Assembly (NCBI GenBank): GCA_030295235.1
Contig: AP026150.1
Coordinates: 62,001 to 126,000, forward strand
DNA length: 64,000 nt
Direction: 5' to 3'
From: Fistulifera solaris
Taxonomy: Eukaryota; Bacillariophyta; Bacillariophyceae; Naviculales; Stauroneidaceae
Under the pieces are notes generated by a model. That model saw only the letters and a list, made by a program, of their open reading frames with translations. It was not told the DNA's origin and made no database searches. Each line of letters begins with the position of its first letter. Positions within the stretch are counted from its first letter, which is position 1. Positions 1 to 64,000 of this stretch are shown here, in pieces. Position numbers and translations under genes: made by a program.

Positions 1-3000
1 ATAAAATGCCTGGTGTACACAAGGTGGGCGGGTGTACTCGTAGTACATGCCGGGCTCAACTTCGACCAGACGGGGAAGTTCAATGCTGCATTCCTGGCCA
101 TCACATGGCAAGTCCTCGTCCAAGAACACGATCGTTGAGTAGTCACAGGATTCCCCGTCTGTACTATTGCAAAGCTTCGAAAGCAACTGTGACGACCGCG
201 AAAGTACTAGCCTGTTTATGGCATGGTCTCTGTGCCACTTCGGTGGGTCCTCCAAAAGTCGTGGCTCCGGGTTGTTTCCTAGAAATCGATAGGTGGCTCC
301 TTTGCGCAAAAAGTGCTTCTCAGGAAGATCCGCGCACAGCGGGACATGGTCACCAATATACGTTTGATTTAATCCCATCTGTTGATACAGTGATGGTTAG
401 CTCTGACAAAGCTCCATCGATTAATGCAAGGACGGAGCGCCAAACTTACTTTAGGGAACGCATCTTTCATTCTGGCCTTTATTCTCATCGGATCAATTTG
501 ATTTTTAGCGTCGTTATCTTCGATATTCCCTCGTTTTTCCTGGCGACTCAGTCCTGTCCATAAACGCGCCAGTTCAGAGACATCCTCGTTGTTATAAGTC
601 TTGATTGAATTTCCAGCAGCATCTAGTGCAAGAGAGCCATCAGGATGCAATTGCTCCAACCCTAAACAAAACAACTGCATTATTTCTCGAGAAAAATTCT
701 CATTGGCATACTCCACACGACGTAGTCTTCTCCACGAAAATGCCGTGGAATGACCGTTATGGTATGATAACATCTCAGCCATCACAGGACTGAAGGAGAC
801 TTCCTTCAACACATTTCGATAGTTTCCAAATGCATGACGCACGAATATGTCATAATAGTGCTGAGAAATGGAAGAGAAAAAGGTTGTCAGTGGAGGATCT
901 TTTAAACACCATGAGCATTCATAAGACAGACGACAAGATTTAGTCTGTCATCACGGTAACTTACAACAAAAACTTCGGTCTCGAACCAAATTTCTATTGC
1001 CGAAGGAGATACAACCAAGATTTGAGAAAGAATCCAGGCCACTTTTTGCCGCAACTGGTCTTGAGCGGTGAGTGCGATGTCTAACCATATGCTGCTCCGC
1101 TGCTGCTCAAGATCAAGGGTGGACGTTGTACGATTTCCTGGTGTTACCGCATCAAAAGCTCCGCGAAATAAAGCGCCTTGTTTATCATTGGAAACTTCAT
1201 TCGGACTACCGCAGATCAAACTCGAACCAACGTTATCAGCACCATCATCGCCAAATAGATCTTCAAATGCATCTTGCAACTCGATGGATTCGTGGACTGC
1301 AACGGTATCTCCCAATCTACCTAGTTCAATTACACCCCTTTCGATGCTTTCGTACCAAAGAGACATTTTATGGGTTTCAGGAAAGGACAAGGTAAAGTTT
1401 CTATCCACCGCAAATTGCCGAATTACAGCATCACCACCTGGATGACGTCCCACATATTCCGTGAAATCGTACACCTGATAATTTGACCGGTGCGTCTGCT
1501 CCCAGCACGCTCCATTTTCCGTGCGAATGTACAATAGGTCTGAAGCGTCCTGCTCACAGTGAAAAGCCATCACGGGGACAACAATATCCCGAAGAAAAGC
1601 ATGCGAATCCGTGGAAGACTCTATTAATTGCCGTAGATAAGCTTTGGTTTTGCTTTCTTTTGAATTAGTTTTGTCACACTCCATCGAATCGGCGAGGACC
1701 CATCGAGAATGAGCACCTGGTGAACACGGCGCCGTCTCAGAATCTTCGAGTCGCAACCCTGTCATGGAAAACAACAACCGTTCCTTTCCACTGGCGCGAT
1801 AAGCTTTACCGAAAATAGATCCATCCAAACGAATGCGCTTGCTCGTGGGACGTTCCGACGCACAATCGGTACTACTCATAGACACGCGACAATTCGCTTC
1901 ATTCAGAAAATTCGGCAGTGCTGCAACACACAATGCCCGGTATTGCAGATCGGTCGCATTTCTAGTCAATTGCACAAGATGACTACCACCGTCTTCCAAT
2001 GGATGTTCCACTGTATTCTCTTGCAAGAGAAATCGTCCGTCATGAATGTAATATTCTCCCTTATACATGCCCACCACAGTCCGCAACGAGTACAAGTCCA
2101 CTTTTGATAGTTCGATGCAGGAATCGGTATGCGTAATATTTTGAACGAGCATGAGTTCCTGTGGAGTATGCCACGAAAAATACAGATTATCGTATTCCAC
2201 CGCCACGCCCCCGTCCAGCGACACGACGGGTAAATCGGGTAGCGTTTGCGCGTCAAAATACACGGGTGGGACACCACGGGCTTCACCATTGACATAGACG
2301 TGAAGACATCGTCGCTCGAAAACAATGCGAAAATCGGACCCAATACCATTGGTAATATGCCGACACAATTGGTATCTGAAAGACACAATGTTAGAGCATT
2401 AAAAGCCGACCACGTCTCGCCTCGCTGACTTACAATCCATCGGGAATGGGAACATGCTCTTCGGTATCAGGATGAACGACGGTGAAATTTGTCACATTCG
2501 GAATTAAGGTTCGCTTCTGTCCATGAATTCGTATTAATCTTTGATCCTCCTTTACACTCGAAATTTCCAGAATAGCATGCCGATCGGCATCCGTCCAAGC
2601 GTATTTCCGATACCGCGTTAGTTCTTGACACGGATGGGTCGGTATTACTTGTGTCGTGGAGTGCAGTAACCGATGATTCCAATGCTTCCGAAAATGTGCG
2701 CGATGCGATGTGGCGGGTTCGTGCAATTGCTGTTGCAACCACGTGACAGGATGGGTAAAGTCCCATATATCGGATCGTGTGACACCAAACGTGGCTTGTT
2801 CCAAGAATCGTGCCGCCTCTCGATCGTGATCTGTGCCTTCGACCGCATGTGTCATGAGTGCATACTGATAATTTCCGTACTTTTGTGATAATCCGCGTGG
2901 TAATGATACAAGGCATGTGTTGTTGTCGAAACACTCGATGGAAATACGCAATCGAGACGATTGTTGTTCAACAGTCCCGTACAACTCCCAATCATTACCA

Positions 3001-3296
3001 TCGTAACTGCGGACCAAAGGTACTTTGCGTCCCTCCGAAATCAACCAGAGCGCGCACCAGGTCTGATATTGGGTGGTTTTGGACAAGAGGAAACGATCCT
3101 TCGAGTCACTTGTTGTTTTGTTGAAGAATTGAATGGAACTCGAAGCCGGACATACGATTGGATCCTCGGATCGACACCAGGAATTTGTGAAAAGGAAAAC
3201 GAAGAATAGGAACAAAGAACAAGTACATCGTCTGTGAAAAGATTGAGCGTTTGAGGAAAGCATAATGCGAGAGAGTAAGAAGAGAAAGGGCAACAC
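1..3296 (-). CDS. DUF1800 family secreted protein with an internal cytochrome b5-like segment (3' end outside window)
   Basis: Four exons are visible: 3296-2434, 2375-965, 860-450 and 378-1, and their summed length (3063 nt) keeps one frame for 1021 residues to the window edge. Introns (2376-2433, 861-964, 379-449) all have GTAAGT donors and CAG acceptors. The N-terminus is a signal peptide; the start could equally be the second Met at 3263. DUF1800 signatures are AARFLEQATFG (about residues 161-171), HYYDIFVRHAFGNYR in exon 3, NENFSREIMQLFCLG, and YIGDHVPLC in exon 4. Near residue 598 an HPGG motif preceded by YDFTEYV resembles a cytochrome b5 haem-binding loop, with a possible second His about 22 residues later (ETHKM). 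DUF1800 proteins have no firmly established reaction; secretion or surface location is inferred. The Cys-rich C-terminal exon fits an extracellular domain. Confidence 0.85.
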
Positions 3297-4169
3297 TAAT
3301 TTACCTTTTGTTGTTGTAGTACGTCATGATACCTCTTTCATAGAATCAAGCGAATGAATGATAAATGTTGAAAAGCGACGGCTCTAGGGAGGAAAGTTAT
3401 CGCAAATAGATTTTTTTAGCACTGTTGCCGTCAGAAATAAAGGAATGATTGGCTGAATGTGTCCGTCTTTTGGAAGAAATACTCGGTGGGAGAGATAACC
3501 ACAGCGAGAGAACGTCGATAATCACCACAACTCAAACAATCAACAACAGGTCTTTTTCGTTCGCACTGGTTGTTTTCCTCCTTCAGTCTACAGTATCGGG
3601 CCTTTCCGATGTACAAGGTACTAGGTACTACTCCAAATTTCTTTGTTACTTTGACGGAAAAGAGAAAGACATTTGGTTGCTATACCCTCAACCAGAATCG
3701 CGTGTAACGTGTATGCCGATGATGTCTCGCGTCGGCAATTTTGTCGGAGCTTCGAACAAAGGCCACCAAAAATTTGAATCGGCGCAGCGGTACTCAATAT
3801 ATAAGGGCAGCTTTACGATGGGTCAGGTTGTTCTTCCCATTATACTACGATTGATTTTCAGTCCTGAGTTCATGTCTTCGTTCTCGCTCTTGTCCGTTGA
3901 AAGCGAGTGACAGTGAGCTTATGGGATCTAATTGACGATCTGTTCTATGTCTTGAAGCCACAACGGAAAAATTTGAATGCACATTCTCAACGACATAACG
4001 ATGAAACGACCACAAAAGGACAACGACATCATCATCATCATCATCATCATTTGTTCTTCATCCCTTGCTTCATCTCTCCCCAAAAGATTAATTCAAATAC
4101 TTTCGAGTCCGTTGAACAGTCGTGAGGATACAAAGTAGACAACAATCGAACAAAGAAAGATCTCGCAAC
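3297..4169. other. Intergenic region, divergent promoters
   Basis: This lies between the DUF1800 gene (minus) and a small plus-strand membrane protein. A 153-codon open frame (3449-3910) begins with TTG, has no recognisable domain and is not called. A short CAT/ATC microsatellite lies at 4029-4050. Confidence 0.5.
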
Positions 4170-4412
4170 ATGTCGTCATCGAACGACGCAAAAGTCCTTT
4201 CACCCGTTTCTTTGTATTTCATTCTAGGGAGTGCTTATAGTGCCTACCTGTACCATGGCCTGGAGTTTCTTTCGTACGAATACTGGTTGCCTTTACCTGC
4301 TTTTGGCTATTTGCGATGGGATTTGGCTGTAATGGGTGCTTTGTTTCAAATAGGACTGATGCATCGTTTGTTACTAGTGCTGATGTATCGAAAAGGACAA
4401 TCTCTTTCCTGA
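4170..4412 (+). CDS. Small two-helix membrane protein, unknown
   Basis: Eighty residues starting MSSSNDAK. Two hydrophobic segments are visible (about residues 12-33 and 47-70), separated by an aromatic/proline loop. No family is recognised. An upstream in-frame ATG at 4122 would add 16 basic residues; the shorter start is preferred because it gives a compact N-terminus. It is followed 274 bp downstream by the COA5-like first exon on the same strand. A small organelle membrane protein would fit, but that is inference. Confidence 0.45.
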   Translation: MSSSNDAKVLSPVSLYFILGSAYSAYLYHGLEFLSYEYWLPLPAFGYLRWDLAVMGALFQIGLMHRLLLVLMYRKGQSLS

Positions 4413-4685
4413 TTCTTTCTCTATTGACAATATGCTACTACGTCTTACCAAGACCACCGAATTTTTATACACGATCACCGATTTTATTTCATTATACGGA
4501 TCATCTGGATTCGAAACCATTTCATCAAAATATTACGATTCACAATACCGGATGGACTCGAAAGCAAAGCCACGCCGTGGCAGAAACGATTTATAGGGCA
4601 CGTCGCAATTGGACGCACGTCACGACAGCGTACGCTTTCGCGCATCATTATTATGGGAGTTGCTTGCAATACGATCACAAATACG

Positions 4686-5000
4686 ATGAAACGCGTTACT
4701 TTTGTATATTACCAAAAAGGCACAATCGTGCCTACTTTGTATGTTGCCACTGTCTCTCATTATTTCGTCTTGATTGACTCATGCACATAGCCCCACTCCT
4801 GCAATGAAGCCGCTTTTTCGTTATTGCAATGTATGGAAGAAACACCTTGTGTAGTAGAAGAAAAACGCACCGTCTACGATTGTTTACAAGATCCGTACGA
4901 ATCCGATCCTTGTCGCGCCTTTCGGAATGCGTATACGATGTGCAAACATTCGCGAATTGAATATGCGCGGACGCGCATTCGTGGGGTGCGGACGTATTGA
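4686..5000 (+). CDS. COA5: COA5/PET191-like cytochrome c oxidase assembly factor
   Basis: The main exon is 4791-5000, after a plausible acceptor (CACATAG at 4784-4790). It encodes PHSCNEAAFSLLQC, ETPCVVEEKRTVYDCL, DPCRAFRNAYTMC and ends RIRGVRTY. The paired CX9-10C cysteines and the terminal R-[IT]RG-R-Y pattern are those of PET191/COA5, a small twin-CX9C protein of the mitochondrial intermembrane space needed for complex IV assembly. The first exon is uncertain: ATG at 4686 (MKRVTF) followed by GTATAT at 4704 joins in phase, but other short exons are possible. The gene is too short to be found by length. The stop is TGA at 4998. Confidence 0.75.
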
Positions 5001-5167
5001 AGACTAGGATAATGTAGTAATATTAAGAATTAAGTCATACGGAGTATGAATTAAGAAGAAGAGTCGTAAAATGGGAGTACAAACGAAAACTGAAATGTTG
5101 GTGGAAATGCTGCTCTACTGCTTCTTCTTACAAGTTTATAATAATAATATTAATAATAATACTTAGT

Positions 5168-5608
<441 letters not shown>

Positions 5609-5610
5609 TT

Positions 5611-6903
5611 TTATACAATTTCCAAACTCCCCGATCGGGAACTCGGTGCTTTTCTTCGATTCCGTGAATGACTTCGTTCACTGTGTGGTGGTGGTGGTGG
5701 TGATGGTGATCGAGATGTTGGACTGTTCAATGTTTGCATCTCGACATCCTCCTCGTCTCCCAAAAATGAAGAAGAGGAGATTCGTTGCTGTTCGTCCTCT
5801 TCGACATAGACTGTTTGCATTCCAGGATCCCATTCGTATCCCAATACGACGTGCCGTAGACCAGCCGGAAATTCCATAGCATGAAAGGGTGACCATCTGG
5901 CTTTATTGCCCAACACTTCATTGAATGGTACTTCGTGACGATGCCATTCGGTACCGTGTTGTCCAACTTTCATTTGCATGCGAGCAATTTTGTTGTGTCC
6001 TGTTTGTACCGCTTCGAGTTGTTCGTAGCCCATGGCGGAGGTGAAGATTAAAAACAAACAACTAATGCCGGCCAAAATCAAAATGAGAGGATGACTGTGG
6101 TCGTGTAAGGATGATGATGATGATGATGACGATGACGACGGAGCCGTGCTTTCGTGACACGGTGGTGCTTCCGAAGATCGCTCCTCATCCACCTCGGGAC
6201 ACCACCATGCGGCGGCTTCTGTAGGTCCATAAAATTTCAAGCCGAGCAATAACAAGACTTGCATACAACAGAGGGCTGTATAGAGCAAAAAGAGAACAAA
6301 GAATTTATGATTTCCAATGCCGACAGCATTGTTGATCCACGGACAAAAATGATCCAATTTGACAATACATCGTCCCGTTTGACTGTCATGATGCGCTCGA
6401 GATGGTTTGAAATTGTCATGGCATTTCGGACATCTACGGATCGTTCGTTTTGTCGTTGTCGTAGTAGTTGTAGTATTAGTACTATTACTGTCAACGGAAC
6501 GTACGGTGGTCAAGGGACGGGCTCCGAGCGGAACGGCTCCTGGATCCGTCATGGTCGCTTGATACAACGATACGAGTGCGAGAATTGTCGTGGGACAATA
6601 GAGGACCCAAAAACAAGTCATAGCAACGGCAGATTGGGAAATGAGATACAAAAAGGTGACGAGTAATGAATATATATGAATACTAACAGACACGGTCAAG
6701 CCCAACAAACCACCGACATTCCAAGAACACCAACGTTGGGCAGTAAAGGAAGTTCCGTAACGTTTCCCGCACACGGAAATCTCATGGCGGGGCATCCTTG
6801 TGTGTGAATGGTTATTGTTACTGTTATTGTTATTGTTGCTGTATTCTACTGATAGAGAAAGAAAGACGATGCGAGATGCGTTGTTGATTGCAAATAGAGG
6901 CAA
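5611..6903 (-). CDS. DHHC-family protein S-acyltransferase with DHFC active-site motif
   Basis: 430 residues, intact. Order: Asn-rich tail (AAC repeat), two membrane segments (about 64-85 and 92-115), a DPG motif at 120-122, the Cys-rich domain (158-201; CPKC, SRAHHDSQTGRC, HFCPWINNAVGIGNHKFF), two more membrane segments and a Ser/Pro-rich acidic tail. Members transfer palmitate to cysteine in membrane proteins. The catalytic tetrapeptide reads DHFC (184-187), not DHHC; the acyl-accepting Cys is retained. Some Cys-rich-domain cysteines are replaced (HHDSQTGRC). Translation may really start at Met37 (MPRHEISV), because the first 36 residues are low complexity. Ser and Thr runs come from trinucleotide repeats. 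The stop codon is directly followed by the ATT microsatellite. Confidence 0.9.
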   Translation of the reverse strand: MPLFAINNASRIVFLSLSVEYSNNNNNSNNNHSHTRMPRHEISVCGKRYGTSFTAQRWCSWNVGGLLGLTVSVSIHIYSLLVTFLYLISQSAVAMTCFWVLYCPTTILALVSLYQATMTDPGAVPLGARPLTTVRSVDSNSTNTTTTTTTTKRTIRRCPKCHDNFKPSRAHHDSQTGRCIVKLDHFCPWINNAVGIGNHKFFVLFLLYTALCCMQVLLLLGLKFYGPTEAAAWWCPEVDEERSSEAPPCHESTAPSSSSSSSSSSLHDHSHPLILILAGISCLFLIFTSAMGYEQLEAVQTGHNKIARMQMKVGQHGTEWHRHEVPFNEVLGNKARWSPFHAMEFPAGLRHVVLGYEWDPGMQTVYVEEDEQQRISSSSFLGDEEDVEMQTLNSPTSRSPSPPPPPHSERSHSRNRRKAPSSRSGSLEIV

Positions 6904-7355
6904 TCAATCAAACAGAGGCTCATAGCTCATAGTGTACCAGTACGAGGTAGCGGATACCGGTACCGGGTTACGGAGTATTCGTTATTCATTCCTTTGTATA
7001 GGGAACTTTTCCTCCACGATCCAAAGCGACTGTGACGTAGAGTTGTTGGGTACGTGAGAGTATCCGAGTGTTACTCATCGTGAAACCACCGCTTCAAAAC
7101 AAGACTTTGTCGCAACACGACTTCAGGAGATGCTCTGTAGAAAAACGAAAACCGCAGCCGCAGCCACCGCCCAACAGAAAAGCTTCCTACCAGGTACTGA
7201 AGTAGGTATAGAGAGAGAATCTCTTCGATATTCCTTCCTTTCATTATTATTATTTTTTCATTCCTTTTCTTTCTACTATATACCAGGTGTATTCAAATCA
7301 AATCAAATCAAATCAAATCAAATCAAATCAAATCAAATCAAATCAAATAATAATA
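6904..7355. promoter_or_regulatory. Divergent promoter region with TACGGAGTA and TACCWGGTA words and an AAATC repeat
   Basis: Separates the DHHC gene (minus) from the acidic nuclear-like protein (plus). It holds TACGGAGTA at 6969-6977, TACCAGGTA at 7188-7196 and an (AAATC)n array at about 7291-7348 just before the ATG. Promoter function is inferred from position. Confidence 0.45.
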
Positions 7356-8780
7356 ATGAAATCACACAGTATCATCCAATGGCAAGAACTAGATCAAGTG
7401 GTGGAATCCTTGGAAGCGTTTGCCGGAGATACGGAAGCGGTCGAGCAGGTCGTTCAAAGGGTCGTCATTCACGAAGATGATGAAAATTATGATGATCATG
7501 ATGATGATGATGATGATGAGAATGATAATGATAATGAGGAGGAGGAGGAGGAGGATAAAACGAAAGAGATAAAAGAGAAGGAGAAGAAGAAGAAGGAAAA
7601 GGAAAAGAAAAAGGAAGAAGAAAAACACGAAAAAGAATACGACAGACACGAAGCAGAAGAACGAGAAATCATCAAAGAGTCGTAGATCCTTACAACCCAC
7701 TACTACTTTGAATGCAGCACTGTACGAACACATCCCCCCTCGGCATGGCGGGAGCGCACATGTTGGTGACATTTGGTGTTCTACAACCCCTACCGGAAAC
7801 TGTAGACAAAGCCTTGCAATTAACCCGACACGCTTTAACACAAGTCTTGCAACAAGCCACACAATTGCATCAACAACGTCAAACATCGTTTCGTCAAGCC
7901 CGTCAAACGATACGTTCCGATATTTATAAGTCGCGTCAAATACCGCATTCCCTGGAAACGTATTCGTCCGAATATCAATATCGTGTCTTGCTCAAACATG
8001 ATGCGGCGGCCAAAACGACAACCTGGTTGGATTTGGAAGATTTGCAAGCCTTGTTTCCCGAACAAATATACGCGTATTTGCAGTGGAATCAACGATTACT
8101 CGAATATCAACGCAACAAAGAAGACAACAATGATGATGATGATGTCGATGACGAAGAAGAAGAAGAAGAAGAAGACAACGACGATAAAGACAACAGGATC
8201 ACTCAGCCCGCCACGGGAGGACATTTAATGGAGCGAGCGGCGCATTTCGATCAACGTACGTGTCACATGAAAGAAGATTGGTATTTGCAATTTGCGCAAG
8301 TCATTCGGACGAAAGGATCCTTTTGCCCGCCCGCGATCCGGGATTTCACAGTACCCGCTTTTGGCATTGGATTCGTGTTCCTGCTATCCAAGAAGGGTCG
8401 TTCTGGTCACACGATGATTTCAAAGAACCGCATCCGATCGTTTCCAAGGCCATGGCCTTCTTGGCGTTTGATTTCTTGGGACGCATCATTGAACAAGCCA
8501 TTGTGTACAAAACGCATGATCATAATTGTACCGAATTGCCCCCGGATCAAACCTTGACACCAAACGATTTGTATACTGCGGTCCAACACCATCCCGAATT
8601 GCAGGAACTGACGGCGTCCTTTTTCAAACCACTACCAAGAAGAAACCCCCAAAGGCACCGCAATTGTATTTTGGTCCGGGTTTTGAAGTTCGCTTGGAAA
8701 TGGAGTTGGAAGAAATGTTGGCGAATAGTAAAGAAGAGGATGATACAAAGGAGGAACCACGAAAACGACAGCGGCTTTAA
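7356..8780 (+). CDS. Acidic/charged protein of unknown function, several frameshifts
   Basis: The coding signal runs through three frames: 7356-7682, then about 7690-7740, 7745-8310, 8310-8640 and 8640-8780. Changes of frame fall in or near runs such as CCCCCCTCGG (7735) and CCTTTTGCCCG. The product has an acidic/Lys-rich coiled stretch (DDDDDDDEN then EKEKKKKEKE), a central region beginning MAGAHMLVTFGVLQPLPE, a second acidic run, then a hydrophobic segment SKAMAFLAFDFLGRIIEQAI and a C-terminal region ending KEEPRKRQRL, a likely nuclear localisation signal. The helical segment followed by LTPNDLYTAVQHHPEL loosely recalls a histone fold, but no family is recognised. A nuclear role is only suggested by composition. 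Confidence 0.55.
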
Positions 8781-8808
8781 TTCAAATCTCTTTTTACTTA
8801 TAATTATG

Positions 8809-10691
8809 TTAATAACTCGGACTGCTCACAAAACGTTCTTCGTCGCCATCCAAAACTTCTTCTCCATCATCGTGACCTACTTTTTCGTAACGCGCCAAAC
8901 TGCTGCTACGACTGACATCCTTCCCTTCCCGTTTGGGATAAGCCAAGGCGTAAAGCAGATCCAGATGCTTGGACGATTGTTGCGACAATTGACCCGGAGG
9001 AGGCAACGATGCCATGACACTTTCGCGCGTGCGACGCTGAAGCGTCTTGGTCACCAGTCCGGTTTGACCGTCCGTGACACGAACATCACCGTCAGTACTG
9101 CCAATGGAGCGATCGTCGCTGTTGGCATCGTCTGTGGAACTTCCACTGGCGCGACCGCGGACGGCGCGGAGGAGACGGCGGTTCCATTTGTTGGTCACTT
9201 TCATGGAGATCATCGATCGTCCCAAACGGAACTGCACCGGTTGAGATGGAGAAAGCTCCAAGGGTCGTCTTAAATATAAGTAGGATCCATTGGATGACCC
9301 GGCGTCGGTGAAAATGAATTCCCCATTTTTGAAACGAATTGCGGCGTGGCGGGCCGAAACTGTACGATAGTCCAGGACCATATCCGAGCCACTGGACCGT
9401 CCCAACAAAAGAGGACGTGTGGCATTTCTGCCATCCGGCTTCATGAGTGTGCTGAAGGAAAGCTGAAACCTTGTGTTGAAAAGACGTTGAGCCATTTCGT
9501 GTTTCGTAGCCACCAACAAGGAGATGTACGGAGGCTCCAAAGAAGACTTGAAGAGTTTGACTTGGCGACCATCCTTCAACTTGAAATCCGATTTGAACGA
9601 ACTCTTGCATACCGAGCAAGTGGCATCCACGGATGAGAGAAAGCAAATCTGATTGTCTGCTTCTGCCGTGTGCCATTTGCGAAGGCACTCAACGTGCACG
9701 TATTTTGTATCACCACTGCACTTGCAGGGAGTAATCATGGGGTTCTCGTCCGTATCTTCTTCGTCGAAACACATGTAGCAAACCGGATTTTCACCCAAAT
9801 CTCCCTTGCTACTATTATTGGGGAGTTTTCCGTGTGGATTCGTTTCGCCGTCCGAAGAATCATCGGAGTTTTCTGTAAAACAAAAAAATGTGTTTGAGCA
9901 TGCCATTCACTTGATCTGCCTCTTATATTTCATTCCAGCTAACGTACCTCCATCCGTTTCGGCCAAATCCAAAAATCCATTCGAATTGGTCGTATCCTTC
10001 ATAATCTTTTGTATCTTTTCTTCACTCAAGACCTTGTTTTCCAGACCATCGTGCGTTTCAATGACAACCACACCGACCGACCCGACCCGCAAAAAGTCCC
10101 CTACTTGCAAGGTATGCGAGGCGGGCGGATGTTTGCGATCCCCCAACAGACGGCACGTTCCGGAATGTCGCGAGAACGCTTCAGGCGCCGGCACGACCCA
10201 AAAGGACTTGCCGTGCGTCGTGACGAGCAATTGACACGCGCGGGTATCCGACAATTCGTAACGTTGCAACTTGCGACCGACGTACTGGGCGTATTCTGTC
10301 CCCAAATCGACGCCGCTGCGATTGCGGTTGCTGCCCTGAATAATGACTCCTTCGGGTTTGATGGTGAAGGACGTGAACTTCTTTTGCCGCCGGCTTGACT
10401 GTTGTTACAGGGATAGACCTTGACTTCGACTTGTGTATCGAGACGCGAATTAATATCGGACGCCGGATTGATGCAACGTGCGGGTAATTCGGCTTCGCGC
10501 GTGCGGCCACGTTCCCAGTCTTCCACCAAATGCGGTGAAGCATCTTCATGTACAGCCGAAGACGGTGAACGCGGATTCAATTCGATGGGTGACGGAGAAA
10601 TTGTATCGGGACGGTGATGATTATTGCTTTCCATCGGAGGAGATGCACGAAGTAACGAAATATCTCGATTGCTGTTGTTGGCTTCGTCCAT
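8809..10691 (-). CDS. RINGv (RING-CH) zinc finger protein with FHA domain
   Basis: Two exons, 10691-9948 and 9872-8809, joined across an intron (9873-9947; GTACGT...CAG). One frame change near 10380 splits exon 1. The N-terminal part has a low-complexity acidic/Ser tail and a region ending in GDFLRVGSVGVVV that looks like a first FHA-type beta sandwich. Exon 2 carries a C4HC3 RINGv (CYMC, CKC, HVEC, CSVC, spanning about 9550-9790) followed by an FHA domain (LLLGRSSGSDMVLDYRTVSARHAAI, GSSNGSYL). RINGv domains normally act as E3 ubiquitin ligases and FHA domains bind phosphothreonine, so a phospho-dependent ligase is likely. There is no transmembrane segment, unlike animal MARCH proteins. Confidence 0.85.
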
Positions 10692-11881
10692 GATGAGTGA
10701 TTGAATGATTGATTGATTGCGAATGAATAAGAATGAATTAGAATAATAAACGATTGCTGTTGTAGTGAAAGTACGTTCGATTACTTCGAACTGTCGATTG
10801 CTACGTTTTCCGAAAAGAGAATGACAAAGAAAACGATGCCTGCAAAAGAGATTAAAACAGGCACAGATGAGAAGAGCCTCATCAACTCGAACAATCTAGC
10901 GAACGAAACGAGCGTATACAAGTACATCGTTAACAATTTCTCTTTCCCTCTCTTTTGTCGCACATCGAATACACCGATTTATTACAATTAGAACGTACAA
11001 GTTTCACTTTGGAAATAAAAACAAGAAATCAAGTGATAACAAGAAAAGAATGATCAATACAACATTCCAAACGGAGTTGAAAAGCAGCAAAAGCTGTTGT
11101 TGTTGCCAGAGCAGCGAACAAAAAAAAACCGTCCCAGCAACGCTGCTTGCGTCGTCGGCCGGGCCAGTCTTTTTTTTTGCGGGGATGTCTCCTACTTGGA
11201 GGAAGAGAGTCACGGAGCCTTCGCGTCTCGAATATAACATTGGACTGTAAGACAGGTTCTATTTGACACCCAGAAAGGATTGAATTGACTTTTTTCTCTT
11301 TTCTCTTTGGACTGTATTTAGTACAAAGTAGGGCGGGCGGACAAGTCGTTCGTGATATTTAATTAATTTAACCGTTTTGTAATTATTTATTTATCATTAA
11401 GTCGCTCTACGACATCTTTGGTGTACGACATCACCCCGGCTTCCGAAATACGGCAACAGCCCAAGGAAAAACTGCCAAATTTCCCAAGAACCTAGTACAG
11501 TTTCGACGATAGTTATTATAGGAACACTTCAATGGGTGGTTTCTCCGCATTCTTCACTCGTGATTGAATATTGAATACTGCTCGCAAAGGATCCGCCGAA
11601 TCACGAAGTCGTCGCGTCATTCTAGGGAGCATCAAATAATCGAAAAAGCTCGGCCGAACGACATAACACATGTTATTATTATTATTATTATTATTATTCA
11701 ATTCATAGTAACGATGCTTGCAGTATTTTCATCTTTCAAGTCGAACGGACTTTGACGAAAATCATGATTTGATTCTTCCTTTTCACAAGCCACCGTAGAA
11801 ATGATTTCCATTCGATCGGGTGTCATCGAGAGAACATGCCTCTTTGGCCACAATCAAGGCGTCGTCTGCCAGTTGCAAATG
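10692..11881. other. Intergenic, low-complexity AT-rich region
   Basis: No open frame here carries recognisable protein sequence. It contains a short TTA array (11671-11698). It separates the 5' end of the RINGv-FHA gene from the 3' end of the MYND gene, both on the minus strand. Confidence 0.5.
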
Positions 11882-12602
11882 TCAATCATCATCCAATTGC
11901 AGCTCCAGTGCCCCCGCCGTCACATTTTGATAATATTCTTTGCCCAATTGCAAACAGACGGCATACTCCAATGACAACGGAATCACGCCTACCGCCACAT
12001 GACCACACCGAAATCGCATCAGGACTACCATTTGTTGTTGCGCATCATAGTCGTTTACTGCTTTCTGCAGACAAGTCCGGACGGCGGTCAGTTCAAAATC
12101 ATCCCGACAAACTTCCGCATCGTATTCTCCCAAAGTCAAATAATGCAACAAGACGGAACGATTTCTTCCCGGAAGCGTCAAAGCCACCAAGGTCTGCGTA
12201 CTTTGGAGAAACAAAAACCGCGTCCCAAGGTTTGCATTTGATGAGCAGCGTAAGGCATGGCGTAAAGGCGAATCTGGTGCCACACGTGGTGGCGTGCGAG
12301 TACGGAATAATCATCAACGTCATCATCAACGTCGTTGTCGGGTGTTTTCCAGTGCCCATGAGTGTCAATGCGTTGATAGGCGGCACAATATTTCTTGTGT
12401 TTCTTTCTCCAATCCTGTATTTGACATTCTTTACTACAATAGATGGCTACGTGACATTGACTGCATTGTTTGGGTGTCGTCAATGGGGTATGACAATGAA
12501 AGCACGTGTTGTTGGAAGATATAATACGAATGGGGACACCGGCGTAACCCAATTCCAACGTTTGCAGCCATTCCGTGGATAGGGATGATGATGATGATTC
12601 GG

Positions 12603-12642
<40 letters not shown>

Positions 12643-12651
12643 CGTCGTCAT
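11882..12651 (-). CDS. MYND zinc-finger protein with poly-Thr N-terminus
   Basis: The N-terminus is a poly-Thr tract from an ACA microsatellite (12601-12648), then TEWLQTLELGYAGVPIRI. A MYND finger follows: CFHC, CSQC, IYCSKECQIQDW and HKKYC, complete for its Cys/His ligands. One frame change near 12245 joins the first part to a C-terminal domain (LGTRFLFLQSTQTLVALTLP ... VGVIPLSLEYAVCLQLGKEY) read in 12240-11882. MYND fingers mediate protein contacts, often with proline-rich partners; the C-terminal domain is not recognised. Translation continues openly after the first stop for about 30 codons in the same frame, so the true 3' end could lie near 11790. Confidence 0.75.
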
Positions 12652-13154
12652 TATTATTATTTTGCAAAAGAAGAAAAAAAAATACTGAAGAGAATCAATT
12701 GAAATGATACTAGCTAGCTAGTACTTGTGGTAGTCGAATGATTCGAATTGTTGGAATAAAATGAATGGCGTTATCCATGCGCGACGGTCTGTTCTTGATC
12801 GGGTCATTCTGACGTCATCGTCGAACACAATAAACGCCACACAAAAAAAGTGAAACACTAAAAACTAAAATAATAATATGCATTCAGATAGGACAAAAGA
12901 TAAAGGATGATGATATCTTCATGAAGCGAGGAATAAAGAGTTAGCAAGTACGGAGTAGTTAGTACCTGGTACGCAATTCATTCGTTCCTTCGTTTCGCAA
13001 AATCGGCGTAGCAATCCCTTGTCTGAAGAAGAGAAGCGTGATATTTCACCGTTGCTACGGCTACAACTACAACTATTAGTCGCCTTCCTTTGATTCACCG
13101 ACCATTCTTTTTCCGACGAACCAAACGTACAACAAAATTCATTGAAAGTACAGC
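12652..13154. promoter_or_regulatory. Divergent promoter region (MYND / ArgRS)
   Basis: About 500 bp between two outward-facing genes. It contains TACGGAGTA (12949-12957) followed 5 bp later by TACCTGGTA (12963-12971), roughly 190 bp upstream of the ArgRS start. No coding signal is seen. Confidence 0.45.
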
Positions 13155-15317
13155 ATGGTCCCCCGAATTCTCATGTTCAGTGTATTACTTTTGTGGCGTG
13201 CGACACGCACTGTGGCGTTTACAAGCCGTCGCAGGATGATGCGGCCCGTGATGTTATTCAGCACCACATCATCATCATCAACATGCACGGAATTCAAAGG
13301 CATGGAATGGTTACAAGATGCTGTCGTAGAAGTCTTGAATGAATTGTACGATCCGAAAGAAGTTGCCAAGGGTAACTTATTGTTGCAATGGCAAAAGAAT
13401 CAAAAAAAAGAACAAGAAGAACAAGAACAAGAACAAGAAAAAAGACACCAGTGACGACGACGACGACGACGACAGTGGTAGTAGTAGTAGTACGATCGTG
13501 TCTGACGCTAAACAAACACAATTATTGGAACAAGCCGCCGCACAGGCTCAACCCTTTCACGACATCAAGCCATGGTGACACCGGCGACACGATCGGAATT
13601 TGGTGATTTTCAAGTCAATGCCGCCATGGGATTGGCGCAAGCCTTGCAACTCAATCCACGAGAGTGTGCGCAACAAATGGTAGAACAATTGCGACCAAAA
13701 ATTGCCCAAATTATGGAAGAACCGGAAATTGCCGGACCCGGATTTGTCAATTTGCGATTCAAACCCTCGTATTTGACGAATGCGGTGGCGGCCATGGCGA
13801 ATGATGCTTCGGGGCGTTTGGCGTTGCCGGCTGTAGCACAAAAACAAAAGATCGTGGTCGATTATTCGTCACCGAATATTGCCAAAGAAATGCATGTGGG
13901 ACATTTGCGTTCCACGATTATTGGTGATACATTGTGTCGTGTATTGAATTTGTGGGACATGATGTCGTGCGACTCAATCATGTTGGTGATTGGGGGACCC
14001 AGTTTGGCATGTTGGTGGAACATTTACGGGATGAATTCCCCGAAGCGTTGCAACCGTCGCAAAAGCCTGTGGATTTGGGTGATTTGGTCGTCTTGTACAA
14101 GGCAGCTAAGAAGCGGTTTGATGAGGATGATGATTTCAAAATACGAGCCCGGGAAGGTGTCGTCAAATTGCAAGCCGGACAACCGGAAGAATTGGCGGCG
14201 TGGGAAACACTCTGTGCGGCCAGTCGAGTCGAATTTGAAAAAATATACCGTATGCTCAACATTCAAGGATTACAAGAACGGGGCGAATCATTCTACAATC
14301 CTTATCTCAAAGACGTAGTCGACGAACTCAAAGCCAAAGGCATGGCCGTGGAAAGTGATGGCGCCACCGTTGTTTACATGGAAGGCTACACCAACCGGGA
14401 TGGTTCTCCTTTACCGATGATTGTCCAAAAATCCGATGGTGGCTTCAATTATGCTACCACCGATTTGGCCGCCATCCGACAACGCACCTTGTTGTCAGCA
14501 TCGGAAGAAGGAGGCGAACAGGCTGATCGCGTCTTGTACGTGACAGATGCGGGCCAAAGTCAACATTTCCAAATGGTCTTTCAAGCGGCGAAACAAGCTG
14601 GATTCGTTCCCACAAACGCACGATTGGAACATGTTCCCTTTGGACTGGTCCAAGGAGAAGACGGTAAAAGTTTGCCACCCGATCGGGTGAAACCGTCAAA
14701 TTAAAAGATTTGTTGAACGAAGCGGTCAAATTGCCGGACACGATCTGCGATCGCGGAATGCCGCCACGACCAATGCTTCCTATTTGGAACAAATCGATCG
14801 CATTGCCCAAATTGTGGGCATCGGTGCCGTCAAATACGCCGATTTGTCCATGAACCGTGAATCCAATTATCGTTTCAGTTACGATCGCATGTTGAGTTTG
14901 AATGGCAATACGGCACCGTACATGTTGTACTCGTACGCTCGTATTTGTGGAATTGTCCGAAAGGGCAGTGGTCAAACCGACGACGACGACGACGATGCTG
15001 CTGCCTTATCATCATTAGAGTGGCCCGCCGCGGCTAACATTGTGGTGTCGCACGAGACGGAACTGGAATTGATGCGCAATTTGGTGAAATTACCCGACGT
15101 GGTTGCCGAAGTCGAACGCGATTTGTATCCTCACAAGATTTGTGATTATTTGTTCGAAACATCTCAAAAATTCAATCAATTTTACGAACATTGTTCCGTG
15201 AATCAAGCAGAAACTCTTGAATTGAAAGCAAGTCGCTTGACGTTATGTGTCGCCACGGCCGGAACCTTGCGACTATTATTGAATTTGTTGGGCATTGAAG
15301 TCGTTGAGCGGCTCTAA
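13155..15317 (+). CDS. RARS: Arginyl-tRNA synthetase, probably organelle-targeted
   Basis: Class I ArgRS that charges tRNA-Arg. The sequence shows the N-terminal domain ([17 protein letters not shown]), the HIGH-type motif in [18 protein letters not shown] (about 13880), [14 protein letters not shown], the DLAAIRQR and [19 protein letters not shown] region, and the C-terminal anticodon-binding domain ending [10 protein letters not shown]. The N-terminus is hydrophobic and contains TVAF followed by basic Ser/Arg sequence, which resembles the signal peptide/phenylalanine boundary of diatom plastid proteins. At least five single-base frame changes interrupt the frame (about 13440, 13565, 13945, 14667, 14740). 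The one at 14666-14669 is A4 where A5 restores [11 protein letters not shown], so assembly error is more likely than decay. A CAA array and acidic run add length near the N-terminus. Confidence 0.9.
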
Positions 15318-15336
15318 GGAACGGGACGATGGATGG

Positions 15337-15371
<35 letters not shown>

Positions 15372-15487
15372 CGTGAAGCTAAACACATGATTCTTCTTCT
15401 TTTTCTTCTTCTTTTTCTTATTATTATTATTGTTCTTGTTGCTACTACTATTGGAATGGTAGTTCGCACATGTGCATGTGCACTTTT
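15318..15487. repeat. CAA and TTC microsatellites between convergent genes
   Basis: An (ACA)n array (15340-15372) and a TTC/TTA-rich stretch (15391-15430) lie between the ArgRS and RlmJ-like stop codons. Confidence 0.8.
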
Positions 15488-16426
15488 TTACATTCCAAGT
15501 TCACACGACGACTCACTCCTCCTCCAAAGGTTGTTTGTTCTTTTTCTTTTCATAATTTGTTCGACAGTATATTCATCCTTACCTTGATGCAAGACGTGTG
15601 CCAACCAATGCAAGGTGTTTGGATCGATTACATCATCCAATAAGGGGGTGGGATTGCATATTAACATGGCACTGCCCTGCAAACCCGTTTTTCGAATCAC
15701 AATGTTGGCATAATATCGTCCCACTTTGGCCTTTTCTTGAGCCAAGGCACGCAATCGTGTCGCAAAGGACCATCGGAATTTGTGTCCTTGTACAAAAGGA
15801 ATCCACACGAGTACCGTCGCGTACGGATTCCGATCAAGAATGCGTTCCAATAAGGCTTGGACCGCCGCATATTCCTCGTCGTGCCCAAAACCGCCATCCA
15901 ATAAGATGACATTGTGTTTGTCACTATTATCACGAGGCATTAAGAAATTTAACGTGGCTGGATCATAACAATCGAGTGGTTGAAAATTGGCTGGATTGTG
16001 CAAACCTTCTACTTGTTGCATGTAACAATCGGTACACCGGTGTTCATCGATGCCGGGCCGGAGTAATGTTTGTGTGAGAAGTGGTGATCCAGGATAAAGT
16101 TCGAAATCATCGTAATTTTCGGCACCGACTGTTTCTAATACCGTTTGTATGTAGGTCCGAATCGGAGCAGGAATTTCGTATTTCTTGGTTGTACTACAAT
16201 ACCGCTGTAAGACTTTCCCAATGCCTTGTTTCCATTTTCCTTCTTGCGAGTCCAGCGCATAGACACCGTATCCAGAATGTGCATCCGCTACCATCAATCC
16301 TTCCGGATGGACTTTTTGCAATTCTTGTAGGACATTCACCAATAATAAATGTTTCAAGACATCGGCGTGATTGCCCGCGTGGTCTTCGTGTTTGTAAAAG
16401 AATGATGTTGGTGGTTGTTCGGTCAT
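15488..16426 (-). CDS. RlmJ-like (DUF519) 23S rRNA adenine-N6-methyltransferase family protein
   Basis: 312 residues, intact. It starts FFYKHEDHAGNHADVLKHLL, the family's N-terminal hallmark (bacterial RlmJ: Y-HAFHAGNFADVLKH), followed by DAHSGYGVYAL and ELYPGSPLLTQTLLR. Bacterial RlmJ methylates A2030 of 23S rRNA with SAM. The motif IV position, normally DPP[YF], reads LLDGGFGHDEEY (about 15890), so the two prolines that shape the adenine pocket of N6-adenine methyltransferases are glycines. A second family motif (INPPW in E. coli) reads CNPTPL. Activity is therefore uncertain. An eukaryotic copy may act on organellar rRNA, but no clear targeting peptide is seen. The stop codon lies 170 bp from the convergent ArgRS gene. 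Confidence 0.85.
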   Translation of the reverse strand: MTEQPPTSFFYKHEDHAGNHADVLKHLLLVNVLQELQKVHPEGLMVADAHSGYGVYALDSQEGKWKQGIGKVLQRYCSTTKKYEIPAPIRTYIQTVLETVGAENYDDFELYPGSPLLTQTLLRPGIDEHRCTDCYMQQVEGLHNPANFQPLDCYDPATLNFLMPRDNSDKHNVILLDGGFGHDEEYAAVQALLERILDRNPYATVLVWIPFVQGHKFRWSFATRLRALAQEKAKVGRYYANIVIRKTGLQGSAMLICNPTPLLDDVIDPNTLHWLAHVLHQGKDEYTVEQIMKRKRTNNLWRRSESSCELGM

Positions 16427-17060
16427 TGTGTTTTTTTTTCTTCGTTGTCAAACAAACACAACACAACACAACAAACAAGAACAACAAGATCGTCTCGTTT
16501 GGCTTTGATTATTTGATTTAATTTGATTTGATTATTTGAGTATAAAAAGCAGCGATAATATAGAGTAATATTATAGCAACAATAGAGGGTCACTTGCGTG
16601 TCTTGTTTTTCCAACGACACACACAAGATGGACGGTATAAGAAAGTCATTCTATCGTATCGGTACAATGAAACGAGCTGTGAGGCTCCGCGCACGCTCTC
16701 GTGCGAAGCCGCTCGTCATTGCTGTAGTAGGGTCCAGAAAGTACAAACGAAACAACAAAATCACACACTCCTACCAGGTACTACAGAAAAAACGAACGAA
16801 ACGAAACGAAACGAACGAGAAACGGAAAAAAAAGCCTTCTTCTCGTCAACGCTGCTCCATCGTCGTTCATTCGTTACAAACGAATACGAAAGATATTATT
16901 ATTTGAGAGACGTATACTATTACTATAACAAAATATAGACTTTTCGTCTTTGTTTCATCATCCACTCCGTTGATCTTTTGCAGATAGATAGTGCAATCTT
17001 CACCACAAACAAAACAAACAAACAAACAAAACAAACAAAACAAACAAACAAGCAAGCAAC
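16427..17060. promoter_or_regulatory. Divergent promoter region (RlmJ-like / REEP)
   Basis: Contains TACCAGGTA (16772-16780) and a CAAA-rich array (about 17017-17057) directly before the REEP start codon. No coding signal is seen. Confidence 0.45.
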
Positions 17061-17992
17061 ATGAACGATAAAATGGTCCCCGTGCAAATCGAAAAATACG
17101 TCAATGCAATTGGTGATTTCATGGACAAACATCCTACCACGACCATGAATGGTACGTGTATGTGTGCTTGTGCTTGTGCTTGTATATATATATGCTTGTG
17201 TATGTATGCTTTTGTATGTCAATGATGTAAATGGAAAGAGAAAGTGAGAAAGGAATAACAATAGGAAGGAATGCTAGAAAAAGAACGGACTTGTAAATCT
17301 GCCGGCATGGAATACGAGTGATTCTTGTTGTCGTTTGCCGGATTGTTGAGTGTTACGTTTGTTCTAGAGTCGTCACACCAACAAACAACAATCCGTGTTT
17401 CCTCTCCTTCTTGTGTTACTGTGCAACACTACGTACCTGACTGCTTCTTCTATTGTGTGTGTGTGCCTACCAAAGGAGTTGCTCCTATTCTATTAGAAAG
17501 TCTACGTTCGTTCTTTTCTCATTTCACTCTCGTTCTTCTTTTCTTTTTCTTTTTCTTTTCTTTTTCTTTTCTTTTCTCTTGTAAATTTCAGACAAACTCC
17601 AAGACTTGGAACAGAAAACAGGATACCACAAGGTCTACTTTTTTGTCACGGGCGCGGTCGCTTCTCTCAGTGCCTTGTGGTTGTTGGGAGGCGTCAAACT
17701 CTTGGTCGATTTGTTGGGATTCGTCTATCCCGCCTACATGTCCTTCAAGTCCATGGATTCCGGCAGTCACGATGATACACAGTGGTTGACCTATTGGGTC
17801 GTCTTTTCGTTCCTCTCCATTGTCGAAAATTTGTTGAGTGTCATTGTTACGGCCATTCCCTTTTATTTTTGGATCAAAATGGGAATCATTGTGTGGATGT
17901 ACGCTCCTTCGACGCGGGGTGCCGAAGTCATGTATCAGCAAGGTTTGCGACCGTTGTTGGCGCCTTATTTGGAGGCAGCGAAGAAAGATTAA
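17061..17992 (+). CDS. REEP/DP1/HVA22 (TB2) family ER-shaping protein
   Basis: Two exons, 17061-17151 and 17592-17992, joined in phase across a 440-bp intron (GTACGT...TTTCAG). The product has 163 residues. The family core is clear: GVKLLVDLLGFVYPAYMSFKSM, DDTQWLTYWVVFSFLSIVEN, and FYFWIKMGIIVWMYAP. These hairpin-forming segments insert into the cytoplasmic leaflet of the endoplasmic reticulum and bend tubules. The N-terminal exon is short and hydrophilic. The intron is several times longer than the other introns in this window and holds a CT/TTTTC pyrimidine tract near its acceptor. No frame breaks. Confidence 0.95.
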
Positions 17993-19269
17993 TCGGGAAA
18001 GAGAGAAAAAAAGAGTCTTTTCTTTTTTTAAAAGTGAGTAGAGTCGTCACCCGTATTCATCAAAATGATACCTATTAGGACCCACAATCTTTATGAGTGT
18101 ATCTTTTTAATCGATGTACTTGCTTGCATGCTATGGCGTCCCATTGACTAAGACCCTGAGGATTGGGGTCTCTAGCCAAAAGATCGTATCAGTTGCAGGA
18201 TCTCCAGTCACCAGTCACTAATAACTTGCGGAAACGTGGTTTCGGAAATACTCGTACCAGGCTTCCAGGTCATGAGTCATGAATGAACGGAAACAACGAC
18301 TGACTGATGACTGACGACGACTCCTCGTTCCTCGTTGACCGTTGAGACTTCAAAAATCGCCATGTGCAAAATGCGAACTCCGTATCATCAGTCATGCGTC
18401 CGATTTTCGTCATATCCCGTGTGCAAAGAATGGTACCAGGTAGGTCCGGTGAAACCCAACACGGTACAAAGAACAAAGGCAGAATAAGTCTTAATACCGG
18501 TGACCACTAAACTTATATATTGCATTCTCCGCAACTGACCTCATCCATACAAAATACAAAATTGTACTTGTACCGACGAAGAAGAACCCGAAAAAAAAAG
18601 AGAAGAATCATCCAGGGAAGGACGTTAAAATTCTGCCTCCCAGTACAAGATTATACGTAGCGCCCACGACGAGGCAGAATTTTAACGCCGTTTCCAGGCA
18701 TTTTCACCGAAAACTGTCGTTTTGCCATACTCCGCGCCCTTCCGCCGCCACCGCAAAGTCTACGAGATTTCTACATAAAAATTGTACCACCCAATGCGAG
18801 CGCAGAAACGACTTTGTTTGTACCGGATTCTACATGCGAGGTACGAGAGGAATTTGCGACGATCGTTGTCACGTAAAATAACACGGGAGACTGCAAAACG
18901 CACCGTACAAACGGAAACATTTGGCCAGAGAGAGACCTCGAGCTCGAGGCAGCAGCAGCAGCAGGAGCAGCGTTGCATTTGTAGGGTGGTGGCGTGTTGT
19001 GTCTTCCCCCTTTCTGTTTTTTCTCTCTCCCTTTCTCTCTCTGGTTGCTGGTTCTTTTCCTTTTTTTCTCTACCAACGACAACTAACTTGAAAAACACAT
19101 TTTCGTTTGTAAATTGAAAAATCATTTACCGACTTGACAAACAGCGTGAAGAAAAGAGAGCTTGCGTGTGCTAACCAGCATTTGTGAGAGCCATTCGTTC
19201 TTTTTTTTCTTCTTTCCTATAATACCCCGGAGTATATTTATATATTTTTAAATAATATTATTTGACACA
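17993..19269. other. Intergenic region with an inverted repeat
   Basis: Nearly 1.3 kb without coding signal. It contains TACCAGGTA (18434-18442), a perfect 17-bp inverted repeat (listed separately) and a pyrimidine-rich tract upstream of the next gene. Confidence 0.5.
18623..18687. repeat. Perfect 17-bp inverted repeat with 31-bp loop
   Basis: The left arm CGTTAAAATTCTGCCTC (18623-18639) is the exact reverse complement of the right arm (18671-18687). A transcript across it could fold into a hairpin; the arms could also be a small transposon relic or a paired protein-binding site. Confidence 0.85.
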
Positions 19270-20250
19270 ATGCCACCCGACGCGGAAAATTCTTCCTTCG
19301 CCGATAAACCCATCAAACACAAACGCCGGTATTGTCGTTCGGAAGGATGTACAAATATCGTCAAATCGCAAGGTCTTTGTCAACGGCACGGCGCCAAACC
19401 CCGCATGTGCAAAGTCGAACATTGTAGTAAACAGGCACAGGGGAACTTTGATGGTATGTGCAAATCACATTTCAAGGCATTGAAACGAATTCCGGTCGTG
19501 ACAGCCGTCACACACGCATCCTCCTCCTACTCCGCCGCCTTGGCCTCGGCCACCACCGGACGATCTTCCTCCTCTTCCTATTCCTCCTACTCCTCTGTCT
19601 ATGACACAATCTTACCCGCGAGTATGATGTGGAAACCCGAATCGGGAACACCGATGCCATTGGTACAACATTTGGCGTGTGGTTTTGCGGAAAAACCACC
19701 CGCGTGGCATCGCAATGAAGAACGACACGCTCGAGGATTACCACCCGTCCACAATCCCGCTACACAACTCGAACCGTGGGAAAAGGAACTCGTGTGGACC
19801 GAAATTTTATTATTGACTGGCAATCCCGAATCCAGTTTTCGACATTTGGCCCGGGGATGGGGTCGTGACAAAGGATTTCATACCGTCTTGGCGCAATCGA
19901 TTTGTGAACGACGAGGAAATGTCGAACGCAAGAACAAGCGAAAACGAGCGGAAGAAGAAGAAGAAAATGAAGAAGAAAATGAAGAAGAGAATGAAGAACG
20001 CTTGGTGACGGAACCGATTGGTATTGATGTTTACGATGAAGCTGTCTATGGGGATATTGCCTACCATGAAGCCTTGGCTGCCGATTTGTTTTATTTTCCA
20101 TCGCAACAGAGTCCACCGCACAGCATGTTTTCCACATTGGACGAATCATCATCGTCTCATTTGGAGCCTTTGACGCTGCATTCCACAACAACCACAACAA
20201 CCACAACATCAACAACTCTGAATCGAGCGAATCATGTCAAGGAAGTATAA
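19270..20250 (+). CDS. Cys/His-repeat protein of the plant WRKY19-like type
   Basis: 326 residues, intact. Two adjacent zinc-binding-type repeats are seen near the N-terminus: RYCRSEGCTNIVKSQGLCQRHG and RMCKVEHCSKQAQGNFDGMCKSHF (pattern C-x4-5-C-x8-10-C-x2-3-H). Similar C-x-x-x-GC...C-x-x-H repeats occur in plant WRKY19-like proteins and in large stramenopile families, and are thought to bind nucleic acid. A Ser/Tyr-rich linker, a conserved-looking region (PLVQHLACGFAEKPPAWHRN ... LLLTGNPESSFRHLARGWG), a bipartite basic stretch (RKNKRKR) next to an acidic EEN repeat, and a Thr-rich tail follow. A nuclear regulator is likely but no target is known. Confidence 0.7.
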   Translation: MPPDAENSSFADKPIKHKRRYCRSEGCTNIVKSQGLCQRHGAKPRMCKVEHCSKQAQGNFDGMCKSHFKALKRIPVVTAVTHASSSYSAALASATTGRSSSSSYSSYSSVYDTILPASMMWKPESGTPMPLVQHLACGFAEKPPAWHRNEERHARGLPPVHNPATQLEPWEKELVWTEILLLTGNPESSFRHLARGWGRDKGFHTVLAQSICERRGNVERKNKRKRAEEEEENEEENEEENEERLVTEPIGIDVYDEAVYGDIAYHEALAADLFYFPSQQSPPHSMFSTLDESSSSHLEPLTLHSTTTTTTTTSTTLNRANHVKEV

Positions 20251-20425
20251 CTTTCTTGTGAGTGGAAAAGAGATCACCAGAGAATGTTGTGTAACAACAA
20301 GTCTAGCACTACTATTTGTCGATAACGTATTCTATTACTCCGTATGAGAATCACAACCTAATATCTAATATTGATACGAATACTTCTACTACTACAAGTA
20401 GTATTATTAGTAGTACTATTCTTCT

Positions 20426-20760
20426 TTAGAAACCATGCAACACAATACTTTCGGCATGACAAATTTCTTGCGCCGTCAAAAATTCTTTCACGTTGGTGCG
20501 TTGATCTCCACTGAGTTGAATAACTTCACCGGCATCTTCATCTTGTTGGACGGCTCCGTTGCACGAAAAGGTCTTTTGAAGGCCTTGCAAATGCGTTTAA
20601 TATCCAAATCATCGGCCAATCCAGCGACGGTGGTAATGCATTTCCGTCCGTTGCGTTGTTGGACCCGGACGTGGACTTTTTTCTTCCGTCGTGACGCCGC
20701 CCTTGTCACCGGCGTCTTCGAAGGCGTCTGGAAAAAGAAAAAAGAGAATCGTAACGAATT

Positions 20761-20798
<38 letters not shown>

Positions 20799-21005
20799 AA
20801 TTATTATTATTGTAACAAGAAAATCAGTAAGAATAGTAACGAATGTGTGTGTGTGTGTGAGAGAGAGAGAGAAAAAGAAAAAGAGAGAAATGTTAGAAAA
20901 CACAGATGGCGGTTTCCTTTCCTCGCCCAATCATCCATTCTCTTTGTGCTTCCCCACAAACAAGAACGTACCAAACGCATTGAAATTCATTTGTGCCGTT
21001 GTCAT
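20426..21005 (-). CDS. SUI1: Translation initiation factor eIF1 (SUI1)
   Basis: Two exons: 21005-20972 (MTTAQMNFNAF) and 20727-20426, joined across a 244-bp intron (GTACGT...CCAG) that contains ATC and GT/GA microsatellites. The second exon encodes DAFEDAGDKGG, then KVHVRVQQRNGRKCITTVAG, LADDLDIKRICKAFK, then CNGAV, EVIQLSGDQRTNVKEFL and ends IVLHGF. This is a full-length eIF1, the 40S-bound factor that enforces AUG selection. Two frame breaks interrupt it, each cured by one extra base in a homopolymer (run of 6 at 20677-20682, run of 4 at 20574-20577). eIF1 is essential, so these are most likely sequence errors. Confidence 0.95.
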
Positions 21006-22035
21006 GATGATGTTAGCTTTGATAGTAACTGTATATATAACGAAAGATAGAAAGAAAGAAAGAAGGTGAAAATGTATTGCGTAAGGAGTTTGTTGACTTT
21101 TGTATACCTGGTACCGGTACTGTATATTCTATCGATCGTTATTATTACTACGTATTTATTTTACGAATGCTGTGTTGTCGTTTTGACTTCCACAATGCGG
21201 CGAAATACCAGGTATCGTCGGTCGTCGGTCGTCTAATGGTGGAAGTGCAACGTGCAACCAAAAGGACCAAAGGGGTGCCACACGCTGGCATTGGCGGACC
21301 GACGGACGGACAGTCCGTTGATTCCGATCCTTACCGTTTCTGAAGTCGGATGTCGGATGCTTCCTCTCTCGGTACACTTCACTTGATACCCAACGACTCG
21401 TGTCTTCCATCGAAATCCAGGAACCGTCTCCCTTTCGGACAATCTACCAGACACAGTGTCACTCAAGTACTACATACATAATACATGACACAACATACAA
21501 CATTGGGAAGAATTGGGATCCAGTCAGGCATTATTTTATGATTTTGGAAAACGAAACGAAAAGTAGGATTCGAATGACTCTCGTAGAAAAGGTAGGCGAT
21601 AGGACAATGCAATGTACAAAGTAGGTCTGACGTCTGACGTGAGACCCCCACCGCGTCACATTCGGAGAGGTGGTTCGATTTCGAAAAAAACAAAACAAGG
21701 GGTGTGGGGGTGTGGGAGAGCGAGAGACGTGGGAGACCAGTACGGTACGTAAAACGTAAACGCTAGCTAGCATCGCATGGCGCGCCCCTCCCCATGGGTG
21801 TGCGTAAGCTTTTCTACGCAACAGTGTTCTTTCGCGCTTTTGTCGTGTGTCGTGTGTCTCTTTCCAGCCAACAAAAAACAATTAAAAAAAATAAAAGAAA
21901 CCAAAAAGAGAAAAGAGCGAGACCGTAAAAAAAGATACAAAGGAAAGCCTTTCGATCGATGTTCCTTTCTTCGTAACAACAAATTCTTTTGGTTCAATTT
22001 CTTCTTTCGTTCGATATTCTACCATTTACAAGAAA
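21006..22035. promoter_or_regulatory. Divergent promoter region (eIF1 / Q-rich protein)
   Basis: About 1 kb with two TACCWGGTA words (21105-21113 and 21206-21214, the first about 100 bp upstream of the eIF1 ATG). No coding signal is seen. Confidence 0.45.
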
Positions 22036-24307
22036 ATGAATGGTAGTTATTTAGCGTTTCCCGGAGAAGGAAGGAACGATAATAACAACTCATCCGCAAC
22101 ACAAAACAACAATAGAAGTAGTGATTTGTATCATCATGCCAGTTCCTTTTGAATGAATCATCATTCCAACAGCAACAGCAACTACAGCAACAACAACAAC
22201 AACAGCAACAAACACTATACGCGGCCTACCATCCGCACTATTCTTTAACGACAGCAACCACACACGATCATCATCATTCAATTTACATGCCCGCTTCTTT
22301 GCCAGACACTTTGACGTTGAATCATCATTCGCTTCATAACAACATCAACAACAACATCAACAACAATTACTCTTTTTCTTCTTCTTCGTCTGTTCCACAA
22401 CACAACAACGCCCTAAAAGAGTATCCGACGACATCGGCGGATTATCATCATTTAGCTCAATTTGCCGCCGCCGCCGCCGCCGCCGCAGCTCCTCTCGATT
22501 CCTATTACAACAATTTACAACAACCACAACCACCGCAACCACCAAACAATCTAGTATTATCGTATCACGAAACCGACGCTGACCCTCTCGTGTTTATGAC
22601 AAGTCTTTTCTCTGCAACGACAGACGTCCTGCCTCCGTGGTTGGAGGAAGTCACCATTCCGTGTTCGGCACTTTCCTTGACGCCTCTTAAAGGGACGGAA
22701 GTTGTGCAACGCGTACAATGGTGTATGAACGATGTTGTAACGAAATACATTCCGTGTGTCGATTTCTTGGTCGAATGTCAACAATCGTTACGGAAAGGAT
22801 TGGCGGTCGCGACACGTCGGACCACCGGAAGACGACAGGAGGCCATGACACCCGTACAGTTTTGTACAACCTTTGTCGAACCATTGCCGGGACAATTTTA
22901 TATCAAAACCGAGTCGACGATGGAACCCGGGGCACTGCAAGAGGCGGTACGGGAATTGCAGACATTGGTAACGGATGCTCGCAATTGTACGCGACAAGGT
23001 TCGGAAGCTGTCAAGAATACGTTTTTGGGGGGGAATGAAAGATGGGGAATCGTGGGGATTGCGCAAATGGTTGTCACGGCACGGCAATGCGTTGCGGATA
23101 TGTACCGATCTCGAGTGTTTGTTGGCGGCGTGTAAACAATTGGAACGCACTTGTTCAAGAACGCAACAATTGGCGCTGTTACTGCGACCCATGGCGCAGC
23201 GGACGTTGGAGAAATTGAAGAATGATATTCCGGTGTCATATCAAGAAGTTAGTGCCGCGCATCCCTATTTGCCCTTTTTTCATCGCTTGGAAGCAGCGCT
23301 CCGGAACATGTCCCAATTTGATCCAGAAGAAGAAGCAGTTATTTGCATTGATGATGATTCAGATGATGATGATGATGATGATGAAATTGAAGTCTACAAT
23401 GCGCCGCCGCCTCCGCCTAGGAAGCGCAAGCAACAAGAAGAAGTGGTTATGGATGTGAGCAGTCCGAAATTGCCGCCTTTGAAGGAAACGAAAATGGATC
23501 CGGAACAACAGACGATCGCGGTGCAAGTACAAAATAATACGAATGACGAAAGTTCTTCGGGAGAATCTGAAGATGATAGTGTCGTGGAAATTGTGGATGT
23601 CAAGCCCGCCTCAGCGACCATTCAACGGCACGTTCCAGTGTCGAGAAGCCCGAGTGATTCGACAACCAACTGGCCGGTTCCGATCGATGAGCCATACGCC
23701 AAAACCACAGCCGATGCTTTGGCCAACAGTATTGAGCAGTTGGCAGTGGCCATGGAAGAAGAAAAAGCTGGTGGTTCCGCGGGTGTTGGAACGAGAAACA
23801 TTTTGGAATCCATCCAGGTTTGCCAGTGCTTTGCGCTTGTTTGCTCTCATTTTGCGACAACCGGAGGCCATCCATTTTGTTGACAATGTGAACGAAGATG
23901 CTTTGGTCGATTCGGGGCACCGACTCTTTTCACATGTCGTGAAACACCCTTTGTGCTTTCGGGATATTCAGGCCGCGCTTATCCAGAATGACAGCCAAAG
24001 TGAATCCTTGGTCCCTCGCACCAACAATGGCAAATTGCTCAGTCCATCGCAGTGGAATATGTGGAAAGGATCGGAATTGTTGCAAGCCATTGATCTTATC
24101 TTCTTGAACTCTTTGGCTTATGGACAAGCCTTGGGGGAAGGGAAATCGCAGCATCGGTCCAAAGTCAATAAATTACGCAAAACGCTGTGGAATGGCATTC
24201 ACGCCATCCTGCAAGCCGAATGTGATGCGGCAGCTCGTCGGCTTTACACTCCCACACGCCGATCCGAAGACAGCGGCTTTGTCGTGTACAAAATACAGGA
24301 GAGATGA
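22036..24307 (+). CDS. Gln/Asn-rich nuclear-like protein with a bromodomain-like C-terminus
   Basis: The coding signal runs from ATG 22036 (MNGSYLAFPGEG) to TGA 24305, with frame changes near 22147 (T4, one extra T joins the frames), 23030 (in a G7 run) and 23815. The N-terminal third is Gln, Asn, His and Ala rich. A central domain (DVLPPWLEEVTIPCSAL ... PVQFCTTFVEPLPGQFYI, then ERTCSRTQQLALLLRPM) is unrecognised. An acidic run, a Pro run with RKRK, and a Ser/acidic linker follow. The C-terminus (HPLCFRDIQAAL, GKLLSPSQWNMWKGSELLQA, IDLIFLNSLAYGQ, RSKVNKLRKTLW) has the spacing and F-N-x-A-Y pattern of a bromodomain, which reads acetyl-lysine. A chromatin or transcription role is inferred. Confidence 0.6.
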
Positions 24308-24384
24308 CATACTAATAATAAGCATTATAGTATGATTATAATTTCTATGCTACAATGGGAATGCGTGTTTTCATAAGTCTTTAC

Positions 24385-25884
24385 CTAGGTTTCACTATTC
24401 GTCTCGGACAAGGGCGGTGGTGGAGGCCATTTGCGGGATTGGCGCGTAAATTCGCGGAATTGACGGTCCTGCACTTGCGTATGGGGCCACAAATCCGGTC
24501 GACTGACACTTTGCCTCCGTATCACAGGTGCACCCTTTCTCGCCGTTTGACAGCGATTGTAAAACAAGACGTATGCGGAACTTTGATTCCGTCGAAACGC
24601 GCGTTCTTCCATGGCGTGGCAGTGCGTGTCATTGAATTCGTACCATTGTTCCGAAAATCGATTCAAGGCGTACGCGGTGTAATGTCCCGAGCCGAGTCCT
24701 CCCACGTGATTCGAGAGTGCGTATAAATCAAAGAGGGGATATTCACTGCCTTGGCTTTGGACATGTCGTGATAAGTCCCAATTCCGGACCGGATACGCAA
24801 TGGGAGCTTCATTTTTCGATCCCATGCGACCATTTTCTTTGAACTTGAATCGTTTCAAATGAACAATGAGTATTGGCGGCAGAATCCACAAATCGGTTTT
24901 TTTGGTGGCATCCCGATGTTTTTGACATTGCGAACAGTACCACTGATTTTCTCCCGACAAGGTTTCTTTGGCCAAATACAAACGGAGACAATCTTCCAAC
25001 GACCGACAATGGACCGATATGGGCAAGGACAAATACATGAATGGTTCAAAGCGAATGTTTTTGTGACGGCATTTCAAACATTGCACCTCACTCCTCAACT
25101 GCCCTTGAAAGATATCGACAATCAAGGATTTGTCCCGACATAAATAGTTCTTCCAGGCTTCAATGGCATCTTGTTCATCACTCGTTCCATCACAATCTTT
25201 ATCTTCAATGTAGGGTTTCTTTTTAATGCGATTCAAATCTTCATGAATCCCATCCAATAAAAACGAAAGAAATTCTTGTGCGTCGTGTTGATGATATCCC
25301 TTGAATTGGGGTGCAAATAGTTCCAATTGTGCCTTGAAGGCGACCGGCGCTACGGTCAATTGGCGTCCCAGCCACATGTCTTTCATCAACTGCGCGTAGG
25401 CTTTCACTAATTTCCCACCCGTCCCCAAGAAATTGTCGTGATTGATTTCGGACCGATAATCGTATCCCAAGAAATAGTCCGTCAACGGAATGGTTGCACT
25501 CAAACATTGGATACTGGAATTGAGAAAACAGGTATTTCCCAAATTGGTCAAGCCAATGACACCAATGGGCAAGTGAGAGATTCCCCGTGCCGTTTGCATT
25601 TCTTGAAATTGTGAGGCGACGGCATCGGAAACGTGATTGTAATTGCGGGCGCGTTGTGTCGGTGAATTTGGACTGGAGAGACGTGAATTGACGCGCAGGA
25701 AAGAAGGACGGAACGATCGGCGTCGTTTTAAACTAGTTGTGGCTGTAGTATTGCTTGTGGTTGTGCTGATATTGCGACTCTTGGATCGTGTACGAGGACT
25801 GTTTTGCTTCATGTCAACATCGTCTTTTATATCTTCGACATTCATTTTCGAACATGAATCGCCCATACTGATTCCTAACAGCAA
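24385..25884 (-). CDS. Ubiquitin-specific protease (USP, peptidase C19)
   Basis: 499 residues, intact. The N-terminal 90 residues are Ser/Thr/Arg rich. The Cys box is GLTNLGNTCFLNSSIQCL with the nucleophile at Cys119. The QQD-type box is GYHQHDAQEFLSFLLDGIHE. Zinc-binding CxxC pairs are CLKC and CSQC, and the His box is GLGSGHYTAYALN with WYEFNDTHC supplying the Asp. All catalytic residues are present, so an active deubiquitinase is expected. The domain size and lack of insertions resemble USP2/USP8-type catalytic cores. Met alternatives at residues 7 and 14 could serve as starts. Confidence 0.95.
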   Translation of the reverse strand: MLLGISMGDSCSKMNVEDIKDDVDMKQNSPRTRSKSRNISTTTSNTTATTSLKRRRSFRPSFLRVNSRLSSPNSPTQRARNYNHVSDAVASQFQEMQTARGISHLPIGVIGLTNLGNTCFLNSSIQCLSATIPLTDYFLGYDYRSEINHDNFLGTGGKLVKAYAQLMKDMWLGRQLTVAPVAFKAQLELFAPQFKGYHQHDAQEFLSFLLDGIHEDLNRIKKKPYIEDKDCDGTSDEQDAIEAWKNYLCRDKSLIVDIFQGQLRSEVQCLKCRHKNIRFEPFMYLSLPISVHCRSLEDCLRLYLAKETLSGENQWYCSQCQKHRDATKKTDLWILPPILIVHLKRFKFKENGRMGSKNEAPIAYPVRNWDLSRHVQSQGSEYPLFDLYALSNHVGGLGSGHYTAYALNRFSEQWYEFNDTHCHAMEERAFRRNQSSAYVLFYNRCQTARKGAPVIRRQSVSRPDLWPHTQVQDRQFREFTRQSRKWPPPPPLSETNSET

Positions 25885-26591
25885 GGTCCGTACAATCCTT
25901 TTTTAGAGAGAATTTGGCTTGGAAAAGAACCACAACTTACCAACCAACTAACCAACAACCAACATATTCACCGTTTTCTCGTTGGTTGTTTTATGTTTGA
26001 AGTCAACCCGAAAGATCGAAACGAAACTGTCGGCTCTTTACCAGGTACTAACTACTTCGTATCCAGCGAGGTTCGCGGTTTGCTCTTCGTACTTGTTACA
26101 GTATTGTAAAAATAAAAATATAGTGTCGGATGTAAAAGACTTGCTACTTATCCAAATATAGTAAAACAACCATTCAGTGACGTCAAACGAAAGGATCGAA
26201 ACGAAAAGGGATCCATCTTATGGAATCAATCTATTACCATGCTTTGGTAGTCTGTGCGAGGAAAGACTTGTGCGAGGGAAAGAGACGTGGAATGTGCGTG
26301 AATTATTGCAATGGAAGCAAGCCCTCCATGACACAACCTATCTCTATAGAGGACAGGATTACCTGGTATCACTGCCGCTCTCACACGAGAAGGTTCGTTC
26401 GAGCCTATTATTAAACCGAATCAATTCCATCGAGTGGTAAATCCAACACACATCTCTTCTAGATATAAAAATACGGAGTAAGTAGCTATTTTCTACATGT
26501 CAAAGAAATCTAAGATGAGTCTACACGATATCTAGTGGAACCAAAACGAACTTTTACTTTTATCATGGTTTCTTATTTTCCATTCCAATCT
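25885..26591. other. Intergenic region
   Basis: Contains TACCWGGTA at 26039-26047 and 26360-26368 and TACGGAGTA at 26472-26480. Short open frames at 26177-26440 lack domain character and are not called. Confidence 0.5.
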
Positions 26592-26951
26592 TCATAGCCC
26601 CGAAGTTTGACAAAATCGCGTATGATTCATCAGATCCTCATTAAAGCACTTTTTGGAACAATAATAGGCCTTCTTGCATTTCCCACATTGCAGCAAACGT
26701 CCTCCGACGGCACTGTTGTGCGTGTGACACAGCGTACACTGGTGGGTCGCAAAGCCCCATTTGTGTAAAAGTGCCGCATCGTCGAGGGGATGCTGTTGTT
26801 TCGCGTGGGGTAAAGGGGTCATTAGAAAAGACGGGTGTGGTTGGTCGTAGTTTTGGAGGGATACCTTCGTGTTCGAGAGGAATGAATCTTGATGGTCGAT
26901 GAGGAGCGGGTCGCTGGAAGGAGCGACTTGTGCACTTGAAATGACGAAAGA
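26592..26951 (-). CDS. Small MYND-finger protein (5' exon not resolved)
   Basis: The C-terminal exon is open from a possible acceptor (TTAG at 26952-26954) to the stop. It reads SFVISSAQVAPSSDPLLIDH and continues to a MYND finger: CTLC, GRLLQCGKCKKAYYCSKKCF and HTRFC. Ligand spacing is complete. An internal ATG at 26822 would give a 76-residue protein; the conserved-looking upstream reading frame suggests a longer one whose first exon lies within about 26990-27090. MYND fingers bind partner proteins. This is the second MYND protein in the window; it is not a close copy of the first. Confidence 0.65.
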   Translation of the reverse strand, partial: SFVISSAQVAPSSDPLLIDHQDSFLSNTKVSLQNYDQPHPSFLMTPLPHAKQQHPLDDAALLHKWGFATHQCTLCHTHNSAVGGRLLQCGKCKKAYYCSKKCFNEDLMNHTRFCQTSGL

Positions 26952-27453
26952 CTAAGAAAAGGAAAAGGGTGTCGAGTTTTATGAACACACTACCAGTAAT
27001 GGATGAGAGAAAGCTTGTGCTGCTCTCTTGAGAATAATAGAAGACTGTTGCTTCTTTCGTGTAGGTCAAATGTTTACCTTGATGTTGCGATATCTGAGCA
27101 CTTTTGTACCGTACCGGGCGGTAGAGCTAACAGCTACCGCGACCAGTACTTACATAATGACCGGAAATGACCCTGGCTTGTCTCGTGGCTCGTGGCCAAC
27201 AGTTTGCGCCACACAATGACGTCGAAGTGTCCGCGGGGCGTTTTTAGTCTTGCCAGGTCTTGGGTTTTGAGTCTTGAATCTTGGAGGATGGTCTTTACGT
27301 CGTACGTGAACGACAAAAGCGAGACGAGCAACATCGCAAATCGCAACATAACGACAACAACGACAACGACACCCTAAAAACATGAACACGCTATCCGAAT
27401 ACGTTCTATGACAGTTTCTCCTCATAATTCTCAACTTCTTTCATTTCCATAAG

Positions 27454-28432
27454 ATGGATCTCTTGGATGACGCTTCTTCGACATCTTCTTCCGTAGAAAA
27501 AGTAGAAGAGAAAGAAGTGATCGACGGACGAAAAGCACGGAAATTGTTATCCTTAGCGGCTGTCTTGTCGCAATCCATTTTGGACGAATTGACACAACAA
27601 CGAGGCAATGATGATTCGTCGGACGATGATGAGCGTCCCCAAAGCAAGAGACGACCCGTTTCGAAGGACGGTATTTCCAACTTTTGGCGGAATTACAGGC
27701 AGTTCGGCCAGGAAACTATTCACTGCCCAGTAACAGCAAAGCTAAGGGAACGACGGATTTGGGTACAGCTTTTTTACAAACGAGCACAGTCATACAAAAA
27801 GGAAATACGGTACGGAATATTCATCAAGAAGAGTCTACAAGCACGAGCAACGGTGAAACAGAACTACCCATACGTGCGCCGCACGTGGTGAAACGACTTT
27901 CGACGATACGACCCGTTATCCAGGCTGCGCCTACAATTGCACCGGAAAGTACGGTAAGACCCGTTGTTTCTATAGCTCCGGCTGTCGCGATGGAAAGCAT
28001 GGTTGCCGCAGTCCCAGAAAGTAGTGCAGAATCTGTGACTGAACCGCATCACACCGAATCCACACAAACCAACGACGACACCAATCGCAAACGCTCGCGG
28101 CGAGACATGGAAAAAGCTTTGCGAAAAGGGGACTTTCAAACACTCCAAGTCACACATTACGTCGAACAAGCCAATCCCGACGCTTACGTTCCGGATCCCG
28201 AAACGTATGCGGTCCCCCTAACACGGCATCAAAGTTGTCCCTACGGCCATGTACGATCCCAAAGCGGGCACGGCGACGAATTTGGCAGCCGGCAAAGGAC
28301 GTGGGAAGAATCAAATTCATCATTTAATGGCGTCGGCGGCAAATTTGGAATTGCAACGTGCCAGGGGGGATGGCGGGGACATCGAATGCGTCGAGTCATC
28401 GGGCCAATGCCAAGCAAAAGTACGGTTGGTAA
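27454..28432 (+). CDS. PRCC-like protein (splicing-associated)
   Basis: ATG 27454 begins MDLLDDASSTSSSVEKVEEK. Frame changes occur near 27690 and 28240 and 28370; joined, the product is about 325 residues. The C-terminus contains GRGKNQIHHLMASAANLELQ and ends HRANAKQKYGW, matching the C-terminal PRCC domain, whose hallmark is a 'K-x-x-QI-x-x-L-x-x-x-A' helix and a terminal KYG[FW]. PRCC associates with spliceosome components in animals. The middle is Pro/Val/Glu rich and the region before the domain has an RKRSRRD basic motif. Stop TAA is at 28430-28432. Confidence 0.7.
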
Positions 28433-28752
28433 GCTGTTTTTCTATGTTTAAACTAGTAAATATTCTTTTTCTGTGTAGAGGTTTGTATAAATATCACCTT
28501 GACGCTATACATTTAGAGTTATTGGCTTTGGTTGCCCAGCGCACATTCCTAATACTTCAAATAAAATTTAGTATTGGTGGACATAGTGATCTAAAATGTT
28601 TAAATTGTAGTGAAACTTTCGACGATGAAAAAAAGTCGAGTGGCTTGTATAATGGTACAATGGTACGGTGGCAGTAGGTCTCAAGCAAAAGAACAAGAAA
28701 GTCGAAGCTTCCTCGTGCCCCAAAAGGAGGTGCGGTGGATTTTTCTTTTCCA
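28433..28752. other. Intergenic region between convergent genes
   Basis: AT-rich. No supported feature is seen. Confidence 0.5.
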
Positions 28753-28977
28753 TCACTCGTAAACTTCGGAAGAATAGTGCGAGCTTTCTACGGAGGCTGT
28801 GCGGACCGAAGAATCATTTTCGAGCAAAGGATGCGGGTGCGCTTGTCGATAACTTCGAATAGGTCCACCGGTCTCTCGTGCCTCTTTCAGCGCTTGCTTT
28901 GTGAGTAAATGAATGCTATCGTCCAACTGGTCAAAGTGGGCGACCGCCGCGGAGGATTTGGATGCTTGACAACCCAT
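28753..28977 (-). CDS. N-acylated microprotein, MGC family (paralog of 33870-34034)
   Basis: 74 residues. The N-terminus MGCQASKSS fits an N-myristoylation signal (Gly2, Ser6) with a palmitoylatable Cys3, so peripheral membrane attachment is expected. It continues FDQLDDSIHLLTKQALKEAR, a short amphipathic helix, and a Ser-rich acidic tail. The pattern MGC-x-x-S...DDSIH...L-x-x-A recurs in the plus-strand microprotein at 33870. No known family is recognised. Confidence 0.6.
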   Translation of the reverse strand: MGCQASKSSAAVAHFDQLDDSIHLLTKQALKEARETGGPIRSYRQAHPHPLLENDSSVRTASVESSHYSSEVYE

Positions 28978-29936
28978 TCTTAATTTTATTGTGGATTTGA
29001 TTGCAAAGAATTTGCGATGCGTTGATTGATTTGTCTTGCACTTTTTGAATGAGAAGTGAAATTATCATGAAAAGCTAATCTTTCGTCGACAGGTTTTGCA
29101 ATGCTTGTTCTCTCTTCTCTGCTCTATGCAGGATTTTTTCTGCCCAAGCAGAATCAACGACGCCACCATTTCTATGAATTAATAGTACAAAGGACGTGCG
29201 ACGTGCTCGCTTTTGTCACGTATTGTCATAGACAATTATTGTGCAATCTGCTATCAATTATCAATTCCGCAGGGACTCTTGCTTCAAACAGTAGGTTAGT
29301 GACACCTGGATCCTCTTTTCTCTTGTTCCCTCAGCTGTTCATTTAACTGTACAGAAAGTAAACTTAAACCTTTCCTGTCGTAATATAAATTTAATTAGAA
29401 CCTTATATATATTCAATCATAAAGTAAAAAGGAATTGCCCCGTCCAGATGAGAGACGAAGGAACATAAAATGCACAAACACTTAAACAACTGTTTTACTG
29501 TAATCTTTCTTCACATGCTTTAAAGTTCCGGAACTTTTGATTTTGACTTGCTGAACGTTGAACGTTGAACGTTGAACATCTAAGATTTCTGTAGACTTAT
29601 TGCAGCGTTTCCCAGAGACAGGGATTTAACAAGTAGACATCGGCGATTGGCGAATGACGAACGTCCAAAGAGTTTTTTCGCTGGTGTGAGAGAAACTTTG
29701 AAACGCGAAAACCTTACTCACTTCAAACAGAGTGAGTCACGAATCACGAATATCATGAACGACGGATTTTGGAATCCTGCGCAGCAAAATATTTCCGTTT
29801 CAGATTCGCAAACAGAGCCATTCGAAAGCAACGAAGATGCAAAGGGAAGCCAAGGACATCCGGTTCATGTATTTGCCTCATCATCAATTGAATATTAAGA
29901 AGTCATCACCTCTTGTTTGAGAAGAGAGGAAATGCG
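28978..29936. other. Intergenic region
   Basis: A TTGAACG triplicate lies at about 29553-29575. The open frame 29647-29898 has no ATG and is only a possible exon (KSFFAGVRETLKREN). Confidence 0.4.
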
Positions 29937-30291
29937 ATGGACTTTGGATCAGTGATAGCATTTGGCGCTGTTTGCATTGTGGTGATACCGGTTCTTCTGC
30001 TTTTGGTCGATTTGACAGCTACATCAGTGGAATTGAATCAGAAGGAGATGGCGATAGATTCTAATACTATTGAAGACAAGAAAAAAAGACACCACGGAAA
30101 AGAAGAGCCCGTCGAGACAATTGAAGAAACGACAGACAGTGCCGTCCACACCATAGACACCCCAAATAATGGATGGCGATGCGCTTGTGAAGGCGGATTC
30201 CTGCCGCCCGGGTTTGTTGCAAAATCTTTCGGGAGCCGAAGCGGTGCTGCGAATGAGCGCAGGTCGCTGTTACCACAAAAAGAACGTCTGA
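29937..30291 (+). CDS. Small single-pass membrane protein
   Basis: ATG 29937 begins MDFGSVIAFGAVCIVVIPVL, an N-terminal hydrophobic helix, followed by a charged stretch. GWRCACEGGFLPPG is followed by a frame change near 30212; the alternative frame (AEAVLRMSAGRCYHKKNV, stop at 30289) looks more protein-like than the direct reading, which would stop at 30296. The Cys-rich tail could bind metal or form disulfides. No family is recognised. Confidence 0.45.
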
Positions 30292-30867
30292 TGTAAAGCG
30301 CCTACCTTCCTCTATGGGCTTTGCAGTTGTTCAGGCTTGAATGGATTTCTTCATAATATATCCATGGGAGAGGAAGAGGCTGTGTGCTCGTGACCCGCGT
30401 CCGAAAAAATCGAACTCGAAGGTATGATTATTTGGCGTACTTAGAGCATTCACTATAAGTAGAAAGAAGAACTCGTGAATGAAGTACTTACCCCACCGGT
30501 ACTCAAAATGCCGTCACTATATTCGGATTTGGCAGATAGGGGTGGTAAGAACTTTTGCTTTTTGGAAATTGGCAGCAAGACTCGCCTACCTCCCAAAAAA
30601 ATAGAGTTGTTACCCGCTTTCGGATTTAGGAAACAAACGCCCGACTCACTTGCTCTACGCAATTTCTACGTCGTTTTTGTACTGATTCAGTTTCCCTCCA
30701 ACGTTTGAAAATCAAAACTATCAAAACTCTCCGTTGAAAGAATTTCACCCTCGTAAACATTGTGCTTCCCTCCTTCCGAGTTTCCTAAACACATCTGTTT
30801 GAAATACTTTTCTCGTTTGTGATGTTTTACTATTCTTATTTCTCGTGACTTCTGTTGCCTTCTCGAA

Positions 30868-31428
30868 TTGTTTGGATATTCTCGAACAGTTGCCTCAGTT
30901 CGCCCCGAAGTACAGAGTGATATTGATCATTCGTTGGTAAATGGAAGGGTTTATTCGTCGGTTAAAACTCTTCGCCCTATGGGATCAAAGGTTGCTAAGC
31001 GAGAAAAGGAGGAAAGCATGAAAGCCGAGGCAATGGCAGCAAAGAAGCTCAAAGTTCTTGAGAGTCTTGCTGATTCTGGTCGTATTCTTGCCTTTGCATT
31101 TCAGAGCGAGACATTTACCAACCTGGCTGCTGTTTTCGAGCAACGCGGTGAGAAAAGCCAGGCTCAGGCTTTTCTTAAGAAGGCTGTCGCTCTTGCAAAT
31201 GGAGTTCCTGGTACCGACATGTCTGTTCCCTTGGTGTCGTCCGACAACGAGAATTCTCCTAATGCGACCGAGAAAGACGCAGTCCCACAGAACATTGAGA
31301 TTCGCCGCTCCTGCGAGAAATCCATTACCTGCGATGAATCCGACTTCGATCTTCTCGAAGTCGTAGGACGTACCAACGACAACAACAACAAAAACGACAA
31401 CAACGACACCGACAAGAGTAATGAGTGA
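30868..31428 (+). pseudogene. PIF/Harbinger accessory (NAM-associated/Myb-like) ORF remnant
   Basis: Open for 187 codons without an initial ATG; the first ATG is at 30979. The motif TLRPMGSKVAKREKEES is typical of the NAM-associated C-terminal domain found in the second ORF of PIF/Harbinger transposons (R-P-x-G-x-K-x-A-K). A helical region and an Asn/Asp-rich tail follow. It converges on a Harbinger transposase remnant 100 bp downstream, supporting a shared transposon origin. The N-terminal Myb/SANT part is missing. It could be a domesticated host gene. Confidence 0.5.
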
Positions 31429-31529
31429 AGAGGCTCCAGCATTAGGTCGCACACTTAGATTTTAGGATAAATTTAGTAGGTTTTAATTATTAATATTTCA
31501 TGTTATCATCTACTTTTTGAACTTTGACA

Positions 31530-32176
31530 TAATTGCTCTGTATAGGCGCATATGCTCTTCAAGATTTACCAACTCATGCCATCTCCCACTAATTGCTGGT
31601 AGAGAAGCTTCAGATTCCAAACCTACTGACGGGATCTTCTGCTGCATTCAATTGCGCATCTTGCACCAATTGCATCCAGGTTATGAAGCTCAATTGGTTT
31701 TTTAATGAATTGAAAGCTGCGCTGAAGAACACCGAACGCTCGCTCAATGTCTTTACGCCTTCCTGTCAAGAGGTGTATCGTTTTTCTAAATCGTTTGTCG
31801 GTTCCTTTATGCCTTTCACCTAAACGACTCCAGAATTCATAAAGTCTTCCATTATGCGTTGGAATCGGGCCGGGAGAAATGCGAACATGTTATAAAACTG
31901 TTTGTCGTTGAACCTTGGCTGGGGACCAAAGTAATCAGTAAGGATGCGCTGCAAAGCAGCAGCGTGATTGTAAGAGTTGGCGCTTGGGCCTTGGGTGTTT
32001 CTTGTGACGATGCTTGCGGGCGACAGGGTCGGTTTCGGGCAAAGTGTCCTCCATTTCATCGGATAAAATTTTTGACGATGCTTCCAGAAAATAGTGCGCA
32101 GCAGCAGCAGCCTTTGCCGCTGCTTGCTGCGAGTGATGCGCTGCAGTATTTCAGCTTCGGCAGCTGAAGCCTCCAT
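31530..32176 (-). pseudogene. PIF/Harbinger transposase remnant, catalytic core deleted
   Basis: The 5' part (32176-31820) encodes a basic N-terminus and NDKQFYNMFAFLPARFQRIM, typical of the region before the DDE domain (DDE_Tnp_4). After a stop, 31760-31530 encodes RRKDIERAFGVLQRSFQFI, the C-terminal signature of the same family. The DDE core between them is absent, so this is a relic of an internally deleted element. Terminal inverted repeats were not found by eye. Confidence 0.65.
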
Positions 32177-32703
32177 GATAAAGGATGAAATGATGAACAG
32201 GAATGTGATTTGAGTTGAACGAGAAATTACGCCAAAAACGAAAATGTCGAGGGGACTCGATCGAACAAGACTGAATCGGAATTATCTGCCACACGGCATT
32301 CACTACTACATTGGTAGCAAGACTGGTTATGAGTACAAAAAAATTGGCAACTGGCAGACAGATTCAGTTGTTGCCATTTCCGGATGTAGTGACTGCTCTT
32401 AGTACCAGTACTTGGAGGACCTTAAATGGTACATCATTGCCGTTTTATCGAAACTCATCCAGATGAGCAAAAGAGTACCAGTGCGTCGTCCGTCATGCAG
32501 CGGTGAGACAATCAAATAAATGAGAACAGGTCGATGATGGATTTTTAAAACGCGACAAAAATTCGAAATGGTGGAGCGAAAAAGATTCTTTTCTCGTTAC
32601 TTCTGGATCGATCGAGTCATCGAGTCCTTGCAGTGATTTTGATAATAGGTCCGCATTCTTTACAGTTTGAAACGAGACGCTTTCCTAGAAACACCAATAA
32701 ATA
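32177..32703. other. Intergenic region
   Basis: No coding signal. It may contain the unresolved end of the Harbinger relic. Confidence 0.4.
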
Positions 32704-33414
32704 ATGAAGATGATCGGAGACAACGGCAACTCACTGGAGCAATTCGCTCCCGACGCAGCGTCGCTCTTCAACAATATGAAAACACCGGCATCCATTATTG
32801 GCGGTGCGTTGGTTTCTTTGGCCATTGCTGGTCCTTTACCGCTGGAGGGTTCGTCGCGTGAAAGCCGTTCGCTGAAAATGGCTCGAGCTTTGTACAACGT
32901 GATTGGTGTGCTCAGCTTCAGTTCGGAATTGTTGGTTGTCATTTGGGCGACGGTCGCGTCGAATAAACTGGTAGAGACGCATGTGGAGCCAGCGCAAAGT
33001 GTCTGGCATCTGATTGAACGCGATTACAATCTCGAATGGTCGGCGACGAATGCCCATTTCGTTGCCGGCATGTTGGGATTCTTGGTGCTGGTAGCCCTTC
33101 GCATGTTCTTCCACGCTGATGGCGGCTTGTTGGGAATGGGAATCGCGGGTATTCCGCTATCTGCACTTTTGTTAATGATTTCCGTGATCAACCGAGGTGT
33201 TGCCCGAGGTTCCGGCGATGGCCATCGTTATGGTACGAATATTGGGTCACTGTTTACGACTTATGTGTCTTTGTTGACTCAGCGAGCGTGCAACAAGTCC
33301 TGCGTTGGATACTTGGAAGTGGGGTCCATTGTGTTGCTGTTGACGAGTATGGCGGCAACTTGCAAGGGCGTTGCCGAACGATATCATCTTGGCGAATCAA
33401 AAAAGACCCACTAA
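32704..33414 (+). CDS. Four-helix membrane protein, unknown
   Basis: 236 residues, intact. Hydrophobic segments lie at about 32-52, 64-87, 117-139 and 141-160, with a fifth weak one near 200-220. It contains NAHFVAGMLGFLVLVALRMF, where a His in the membrane could bind a cofactor, and LIERDYNLEWSATNAHF before it. No signal peptide or family is recognised. The short hydrophilic N-terminus argues for an organelle or ER membrane, but location is unknown. Confidence 0.6.
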   Translation: MKMIGDNGNSLEQFAPDAASLFNNMKTPASIIGGALVSLAIAGPLPLEGSSRESRSLKMARALYNVIGVLSFSSELLVVIWATVASNKLVETHVEPAQSVWHLIERDYNLEWSATNAHFVAGMLGFLVLVALRMFFHADGGLLGMGIAGIPLSALLLMISVINRGVARGSGDGHRYGTNIGSLFTTYVSLLTQRACNKSCVGYLEVGSIVLLLTSMAATCKGVAERYHLGESKKTH

Positions 33415-33869
33415 AACGAATACAGATGGTCGAGTACGAGATCATCAAGTGCCTGGGCTGTTCAACTTCTAAACCAATTGGTCACTTCACATCAAAAAGA
33501 CGCGTTTCTGTCGAGAGTTTAAAGACTAGAAGAGCCTTAGATTATTAAATGCTCACGACTCACGACTCCTCCGCAGCTGGCGGAACAAAAAGAATCAACC
33601 TGACCGGCAATAGAATCTCAGAGTACCGCTTTCGTACACTGGGACCTACAGTAGTGACTCCAGCCAGTACTAGTTGCTCGGAGTTGACACCGGCATTCCA
33701 GACGCGAGACGCGAAGCTGGTCTGGTCGTTGTTTTGTGTCAATCAATCCGTTGTTCTCGTCATCATTAATTAGAACAAGATGAACATCGCAATAAACGAA
33801 AAGGCTTGACGAAACCTACCACATCTTTGTTTTGTCGACACGGATCGTTTTAACTATTGCCATAAGAAA
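33415..33869. other. Intergenic region
   Basis: No supported feature is seen. Confidence 0.4.
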
Positions 33870-34034
33870 ATGGGCTGCAATAGCTCTCGAGCTGCAGAAT
33901 TTCACGCCGAGTGCGTGGACGACAGCATCCATGCCATGCTGGCAAGAGAATTACGAAAAGCACAACAAAAGGGCAGAAGGTGTGCGGTTACAGACCAGCG
34001 CAACCGCATCCGCTTCTTCAAAAACCACCAGTGA
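33870..34034 (+). CDS. N-acylated microprotein, MGC family (paralog of 28753-28977)
   Basis: 54 residues, starting MGCNSSRAAEF. Gly2 and Ser6 fit N-myristoylation, and Cys3 fits palmitoylation. It shares DDSIH followed by a basic helix (LARELRKAQQKGRR) with the microprotein at 28753. The tail is basic here and acidic in the paralog. It is too short to stand out by length and lies in a region otherwise without genes. Confidence 0.5.
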   Translation: MGCNSSRAAEFHAECVDDSIHAMLARELRKAQQKGRRCAVTDQRNRIRFFKNHQ

Positions 34035-35594
34035 CGTGCACAGAAGACGATGACGATGATGAAGTCCAAACAACTCTTTGTTCGGTCAGCGGTAGCATAA
34101 CTGCCTAAAGACGGCACGTCGCCTGCTAGCGATCGAGTTCAGTGCATTAATCTTTGTTTCATTCTGTAAATCCCATAATGATAGAGAAAGTCTTTGACAT
34201 TTTAATGTCAACGGTGTCACCGCCATGGTCGATGGTCGTGTGTGACTGTGTGACGTTTATAGATTTCTTTGTAAAGTACTTTTCAACTGATACTATTTCG
34301 ACCCTTTCCTTTTGGTGTTACGTACTACGTACCTGGTAGTACTTGTAAGTGTAAGCGCATGCGCTACGAAAATGCAATTGCAATTTCGCTCCCTTGAACC
34401 GGTATGACTTTCATTCTCAAAAACTGGTACTAAATACTAAAGAACTAGGTAAACTGGTGCGGAACTCGGTAACTTTTCCGATGTTCGTCCACCATGGTGC
34501 CCTTTGGCTCTCAACTTTGTATTACTTCCTAACAATTGAGATCGACAAGAAGACCTAATCGGCCTTTGAATCATTCTTTAATCATAATCCATATCGCAGT
34601 TTTTCTGTCTTCTGTTCGTTGCTCTGTTAATTCAATTGAAGGCAACGTCCAAGAAAAAAACTACACTTCTTCCACAACAGCTAGTTGAATTGCCTTTTGA
34701 TGGCGATGGCCGACCTATAAATGGTTATCCAGCGTGAATTCTGTCGACGTCGAGCAGCATTGTGTTTGATGAATTGAAAAAGGATATCCGCCACACTAAA
34801 ATTCGAACCTGGTTTCTCGCATTCGCTCAAAATTATCGCTTCCAATCGTCGAACCGAAGACAGATTTGACATTAACAGGCTGAAAAATGCAGACTATTCA
34901 AGATTATTCAAAAGAATGAAGGGAAGAGATACTTGTCGTTTCAAGTCTTTTGTCCGGGACAACTTCCTTCCTGTTTGGACAGAAAAGTAGAGGCGGGCTC
35001 ACGAAGCAGGAAGAGAAGACGCTTCACGAGGCCATTTCCATCGCACGTCTGCGCCCATTTGTGACTTAAGCATGAGAATTGATTGGATCTATGACATTCC
35101 TAAACAAGCGAATGGGATGCAATGAAATGCATTCTTGTTGATTGACTTGCTTTCGTCGCTTGCGCCCCGTGAGCAAGTGGGAAATGGAATGTTGCGATCG
35201 TCGTCTTGCGTGACTGTTAATTCGACTGATATCATACCGGTACCGATACGATAGTGCAACTCAAATGGAATTCCAAATTCCATTGATTTGATTATTTTTC
35301 GAAGTTCCGCTTGCAACTTGCAACACGCACTTCAACTCTCAAAAACACGAATGCCATGCAGCTGTCCGAAACGAGACAACACACAAAATAAAGCAAACGA
35401 AACATTTAAAAAAATTCAAAGAAACACGCGCTAAAGTCTCTTCTTCTAATACCGAAGTCAACGGGCGAGTCACGGCAATCAATCGTTTTTGTAGAGGCAA
35501 ACGAAAAAGGCAGCGTCGAGACTGCACTTATCTCTTGTAGACTTCTCTGTGGCAAACTCGGAAAATCCATACTACACCCAATTAACAGCCGAGA
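34035..35594. other. Intergenic region, 1.56 kb
   Basis: TACCTGGTA at 34330-34338 is the only notable word. A 63-codon minus-strand frame (34681-34872) was considered and left out for lack of support. Confidence 0.4.
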
Positions 35595-36138
35595 ATGAGG
35601 ATGATGATTCAATCGCTTTTGCTACTTTTTTTGCTCGCTGGGCTTCCTTTCGCATGCAGCGTCCTATTACCATCGAGAGTTGAGCGCCACGATGGAAATC
35701 TTGACGAATGACACGGATTCGGAAAGTATTAAGAACGAAAAGGACACGGTAGCCAACACCAATTCCACCGAAACCAGTCCAAGTAAGAAACCTAAGGCTG
35801 CAACGATCGTAGCGAATGAAGACGACGCCAAGTCATCGAAAAAGCCTATTAACAGTTCGACCGCCGTCATCCCCGGACAACAGGAAACAAACTATGTCAA
35901 CACTTCCATTTCGCAGTGGGATATTACCAACAAATCCATGATCTCTATGAATGAGTCTGTTTCAGAAAATAGTGGCTTTCTTCCCAAAGAACGACCACAA
36001 TCGACGGGATGGCTGCAGTCGTGTTTGGGGATTTTTCTGGGCTTGGCAGTCATTCTCTTTGGTCTTACGGCGCATCAGAAATACCGAAAGCGCCGGCATT
36101 ATGAGAATGCTCCCGAAATGCAAACTCTCGTGGTGTGA
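35595..36138 (+). CDS. Type I membrane glycoprotein-like protein, unknown
   Basis: ATG 35595 starts MRMMIQSLLLLF, a signal peptide. A T7 run near 35628 separates this from the main frame (from about 35632), which reads SHAASYYHRELSATMEILTN. The ectodomain is Ser/Thr/acidic with several Asn-x-Ser/Thr sites, followed by a membrane segment (LQSCLGIFLGLAVILFGLTA) and a short basic tail (KYRKRRHYENAPEMQTLVV). Topology is inferred; no family is recognised. If the T7 run is real, translation could start at the internal ATG 35692. Confidence 0.5.
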
Positions 36139-36393
36139 TGACAGGCCTTTGCTACGCTTTTTTATAATCTATTCCGCATGCAATACCTTAAACAGCACTA
36201 ACAGGATCTCCTCCATTTTCCTCTTCGCTTTGCTGAAATTATACGAAATAAACTGCACTAGTTATATTAGTGATCGTTGTTGGTATAAACGATATGATCC
36301 AAAAGAAAAAAGATCGATAGCACGTGTTCAATTGATATAATTAACAGAATGTTCTATGTGACTTCACAGCGCGTTTCATAGGGGATTGCGTTC

Positions 36394-36636
36394 CTATTGC
36401 AGCGGAGTGCACGAATCTTTCGAAGATGAAGCATTTACATGATTGCAAGTATCATCGAAGCCGTCCTTGATCAGTTCCAAAGCCTCATCAAGCACACCGA
36501 TTAACAGACGACGGCGCTGACTGATGTCACGCGTATGGGACGGCACTCGGGGTGATGTGCCTTCCGCTGAAGTGCGATGCCGATCGGCGAATGAATTAGG
36601 CGTCGCGGACGGAATGGGGATACTCTTGAGATCCAT
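36394..36636 (-). CDS. Small hydrophilic protein, paralog of 37412-37651
   Basis: 80 residues, MDLKSIPIPSATPNSFADRH. The C-terminal half, SQRRRLLIGVLDEALELIKD, matches the spacing of the neighbouring ORF (SARRVIRLLEEALALVDDC): a basic start, an amphipathic helix with an E/D-EAL core and an acidic turn. An upstream in-frame ATG at 36861 exists but adds a non-conserved stretch. No family is recognised. Confidence 0.5.
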   Translation of the reverse strand: MDLKSIPIPSATPNSFADRHRTSAEGTSPRVPSHTRDISQRRRLLIGVLDEALELIKDGFDDTCNHVNASSSKDSCTPLQ

Positions 36637-37411
36637 TATTCGAAGGCAAGTTTTGATAAGAAAACGAACGACGGATTCGATTTTTTTGTGGGAATATGAT
36701 GGAACGACTCTAAAGAGGTAGAAGCCTACTGAGCTGGTTTTGGGACTCGAGAAAAGGTGAGATTTGAGTGGCCTCCAGCGGACATGGAAATAATTTCTCC
36801 GCGCCTTGTCACTTGTCACTCCTCCCAAATCACAAACGATGAAGAACTGAACTTTGATCAATAATGACAGTTGTTGTTGGTGACTGAGTTAGTACTAAAT
36901 AATTAAAAAAACGAAGACAAACGTATCAACAAGATACAAGTACAAGTACCGGTACCGGATCCTTACCTACAAAGTAGAGACCTGCAGAGAAGCCACTATG
37001 CACACACTCTACAGCAACCGGAAAATGAAGTGAATTGGAAATTGGGTGCCTGGTGCGTTTTGTGAGTTGCAAACAAGAAACGGACTTCGACATTCGAAGA
37101 GATGACGACGATCTCGAACGGAGTGAGCTATTCCAACATCAAGATTTGGTCTTCGATTGAAAGGGATGGGGTGAGCTGATAACGGTTTGATCTTTACATT
37201 TAAATTTAAAACGAAAACTCGAATTGCTCCTCCATCACGAGGTACTAGGCAATTTAAAGAAAACTGCATCGATTACTAAGCTCAAAGGAATAAAATGTAA
37301 AAACTAGCCCAAGGCTGACAATATGTTTCGTGCCGGAATCGCAAGCATTGAAACTCCAGTCGCGCGGTTCATGTAGCGGCAAGATGCCTCTCAGGGGCAT
37401 GGCTTCCGCCT

Positions 37412-37651
37412 TTACTGATCGTGCTCCACTTGTTGATCTAAACTGGTGTTTTGCTGCGAAACAAAAAATTCTTCACAGTCGTCTACCAAAGCAAGTGCTT
37501 CCTCGAGAAGACGGATAACCCGTCTTGCCGAAAAGTTTCGTGACGACTCGCTCTGACAAGCCAAGCGCCTTGACGAATCAAACGGCAAAGCTCCTGACGA
37601 CATGAAAAGTCGTCGATTCAGGGGTGTAGCGGGTGAATTTTGCTTAGTCAT
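37412..37651 (-). CDS. Small hydrophilic protein, paralog of 36394-36636
   Basis: 79 residues, MTKQNSPATPLNRRLFMSSG. Shares the C-terminal helix (RRVIRLLEEALALVDDCEEF) with the ORF 0.8 kb away on the same strand. Similar length, same orientation and shared helix suggest a tandem duplicate pair that has diverged in the Ser/Pro-rich N-terminal half. Confidence 0.5.
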   Translation of the reverse strand: MTKQNSPATPLNRRLFMSSGALPFDSSRRLACQSESSRNFSARRVIRLLEEALALVDDCEEFFVSQQNTSLDQQVEHDQ

Positions 37652-38186
37652 GGTTTCCAGATTTTTGCAATGAATGATGCAATAATGCCTTTTGATTTTG
37701 TGGTGGAAGCGATTTGGTTGGAAGTCGATGGAACGATGATGCACGTCCAATTGCCGACAAAAGATAAATCCGTCATTTGCCACCTCGGACAAAAACACAA
37801 AACACCTCAGAACTCTCGGATAATATCCCAGAGGGGCATGTTAACGGTCGAAAAACATAAAGTTAACCCCCTTCTAGAGAGTCAAATAGGCAAAAGGTAC
37901 AAGTGTGATGAAGAACATGTTGAAGATGACCGAACGTCATCCGTTCATTTTCTACGTCTTATTTCCGCTTTTCCGTTTCTCCGGGGCAAAGAAGGCCCAG
38001 AGTCGCACCCGACACCCTACTCTGACATCAAGTAGGTACCGGTATTCATGTGACGCCTGATACGTGATTTGGAGATTTGCGATCCGCGATCTGCGATCGT
38101 CGGCATGTCGTCGGTCGTCGCTGCGTTGTATCGCTTAATGCAGGTGTAGAATGTAGAAGTAATACTAATATTATTCAAAAGATCTA

Positions 38187-40187
38187 ATGATTGTTATCTA
38201 CCGGCTACTATTAATTCTTCATATATGCGCTCGGCTTGCTAAATCATTTTTTATTCAAGAAATTAGCGCTCTTGCTTCGAGGCCACTCACAAAATGCACG
38301 TTAATAAAGGAACAGATCTCTTTATTTGCAACCCACGAGCCGCGCATTCAAGGTCTCATGGAGGATGATGATTTTCATCGAAAGAACGTGTACAATGAAG
38401 TCCTCAATCAATTGCGACAGGAATTTCCCTACTTGTTGCAAAAACCGCTTTCCACTTCTTTTCTGGCCCCCGATATTGAATTGAATATCGGAGACTCGTC
38501 CAGTATACCATTAGCTTCCTCTAGAGAGGAGCTGCTTCGTCTCCAACAAATAGTGATTTTGACGCTTCGGGCTGGAAATTTGGTGCAATTTCAGCCACCT
38601 GTAGTCCAGTGTCAGTTCGGGTGTCTTCTAAACAATACGAATTTTGCTAGGGTACGCTGGCGAGTTGACTTGACAGCTTCTCCACAACAACCAGTTTTGT
38701 TTGATGGAGAGTCAGTAGTCCAGCTCAATGGAACATCGATTGATACGCTTCGTCTAGAAAGTGTGAATTTCAATGGTCAACCACAAGATGCCGTCACAAT
38801 CGGCCGCTTTCTGTCGTCGAGTCGAAGAGCGGTGCAGCAAGTACAAAATTCACCGCTTCTGCAGCCGTTCCTGACTTCACTGTCTCCTTTACTCGATACT
38901 CTCATGCTATCTTCGTCTTCAAATAGTTCTCGTGGAGAGTCTTTGTCGGAAGAATCCTCGTCTACTTTCTTGATATGCTCAATCAACTCGACGAACGGAG
39001 CAAATACAACTACAAAAAGTAACACGGGAACAGATTGGGTACCATTACAGGAAAGTTCTAGCAACTCGTCTCTCTTTCCTTTACCAGGCACTGAATCTTG
39101 GTACAAGTACGCAGCATTTCACAAGCGTGCTCAACAATTTTGCAAGGAAGTGCTACCAGCTCTACAAGATGGGACAGTCGACGAAACGTGCTTTGCCAGT
39201 GCAGCATGTCTTAGCACTAATGATATACGTGTCAGGAATCCACGACGATTTTATCAAACTTTGGCAATTGGGCGACAACAATCGGGTGCGCAATTTCAGT
39301 GCACGAAAATACGGGCTTTTTGGAAAAACAACATTGTGGAAGTCTCGTATACGACTACTATTCCATCTCTACCTTCGCCGTTGCGATTCCGAGGTGTAGA
39401 TATATTTCAATTGAATGATAAGGACCCCGTCCAAATAGCAAATATTCGCCAAGTAAAGTTTCAAAATGAGGACCCTTCGAGTACCTGGGACGGTACGCTC
39501 GTCATGAAAAGTTTAGCCAAAGCGGTAGAAACGGGACGTCCTGAAACGTGGGCGGACTTTATTTTGTTGCCCAAGGCGGGAAAATCCAGGTCTCTTTCTA
39601 CAAAATCGCGATCAGATACTGCAGCTGCGATAATCTACCGCATCATGGAACGGCTACATATTGACTTAAGGCAGCTGGTTGTGCAAAATAAGACGGCGGT
39701 GGTGCCAGCTAGCAATTATCTTGATGAGACGGTGCAGCTTACAGGTTATTTAAATGAAACACTGGTCAAAGGATCTGTACTATACTCAAGAAGTATTCTA
39801 CTTGCCGTGCAATCATTGAAGGCAGCGCTTGGTAGTAATCAGATAAAGTCCAAAAGAACGCCAGCTGTACGGATTGAATTGACCGATAATGGCAATGTCC
39901 GATGTGCCTTGACATTATTCTTGCAGGTCGTTGGAGTTCCTGCGTCAGTAAACGTACCGGTGAAGCTGCAAATCGATTTCGAATATGTTACGGACCCTGA
40001 CTCGGGTAGAATCATCCAGCATCGGTTGCTCGAATCACGCATCAATGGTCAGCTAACACCGGGAGACGTCATCTCGCGTTGGATCCGACGATTTACAGAT
40101 CCTTCATCAAAGCGATCGGAAGAGGAAGACTGGCTAGGTAGTGCTCTTGATACCATCAAATGGATGAGATCATTACGTTCTGAATGA
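38187..40187 (+). CDS. Plastid-like protein with two NTF2/DUF2358-like domains
   Basis: 666 residues, intact. The start is a signal peptide (MIVIYRLLLILHICARLAKS) followed by Phe-Phe, similar to a diatom plastid-targeting boundary. Two similar alpha+beta regions are seen: residues about 70-220 (EFPYLLQKPL ... RVRWRVDLTASPQQPVLFDG ... TIDTLRLESVNF-like) and about 310-470 (SWYKYAAFHKRAQQF ... AFWKNNIVEVSYTTTIP ... IANIRQVKFQN). The pattern of a helix-rich start, then WR/beta strands ending in 'L-x-x-V-x-F' recalls DUF2358/SnoaL-like NTF2 folds. A third region (540-650) is unassigned. Ser/Asn-rich linker between domains. Function unknown. Confidence 0.55.
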   Translation: MIVIYRLLLILHICARLAKSFFIQEISALASRPLTKCTLIKEQISLFATHEPRIQGLMEDDDFHRKNVYNEVLNQLRQEFPYLLQKPLSTSFLAPDIELNIGDSSSIPLASSREELLRLQQIVILTLRAGNLVQFQPPVVQCQFGCLLNNTNFARVRWRVDLTASPQQPVLFDGESVVQLNGTSIDTLRLESVNFNGQPQDAVTIGRFLSSSRRAVQQVQNSPLLQPFLTSLSPLLDTLMLSSSSNSSRGESLSEESSSTFLICSINSTNGANTTTKSNTGTDWVPLQESSSNSSLFPLPGTESWYKYAAFHKRAQQFCKEVLPALQDGTVDETCFASAACLSTNDIRVRNPRRFYQTLAIGRQQSGAQFQCTKIRAFWKNNIVEVSYTTTIPSLPSPLRFRGVDIFQLNDKDPVQIANIRQVKFQNEDPSSTWDGTLVMKSLAKAVETGRPETWADFILLPKAGKSRSLSTKSRSDTAAAIIYRIMERLHIDLRQLVVQNKTAVVPASNYLDETVQLTGYLNETLVKGSVLYSRSILLAVQSLKAALGSNQIKSKRTPAVRIELTDNGNVRCALTLFLQVVGVPASVNVPVKLQIDFEYVTDPDSGRIIQHRLLESRINGQLTPGDVISRWIRRFTDPSSKRSEEEDWLGSALDTIKWMRSLRSE

Positions 40188-40587
40188 ATCAACGTTAGTC
40201 TGCTACGACTAACCGGCTTGAAATCACGTTGATTATTCCACACCATCGCACCTAGTACCATCTTTCATCCCTTTTGTTCTTACAAAAACGTCAAGAATAG
40301 TCTAGCTACTGTTATGGTTCGATTGAGACGAAGGACAAAGAGCCGTCTTCAAAACTTCCCTCCGATTGTTCAGAACTTGCGGGATGGGTACACTCTGACT
40401 GACACTACCTTATCGAGAACACGAACAACGTCTTGATGTCGTCTTCTTTGGATGTGACCCTGCCAAGAGCAAGGATTCCTTTTTTCTTTCATTCATTTGC
40501 TCTGATACTTTTGAAGAAAACGCACCTGCACTAACATCCCTCCACGTGACTCTTGTATTTGCGGACTGAAGTTACAAAGATTATAGC

Positions 40588-42523
40588 ATGGGAGTCTTTA
40601 TAGATTCGATCGACGAAGCGGTCAACGAATCACCCGTCGGGCGCTTCTTTGAGCTCAAAGAACGAGGCAGCAAGTTATCGATCGAGTTTCGTGGAGCATT
40701 GGCCACTTTTATGAGCATGGCCTACATTCTTGCCGTCAATCCGCGCATTATTTCCGATAGTGGCGGCCCGTGTCCCGTTCCGGAAAGCGGGAACTTGTTT
40801 GATCCAGAATATTCCTCATGCATTGAGGGCGTCAAAAAGGAATTGATTACATCTACAGCTCTAGCCAGTATGTTCGGCTGCTTCGCGATGGGACTCGGTG
40901 CAAACTTGCCAGTGGCTTTAGCACCGGGTATGGGCATGAACGGTACGTATAGTCTTAATAAAATGCCGCTTTCCATCGGCATTTCTATTCTTACTGGTAC
41001 TTGCGATGTATCTTTCAGCTTACTTCACGTACAGGTCAGTAGACTTTGCGTTTTTTGAAGTCGTTGTTGCTTGCTTTCACTGACAAATCTGCCTCCATTT
41101 TCATACAGTGTGGTTGGATTCCGCGGAACAGGCAATATTTCTTATGAATCCGCATGCACCGCTGTCTTGATTGAAGGCTTTATTTTCCTTTTCCTTGCTG
41201 TTACTGGTATTCGTTACTGGATCATCAAGTTTATTCCTGAACCGGTTCGCTTCGCTACGCCAGCGGCCATTGGAGCGTTTCTGGCGCATTTGGGATTGCA
41301 AACAGCGGAAGGAATCGGATTGGTGGTCTCGGACATTGCGACGGCTGTGACGTTAGGAGCGTGTCCGCTGTCGAAACGGACCCCGATTGTGGCGCTAACA
41401 CCTGATTGTGCGGCCAATACAAACTTTTGCGTGACGAGCGATGCTTACACTTGTGACGATGAAGGGGGAGTCATGACATCAGCCATGACATGGCTTGGAC
41501 TTCTGGGTATGGTTATCATGCTCATCTTGCTTGCGTACAGGTAAGAGAAGCAACATGTATCTATACAAATATTTGCTAGAATATAAAGGTAAAAAGTCTC
41601 ACCATTTTCACTTCACTTCTCTGCAATCACAAGATGGCGCTCGGCTTTTATTGTTGGTATCTCGTTTGTCACATTTATCTCGTGGTTCCGTGACACTGCT
41701 GTTACATATTTCCCGAATGACGACATCGGTGATGCACGATTCGAGTATTTCAAACAGGTTGTCTCGATAGAGCCCTTGGATAAAGTTTTAGCACCCTTCA
41801 CCAATGAGTTGAGCGACGCCGGTGTGGCTTTATTTACCTTTCTTTACGTCGACTTTCTTGACACCAGTGTAAGGCTTATGTTTGTCTCTATTCAGTCCAT
41901 GTCCAGACACTCATCGTGCTTTTATTTTCAGGGAACACTTTTAGGAATTGTGTCAGCAATGGGCTACGTGAACGAGGAAGGAGACTTCTCCAAATCGCAT
42001 TTTGCCTACAGCGCCGATGCTCTTGCTACCATTTTTGGCAGTATTTTTGGCCTCAGCCCTGTAACATCTTACATCGAAAGTGGCAGTGGTGTGGAAGCTG
42101 GCAGTCGCACAGGTCTGACTGCCGTATTTTGTGGCTTTTTTCTTCTTTCTGAGTTTATTCTTTGCGCCGATTATTGCCAGTATTCCAGCCTGGGCCATCG
42201 GAGGTGCTTTGATCATTGTAGGCTCCCTGATGGCACGCAGTTTGGCTAAGGTCAAATGGTATGATATCACTGACGCGGCGACGGCTTTTATAACGGTGAT
42301 GGTGATGCCCTTGACGTACTCTATTGCGTATGGGCTCATTGCCGGTATCGGAACATATGTCGTCCTACAAGGAACCTTCCATTTTCTTACTCTGTTTGGT
42401 ATTGAAAAGCCTGTATTCGAGGATCCTGAGCTTTCGCAACAAGAGAAATCAGTCGACCAGACGAACTCTACCAAGAAAGACGAGAAAAGCGACGAGGAGG
42501 ATGCTGATGATGAAAATGCTTGA
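40588..42523 (+). CDS. AzgA-type purine (adenine/guanine/hypoxanthine) permease
   Basis: Five exons: 40588-40942, 41019-41034, 41109-41540, 41634-41868, 41932-42523. The second exon is only 16 nt and encodes part of NAYFTYSVVG, restoring the family motif GMGMNAYFTY. Other signatures are EFRGALATFMSMAYILAVNP, RFATPAAIGAFLAHLGLQ, and IESGSGVEAGSRTGLTAV. A frame change in the last exon is cured by one more T in a run of six (42136-42141), giving FFFFLSLFFAPIIASIPAWA. About 12 membrane segments are expected. AzgA-family carriers (NCS2/AzgA) import purines with protons. The C-terminal tail is acidic. Confidence 0.88.
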
Positions 42524-42816
42524 GATATATGTACTTGGAAGCGAAACCTCAATGTAATGCAATATGATTTTTATAGGTGTCAGACGTTTCTGTATAACAA
42601 ACAATCCATGAAGCAAAAAAAATAAGGATGTGGACGTCGTGATCATGATTGCTTTGGATTTAGAACTGTAGGGGATTACACCGATAATGTAAAACACCTT
42701 CTATCTGTTGTGACTTTTTTGTAAAGAATAATGTACACCGAAGCGGTCTGGCGTGCCAACGAGTACCAGGTAGTTTTCACAAAAGCATTTCTTGACATCA
42801 TTTGAAATACGGAGTA

Positions 42817-42881
42817 CCTCGGAGTAGTTCTTATCACAACGTCGAGAGAGAGAGAGAGAGAGAGAGAGGACAGCATGCAGA
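42817..42881. repeat. (GA)n microsatellite before start codon
   Basis: A GA array at about 42844-42868 lies 14 bp upstream of the ATG at 42882, and follows TACGGAGTA at 42808-42816. Confidence 0.8.
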
Positions 42882-44577
42882 ATGAACCAGCTTCAACACG
42901 AGGAGACAGAAAGCCTCACTAAAAATCCGAAACTGTTGTCGTTCTACGTTCGGGGGCGACGCCGTGGTGCTGGAGCACTTGCTTTCCTTGTTGGCCTTTC
43001 TATCATCGTTTTTCGTACTTTTACGAGACTTGGTCCGCGGGTTGACTTGGTTGTGTCTAGAAATGAGGAAACAAACTCTGGTCGGCATTACGATGATTCG
43101 TTCTGTTACATGGCTGGCAAGGCACCACTTGATCGAGCGATTGATATAATCGAGCTTGGACGACGCGCTAAAGTAGGTCTCAATCATTCCAATCCGCAAC
43201 AAGCCGTTACTTCGTTAAACCAAACGGCCGCAGCATTCCCACAATCACCGGCAAAAATCTTGGAAAAGTGGCCGAGAGACCACAATAATTGGTTCTTTGC
43301 GGTGACGTTTGATTTTCTAGCAATCGATACTTCCGGACACCCGATGAATGGGGGAGGGGATGAGTTTGTTCTGACTCTTCAGGGCTGGTCCTCGGAATAT
43401 TCCTTCAAAACATCTGTATACGCAAAGGATCTTCATAATGGAACTTATCAACTTACAGCCACTCTACCAAGACACCGAATCGAGCATATGAATGCCACGC
43501 TGATGCATTATTATACGGGTTACGAGGGATTTGGCTATTACGGTATCCAAGGCAGCAACTATAGAGGCATATCAATTGATTTAAATCACGGTCCACTGAT
43601 GGTTGAATTGCCGGAAAACATTCTTGTCTTTCTACAAAACTTACATGAAACGAAAACTCTACCATCCGCGTTGCAAGCTCGCCCTCTTTGCCAGCCGACA
43701 CAGGAAGGTGTTGATCAGCTCATGGCTGGCATGTGGATAGAGCAAGGGGTGCTTTTCTACGATGATTTGTCGCTCGAAGCTAAGTGGGAACCATTTTGCT
43801 GCCAACCTCCGACGGCAAAAAAAGTCGGACGAAATTCAATTTTTCCGGATTGGATCGTCTACAATGCCATTGCCGTCCGTGCACGTGGGTGACGCTTACA
43901 ACCTTCAGCGTCCGTTTCATGAGCGATGGGTCGATGCTTTGTTGAGTACGCTTCCGCCCGCCACCGTCAATGATACAGTTTTATTTTCGGCTGGACTTCA
44001 TCAAATTCTGTACGGATACAATACAGAGACCGCGGCGATGCTCGTAAAACGTATGATATGTCAGATTGCTGCCGTTTTTCCTGGGAAAATCATATATCTT
44101 GGACCGTGCCCTATCCAGCAACAACTTTTTCGCAAGATTGACATGACGGATCAGCACGTGCTTCTTTTGAATGCAATGCTTAGAAGTGAACTCTTTGATG
44201 ACCATGGCGGTCAGTTACACTCGTTATGTCACGGTGTTGACTTGGCTACAATGGTTTCCTATCCCGACACAGAAAGCGGTGCTCTTTTGGATCCAGAAAA
44301 GACACGGGGTGCGTTGGAAAGACTGCGGCAACGAATACCGGAGACGGAATCGGAATTCACATTGGTTAACAAACTTCGTTCATCACAGACAGATTACTCC
44401 AACCGCACGCTTTACTTCGCTGAGATTCACGACTTTTTGCGTCCTAGACCCGAGACCTACCGCGAAAACGACAAAGTCCACGATCTTCGCCAATTCGACA
44501 AGGGCATGCTTTTCTTTGGTGCTCATTCGACGGTAATTGAACACTTGATGATTCTGAGGACCTTAGGCGACTTTTAG
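42882..44577 (+). CDS. Type II membrane protein, possible SGNH/PC-esterase-like
   Basis: ATG 42882 gives a short cytoplasmic tail, then a basic stretch (RGRRRGAGALAF) and one hydrophobic segment (LVGLSIIVFRTF), so a type II Golgi/ER topology is likely. Many Asn-x-Ser/Thr sites follow. The lumenal part starts with HYDDSFCYMAGKAPLDRA and continues to a frame change near 43845 (T5 run). It then reads LPSVHVGDAYNLQRPFHERW, VLFSAGLHQILYGYN and FPGKIIYLGPCPIQQQLF, and ends IEHLMILRTLGDF. The VGD motif and FPGKI...GP layout loosely recall PC-esterase-type SGNH enzymes, but the usual Ser after GD is Ala. Function is uncertain. Confidence 0.5.
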
Positions 44578-44855
44578 AAACCAGGAGCCTGTGCAGCTCT
44601 GTTGTTGTTTTCGCCTAAGAGAGACTACTACGTAGTGAAAGGCTCGTTCAGGTCTGTAAAACTTAAGGCGAGGAGAGAAAATCCGCCCTCGATGACAGTT
44701 ATCTCATAGCCTTAGTCGACCAGGGGTACTGCAGATGTCTGGCCGCCGCCCACATTTTTACCACGATCGTCGTCGTCTCTTTTGGTGTAATAAAATACAA
44801 GATACAAGTACATTTCCTCCCAATTCAAATCGTCTCACCATTATTCTTTTTACCA
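44578..44855. other. Intergenic region
   Basis: No supported feature is seen. Confidence 0.4.
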
Positions 44856-45241
44856 ATGAGTTCACTAAAGAAGCTTCCTCCTGAAGTCGTGCGCGAGCTG
44901 TTACGGCACGTTAATAAGGCGCCGAAAAAGGCGCCCCGCCTCAGCCGTCACAAACGTCGTCCACGATGAAATGGGTTCTTGGGGGTTGTCTTACTTTGAC
45001 AGCAGCAGCAGGCTCATTTCCACTCGTGGCACATTGGTGGATAGGAAATTTAAACGAAAAGGATGAAGCATTGACGGCGCCTCAAGTACGAAGGGGTGCG
45101 TTTATGAATTCGGGGTCCAAAGATGTCGGCAAGGACCCAAATTGGGATTTTCGAACAGGACAATATAAGAAAGATGCAGGATATCATGCCATATACCAAG
45201 AGGATGAGGAGCAAAAGAAAAAGAAAAAAGCTATCTGCTGA
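44856..45241 (+). CDS. Small membrane-anchored protein, unknown
   Basis: ATG 44856 starts MSSLKKLPPEVVRELLRH and would stop at 44967; ATG 44966 overlaps it by four bases and opens MKWVLGGCLTLTAAAGSFPL, an N-terminal hydrophobic helix. Joined by one base, the two make a coherent ~128-residue protein with a basic, amphipathic N-terminus (possible mitochondrial presequence), one membrane segment and a conserved-looking tail (RRGAFMNSGSKDVGKDPNWD, Lys run at the end). Either a frame error or two overlapping ORFs; the joined form is preferred. No family is assigned. Confidence 0.45.
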
Positions 45242-45798
45242 GTTCTATGCTTCTTCAAATCTGGATAAACATCAAGAAGCAATGGAAGCTTTTGCGAAAG
45301 GAGAGCGACGAAGAAACCAACTCAGTTGATTTGTTGCATTGCTGCTTGTTCAAATCGTCAGCCTAGCCTTTTCTTATAGAATTGCATTGCAAAGCGGGAA
45401 CGTTTCGAAGCTTGTTTCATCAACCATGAAAAAAATTGGAGAATGCTCGATCCGTAAACGTCAAAGACAGAGAAAATACTATAGAGCGGCTACTCTCTAC
45501 TTGGTTTACTTTAATAAAACTAATGTGACCTTTAGGACTAGTAAGTTGGACTAGGCGTATAAATTGATTTACCTGGAACGCCGAAGGCCTTCATAGCGGC
45601 ACTGAACGTTCTCGAAGATGTTCTAAAACTTAGCGTGACTGACCGTGTGACGTGGAGTGGAGAAACCGAACCCTTTCGTTCGAAGGCGAAGAAGCCGCGA
45701 AGTTGACACTTTCGAGATTTTCTTTGCGGACAAAAAAAAAAAAACAAAAAATCCCTCACATCGCATTCTTTCGTTCCAAACAGTTGAATGAATCCGAA
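45242..45798. other. Intergenic region upstream of NDH2
   Basis: No coding feature is seen before the NDH2 start. Confidence 0.4.
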
Positions 45799-47754
45799 AT
45801 GAAACTCAAACATCTTCTATTGCTACTCTCCGTTACTTCGGTTACTCCTTTCGTTGTGCTGAATCGAGAACGAATTCACACGAGCAGCCTCATTCTCAGG
45901 AGTAGCACCAAACTACCTCCTGTCAAGAATGAAACAAAAACTTCTTTAGACGACAACTTCCAATCCAGTCCATCTGGTGAACTTGACTTTCAAGAACCGA
46001 GCTTTCCTTTAAGTTTAGAAACAACTAAAATCAAGTCCGGACGAAAAGAGTTGTGGTATGATGAAAATTCGGGACGCTTCTACGAAGCTGGAGGCAACGA
46101 AAAAATACCGATTGCGACATTATTTGAAAGAACATTAGATACCATCGAAGATGCCGCTATTCATGCTCGACGTATACCCTATGACAAAGGGTGGATTGAT
46201 CCTCCGGAACTGGAACAAATGAGTCGCAAAACAGTCGCCGTTCTCGGAAGCGGATGGGCTCACACGCCCCTGATGAAAGTGGCCGACACTTACAAGATTC
46301 GTCTCATTGTCGTGTCGCCGACCAATCACTTTGTCTTCACACCCAGTAAGTCTTTCTTGAAAGTTGGCACTGTAATTCTTCTTCCATAATTCTGACAAAA
46401 ACTTTTCGGTATTCCTACAGTGTTGGCTTCGGCATCGGTCGGTACCATCGAATACCGAAGCATGACCGAAGCTGTTCGTGCTTCCAATCCTTTAATGGAT
46501 AATTACATCGAAGGCAAAGCTATTGATGTCAATGTAGAAAACAAGTTACTAACGGTTCAGTTGAAAGACTTGCTGAAGGATACCCGCCAAGAAGCGGCGG
46601 CTATTCAACAGATTCCTTACGATCATCTGGTGGTAGCGGTTGGGTGTCGCGTAGCGAATACCATCGCTCCCGGTGCCAAAGAATATAGTTATAAGCTAAA
46701 GACCTGCGAAGATGCTCGGAAGCTTCGGTTGGCGGTAGGGGAGTGTTTGGAATACGCCAGCCGGCCCAATGTGGCACCGGAAAAGTTCTTGCCAGATAGT
46801 GTTGCCCTCGCCCCGAGAACAAGACCGACGGAAGCGATTGACTTGGGTAATTGTAGGTGGCGGGCCAACGGGGGTAGAACTTCGCTGGAGAGTTGTCTGA
46901 TTTTGTTCGGGACATAACGCGTGATCGAGTTGGTCCGTATCACAGACTGCTTGGTGAAATTCAGATCATTTTGGTTCATGGTGGCGACCGACTGGTGCAG
47001 GCGTTTGAGGAGGAGCTGAGTGCACATGCGTTATCATCGCTCAAAAAGCAAGGTGTTCAAGTTAGATTGAATACTCGTGTCAAAGAAGTTGGGGACGGTT
47101 GGATTCGCCTCATCTCTAAGGACTCAAGACGATGAAGAAATTCCAATTGGTCTCTCCGTGTGGGCTGCAGGAATTGCACCCGTTCCTTTTATTGAAACGC
47201 TGCTATCCAAATTACCACCTGAGGCTAGAGGAGTGAATGGTCGTGTTAGTGTGGATAAGTGGTTGCGCTGTCCAACTTATTCACCTGAGACTTTTGGAAG
47301 TGTACTAGTTGTGGGAGATGCAGCAGCCTTCACTCGTGAGCGACGACGGATCTGATCTTTTGCCACAGACCGCTCAAGTGGCTGGTCAGCAGGGAGCGTC
47401 GTGAGCGAATGCTAGACAGGGGATATGATCTATCGCTTACACCTCCGGGAATTCCTTCTCACCACAAGCACGAGGGTTTTGGTGGATGCATGGCTCCGTG
47501 CCCGTGGCTTGCAACAAGCATCTGGTTTTTCATTCCTCAACTTGGGTTTGTTGGCATACCTTGGCCAAGGGCAAGCTCTAAGTCAGGTCCAGCTAGGAGA
47601 CCTACCTCTTTTTAGCTACGCAGGTAGCGTTTTCTTTTGTCTTGTGGAGATCAGTCTATCTGGTTAAGCAAGTTGCTACACCTAAATCGAAGTTTTAGTC
47701 TTGTTCGACTGGTTCAAATGCAAAATTTTCGGAAGAGATATCACAAGGTTCTAG
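45799..47754 (+). CDS. Type II NAD(P)H dehydrogenase (NDH2), frame broken in repeat unit 1
   Basis: Exon 1 is 45799-46345 ([20 protein letters not shown], a hydrophobic leader with TPF that could mark a plastid presequence). Intron 46346-46420 (GTAAGT...ACAG) is followed by exon 2. The first Rossmann fold is [16 protein letters not shown] and [21 protein letters not shown]. The second ([19 protein letters not shown]) is readable in frame only in repeat copies 3 and 4. The C-terminus is [19 protein letters not shown] and then FGRDITRF. The frame is broken at 46806 (extra C), 46880, 47125, 47400 and two later places; the copies show the right frame at the first three. NDH2 oxidises NAD(P)H with a quinone, without proton pumping. 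Only this copy has the 5' half. Confidence 0.85.
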
Positions 47755-49553
47755 TTAAGGATGAAATGTGGCTAGAAGTTGCTGGTTTATCCATCTACTA
47801 ACCACAGTCTAAGTACTATGGCTTCAGCGATCTCCCTCCCTTCCGAGCTAACCTGATTAGTCTGGGCAAAATGCCGTTCTAAGGCCAGTAACAAGAAAAA
47901 ATACAACTTTTTACTTGCTTTATGACATTAGACTGAATTTTTCATTTTAACTTAATTTAATCAAGTCAAAATGCAATTTTGACATTCGGAAAGCTTGTTT
48001 CGTAATCCATTTTCATATTCTAGGAAATAGCTCAATCTGGCTCCTTGCTGAGTACGCTCTAGCTAGTGCAATAAAAAAGAACGAGTCCTGAACCCATGAA
48101 AAGAGGGATATGCAAGATTCTCCTTCTTATAAATACCGAAAATATACACTAAATTACAAGACGAGAAAAAGAGTCTGGCAAGCCTTCATGACAAAGGTTA
48201 GCAAAGTGTCCATTGCAGCTTATAAAGCAAATTGATATCTGTGATGATCACATAAAGATATAATCTCAATGCACTTTGATAAACCCTAAAGCAGCATTGA
48301 CTGACAACTCTCATTTCACGCTTGATCTATCGATAACGCACCGTGTTATACTGGCTCTAGGATGTGCATGTAAAAAGCGAGTCCTGAATCCGTTTTTCAA
48401 GTAGGACTACCATGGACCCTTTTTCTCTGATCTTGATCAAGCGAATTCAAGGATCGGACCAAATGATCATGAACAATCCCTCCCGAATTGACGGAAGTGC
48501 GACAAAGCACAAAAAAACAAAGATCCGTTTTTGGCTTTTTGTACAATTGTTCTTTTACATATCAAATAAAAACGACATCAATCAAGGAACTGGCCAGCAG
48601 TAATCAATGGATTGTTACAACGGCAAACGAGCGCCAATCTTTCATCTCTGCCGTTGTCATAACAGAAAGGGCCCTGAAGAGGAATACTTGCAACAGATGA
48701 ACACATTATGGAAAGGGTTCAGCTGCTTCATAAACCGAAAAAAGCAAGCGCGGACCACATAATGTCGAGGACAATGTCGCCAAAGAACAAGATGACAGCG
48801 ATGACTTCAAAGAAGGAAAAGTCGCCATGTCACCACAACTCTATCGTTCTGTATGCAAATGGCTTGTTGAGTTTGGTTCAAAGAAGACTATTGCTAATCA
48901 AGCCATCAGCTGGTATCCCGTTAAACTCAAGAACAACTCTTTTATTGTGTATTCCCTTTTTCCTCCTTCTGCTTCGAACAGCGTCGCGGCCTTTTTCTCT
49001 TCCAGCCATAATGCTGCAAGAGCATTTGACAACTATACGGTGTTCCTAGTTGATTCAAAATAAGTTTTTGATAATTGAATTAGGAAAATTGTGGCTTTTC
49101 AAAAATATAGCATAATTTTGCTTGGAACTATGAAAGAACGTCAATCGACCAGTCCCGTGAAAAATAAGATTTAATGACTCGCATCATTGAGATTTTCTCG
49201 CTTATATTTTCTCTCTATCATTGACAAAACATGCATCAATTTGAAAAGCACGGCTCTTGTTAAATCTATGAGCGTGCTGGGAGTTTATTTGCATTTGTAT
49301 TACTCATCATAAAAAAAGTCGAGATTATTTTCCATATCTTGCTAATTTACAACAGTTAAAACATGGTTGACGGCCCGTTCGGTTTATTGTAGCAAACATG
49401 ATTTTCTTTATTGAGGGGAATTTTTAAAAAATTTAGATTAAATACAATGGTCTTCAAAGGATACTATCATGTGAGCACGCGTACGGTTCTTGGTCCATTT
49501 TTCATGATTTCTTGGGACATCATTAAATTAAGAATCGGGGTTTGATTGAATGA
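46768..49553. repeat. Array unit 1 (contains the 3' half of the only complete NDH2 gene)
   Basis: 2786 bp. Its start is inside NDH2 exon 2, continuous with the unique 5' half. Private differences from units 2-4 include C4 at 46810 (C3 in units 3 and 4), an extra T near 46881 and two missing bases near 47128. Confidence 0.93.
48607..49062 (+). pseudogene. Recombinase-like remnant in unit 1
   Basis: Frames across this stretch encode MDCYNGKRAPIFHLCRCH and MSPQLYRSVCKWLVEFGS. The pattern of a short lysine/Gly-Pro stretch followed by a 'LY-x-x-x-C-x-W' helix loosely recalls the N-terminal part of Crypton-like tyrosine recombinase proteins common in stramenopiles. One extra A near 48741 breaks the frame. 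The assignment is tentative. Confidence 0.3.
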
Positions 49554-50536
49554 AATGTGGCACGGGAAAGTTCTTGCCAGATAGTGTTGCCCTCGGCCGA
49601 GAACAAGACCGACGGAAGCGATTGACTTGGGTAATTGTAGGTGGCGGGCCAACGGGGTAGAACTCGCTGGAGAGTTGTCTGATTTTGTTCGGGACATAAC
49701 GCGTGATCGAGTTGGTCCGCATCACAGACTGCTTGGTGAAATTCAGATCATTTTGGTTCATGGTGGCGACCGACTGGTGCAGGCGTTTGAGGAGGAGCTG
49801 AGTGCACATGCGTTATCATCGCTCAAAAAGCAAGGTGTTCAAGTTAGATTGAATACTCGTGTCAAAGAAGTTGGGGACGGTTGGATTCGCCTCATCTCTA
49901 AGGACTCCGAAGACGATGAAGAAATTCCAATTGGTCTCTCCGTGGGCTGCAGGAATTGCACCCGTTCCTTTTATTGAAACGCTGCTATCCAAATTACCAC
50001 CTGAGGCTAGAGGAGTGAATGGTCGTGTTAGTGTGGATAAGTGGTTGCGCTGTCCAACTTATTCACCTGAGACTTTTGGAAGTGTACTAGTTGTGGGAGA
50101 TGCAGCAGCCTTCACTCGTGAGCGACGACGGATCTGATCTTTTGCCACAGACCGCTCAAGTGGCTGGTCAGCAGGGAGCTGCATCGTAGCGAATGCTAGA
50201 CAGGGGATATGATCTATCGCTTACACCTCCGGGAATTCCTTCTCACCACAAGCACGAGGGTTTTGGTGGATGCATGGCTCCGCGTCCGTGGCTTGCAACA
50301 AGCATCTGGTTTTTCATTCCTCAACTTGGGTTTGTTGGCATACCTTGGCCAAGGGCAAGCTCTAAGTCAGGTCCAGCTAGGAGACCTACCTCTTTTTAGC
50401 TACGCAGGTAGCGTTTTCTTTTGTCTTGTGGAGATCAGTCTATCTGGTTAAGCAAGTTGCTACACGAAATCGAGTTTTAGTCTTGTTCGACTGGTTCAAA
50501 TGCAAAATTTTCGGAAGAGATATCACAAGGTTCTAG
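49554..50536 (+). pseudogene. NDH2 3'-half copy in unit 2
   Basis: Lacks the leader, exon 1 and the first Rossmann fold. Keeps the second nucleotide-binding fold (49635-49690, frame broken at 49655) and the C-terminus (FGRDITRF, stop 50534). Two lesions near 50195 and 50430 are shared with units 1 and 3. Without the FAD-binding half no dehydrogenase could be made. Confidence 0.85.
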
Positions 50537-51390
50537 TTAAGGATGAAATGTGGCTAGAAGTTGCTGGTTTATCCATCTACTAACCACAGTCTAAGTACTA
50601 TGGCTTCGCGATCTCCGCCTCCCTTCCGAGCTAACCTGATTAGTCTGGGCAAAATGCCGTTCTAAGGCCAGTAACAAGAAAAAATACAACTTTTTACTTG
50701 CTTTATGACATTAGACTGAATTTTTCATTTTAACTTAATTTAATCAAGTCAAAATGCAATTTTGACATTCGGAAAGCTTGTTTCGTAATCCATTTTCATA
50801 TTCTAGGAAATAGCTCAATCTGGCTCCTTGCTGAGTACGCTCTAGCTAGTGCAATAAAAAAGAACGAGTCCTGAACCCATGAAAAGAGGGATATGCAAGA
50901 TTCTCCTTCTTATAAATACCGAAAATATACACTAAATTACAAGACGAGAAAAAGAGTCTGGCAAGCCTTCATGACAAAGGTTAGCAAAGTGTCCATTGCA
51001 GCTTATAAAGCAAATTGATATCTGTGATGATCACATAAAGATATAATCTCAATGCACTTTGATAAACCCTAAAGCAGCATTGACTGACAACTCTCATTTC
51101 ACGCTTGATCTATCGATAACGCACCGTGTTATACTGGCTCTAGGATGTGCATGTAAAAAGCGAGTCCTGAATCCGTTTTTCAAGTAGGACTACCATGGAC
51201 CCTTTTTCTCTGATCTTGATCAAGCGAATTCAAGGATCGGACCAAATGATCATGAACAATCCCTCCCGAATTGACGGGAAGTGCGACAAAGCACAAAAAA
51301 ACAAAGATCCGTTTTTTGGCTTTTGTACAATTGTTCTTTTACATATCAAATAAAAACGACATCAATCAAGGAACTGGCCAGCAGTAATCA

Positions 51391-51848
51391 ATGGATTGTT
51401 ACAACGGCAAACGAAAGCCAATCTTTCATCTCTGCCGTTGTCATAACAGAAAGGGCCCTGAAGAGGAATACTTGCAACAGATGAACACATTATGGAAAGG
51501 GTTCAGCTGCTTCATAAACTCGAAAAAGCAAGCGCGGACCACATAATGTCGAGGACAATGTCGCCAAAGAACAAGATGACAGCGATGACTTCAAAGAAGG
51601 AAAAGTCGCCATGTCACCACAACTCTATCGTTCTGTATGCAAATGGCTTGTTGAGTTTGGTTCAAAGAAGACTATTGCTAATCAAGCCATCAGCTGGTAT
51701 CCCGTTAAACTCAAGAACAACTCTTTTATTGTGTATTCCCTTTTTCCTCCTTCTGCTTCGAACAGCGTCGCGGCCTTTTTTCTCTTCCAGCCATAATGCT
51801 GCAAGAGCATTTGACAACTATACGGTGTTCCTAGTTGATTCAAAATAA
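51391..51848 (+). pseudogene. Recombinase-like remnant in unit 2
   Basis: Same content as in unit 1, with a different single-base change (extra T near 51519). It ends in VFLVDSK. Confidence 0.3.
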
Positions 51849-52338
51849 GTTTTTGATAATTGAATTAGGAAAATTGTGGCTTTTCAAAAATATAGCATAA
51901 TTTTGCTTGGAACTATGAAAGAACGTCAATCGACCAGTCCCGTGAAAAATAAGATTTAATGACTCGCATCATTGAGATTTTCTCGCTTATATTTTCTCTC
52001 TATCATTGACAAAACATGCATCAATTTGAAAAGCACGGCTCTTGTTAAATCTATGAGCGTGCTGGGAGTTTATTTGCATTTGTATTACTCATCATAAAAA
52101 AAGTCGAGATTATTTTCCATATCTTGCTAATTTACAACAGTTAAAACATGGTTGACGGCCCGTTCGGTTTATTGTAGCAAACATGATTTTCTTTATTGAG
52201 GGGAATTTTTAAAAAATTTAGATTAAATACAATGGTCTTCAAAGGATACTATCATGTGAGCACGCGTACGGTTCTTGGTCCATTTTTCATGATTTCTTGG
52301 GACATCATTAAATTAAGAATCGGGGTTTGATTGAATGA

Positions 52339-53322
52339 AATGTGGCACGGGAAAGTTCTTGCCAGATAGTGTTGCCCTCGCCCGAGAACAAGACCGACGG
52401 AAGCGATTGACTTGGGTAATTGTAGGTGGCGGGCCAACGGGGGTAGAACTCGCTGGAGAGTTGTCTGATTTTGTTCGGGACATAACGCGTGATCGAGTTG
52501 GTCCGTATCACAGACTGCTTGGTGAAATTCAGATCATTTTGGTTCATGGTGGCGACCGACTGGTGCAGGCGTTTGAGGAGGAGCTGAGTGCACATGCGTT
52601 ATCATCGCTCAAAAAGCAAGGTGTTCAAGTTAGATTGAATACTCGTGTCAAAGAAGTTGGGGACGGTTGGATTCGCCTCATCTCTAAGGACTCCGAAGAC
52701 GATGAAGAAATTCCAATTGGTCTCTCCGTGTGGGCTGCAGGAATTGCACCCGTTCCTTTTATTGAAACGCTGCTATCCAAATTACCACCTGAGGCTAGAG
52801 GAGTGAATGGTCGTGTTAGTGTGGATAAGTGGTTGCGCTGTCCAACTTATTCACCTGAGACTTTTGGAAGTGTACTAGTTGTGGGAGATGCAGCAGCCTT
52901 CACTCGTAGCGACGACGGATCTGATCTTTTGCCACAGACCGCTCAAGTGGCTGGTCAGCAGGGAGCGTACGTAGCGAATGCTAGACAGGGGATATGATCT
53001 ATCGCTTACACCTCCGGGAATTCCTTCTCACCACAAGCACGAGGGTTTTGGTGGATGCATGGCTCCGTGCCCGTGGCTTGCAACAAGCATCTGGTTTTTC
53101 ATTCCTCAACTTGGGTTTGTTGGCATACCTTGGCCAAGGGCAAGCTCTAAGTCAGGTCCAGCTAGGAGACCTACCTCTTTTTAGCTACGCAGGTAGCGTT
53201 TTCTTTTGTCTTGTGGAGATCAGTCTATCTGGTTAAGCAAGTTGCTACACGAAATCGAAGTTTTAGTCTTGTTCGACTGGTTCAAATGCAAAATTTTCGG
53301 AAGAGATATCACAAGGTTCTAG
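52339..53322 (+). pseudogene. NDH2 3'-half copy in unit 3
   Basis: The frame is open from 52335 to 52997 through [47 protein letters not shown] and LVVGDAAAF to [18 protein letters not shown], where it stops. It lacks the FAD-binding first fold. The C-terminal part continues in two other frames to 53322. If translated it would be a 220-residue NAD-binding fragment. Confidence 0.85.
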
Positions 53323-54176
53323 TTAAGGATGAAATGTGGCTAGAAGTTGCTGGTTTATCCATCTACTAACCACAGTCTAAGTACTATGGCTTCGCGATCT
53401 CCCGCCTCCCTTCCGAGCTAACCTGATTAGTCTGGGCAAAATGCCGCTCCTAAGGCCAGTAACAAGAAAAAATACAACTTTTTACTTGCTTTATGACATT
53501 AGACTGAATTTTTCATTTTAACTTAATTTAATCAAGTCAAAATGCAATTTTGACATTCGGAAAGCTTGTTTCGTAATCCATTTTCATATTCTAGGAAATA
53601 GCTCAATCTGGCTCCTTGCTGAGTACGCTCTAGCTAGTGCAATAAAAAAGAACGAGTCCTGAACCCATGAAAAGAGGGATATGCAAGATTCTCCTTCTTA
53701 TAAATACCGAAAATATACACTAAATTACAAGACGAGAAAAAGAGTCTGGCAAGCCTTCATGACAAAGGTTAGCAAAGTGTCCATTGCAGCTTATAAAGCA
53801 AATTGATATCTGTGATGATCACATAAAGATATAATCTCAATGCACTTTGATAAACCCTAAAGCAGCATTGACTGACAACTCTCATTTACGCTTGATCTAT
53901 CGATAACGCACCGTGTTATACTGGCTCTAGGATGTGCATGTAAAAAGCGAGTCCTGAATCCGTTTTTCAAGTAGGACTACCATGGACCCTTTTTCTCTGA
54001 TCTTGATCAAGCGAATTCAAGGATCGGACCAAATGATCATGAACAATCCCTCCCGAATTGACGGAAGTGCGACAAAGCACAAAAAAACAAAGATCCGTTT
54101 TTTGGCTTTTGTACAATTGTTCTTTTACATATCAAATAAAAACGACATCAATCAAGGAACTGGCCAGCAGTAATCA

Positions 54177-54633
54177 ATGGATTGTTACAACGGCAAACGA
54201 GCGCCAATCTTTCATCTCTGCCGTTGTCATAACGGAAAGGGCCCTGAAGAGGAATACTTGCAACAGATGAACACATTATGGAAAGGGTTCAGCTGCTTCA
54301 TAAACCGAAAAAGCAAGCGCGGACCACATAATGTCGAGGACAATGTCGCCAAAGAACAAGATGACAGCGATGACTTCAAAGAAGGAAAAGTCGCCATGTC
54401 ACCACAACTCTATCGTTCTGTATGCAAATGGCTTGTTGAGTTTGGTTCAAAGAAGACTATTGCTAATCAAGCCATCAGCTGGTATCCCGTTAAACTCAAG
54501 AACAACTCTTTTATTGTGTATTCCCTTTTTCCTCCTTCTGCTTCGAACAGCGTCGCGGCCTTTTTTCTCTTCCAGCCATAATGCTGCAAGAGCATTTGAC
54601 AACTATACGGTGTTCCTAGTTGATTCAAAATAA
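54177..54633 (+). pseudogene. Recombinase-like remnant in unit 3
   Basis: This copy has the longest open frame (54177-54581, 134 codons): Cys/His-rich start (HLCRCHNGKG), basic-acidic middle, then MSPQLYRSVCKWLVEFGSKK and a hydrophobic end. The copy-specific indels of units 1 and 2 are absent, so this is the best version for comparison. No catalytic residues of a recombinase are visible. Confidence 0.35.
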
Positions 54634-55123
54634 GTTTTTGATAATTGAATTAGGAAAATTGTGGCTTTTCAAAAATATAGCATAATTTTGCTTGGAACTA
54701 TGAAAGAACGTCAATCGACCAGTCCCGTGAAAAATAAGATTTAATGACTCGCATCATTGAGATTTTCTCGCTTATATTTTCTCTCTATCATTGACAAAAC
54801 ATGCATCAATTTGAAAAGCACGGCTCTTGTTAAATCTATGAGCGTGCTGGGAGTTTATTTGCATTTGTATTACTCATCATAAAAAAAGTCGAGATTATTT
54901 TCCATATCTTGCTAATTTACAACAGTTAAAACATGGTTGACGGCCCGTTCGGTTTATTGTAGCAAACATGATTTTCTTTATTGAGGGGAATTTTTAAAAA
55001 ATTTAGATTAAATACAATGGTCTTCAAAGGATACTATCATGTGAGCACGCGTACGGTTCTTGGTCCATTTTTCATGATTTCTTGGGACATCATTAAATTA
55101 AGAATCGGGGTTTGATTGAATGA

Positions 55124-55820
55124 AATGTGGCACGGGAAAGTTCTTGCCAGATAGTGTTGCCCTCGCCCGAGAACAAGACCGACGGAAGCGATTGACTTGG
55201 GTAATTGTAGGTGGCGGGCCAACGGGGGTAGAACTCGCTGGAGAGTTGTCTGATTTTGTTCGGGACATAACGCGTGATCGAGTTGGTCCGTATCACAGAC
55301 TGCTTGGTGAAATTCAGATCATTTTGGTTCATGGTGGCGACCGACTGGTGCAGGCGTTTGAGGAGGAGCTGAGTGCACATGCGTTATCATCGCTCAAAAA
55401 AGCAAGGTGTTCAAGTTAGATTGAATACTCGTGTCAAAGAAGTTGGGGACGGTTGGATTCGCCTCATCTCTAAGGACTCCGAAGACGATGAAGAAATTCC
55501 AATTGGTCTCTCCGTGTGGGCTGCAGGAATTGCACCCGTTCCTTTTATTGAAACGCTGCTATCCAAATTACCACCTGAGGCTAGAGGAGTGAATGGTCGT
55601 GTTAGTGTGGATAAGTGGTTGCGAAGAAATTCCAATTGGTCTCTCCGTGTGGGCTGCAGGAATTGCACCCGTTCCTTTTATTGAAACGCTGCTATCCAAA
55701 TTACCACCTGAGGCTAGAGGAGTGAATGGTCGTGTTAGTGTGGATAAGTGGTTGCGCTGTCCAACTTATTCACCTGAGACTTTTGGAAGTGTACTAGTTG
55801 TGGGAGATGCAGCAGCCTTC
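55124..55820 (+). pseudogene. NDH2 fragment in unit 4 with internal duplication
   Basis: Ends at LVVGDAAAF because of the deletion at 55820. An extra A (A6 run at 55395) and the 133-bp duplication also break the frame. Confidence 0.85.
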
Positions 55821-55841
55821 GGGGTTTGATTGAATGAAATG
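55124..55841. repeat. Array unit 4, truncated
   Basis: It follows the NDH2 part to ...GCAGCAGCCTTC (55820) then jumps to the last 21 bases of the unit (55821-55841). It also has an internal 133-bp tandem duplication (55490-55622 repeated at 55623-55755). Confidence 0.9.
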
Positions 55842-56522
55842 CTTTCTTATCATCGGAACACCTGTACGGTCTCTGGTTGTTTTATCATGGCTTCTTGGAA
55901 TCCGAGAATAGAAGGATCACTGCGGGAATATTGAGGTTGTTTTTGTATGTCGCCTATTTTCATAGCTGTACAACACTGGTAAACTTATTTGTTATAAATG
56001 GTTTTCAATTTTGTTGCTTTTTGATTTTCCTTGTTTTTTTGTTTTGCAGTAGATGTATTAGAAATGATTTAGCTGTGAAATGCAAGGTAAGACGTCCTGT
56101 AGGGATTTTTGCGGACTATGTTGTTTTTGTCTTTTTACTTAAATTGCAAGCGTCATCATAAAACAACTGGGCATGCTAGGCAAGGCTGTTCAGAAAAGTA
56201 GATAATTACGAATAGGGCTTGATTCCCGCTTCTTCCAGGGCCGGTCTACTCCCGTCCGAACGCCGCACGGATTTTTTCTTCACAGCGCTACTTAAACCTT
56301 CAACAATGTATTGAATAAACTTACTTAAATTAAATTCGCTATTGATTCTGTAAAGATCGCCGTTTTATAAGTATTTTTTATAAATATTCTGTTTGCTCAA
56401 TTGCTTCCAATAGTGGCTCACGACTCTTTTGTTAGGTCTTAAGTGTTGGCTTACCTTGGAGCTTTAACTGGGTATAATTAGTTAGCCCTAGCCTTAGTAA
56501 TGAAATACCAGGTAATAGTTTG
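55842..56522. other. Unique DNA between the array and the copia element
   Basis: The first 70 bases resemble, with many differences, the last part of the array unit. 56236-56364 resembles the DNA just right of the copia element (61067-61175). TACCAGGTA is at 56506-56514. No coding signal is seen. Confidence 0.5.
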
Positions 56523-56527
56523 GTCAG
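56523..56527. other. Target-site duplication, left (GTCAG)
   Basis: Five bases directly outside the left LTR, identical to those outside the right LTR. Confidence 0.9.
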
Positions 56528-56741
56528 AGCGATAATAAACGAGATTCTCAAGCGAATATCACAACAATATCCGCAAACAACGATACAACTTCGAATAACA
56601 AAGTCAATCCTAACACATTAAAGATTATCTACGATTGGTGTTGCATCGCAACAAGTCATTGCAATGACGTCGCACTTTTCTACTAACTCGTGTATCAGTC
56701 AGTCACGTATACTTGAACGAGATTGCCCATTCATCTTCACT
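56528..56741 (-). repeat. 3' LTR of the copia element (left)
   Basis: 214 bp, starting AGCGATAATAAAC and ending CATCTTCACT on the plus strand, i.e. AG...CT ends rather than the usual TG...CA. It differs from the other LTR at 2 positions near 56661-56663. Confidence 0.95.
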
Positions 56742-56752
56742 CTCCCTCTCAA
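56742..56752 (-). other. Polypurine tract
   Basis: The minus strand reads TTGAGAGGGAG directly before the 3' LTR, the expected place for plus-strand priming. Confidence 0.75.
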
Positions 56753-56835
56753 TCGAAGTTCATTCTCTCACAAATTCCTAAAATCCTAAGTTCTCTAAAC
56801 ATGTAATCTCTCTCTTGATATGTCATAGGATCGAA

Positions 56836-59800
56836 TCACCAACCCATCAACATCTTTCGTTTCGCTTGAAATTCCACCTTTGATAACCCTTTAGTGAAAA
56901 TATCAGCCTTTTGAAGTTTCGTATCAATGCGCTTTGCCTCAATCTCTCCTTCACGTAAATGCTCAATAAACCACCAGTACTTGCAAGCAATATGCTTCGT
57001 TCTTGGTGTCATCTTTGGATACTCATTGTTCATCATAATCAATGCTCCATTGTTGTCCTCCCATACGGTAGAAACTGTAGAAGCAGAATCTCTGTCAATC
57101 CCGAAATGAATAGTAAGCTCTTCCATCACCTCTCTGATAGGCAATAGCTGTCTCATCGCAACCGATGCTGCAATAAACTCTGCTTCTGTAGTAGAAAGCG
57201 AAATTTCCGTCTGTAACTTTGAACCCCACAACACAGGAACGTCACCAAGTGTGATGACATATCCCGTTCTACTCTTCACACATACCGGATCATTAGCATC
57301 TTCCGAATTCCACAATCCAGCAAAATCAGCATCCACAAACAAATCCAATTTCAGATCATTCGTTGGACGTATAATCATTCCTCTCGTTCTCGTAGCCTTT
57401 AAATATCGACCGATCGTCTTCAACGCCTTCTCGTACTCGCTTTCGGACAATGAGTGAATCGCGCGCATTGATGAACAGCAAATGCAATGTCGGGTCTCGA
57501 ATTTGACGCTAAATACATCATCATTCCAACAACACTCGCATACGACCAAGCTTCGACGCAATCTTCACCATTCTCATCCTTTCCAAGTGTAGTCGGGCTC
57601 GCGGGAATCTGATTTTCTCTACTATCCTGCAATCCCATCGTCGCAACAATTCGATCAATAAGCCCAGTTTGCGACAACTCCAGAGTTCCGTCTTCTTTTC
57701 GCTCAATCAATATACCAAGAAATCCAGCAACGCTCTCATCTTCGACCTTAAGCTGAAATCTCTGATATTTCTCATTGTGACATAGATCATGAATGACCAC
57801 ATCGATATCAGACAAATCGCGTGCAAAGAACAAGCAATCGTCCACATAAGTCAAGCACACAACCTTATCAGAAAGAAACAAGCACGGCTCATTCTTCCGA
57901 CTGACGAAATCCTCTGTCTTCCAATCCTTTCTTCAATGTCTTAAAGAAATTCAGTGGGCTTTGGGCGTAATCCATAAACACTCTTCTTCAACTTGAAAAT
58001 ATACCCTGGTCTATCGTGAACGCTTTGGCATCTCACAATAAACCTCTTCGTCAAGATCGGCTTGAACAAAGGCTAACGTATAATCAACCTGTCGTGGTCG
58101 CCAATCCCAAAACTATCGACATAATCAACAACAGACGCACTGTACTCCACGAAACTACCGGTGCATACGTTTCAAAGAAATCAACTCCTTCAATCTGTCG
58201 GTCTCCTCGAATACACCAGTACGCTTTGTACTTCTTCACCGTTCCATCGGGATATCTTTTGCATTTGAATGCCCAGGTACTCGGCAATATATTCGCTCCC
58301 TTTTCTATCGCCCGACCTCGGTACTTCATCCCACGGATCTAATGCTTTCAACGAATAATACTCTTCGTCCATTGCTTTCTCATAACCAATTGCATCCCGG
58401 ACCATTCATCGGCTTGATAATAGTTTGGTGTATCCTCATTGTTCGCCTTCGCAGCAAAAGCAAACGGATGCAAGTCCTCAATCAAGTTGTCATCGTCGCT
58501 GTGTTTGCATCATCGAAACATATGCCCAATAATTTCCAACAGCCAACGGTTCCTCATCAAAATCCAATGTCGACAAGAACGCGTCATTCGAAGTCAGCAC
58601 TCCAAATTCAGCTTCAATCTCATTCAACAGTCTCTCTTCTTCGCTCAAACCAAACTCAGATTTGACAAAGTTTGCATCATCTTCGTCTTCGGGACCATAG
58701 TAACGATCTCCTTTCACCGGCTTATTCGCATAATCGGGACCGTAAAACTTTCGATTCCAATGACGATTTCTTCCACTTCTCCTTGGTGGTTGGGGTTCCT
58801 CATCTTCATCCACTATGTCATCATCTCCCTCTGGAAACAATAACGGTACGTCTACTTCCACTTCATTCAAATCATTCTCCACAGCTTGTACATTTCTCAC
58901 AGGGCGGGACCAGACTCCCGACTCTGTGCTCGTCGCTTAAGAAACTCTTCTCTCTTCAACTTTTCTTGATCGGTAAGCCAATCTTTGTGCAACAGAGGCG
59001 GTTCATCATCCAGATCCACTTTGTCTCTGCTAAATGTCAACAACTCTTCCCAATTTTTAGGCTCAGGCTCGTCGGCATTTGGATTCTGTACCAACGGAAT
59101 TGTCGTAAACCTTTCATCATACACCACATGAAATTGTGATGATACTGCACCAGTCCGCAAGTTCCTTATCAAACCAATCGTACTCGCGTGGCTGCCGACA
59201 TACCCAAAAACTGTCCTCTTCGGCTTTTCGGGTTGCCAACGAGGTAACTTCTTTCCGTCCTGAACTTTCGCATCCAAAACGTAACACGGACATCCAAAGA
59301 CTCTCATTTTCTGCAAAACATCCATGTTCATTGTAACTCCTGAAAATAACTCAATGGGTGCCAAACCAGTGTCCTTTTTCAGAAGTCGATTCCAAAGATA
59401 GACTGCATAGTCCACTGCAAATGGCCACAAATCAATACTTGTCTCAGCTGGCCAGTGAATCATTGCATGTAATAGCATTGTTCTTGCACTCTCGGTAATC
59501 GTCAGACGCGTTCTCTGCAATACCATTTTGATGATGCGCTCCAACGCCAGAAAACTCGACACTCTGCCCTTTCAGCTCTAAATCTCTCATGAATTCTCGC
59601 GACTTGTAAACTCCTTGATCGGTACGGTATCCCTGAATTTCAACACCATACGATCTCGCTTCCTGCTCAAATGCATGCTTCGCTCTGAGCTGCCTCTGCA
59701 GCCGTCGTTGTAATTTGATTTCGGCACAAACATGTAACTCGTTGCTGTATCAACGAATATAGTTCCATAGCCATATTTCTCATTCTCTTGCTCTTTTCCA

Positions 59801-60780
59801 CGAAGTCTCCAATCGTCGACCACGTTCAGTTGAAGTAAACTGATCAGATGAAACGACTTGGCCTGGCTGTAGGATGCCGGCCTTCAACACGCCGTCTCGA
59901 CTCGGAATTTTCGACTGCTTTTCGGTCTCAATTGCACGTCTTTTCGCTTTTCCGTATTGACATGCAGCACAAATCGGCGGCTCGCACGAGGACGTCTTTT
60001 CATATCAGCGTAGGAATAATTGGTACCGATGCCTTATCCCCCTCTCGAACTCAGCGTGAGTCGCTGAATCCACTGAAAGTTAAAATGCCCCAAACGATCA
60101 TGAATCAACTTCAATTCACGTTGCGCGGGCGTCAGGTTCAAATTCTCTTCCAAAGTAACTTGAATAGAGCTAGGAGCCACAGCAAATGCTTGATCGACCA
60201 TCGAAGCATCACACGTTGTTGGACGTGCAATAGGAAGACGATCTTTGGTAGCGTAAAACGTAAGCTTGGACTTCGTAAATGGAAACCGGAAAACACATCC
60301 ATGTTCATTGACCATGAATGATCCATTGCCCCCTCTGGCTTCAACCTGGAAATGAACTTGAGGGCTGAACAATCGTACCTGCGCCGAAGGAACATACAGC
60401 TCGATGACGGATCTCTTGAACTTGTCCATTATCATCACGAATTTGCCACCTAACAAAGCCCCATCCTTTCACTTTCTTTGGGAACGGAATATTCCCTTCT
60501 AACTGCTCAGCGACGCTTAGAACTGTCGCCGGAGGCGCTTCTCCATCCAAATGATTGCTCAAATAATCAAACTGATCGGCCATGTTGTCAGTTCCAGTCG
60601 GTTCGGTCAACAGTTCCAACTGTTCAGGTTCCAATTCGCTCGATTCGTTTACGTCTTCAAAAGACGACAATTCGCGCTCTTCAAAGACTTCTTCCTTTTC
60701 CTCTTTACCCACTTCTTCTCTCAAAGCAGGTATTTCCTCTTGTTGCCGAGCTCGTGGTGGGTCAGCACTTCTTGTTCGGC
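56836..60780 (-). pseudogene. copia pol (protease C-term, integrase, RT, RNase H), frame-broken
   Basis: Reading leftward: GWGFVRWQIRDDNG and VPSAQVRLFSPQ (end of protease region, 60480-60360), LKLIHDRLGHF (GAG-pre-integrase, 60100), integrase DDE residues in IFVDTATSY, RTDQGVY and HHQNGIAE (59800-59500), WNRL (59385), RT start (WAFKCKRYPDGTVKKYKAYW, 58270; YAPVVSW), the YVDD box (57845), and RNase H with FVDADFAGLWN, STTEAEFIA, KHIACKYWW and TKGLSK (57330-56870). At least eight frame changes occur. No gag core, zinc knuckle or protease D-[TS]-G site is seen between the leader and 60480. Confidence 0.85.
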
Positions 60781-60833
60781 CGTGTTGGCATTCAATATCT
60801 CGTCTATCAAAACAGATCCAGCAATCGCGCGTG

Positions 60834-60850
60834 AATCTGGGCTCATAACC
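60834..60850 (-). other. Primer-binding site complementary to a tRNA-Met anticodon loop
   Basis: Directly inside the 5' LTR, the minus strand reads GGTTATGAGCCC. Its complement GGGCTCATAACC matches an anticodon stem-loop with CAU anticodon, as in Drosophila copia, which is primed by an initiator tRNA-Met half. Confidence 0.75.
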
Positions 60851-61064
60851 AGCGATAATAAACGAGATTCTCAAGCGAATATCACAACAATATCCGCAAA
60901 CAACGATACAACTTCGAATAACAAAGTCAATCCTAACACATTAAAGATTATCTACGATTGGTGTTGCATCGCAACAAGTCATTCCGATGACGTCGCACTT
61001 TTCTACTAACTCGTGTATCAGTCAGTCACGTATACTTGAACGAGATTGCCCATTCATCTTCACT
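60851..61064 (-). repeat. 5' LTR of the copia element (right)
   Basis: 214 bp. It would carry the promoter of the element. It contains ATGACGTCGC, a CRE/bZIP-type ACGT-core site, at about 60987; the left LTR differs just upstream of the same site. Confidence 0.95.
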
Positions 61065-61069
61065 GTCAG
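61065..61069. other. Target-site duplication, right (GTCAG)
   Basis: Five bases directly outside the right LTR, identical to 56523-56527. Confidence 0.9.
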
Positions 61070-61260
61070 TGCTGGTCCAGCCCCGTCCGAACGCCGACAC
61101 GAATTTTCCCTCCTAGCGCTACGAACCTGGTAAGCCTCCGACAACTGCTATTTGATTCTGTTCAAGGCCGCCGTTGGTTCGACAACAAAGGTAGAGAGAT
61201 CCGCGACGACAATAGAACAATGATAAAATCTTGCCAAGAATGCGTTATTTGCCAACTAAG
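61070..61260. promoter_or_regulatory. AFG1 upstream region
   Basis: Immediately right of the copia insertion. It shares CCCGTCCGAACGCCG and AGCGCTAC, at the same spacing, with 56251-56291 on the other side of the element. Confidence 0.4.
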
Positions 61261-62676
61261 ATGATTTTAGGGTTTATACGGCGCGTTCTAAGTCGACATT
61301 CGGTCAACGCTTCATGCCGACCAGTACAACTGGATGGTCTGATTGCACGGCGGGGACAGAGCAATACTACTGCTCACTCTAGGTCGTTATTTGAAGTTTA
61401 CGATGATATGATTATGAAGGGGAATATACAGTCGGATCCACATCAAGTGGTTGCACTCAAAGAGCTAGAACGATTACGAAAGAATTTAATGCAGCATAAA
61501 CCTCCCCAATTCACGAAAGCGACGCCTAGCACGCCTCCTTCCATCAACAATACATCATCGTGGTGGGGGTTTGGAGCCTTATCGACAGAAGTGTTTACTC
61601 TAAAGAATCCCTTTCATGGTGTATACTTACACGGGGGTGTCGGCTGTGGCAAGACTTTCTGTATGAATTTATTCTACGATTCGATCGACAACAATTGTTC
61701 CTGGTCGAAACAGAAGGTTCACTTTCACAAATTCATGTTACGTGTACATCAAGAAATGCATGCAGCTAGAGGTAAGGGAAACGCTGACGCTATTATGCCC
61801 ACTGTCGTTAATTCGGTGGCGGCTCGTGGGGCGCTGATATGCCTTGATGAGTTTCAGGTAACCGATGTTGCGGATGCGCTTATCTTACAGCGATTATTTA
61901 CGGGCCTTTGGGACAAGGGATGTGTCCTAGTAGCAACATCGAACCGGCCTCCGCAAGATCTGTATTTGAACGGCTTGCAGCGTGCAAGGTTTCTGCCCTT
62001 CATTGATCTTCTTCGCGAAGAGTGTAACGTGGTTAGCATGGACGAAAGCGAAACGGACTATCGGTTGGTGCAAAGTTAGAATCCGGAAGTATACCGGTAT
62101 ATTTCACAAATGAGGCTTCCGAAAAGAAAGCGTTTGACAAACTGTTTTATGACTTGGTGGGAAGCAGTGCCGTGGCCCCTACGCAGCTAGAAACGTGTGG
62201 GCGAAAAATTGTTGTTCCACAAGCCACACTGAAGAGAGGTATCTGTCGGTTCGACTTTACGGATCTATGTAAAAAAAGCTTTGGGTGCAGCAGATTATTT
62301 AGTGATTGGGCAATCCTTTGACACGGTATTTGTGGAAAATATACCGACTCTGACCCTCAACGAGATTAATTGGATACGTCGCTTCATTATTTTTGTCGAC
62401 GCCATGTACGAAAGTAATGTGAAACTAATCCTTCAAGGCGCTAAACCAGCACAGGAATTGGTGCAAGTAGATAAATCTGACACGGGAACAAGTCACGATG
62501 AAATTTTTGCGTTCGATCGAACAGTCAGCCGACTGATGGAGATGTCCAGTGCATCGTACTTGAAGCGAAAATGGAAGTCACACACATCAGACAATCCTGC
62601 TGCCATGCTCTCTCAAGCTCGTGCAACAGTCTGCGTTCAACCTAGCTTGGGGGATTCTAAAGAGCGCAGGCAGTGA
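61261..62676 (+). CDS. AFG1: AFG1/LACE1 family mitochondrial AAA+ ATPase
   Basis: ATG 61261 begins MILGFIRRVLSRHSVNAS, a likely mitochondrial presequence. Family motifs are FEVYDDMIMKGNIQSDPHQ, Walker A GGVGCGKTF, KVHFHKFMLRVHQEMH, Walker B GALICLDEFQVTDVADAL, and ATSNRPPQDLYLNGLQR with RARFLPFIDLL. The C-terminal part (LGAADYLVIGQSFDTVFVEN, INWIRRFIIFVDAMYE, AFDRTVSRLMEM) is present. Two frame breaks occur, near 62066 and in an A7 run at 62271-62277 where A6 restores CKKALGAADYL. AFG1 proteins help degrade or handle inner-membrane proteins, including complex IV subunits. Stop at 62674. Confidence 0.93.
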
Positions 62677-62728
62677 GTTATTCCGAGCTAAGTAGTTTGT
62701 AATGTCGTTGATGTTAAATGAATCGGCG

Positions 62729-63259
62729 CTATTGGTGAAGAACTTCATTTTCTTGTAGCAATAATAGTTTCTCAGACAAAACTAACATGGTCTTTTCGTA
62801 GTGTTCCAACATCTGATCAAGCCGCGCCGTTAATCGTCTGGTACGCTGCTGGGTGTCGCTTAACGTAGCTTCAACCATTTCCAAGCCGGCCGGATAGTCG
62901 TCAGTAGGCTCCAGCAGAGGGGAACCAAGTATAGTGCTGTGATTGGGATCCCTTGTGACCAGTTGTGAAATCAATTGCAACTGCTCTAAAACTGCCTTGT
63001 AGTCTTGAGCAGATGCTAGAATTTCTTGTTGCCGGTAAAGTAGAGGAGCAATTCCTCCGGACGCATTGTGAGATAAAGCCGTTTTCGGGTCTAGCTCTTC
63101 CATCAGTGATGCAATGAAATTCCAGTCTTTAGGTTCCTCTAATGAACTAGTTTCTAGTGCCTGCAAACGTTCCTCGAGGTCGGCATCATTGTTGGAGAAA
63201 CCTGACACTGCCTCCAACTGTGCAATGCGCTGTTCTAGCTTCATCAACCTTTCTGTCAT
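62729..63259 (-). CDS. Dynactin p22/p24 (DCTN3)-like coiled-coil protein
   Basis: Start MTERLMKLEQRIAQLEAVSG at 63259 is chosen because the longer frame (from 63394) adds an unrelated hydrophobic stretch, and TACGGAGTA sits 31 bp upstream. The 176-residue protein has a leading coiled coil (LEERLQALE), a middle region with LYRQQEILASAQDYKAVLEQ, and a final helix (RLDQMLEHYEKTMLVLSEKL). The last helix matches the end of animal dynactin subunit 3 (EEYNKTTMLLSKQF). Dynactin p24 sits in the shoulder of the dynactin complex. Family assignment rests on this pattern only. Confidence 0.55.
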   Translation of the reverse strand: MTERLMKLEQRIAQLEAVSGFSNNDADLEERLQALETSSLEEPKDWNFIASLMEELDPKTALSHNASGGIAPLLYRQQEILASAQDYKAVLEQLQLISQLVTRDPNHSTILGSPLLEPTDDYPAGLEMVEATLSDTQQRTRRLTARLDQMLEHYEKTMLVLSEKLLLLQENEVLHQ

Positions 63260-63570
63260 GTTTTTAGCCGAATGATGATTGTTAGATGATACGGAGTACT
63301 TGGGTAAATTATTGATCGAGAAGAATGCAAATAAGTAAAAGACGAATGATACCAGGTAGATCGAAGCAACAGTTAAATTTAGGTGTTTTCGCACCTCGCG
63401 TCTGCGAGATGCGACATGCGACGAAAAATATGGAGCATTTTTGTTTCAGGGTCGTGAGTCACGAGGAGTCATGGAAGAACTATTTATTTATTTGCTAGCA
63501 CAATCAAAGTATCGCATTTGTTAGTCGGAACGCTTCGATAAGCTAACATTTCCAATATGTTATATGTTAC
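63260..63570. promoter_or_regulatory. Region upstream of the dynactin-like gene
   Basis: Contains TACGGAGTA (63290-63298) and TACCAGGTA (63350-63358). Confidence 0.4.
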
Positions 63571-64000
63571 TTAACGTGATGCCAGTCGTTGCTCCACGTA
63601 CGATGTTTGAAATGCGGAGACACGAGATGCAATAAGCTCATTCCAAACGTTTAACAAATTTTTGGGCGGCTCGTGTCGGCCGCCCTCAAGTAGCTGTCGC
63701 CGGTTGACACCCGCAGAGAAATCCCACAAACACTGTTTCAGCACTGATGGTAATTGCGAAGAAGAAATCGCTGAGGGCTCATCAAGCTTGAGTAAGTCTA
63801 AACATAATTCACGAAACGGTTCATCGCTGAGCAAATGTTCGATAATTGAAGAACAGTGAAAATCAATCCCCTGTACGGAAATATCCTTTAGCATCAGTTG
63901 ATGAAGCTTGTTTCGACAAAGTTCAGACACAAACTGATGGGCTTGATATCTCGTCCGCTCGTGTATGGTCGCTGGCACAAGAGCCCAATTTAAATTCAAT
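63571..64000 (-). CDS. Unknown protein, 5' end outside window
   Basis: Open from the window edge to the stop at 63571 (about 142 codons seen). Includes RTRYQAHQFVSELCRNKLHQ, DEPFRELCLDLLKLDE and SRVSAFQTSYVEQRLASR. Mostly helical and charged. Not recognised. Confidence 0.55.
   Translation of the reverse strand, partial: LNLNWALVPATIHERTRYQAHQFVSELCRNKLHQLMLKDISVQGIDFHCSSIIEHLLSDEPFRELCLDLLKLDEPSAISSSQLPSVLKQCLWDFSAGVNRRQLLEGGRHEPPKNLLNVWNELIASRVSAFQTSYVEQRLASR

Follow-up and report, generated by a model that had tools for sequence, protein, structure and literature searches.

TACCWGGTA and a family of TA-bounded words in the non-coding DNA of Fistulifera solaris: candidate footprints of transposon excision

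In the allodiploid diatom Fistulifera solaris, TACCWGGTA is a non-coding and unusually exact word with no longer repeat around it, and together with TACGGAGTA it belongs to a family of the form TA-[C..G]-TA, in which CCWGG, CGGAG, CCGG, CCAG or CAAG stands between the two TAs. The best explanation, to which we give a little short of an even chance, is that these words are excision footprints of TA-target transposons of the Tc1/mariner type.

Within the window (the whole 64-kb stretch of DNA analysed), a recount returned all 12 copies of TACCWGGTA at the positions claimed for them in an earlier note, each exact (Table 1). The mean in 100 dinucleotide shuffles was 0.24 and the largest count 2; the claimed enrichment therefore holds, although the guess of about 0.5 copies by chance was too high. 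Counting across the genome, a check that the note had proposed, gave 4365 copies in 51.7 Mb against 328 of the reversed word; this corresponds to 84 per Mb, about half the density in the window. The three family words counted genome-wide numbered 4365, 2789 and 2766, the second figure being that of TACGGAGTA, which has 7 matches in the window (0.22 expected). All 12 window copies of TACCWGGTA were non-coding in our own ab initio gene models, 8 labelled intergenic and 4 intronic (12963, 21105, 21206 and 56506); we took the latter as intergenic, in agreement with the note, because three are in gaps exceeding 500 bases and the fourth, 12963, falls in a very small gene model that is itself doubtful.

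Flanks read in both directions at 40 sites, some of them from loci fetched for the word, shared a mild preference for G before and C after (46%) and no longer consensus. Neither a lack of genome-wide enrichment nor a longer repeat containing the word, the two outcomes named beforehand as refuting it, was thus found. One-mismatch forms showed a low, fairly even excess (66 vs 33.5 expected on both strands; 64 vs 28.8, beside 30 exact sites, without the loci fetched for the word), central C or G in place of W was rare (both strands together gave 4, with 0.8 expected, against 37 exact sites), and forms with an altered TA end were only mildly enriched. The signal is real, as had been suggested, and among the papers listed in literature searches no title or abstract describes TACCWGGTA or TACGGAGTA as a genomic word.

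Table 1. Family words in the window, with comparison to the homoeologous contig where made
Word	Positions	Strand	Remark
TACGGAGTA	5038..5046	+	
TACCGGTA	6955..6962	+	
TACGGAGTA	6969..6977	+	
TACCAGGTA	7188..7196	+	counterpart absent in homoeolog
TACGGAGTA	12949..12957	+	with word at 12963, within 18-base length difference to homoeolog
TACCTGGTA	12963..12971	+	extra sequence, 21 bases where homoeolog has 3; non-coding surroundings conserved
TACCAGGTA	16772..16780	+	
TACCAGGTA	18434..18442	+	
TACGGAGTA	20336..20344	-	
TACCTGGTA	21105..21113	+	opens TA-sharing chain TA-CCTGG-TA-CCGG-TA-CTG-TA
TACCGGTA	21112..21119	+	shares a TA with preceding word at 21105
TACCAGGTA	21206..21214	+	
TACCAGGTA	26039..26047	+	anchored interval exceeds that of homoeolog by 8 bases
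TACCTGGTA	26360..26368	+	
TACGGAGTA	26472..26480	+	
TACCTGGTA	34330..34338	+	ends chain TA-CG-TA-CTACG-TA-CCTGG-TA from 34319; 801 of about 2100 bases of homoeologous interval read
TACCGGTA	35235..35242	+	
TACCGGTA	36947..36954	+	ends chain TA-CAAG-TA-CAAG-TA-CCGG-TA from 36935
TACCGGTA	38037..38044	+	
TACCAGGTA	42764..42772	+	not retained in homoeolog; alignment ambiguous
TACGGAGTA	42808..42816	+	homoeolog appears ungapped, with substitutions
TACCAGGTA	56506..56514	+	retrotransposon copy (56524-60474) starts 9 bases to the right
TACCGGTA	62092..62099	+	within predicted exon
TACGGAGTA	63290..63298	+	homoeolog has TACGGAGAA in conserved stretch
TACCAGGTA	63350..63358	+	window locally 7 bases longer than homoeolog

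A census of 314 kb (the window, 23 sampled 10-kb stretches and 20 kb of contig C36) ranked CCWGG first among TA-N5-TA words (31 vs 0.81 expected) and CGGAG second (24 vs 1.32), the next being 11-fold enriched; among TA-N4-TA words, with an ATAATAA microsatellite set aside, CCGG reached 22 vs 2.1 and CCAG/CTGG 18 vs 4.2. The inserts CCG/CGG (24 vs 21), CCATGG (0 vs 0.2) and CTAG (1 vs 1.2) were not enriched. Recognition of a GTAC or GGTACC core was rejected, as GGTACC outside the words was hardly enriched (18 vs 14.3 expected). TACCWGGTA was unevenly divided between the subgenomes (27 in 164 kb, window included, vs 4 in 151 kb of the other); that one of them lacks it altogether was rejected, since contig C1 carries 77 per Mb over the stretch that ends with its hundredth copy.

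Four pairs of TACCWGGTA with TACGGAGTA (12949/12963, 42764/42808, 63290/63350 and 26360/26472), which lie where the earlier note placed them, had been taken there to suggest a two-part regulatory module or a methylation-linked site. Co-occurrence was borne out in the first 1.16 Mb of C1 (87 TACCWGGTA and 60 TACGGAGTA): 10 pairs lay within 100 bases, where uniform placement predicts 0.9 (confinement to non-coding DNA would by our own estimate lift this expectation about threefold), and 6 within 30 bases against 0.27. A private module was not upheld, because TACCWGGTA clusters equally strongly with itself (5 pairs within 30 bases vs 0.19 in the same sequence) and pairs with TACCGGTA and several other TA-[C..G]-TA words, often sharing one TA, and because TACGGAGTA in the sample is free of the subgenome bias of TACCWGGTA and TACCGGTA. 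Of 353 close pairs in the genome, 50 were listed; neighbouring words had exactly one TA in common in 18 of the 50, and 33 parsed as TA-C..G-TA chains against 1.65 by chance, under a rule fixed only after that list had been viewed. Chains of at least three modules numbered 8 in the sample and averaged 0.0 in 8 simulations.

Such chains are what excision footprints might be expected to build. A cut-and-paste transposon of the Tc1/mariner type would insert at a TA, duplicate it and, on its exit, leave both copies with a few bases of its ends between them; mariner and Stowaway footprints are reported to keep the TA plus 1-4 end bases (PMC9632168, PMC1925063), and Sleeping Beauty excision to leave TACAGTA/TACTGTA (PMC4378557). 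Ends of the form TA-CCA...TGG-TA with 3-base overhangs would give TACC[A/T]GGTA if a single mismatched base overlaps; an overlap of two would give TACCGGTA or TACCAGTA/TACTGGTA. For TACGGAGTA/TACTCCGTA the source would have to be another family of elements. Every scar would offer two TAs to the next insertion, so that scars could stack with one TA in common; re-insertion next to an old footprint is on record (PMC1925063). In our data TA flanks the putative remnant on both sides, and TA-sharing is common.

The genome contains a near-identical, multi-copy mariner-like element with TA-CCA...TGG-TA ends (locus L030), represented by seven full-length matches at 99-100% identity and one broken copy. 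Its inverted repeat is 23 bases long, starting CCATTCGGG, and TA was present at all 12 ends where this repeat was found. The protein is DDE_3-like (E 0.0023; 18.3 bits, under the curated cut-off of 28.6); the PF13358 profile gave no candidate genome-wide and misses this element too. The ends of the element permit CCWGG, CCGG and CCAG, and we tentatively infer that excision made the words, with this element or a relative as the agent and the overlap as the joining step.

This reading is supported by the exactness of the words genome-wide, the TA-quantised chains, the mostly non-coding location, the presence of words in convergent gaps (6 in 6.5 kb), the fairly even one-mismatch excess expected of slow decay, the mariner with its CCA...TGG ends and the absence of exact conservation at the homoeologous sites compared. 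Several observations count against it. All ten matches to the mariner protein lie in contigs C1, C9, C13, C23, C34 and C36, assigned to one subgenome, the one poorer in TACCWGGTA, and some 8 elements would have to account for over 4000 words. CGGAG is left without a source (elements with CTCC or CGGAG ends: none in 352 kb scanned), and the non-enrichment of CCG/CGG, CCATGG and CTAG, the lack of a PF13358 candidate genome-wide and a mild promoter-side peak of the words also weigh on this side. Transposon ends were not clearly tied to the words: of 22 ends read, 2 had a TA in common with an exact W, CCGG or CGGAG word, too few to uphold a link; the word itself had led to one of these two, and setting that element aside leaves 1 of 20. 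A fold-back repeat of 87 bases (18612-18698) has CCAGG at either end of its window copy; it was rejected as a source because the ends of its two further copies in the sample are different and none of the three copies has TA flanks.

Empty sites, too, were rarely clean. In the homoeologous contig the exact word was found at none of 11 TACCWGGTA sites compared (one partly read), none of 6 TACGGAGTA sites (one of them off by a single base) and neither of 2 TACCGGTA sites. Removing the word at 63350 gave 23 of 30 bases matching the homoeolog, one more than any other placement. The differences at 63290 and 42808 resemble substitution rather than insertion. The local difference of 7 bases at 63350 is one case among variable ones, the differences being 18, 8 and 12 bases at three others. 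Length is not decisive as a test of insertion, because non-coding intervals are generally longer in the window than in the homoeolog.

Nearly as likely as scars, and likewise tentative, is that strict dimeric DNA-binding proteins, one or several, recognise the words, one reading TACC(W)GGTA with or without the central A/T and another TACGGAGTA, and that the words act as promoter elements or sites of general regulatory factors. TACCWGGTA and TACCGGTA are both palindromic, and the three words pooled occurred 67 times in gaps between genes and twice in introns totalling about 20 kb. Their density 150-400 bases upstream of start codons (1428 per Mb; 24 in 16.8 kb) was about twice that at the same distance after stop codons (663 per Mb; 7 in 10.6 kb), and divergent gaps (28 in 23.9 kb) were richer than tandem gaps (33 in 64.5 kb). 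Similar-looking promoter motifs, TACATGTA and TACCGGTA, are reported in the stramenopile relative Phytophthora infestans (PMC3597505), and TABASTA is reported as the commonest promoter motif in F. solaris, tied to higher expression (PMC5935921). However, conservation above the flanks, expected of a binding site, was not seen at the 11 TACCWGGTA sites, one partly read, and the exact words were missing from the homoeologous sites compared. Convergent gaps, where no promoter is expected and where TACCWGGTA also occurs, were about as dense in the words (918 per Mb, 6 in 6.5 kb) as divergent gaps (980 per Mb), tandem gaps having 481 per Mb, and the 5' bias in tandem gaps was not strong. Words of different kinds overlap by exactly one TA, an arrangement in which dimers on both words would presumably clash. 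Recognition of TACnnGTA in the manner of heat-shock factors was rejected, the P. infestans factors being reported to bind TTC-type sites (PMC11267843).

Growth of the words by local mutation at short palindromes, through template switching, quasi-palindrome correction or slippage of GTAC-rich arrays and with neither transposon nor protein, is improbable. Chains do consist of similar units, and some listed arrays are, in our reading, near-perfect palindromes overall, but units differ in length and sequence within one chain (CCAGG, CCGG, CCG and CCTGG at locus L024), which slippage does not generate; a central C or G is rare, and the 353 close pairs are a minority beside 4365 words. That the words mark a dispersed repeat of longer consensus, or the CCWGG methylation signal proposed by the earlier note, we consider very improbable: a retrotransposon is 9 bases away from one copy and some C1 copies are near other repeats, but the flanks carry no consensus past their mild G/C neighbours, CCWGG outside the word was not enriched in the non-coding sample (113 vs 103 expected), and Dcm-type CCWGG methylation is bacterial.

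If the words are scars, thousands of past cut-and-paste events can still be counted in a genome that retains few elements able to have produced them, and motif searches in diatoms and oomycetes may have detected scars. TACATGTA is the Tc1 footprint. The Phytophthora motifs TACATGTA and TACCGGTA and the F. solaris TABASTA, which includes TACAGTA, all have the classical form of a TA-transposon footprint; it is accordingly conceivable, although on balance unlikely, that what look like the commonest promoter motifs of F. solaris, and perhaps of other stramenopiles, are scars rather than protein-binding sites, each seeding new TAs from which chains arise. If proteins read the words instead, a strict, unnamed diatom factor would have several thousand candidate sites.

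Among known systems, Dcm/EcoRII sites have the pentamer CCWGG in common with the word, but here only the TA-flanked form is enriched and the genome is eukaryotic. M93 (TACATGTA) and M94 of P. infestans and TABASTA of F. solaris are likewise short TA-bounded words abundant near genes, M94 being identical to TACCGGTA (PMC3597505); those stramenopile motifs are called regulatory from expression data, whereas here TACCWGGTA and TACGGAGTA dominate and are present in convergent gaps too. The Tc1/mariner and Stowaway scars described (Sleeping Beauty TAC[A/T]GTA; Osmar5, Ppmar2 and Triticeae Stowaway) differ in that five bases between the TAs are the main form here, in thousands of copies with one strongly dominant word, and in that the source element here is putative. 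Like the words described here, those scars carry a duplicated TA around a few bases, which in the scars stem from the element ends, and where palindromic they have a central position that may be A or T; re-insertion beside older scars is reported for them (PMC1925063), which the TA-sharing chains would match.

All 12 copies of the palindrome TACCWGGTA that the earlier note had placed in the window, and the four copies of TACGGAGTA that it had paired with some of them, were found exactly at their coordinates; the window contains seven TACGGAGTA in all. Across the genome holding the window as C37:62001–126000 (51.7 Mb, 61 contigs), TACCWGGTA occurred 4365 times versus 328 for a reversed control and 99–204 expected under Markov models, scaled from a sample; two further TA-bounded words, TACGGAGTA and TACCGGTA, occurred 2789 times (control, 312) and 2766 times (control, 877). 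With up to one mismatch allowed, TACCWGGTA gave 11662 matches and its control 10811; one-mismatch forms alone numbered 7297 and 10483, respectively, with 3863–5566 expected by the models. Exact TACCWGGTA is thus enriched ~13-fold relative to the control and 20- to 40-fold relative to model expectations, against 0.7-fold and 1.3- to 1.9-fold for its one-mismatch neighbours. On both strands of 126 kb of non-coding sample, 64 such neighbours (28.8 expected) stood beside 30 exact copies.

Among all 64 three-letter inverted pairs with gaps of 0–8 bases, TAC-N3-GTA and TAC-N2-GTA were the two most enriched. Viewed as TA-Nn-TA, the peak cores were CCWGG, CGGAG, CCGG, CCAG and CAAG, the first two heading all five-base cores between TAs. 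A search for two CCWGG cores at most 30 bases apart returned 353 matches versus 32 for the control. Exactly one TA was held in common by 18 of the 50 distinct close pairs listed, and 33 of the 50 parsed completely as chains of TA-C..G-TA modules, neighbours sharing one TA (1.65 by chance), under a parsing rule fixed post hoc, once the listed pairs had been inspected. A 314-kb sample (the window, 23 stretches, each 10 kb long, plus 20 kb of C36, the contig homoeologous to the window's C37) contained 29 chains of at least two modules versus 3.6 in simulations, and eight of at least three versus none. Beyond the genome-wide counts, the DNA read comprised the window, those 23 stretches, chosen by place, 21 kb and three short pieces of C36, search-derived loci and a few transposon ends. 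We tentatively read the words as excision scars, a possible rather than a probable origin.

The window's counterpart was located on C36. In the 21 kb matching window 7–27 kb, no exact word lay opposite eight TACCWGGTA, four TACGGAGTA and two TACCGGTA; exact TACCWGGTA was likewise absent opposite 42764 and 63350, and from the 801 bases read of the ~2.1-kb interval opposite 34330 (11 of the window's 12 TACCWGGTA sites, all but 56506, were compared). At the cleanest site, 63350, the window is locally 7 bases longer, and removing TACCAGG matches 23 of 30 bases to the homoeolog, beating every other placement by one base; an additional, longer gap lies to its right. At 12949/12963 the window is 18 bases longer inside a conserved stretch. 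The TACGGAGTA at 63290 faces TACGGAGAA ungapped, and 42808 likewise appears substitutional. Non-coding intervals of 60–600 bases between conserved anchors were more often longer in the window (6900–27100 versus C36:91101–112100). With intervals generally longer on the window side, length differences are weak evidence.

Genes were predicted ab initio with a home-made finder, for which long open frames from the window and the sampled stretches served as the training set. By these models, 29 of 31 TACCWGGTA were intergenic, one coding and one intronic. Pooled, the three words numbered 28 in 23.9 kb of divergent gaps, 33 in 64.5 kb of tandem gaps, 6 in 6.9 kb of convergent gaps, 5 in 22.6 kb of unclassified stretch ends, 2 in 19.9 kb of introns and 3 in 176 kb of coding sequence. 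No words fell in the 50 bases nearest start codons; the densest zone lay 150–400 bases upstream (24 in 16.8 kb), and 7 were found in 10.6 kb at 150–400 bases past stop codons. That the words are a candidate protein-binding site, which we consider somewhat doubtful, would account for the palindromes and their strictness, for the promoter-side peak and for promoter motifs already in print, but leaves unexplained the TA sharing, the absent conservation and the presence in convergent gaps.

Fistulifera solaris is described as an allodiploid diatom with 42 homoeologous chromosome pairs and 75% overall homology (PMC5935921), and the 87 light-harvesting matches in this genome, which mark it as that of a photosynthetic eukaryote and many of which occupy equivalent positions on paired contigs (for example C1/C2, C13/C14, C19/C20 and C36/C37), fit that description. 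An 87-base fold-back repeat looks, from its distribution, like a subgenome marker, on one contig per homoeologous pair as paired here: its 39 listed matches (39 scored of 434 candidates) fell on C2, C4, C6, C8, C10, C14, C16, C20, C22, C24, C26, C29, C31, C35, C37 and C46, and none on the partner contigs under our pairing. We term repeat-bearing contigs, including the window's, subgenome B and their partners A. TACCWGGTA numbered 27 in 164 kb of B (window included) versus 4 in 151 kb of A, TACCGGTA 20 versus 2 and TACGGAGTA 14 versus 10; within the sample, TACCWGGTA and TACCGGTA thus covary across subgenomes, separately from TACGGAGTA. The A contig C1 carries 100 TACCWGGTA in 1.3 Mb, so the true B/A ratio lies below that of the sample. 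By the listed matches, the first 269470 bases of C2 contained 41 words, the first 438458 of C1 42 and the first 197352 of C3 17.

Positions of repeats and transposons (L-numbers, loci read outside the window)
Feature	Position	Description
Dispersed fold-back repeat, 87 bases	window 18612–18698	GTTAAAATTCTGCCTC between inverted arms; DNA fold z −5.7
Mariner-like element, ~2 kb	L030:4640–6674	23-base inverted repeat CCATTCGGGTCAAATGAGTTTCT
578-base element, non-autonomous	L007:2111–2686; L037, L038, L039	copies of at least 95% identity on C1, C5, C13
Retrotransposon copy	window 56524–60474, related sequence to ~61069	97–98% identical to copies on C43, C12
Diverged repeat family	L007:395–1470	tens of matches, many contigs

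For the scar reading, any source element is at most a candidate, and the empty sites do not form a clean set. The mariner-like element encodes a protein that matches DDE_3 weakly; seven full-length protein matches at 99–100% identity and one broken copy were found on C1, C9, C13, C23, C34 and C36, contigs counted as A, and the genome search found no near-identical copies on others. Its inverted repeat adjoins TA in 12 of 15 ends (two at L030 and 13 fetched stretches, L043–L055) and was not seen in L044, L048 and L054. The 578-base element (ends AGGGCTGGTTAC, TA target) was seen at five places: at a locus found through the word search it occupies the final TA of a TACCAGGTA, and at another its right TA starts a TACCGGTA. 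Element ends sharing a TA with a word were 2 of 22, too few once the word-ascertained locus is set aside. The retrotransposon copy has no match in the homoeologous C36, and one of its frames gives a match to a retroviral SH3-like domain that falls short of the curated cut-off.

That a local mutational process produced the words is improbable, and that they are a repeat or methylation signal, as the earlier note had suggested of a methylation-linked site, very improbable. Scars, by comparison, predict exactness with turnover, and words that are exact yet not kept count for them. Intron depletion is also predicted, since a large insertion there would be harmful. The TA-sharing chains of different modules, the presence in convergent gaps and the A/T centre agree with what would be expected of excision footprints left at TA targets by elements of the Tc1/mariner type.
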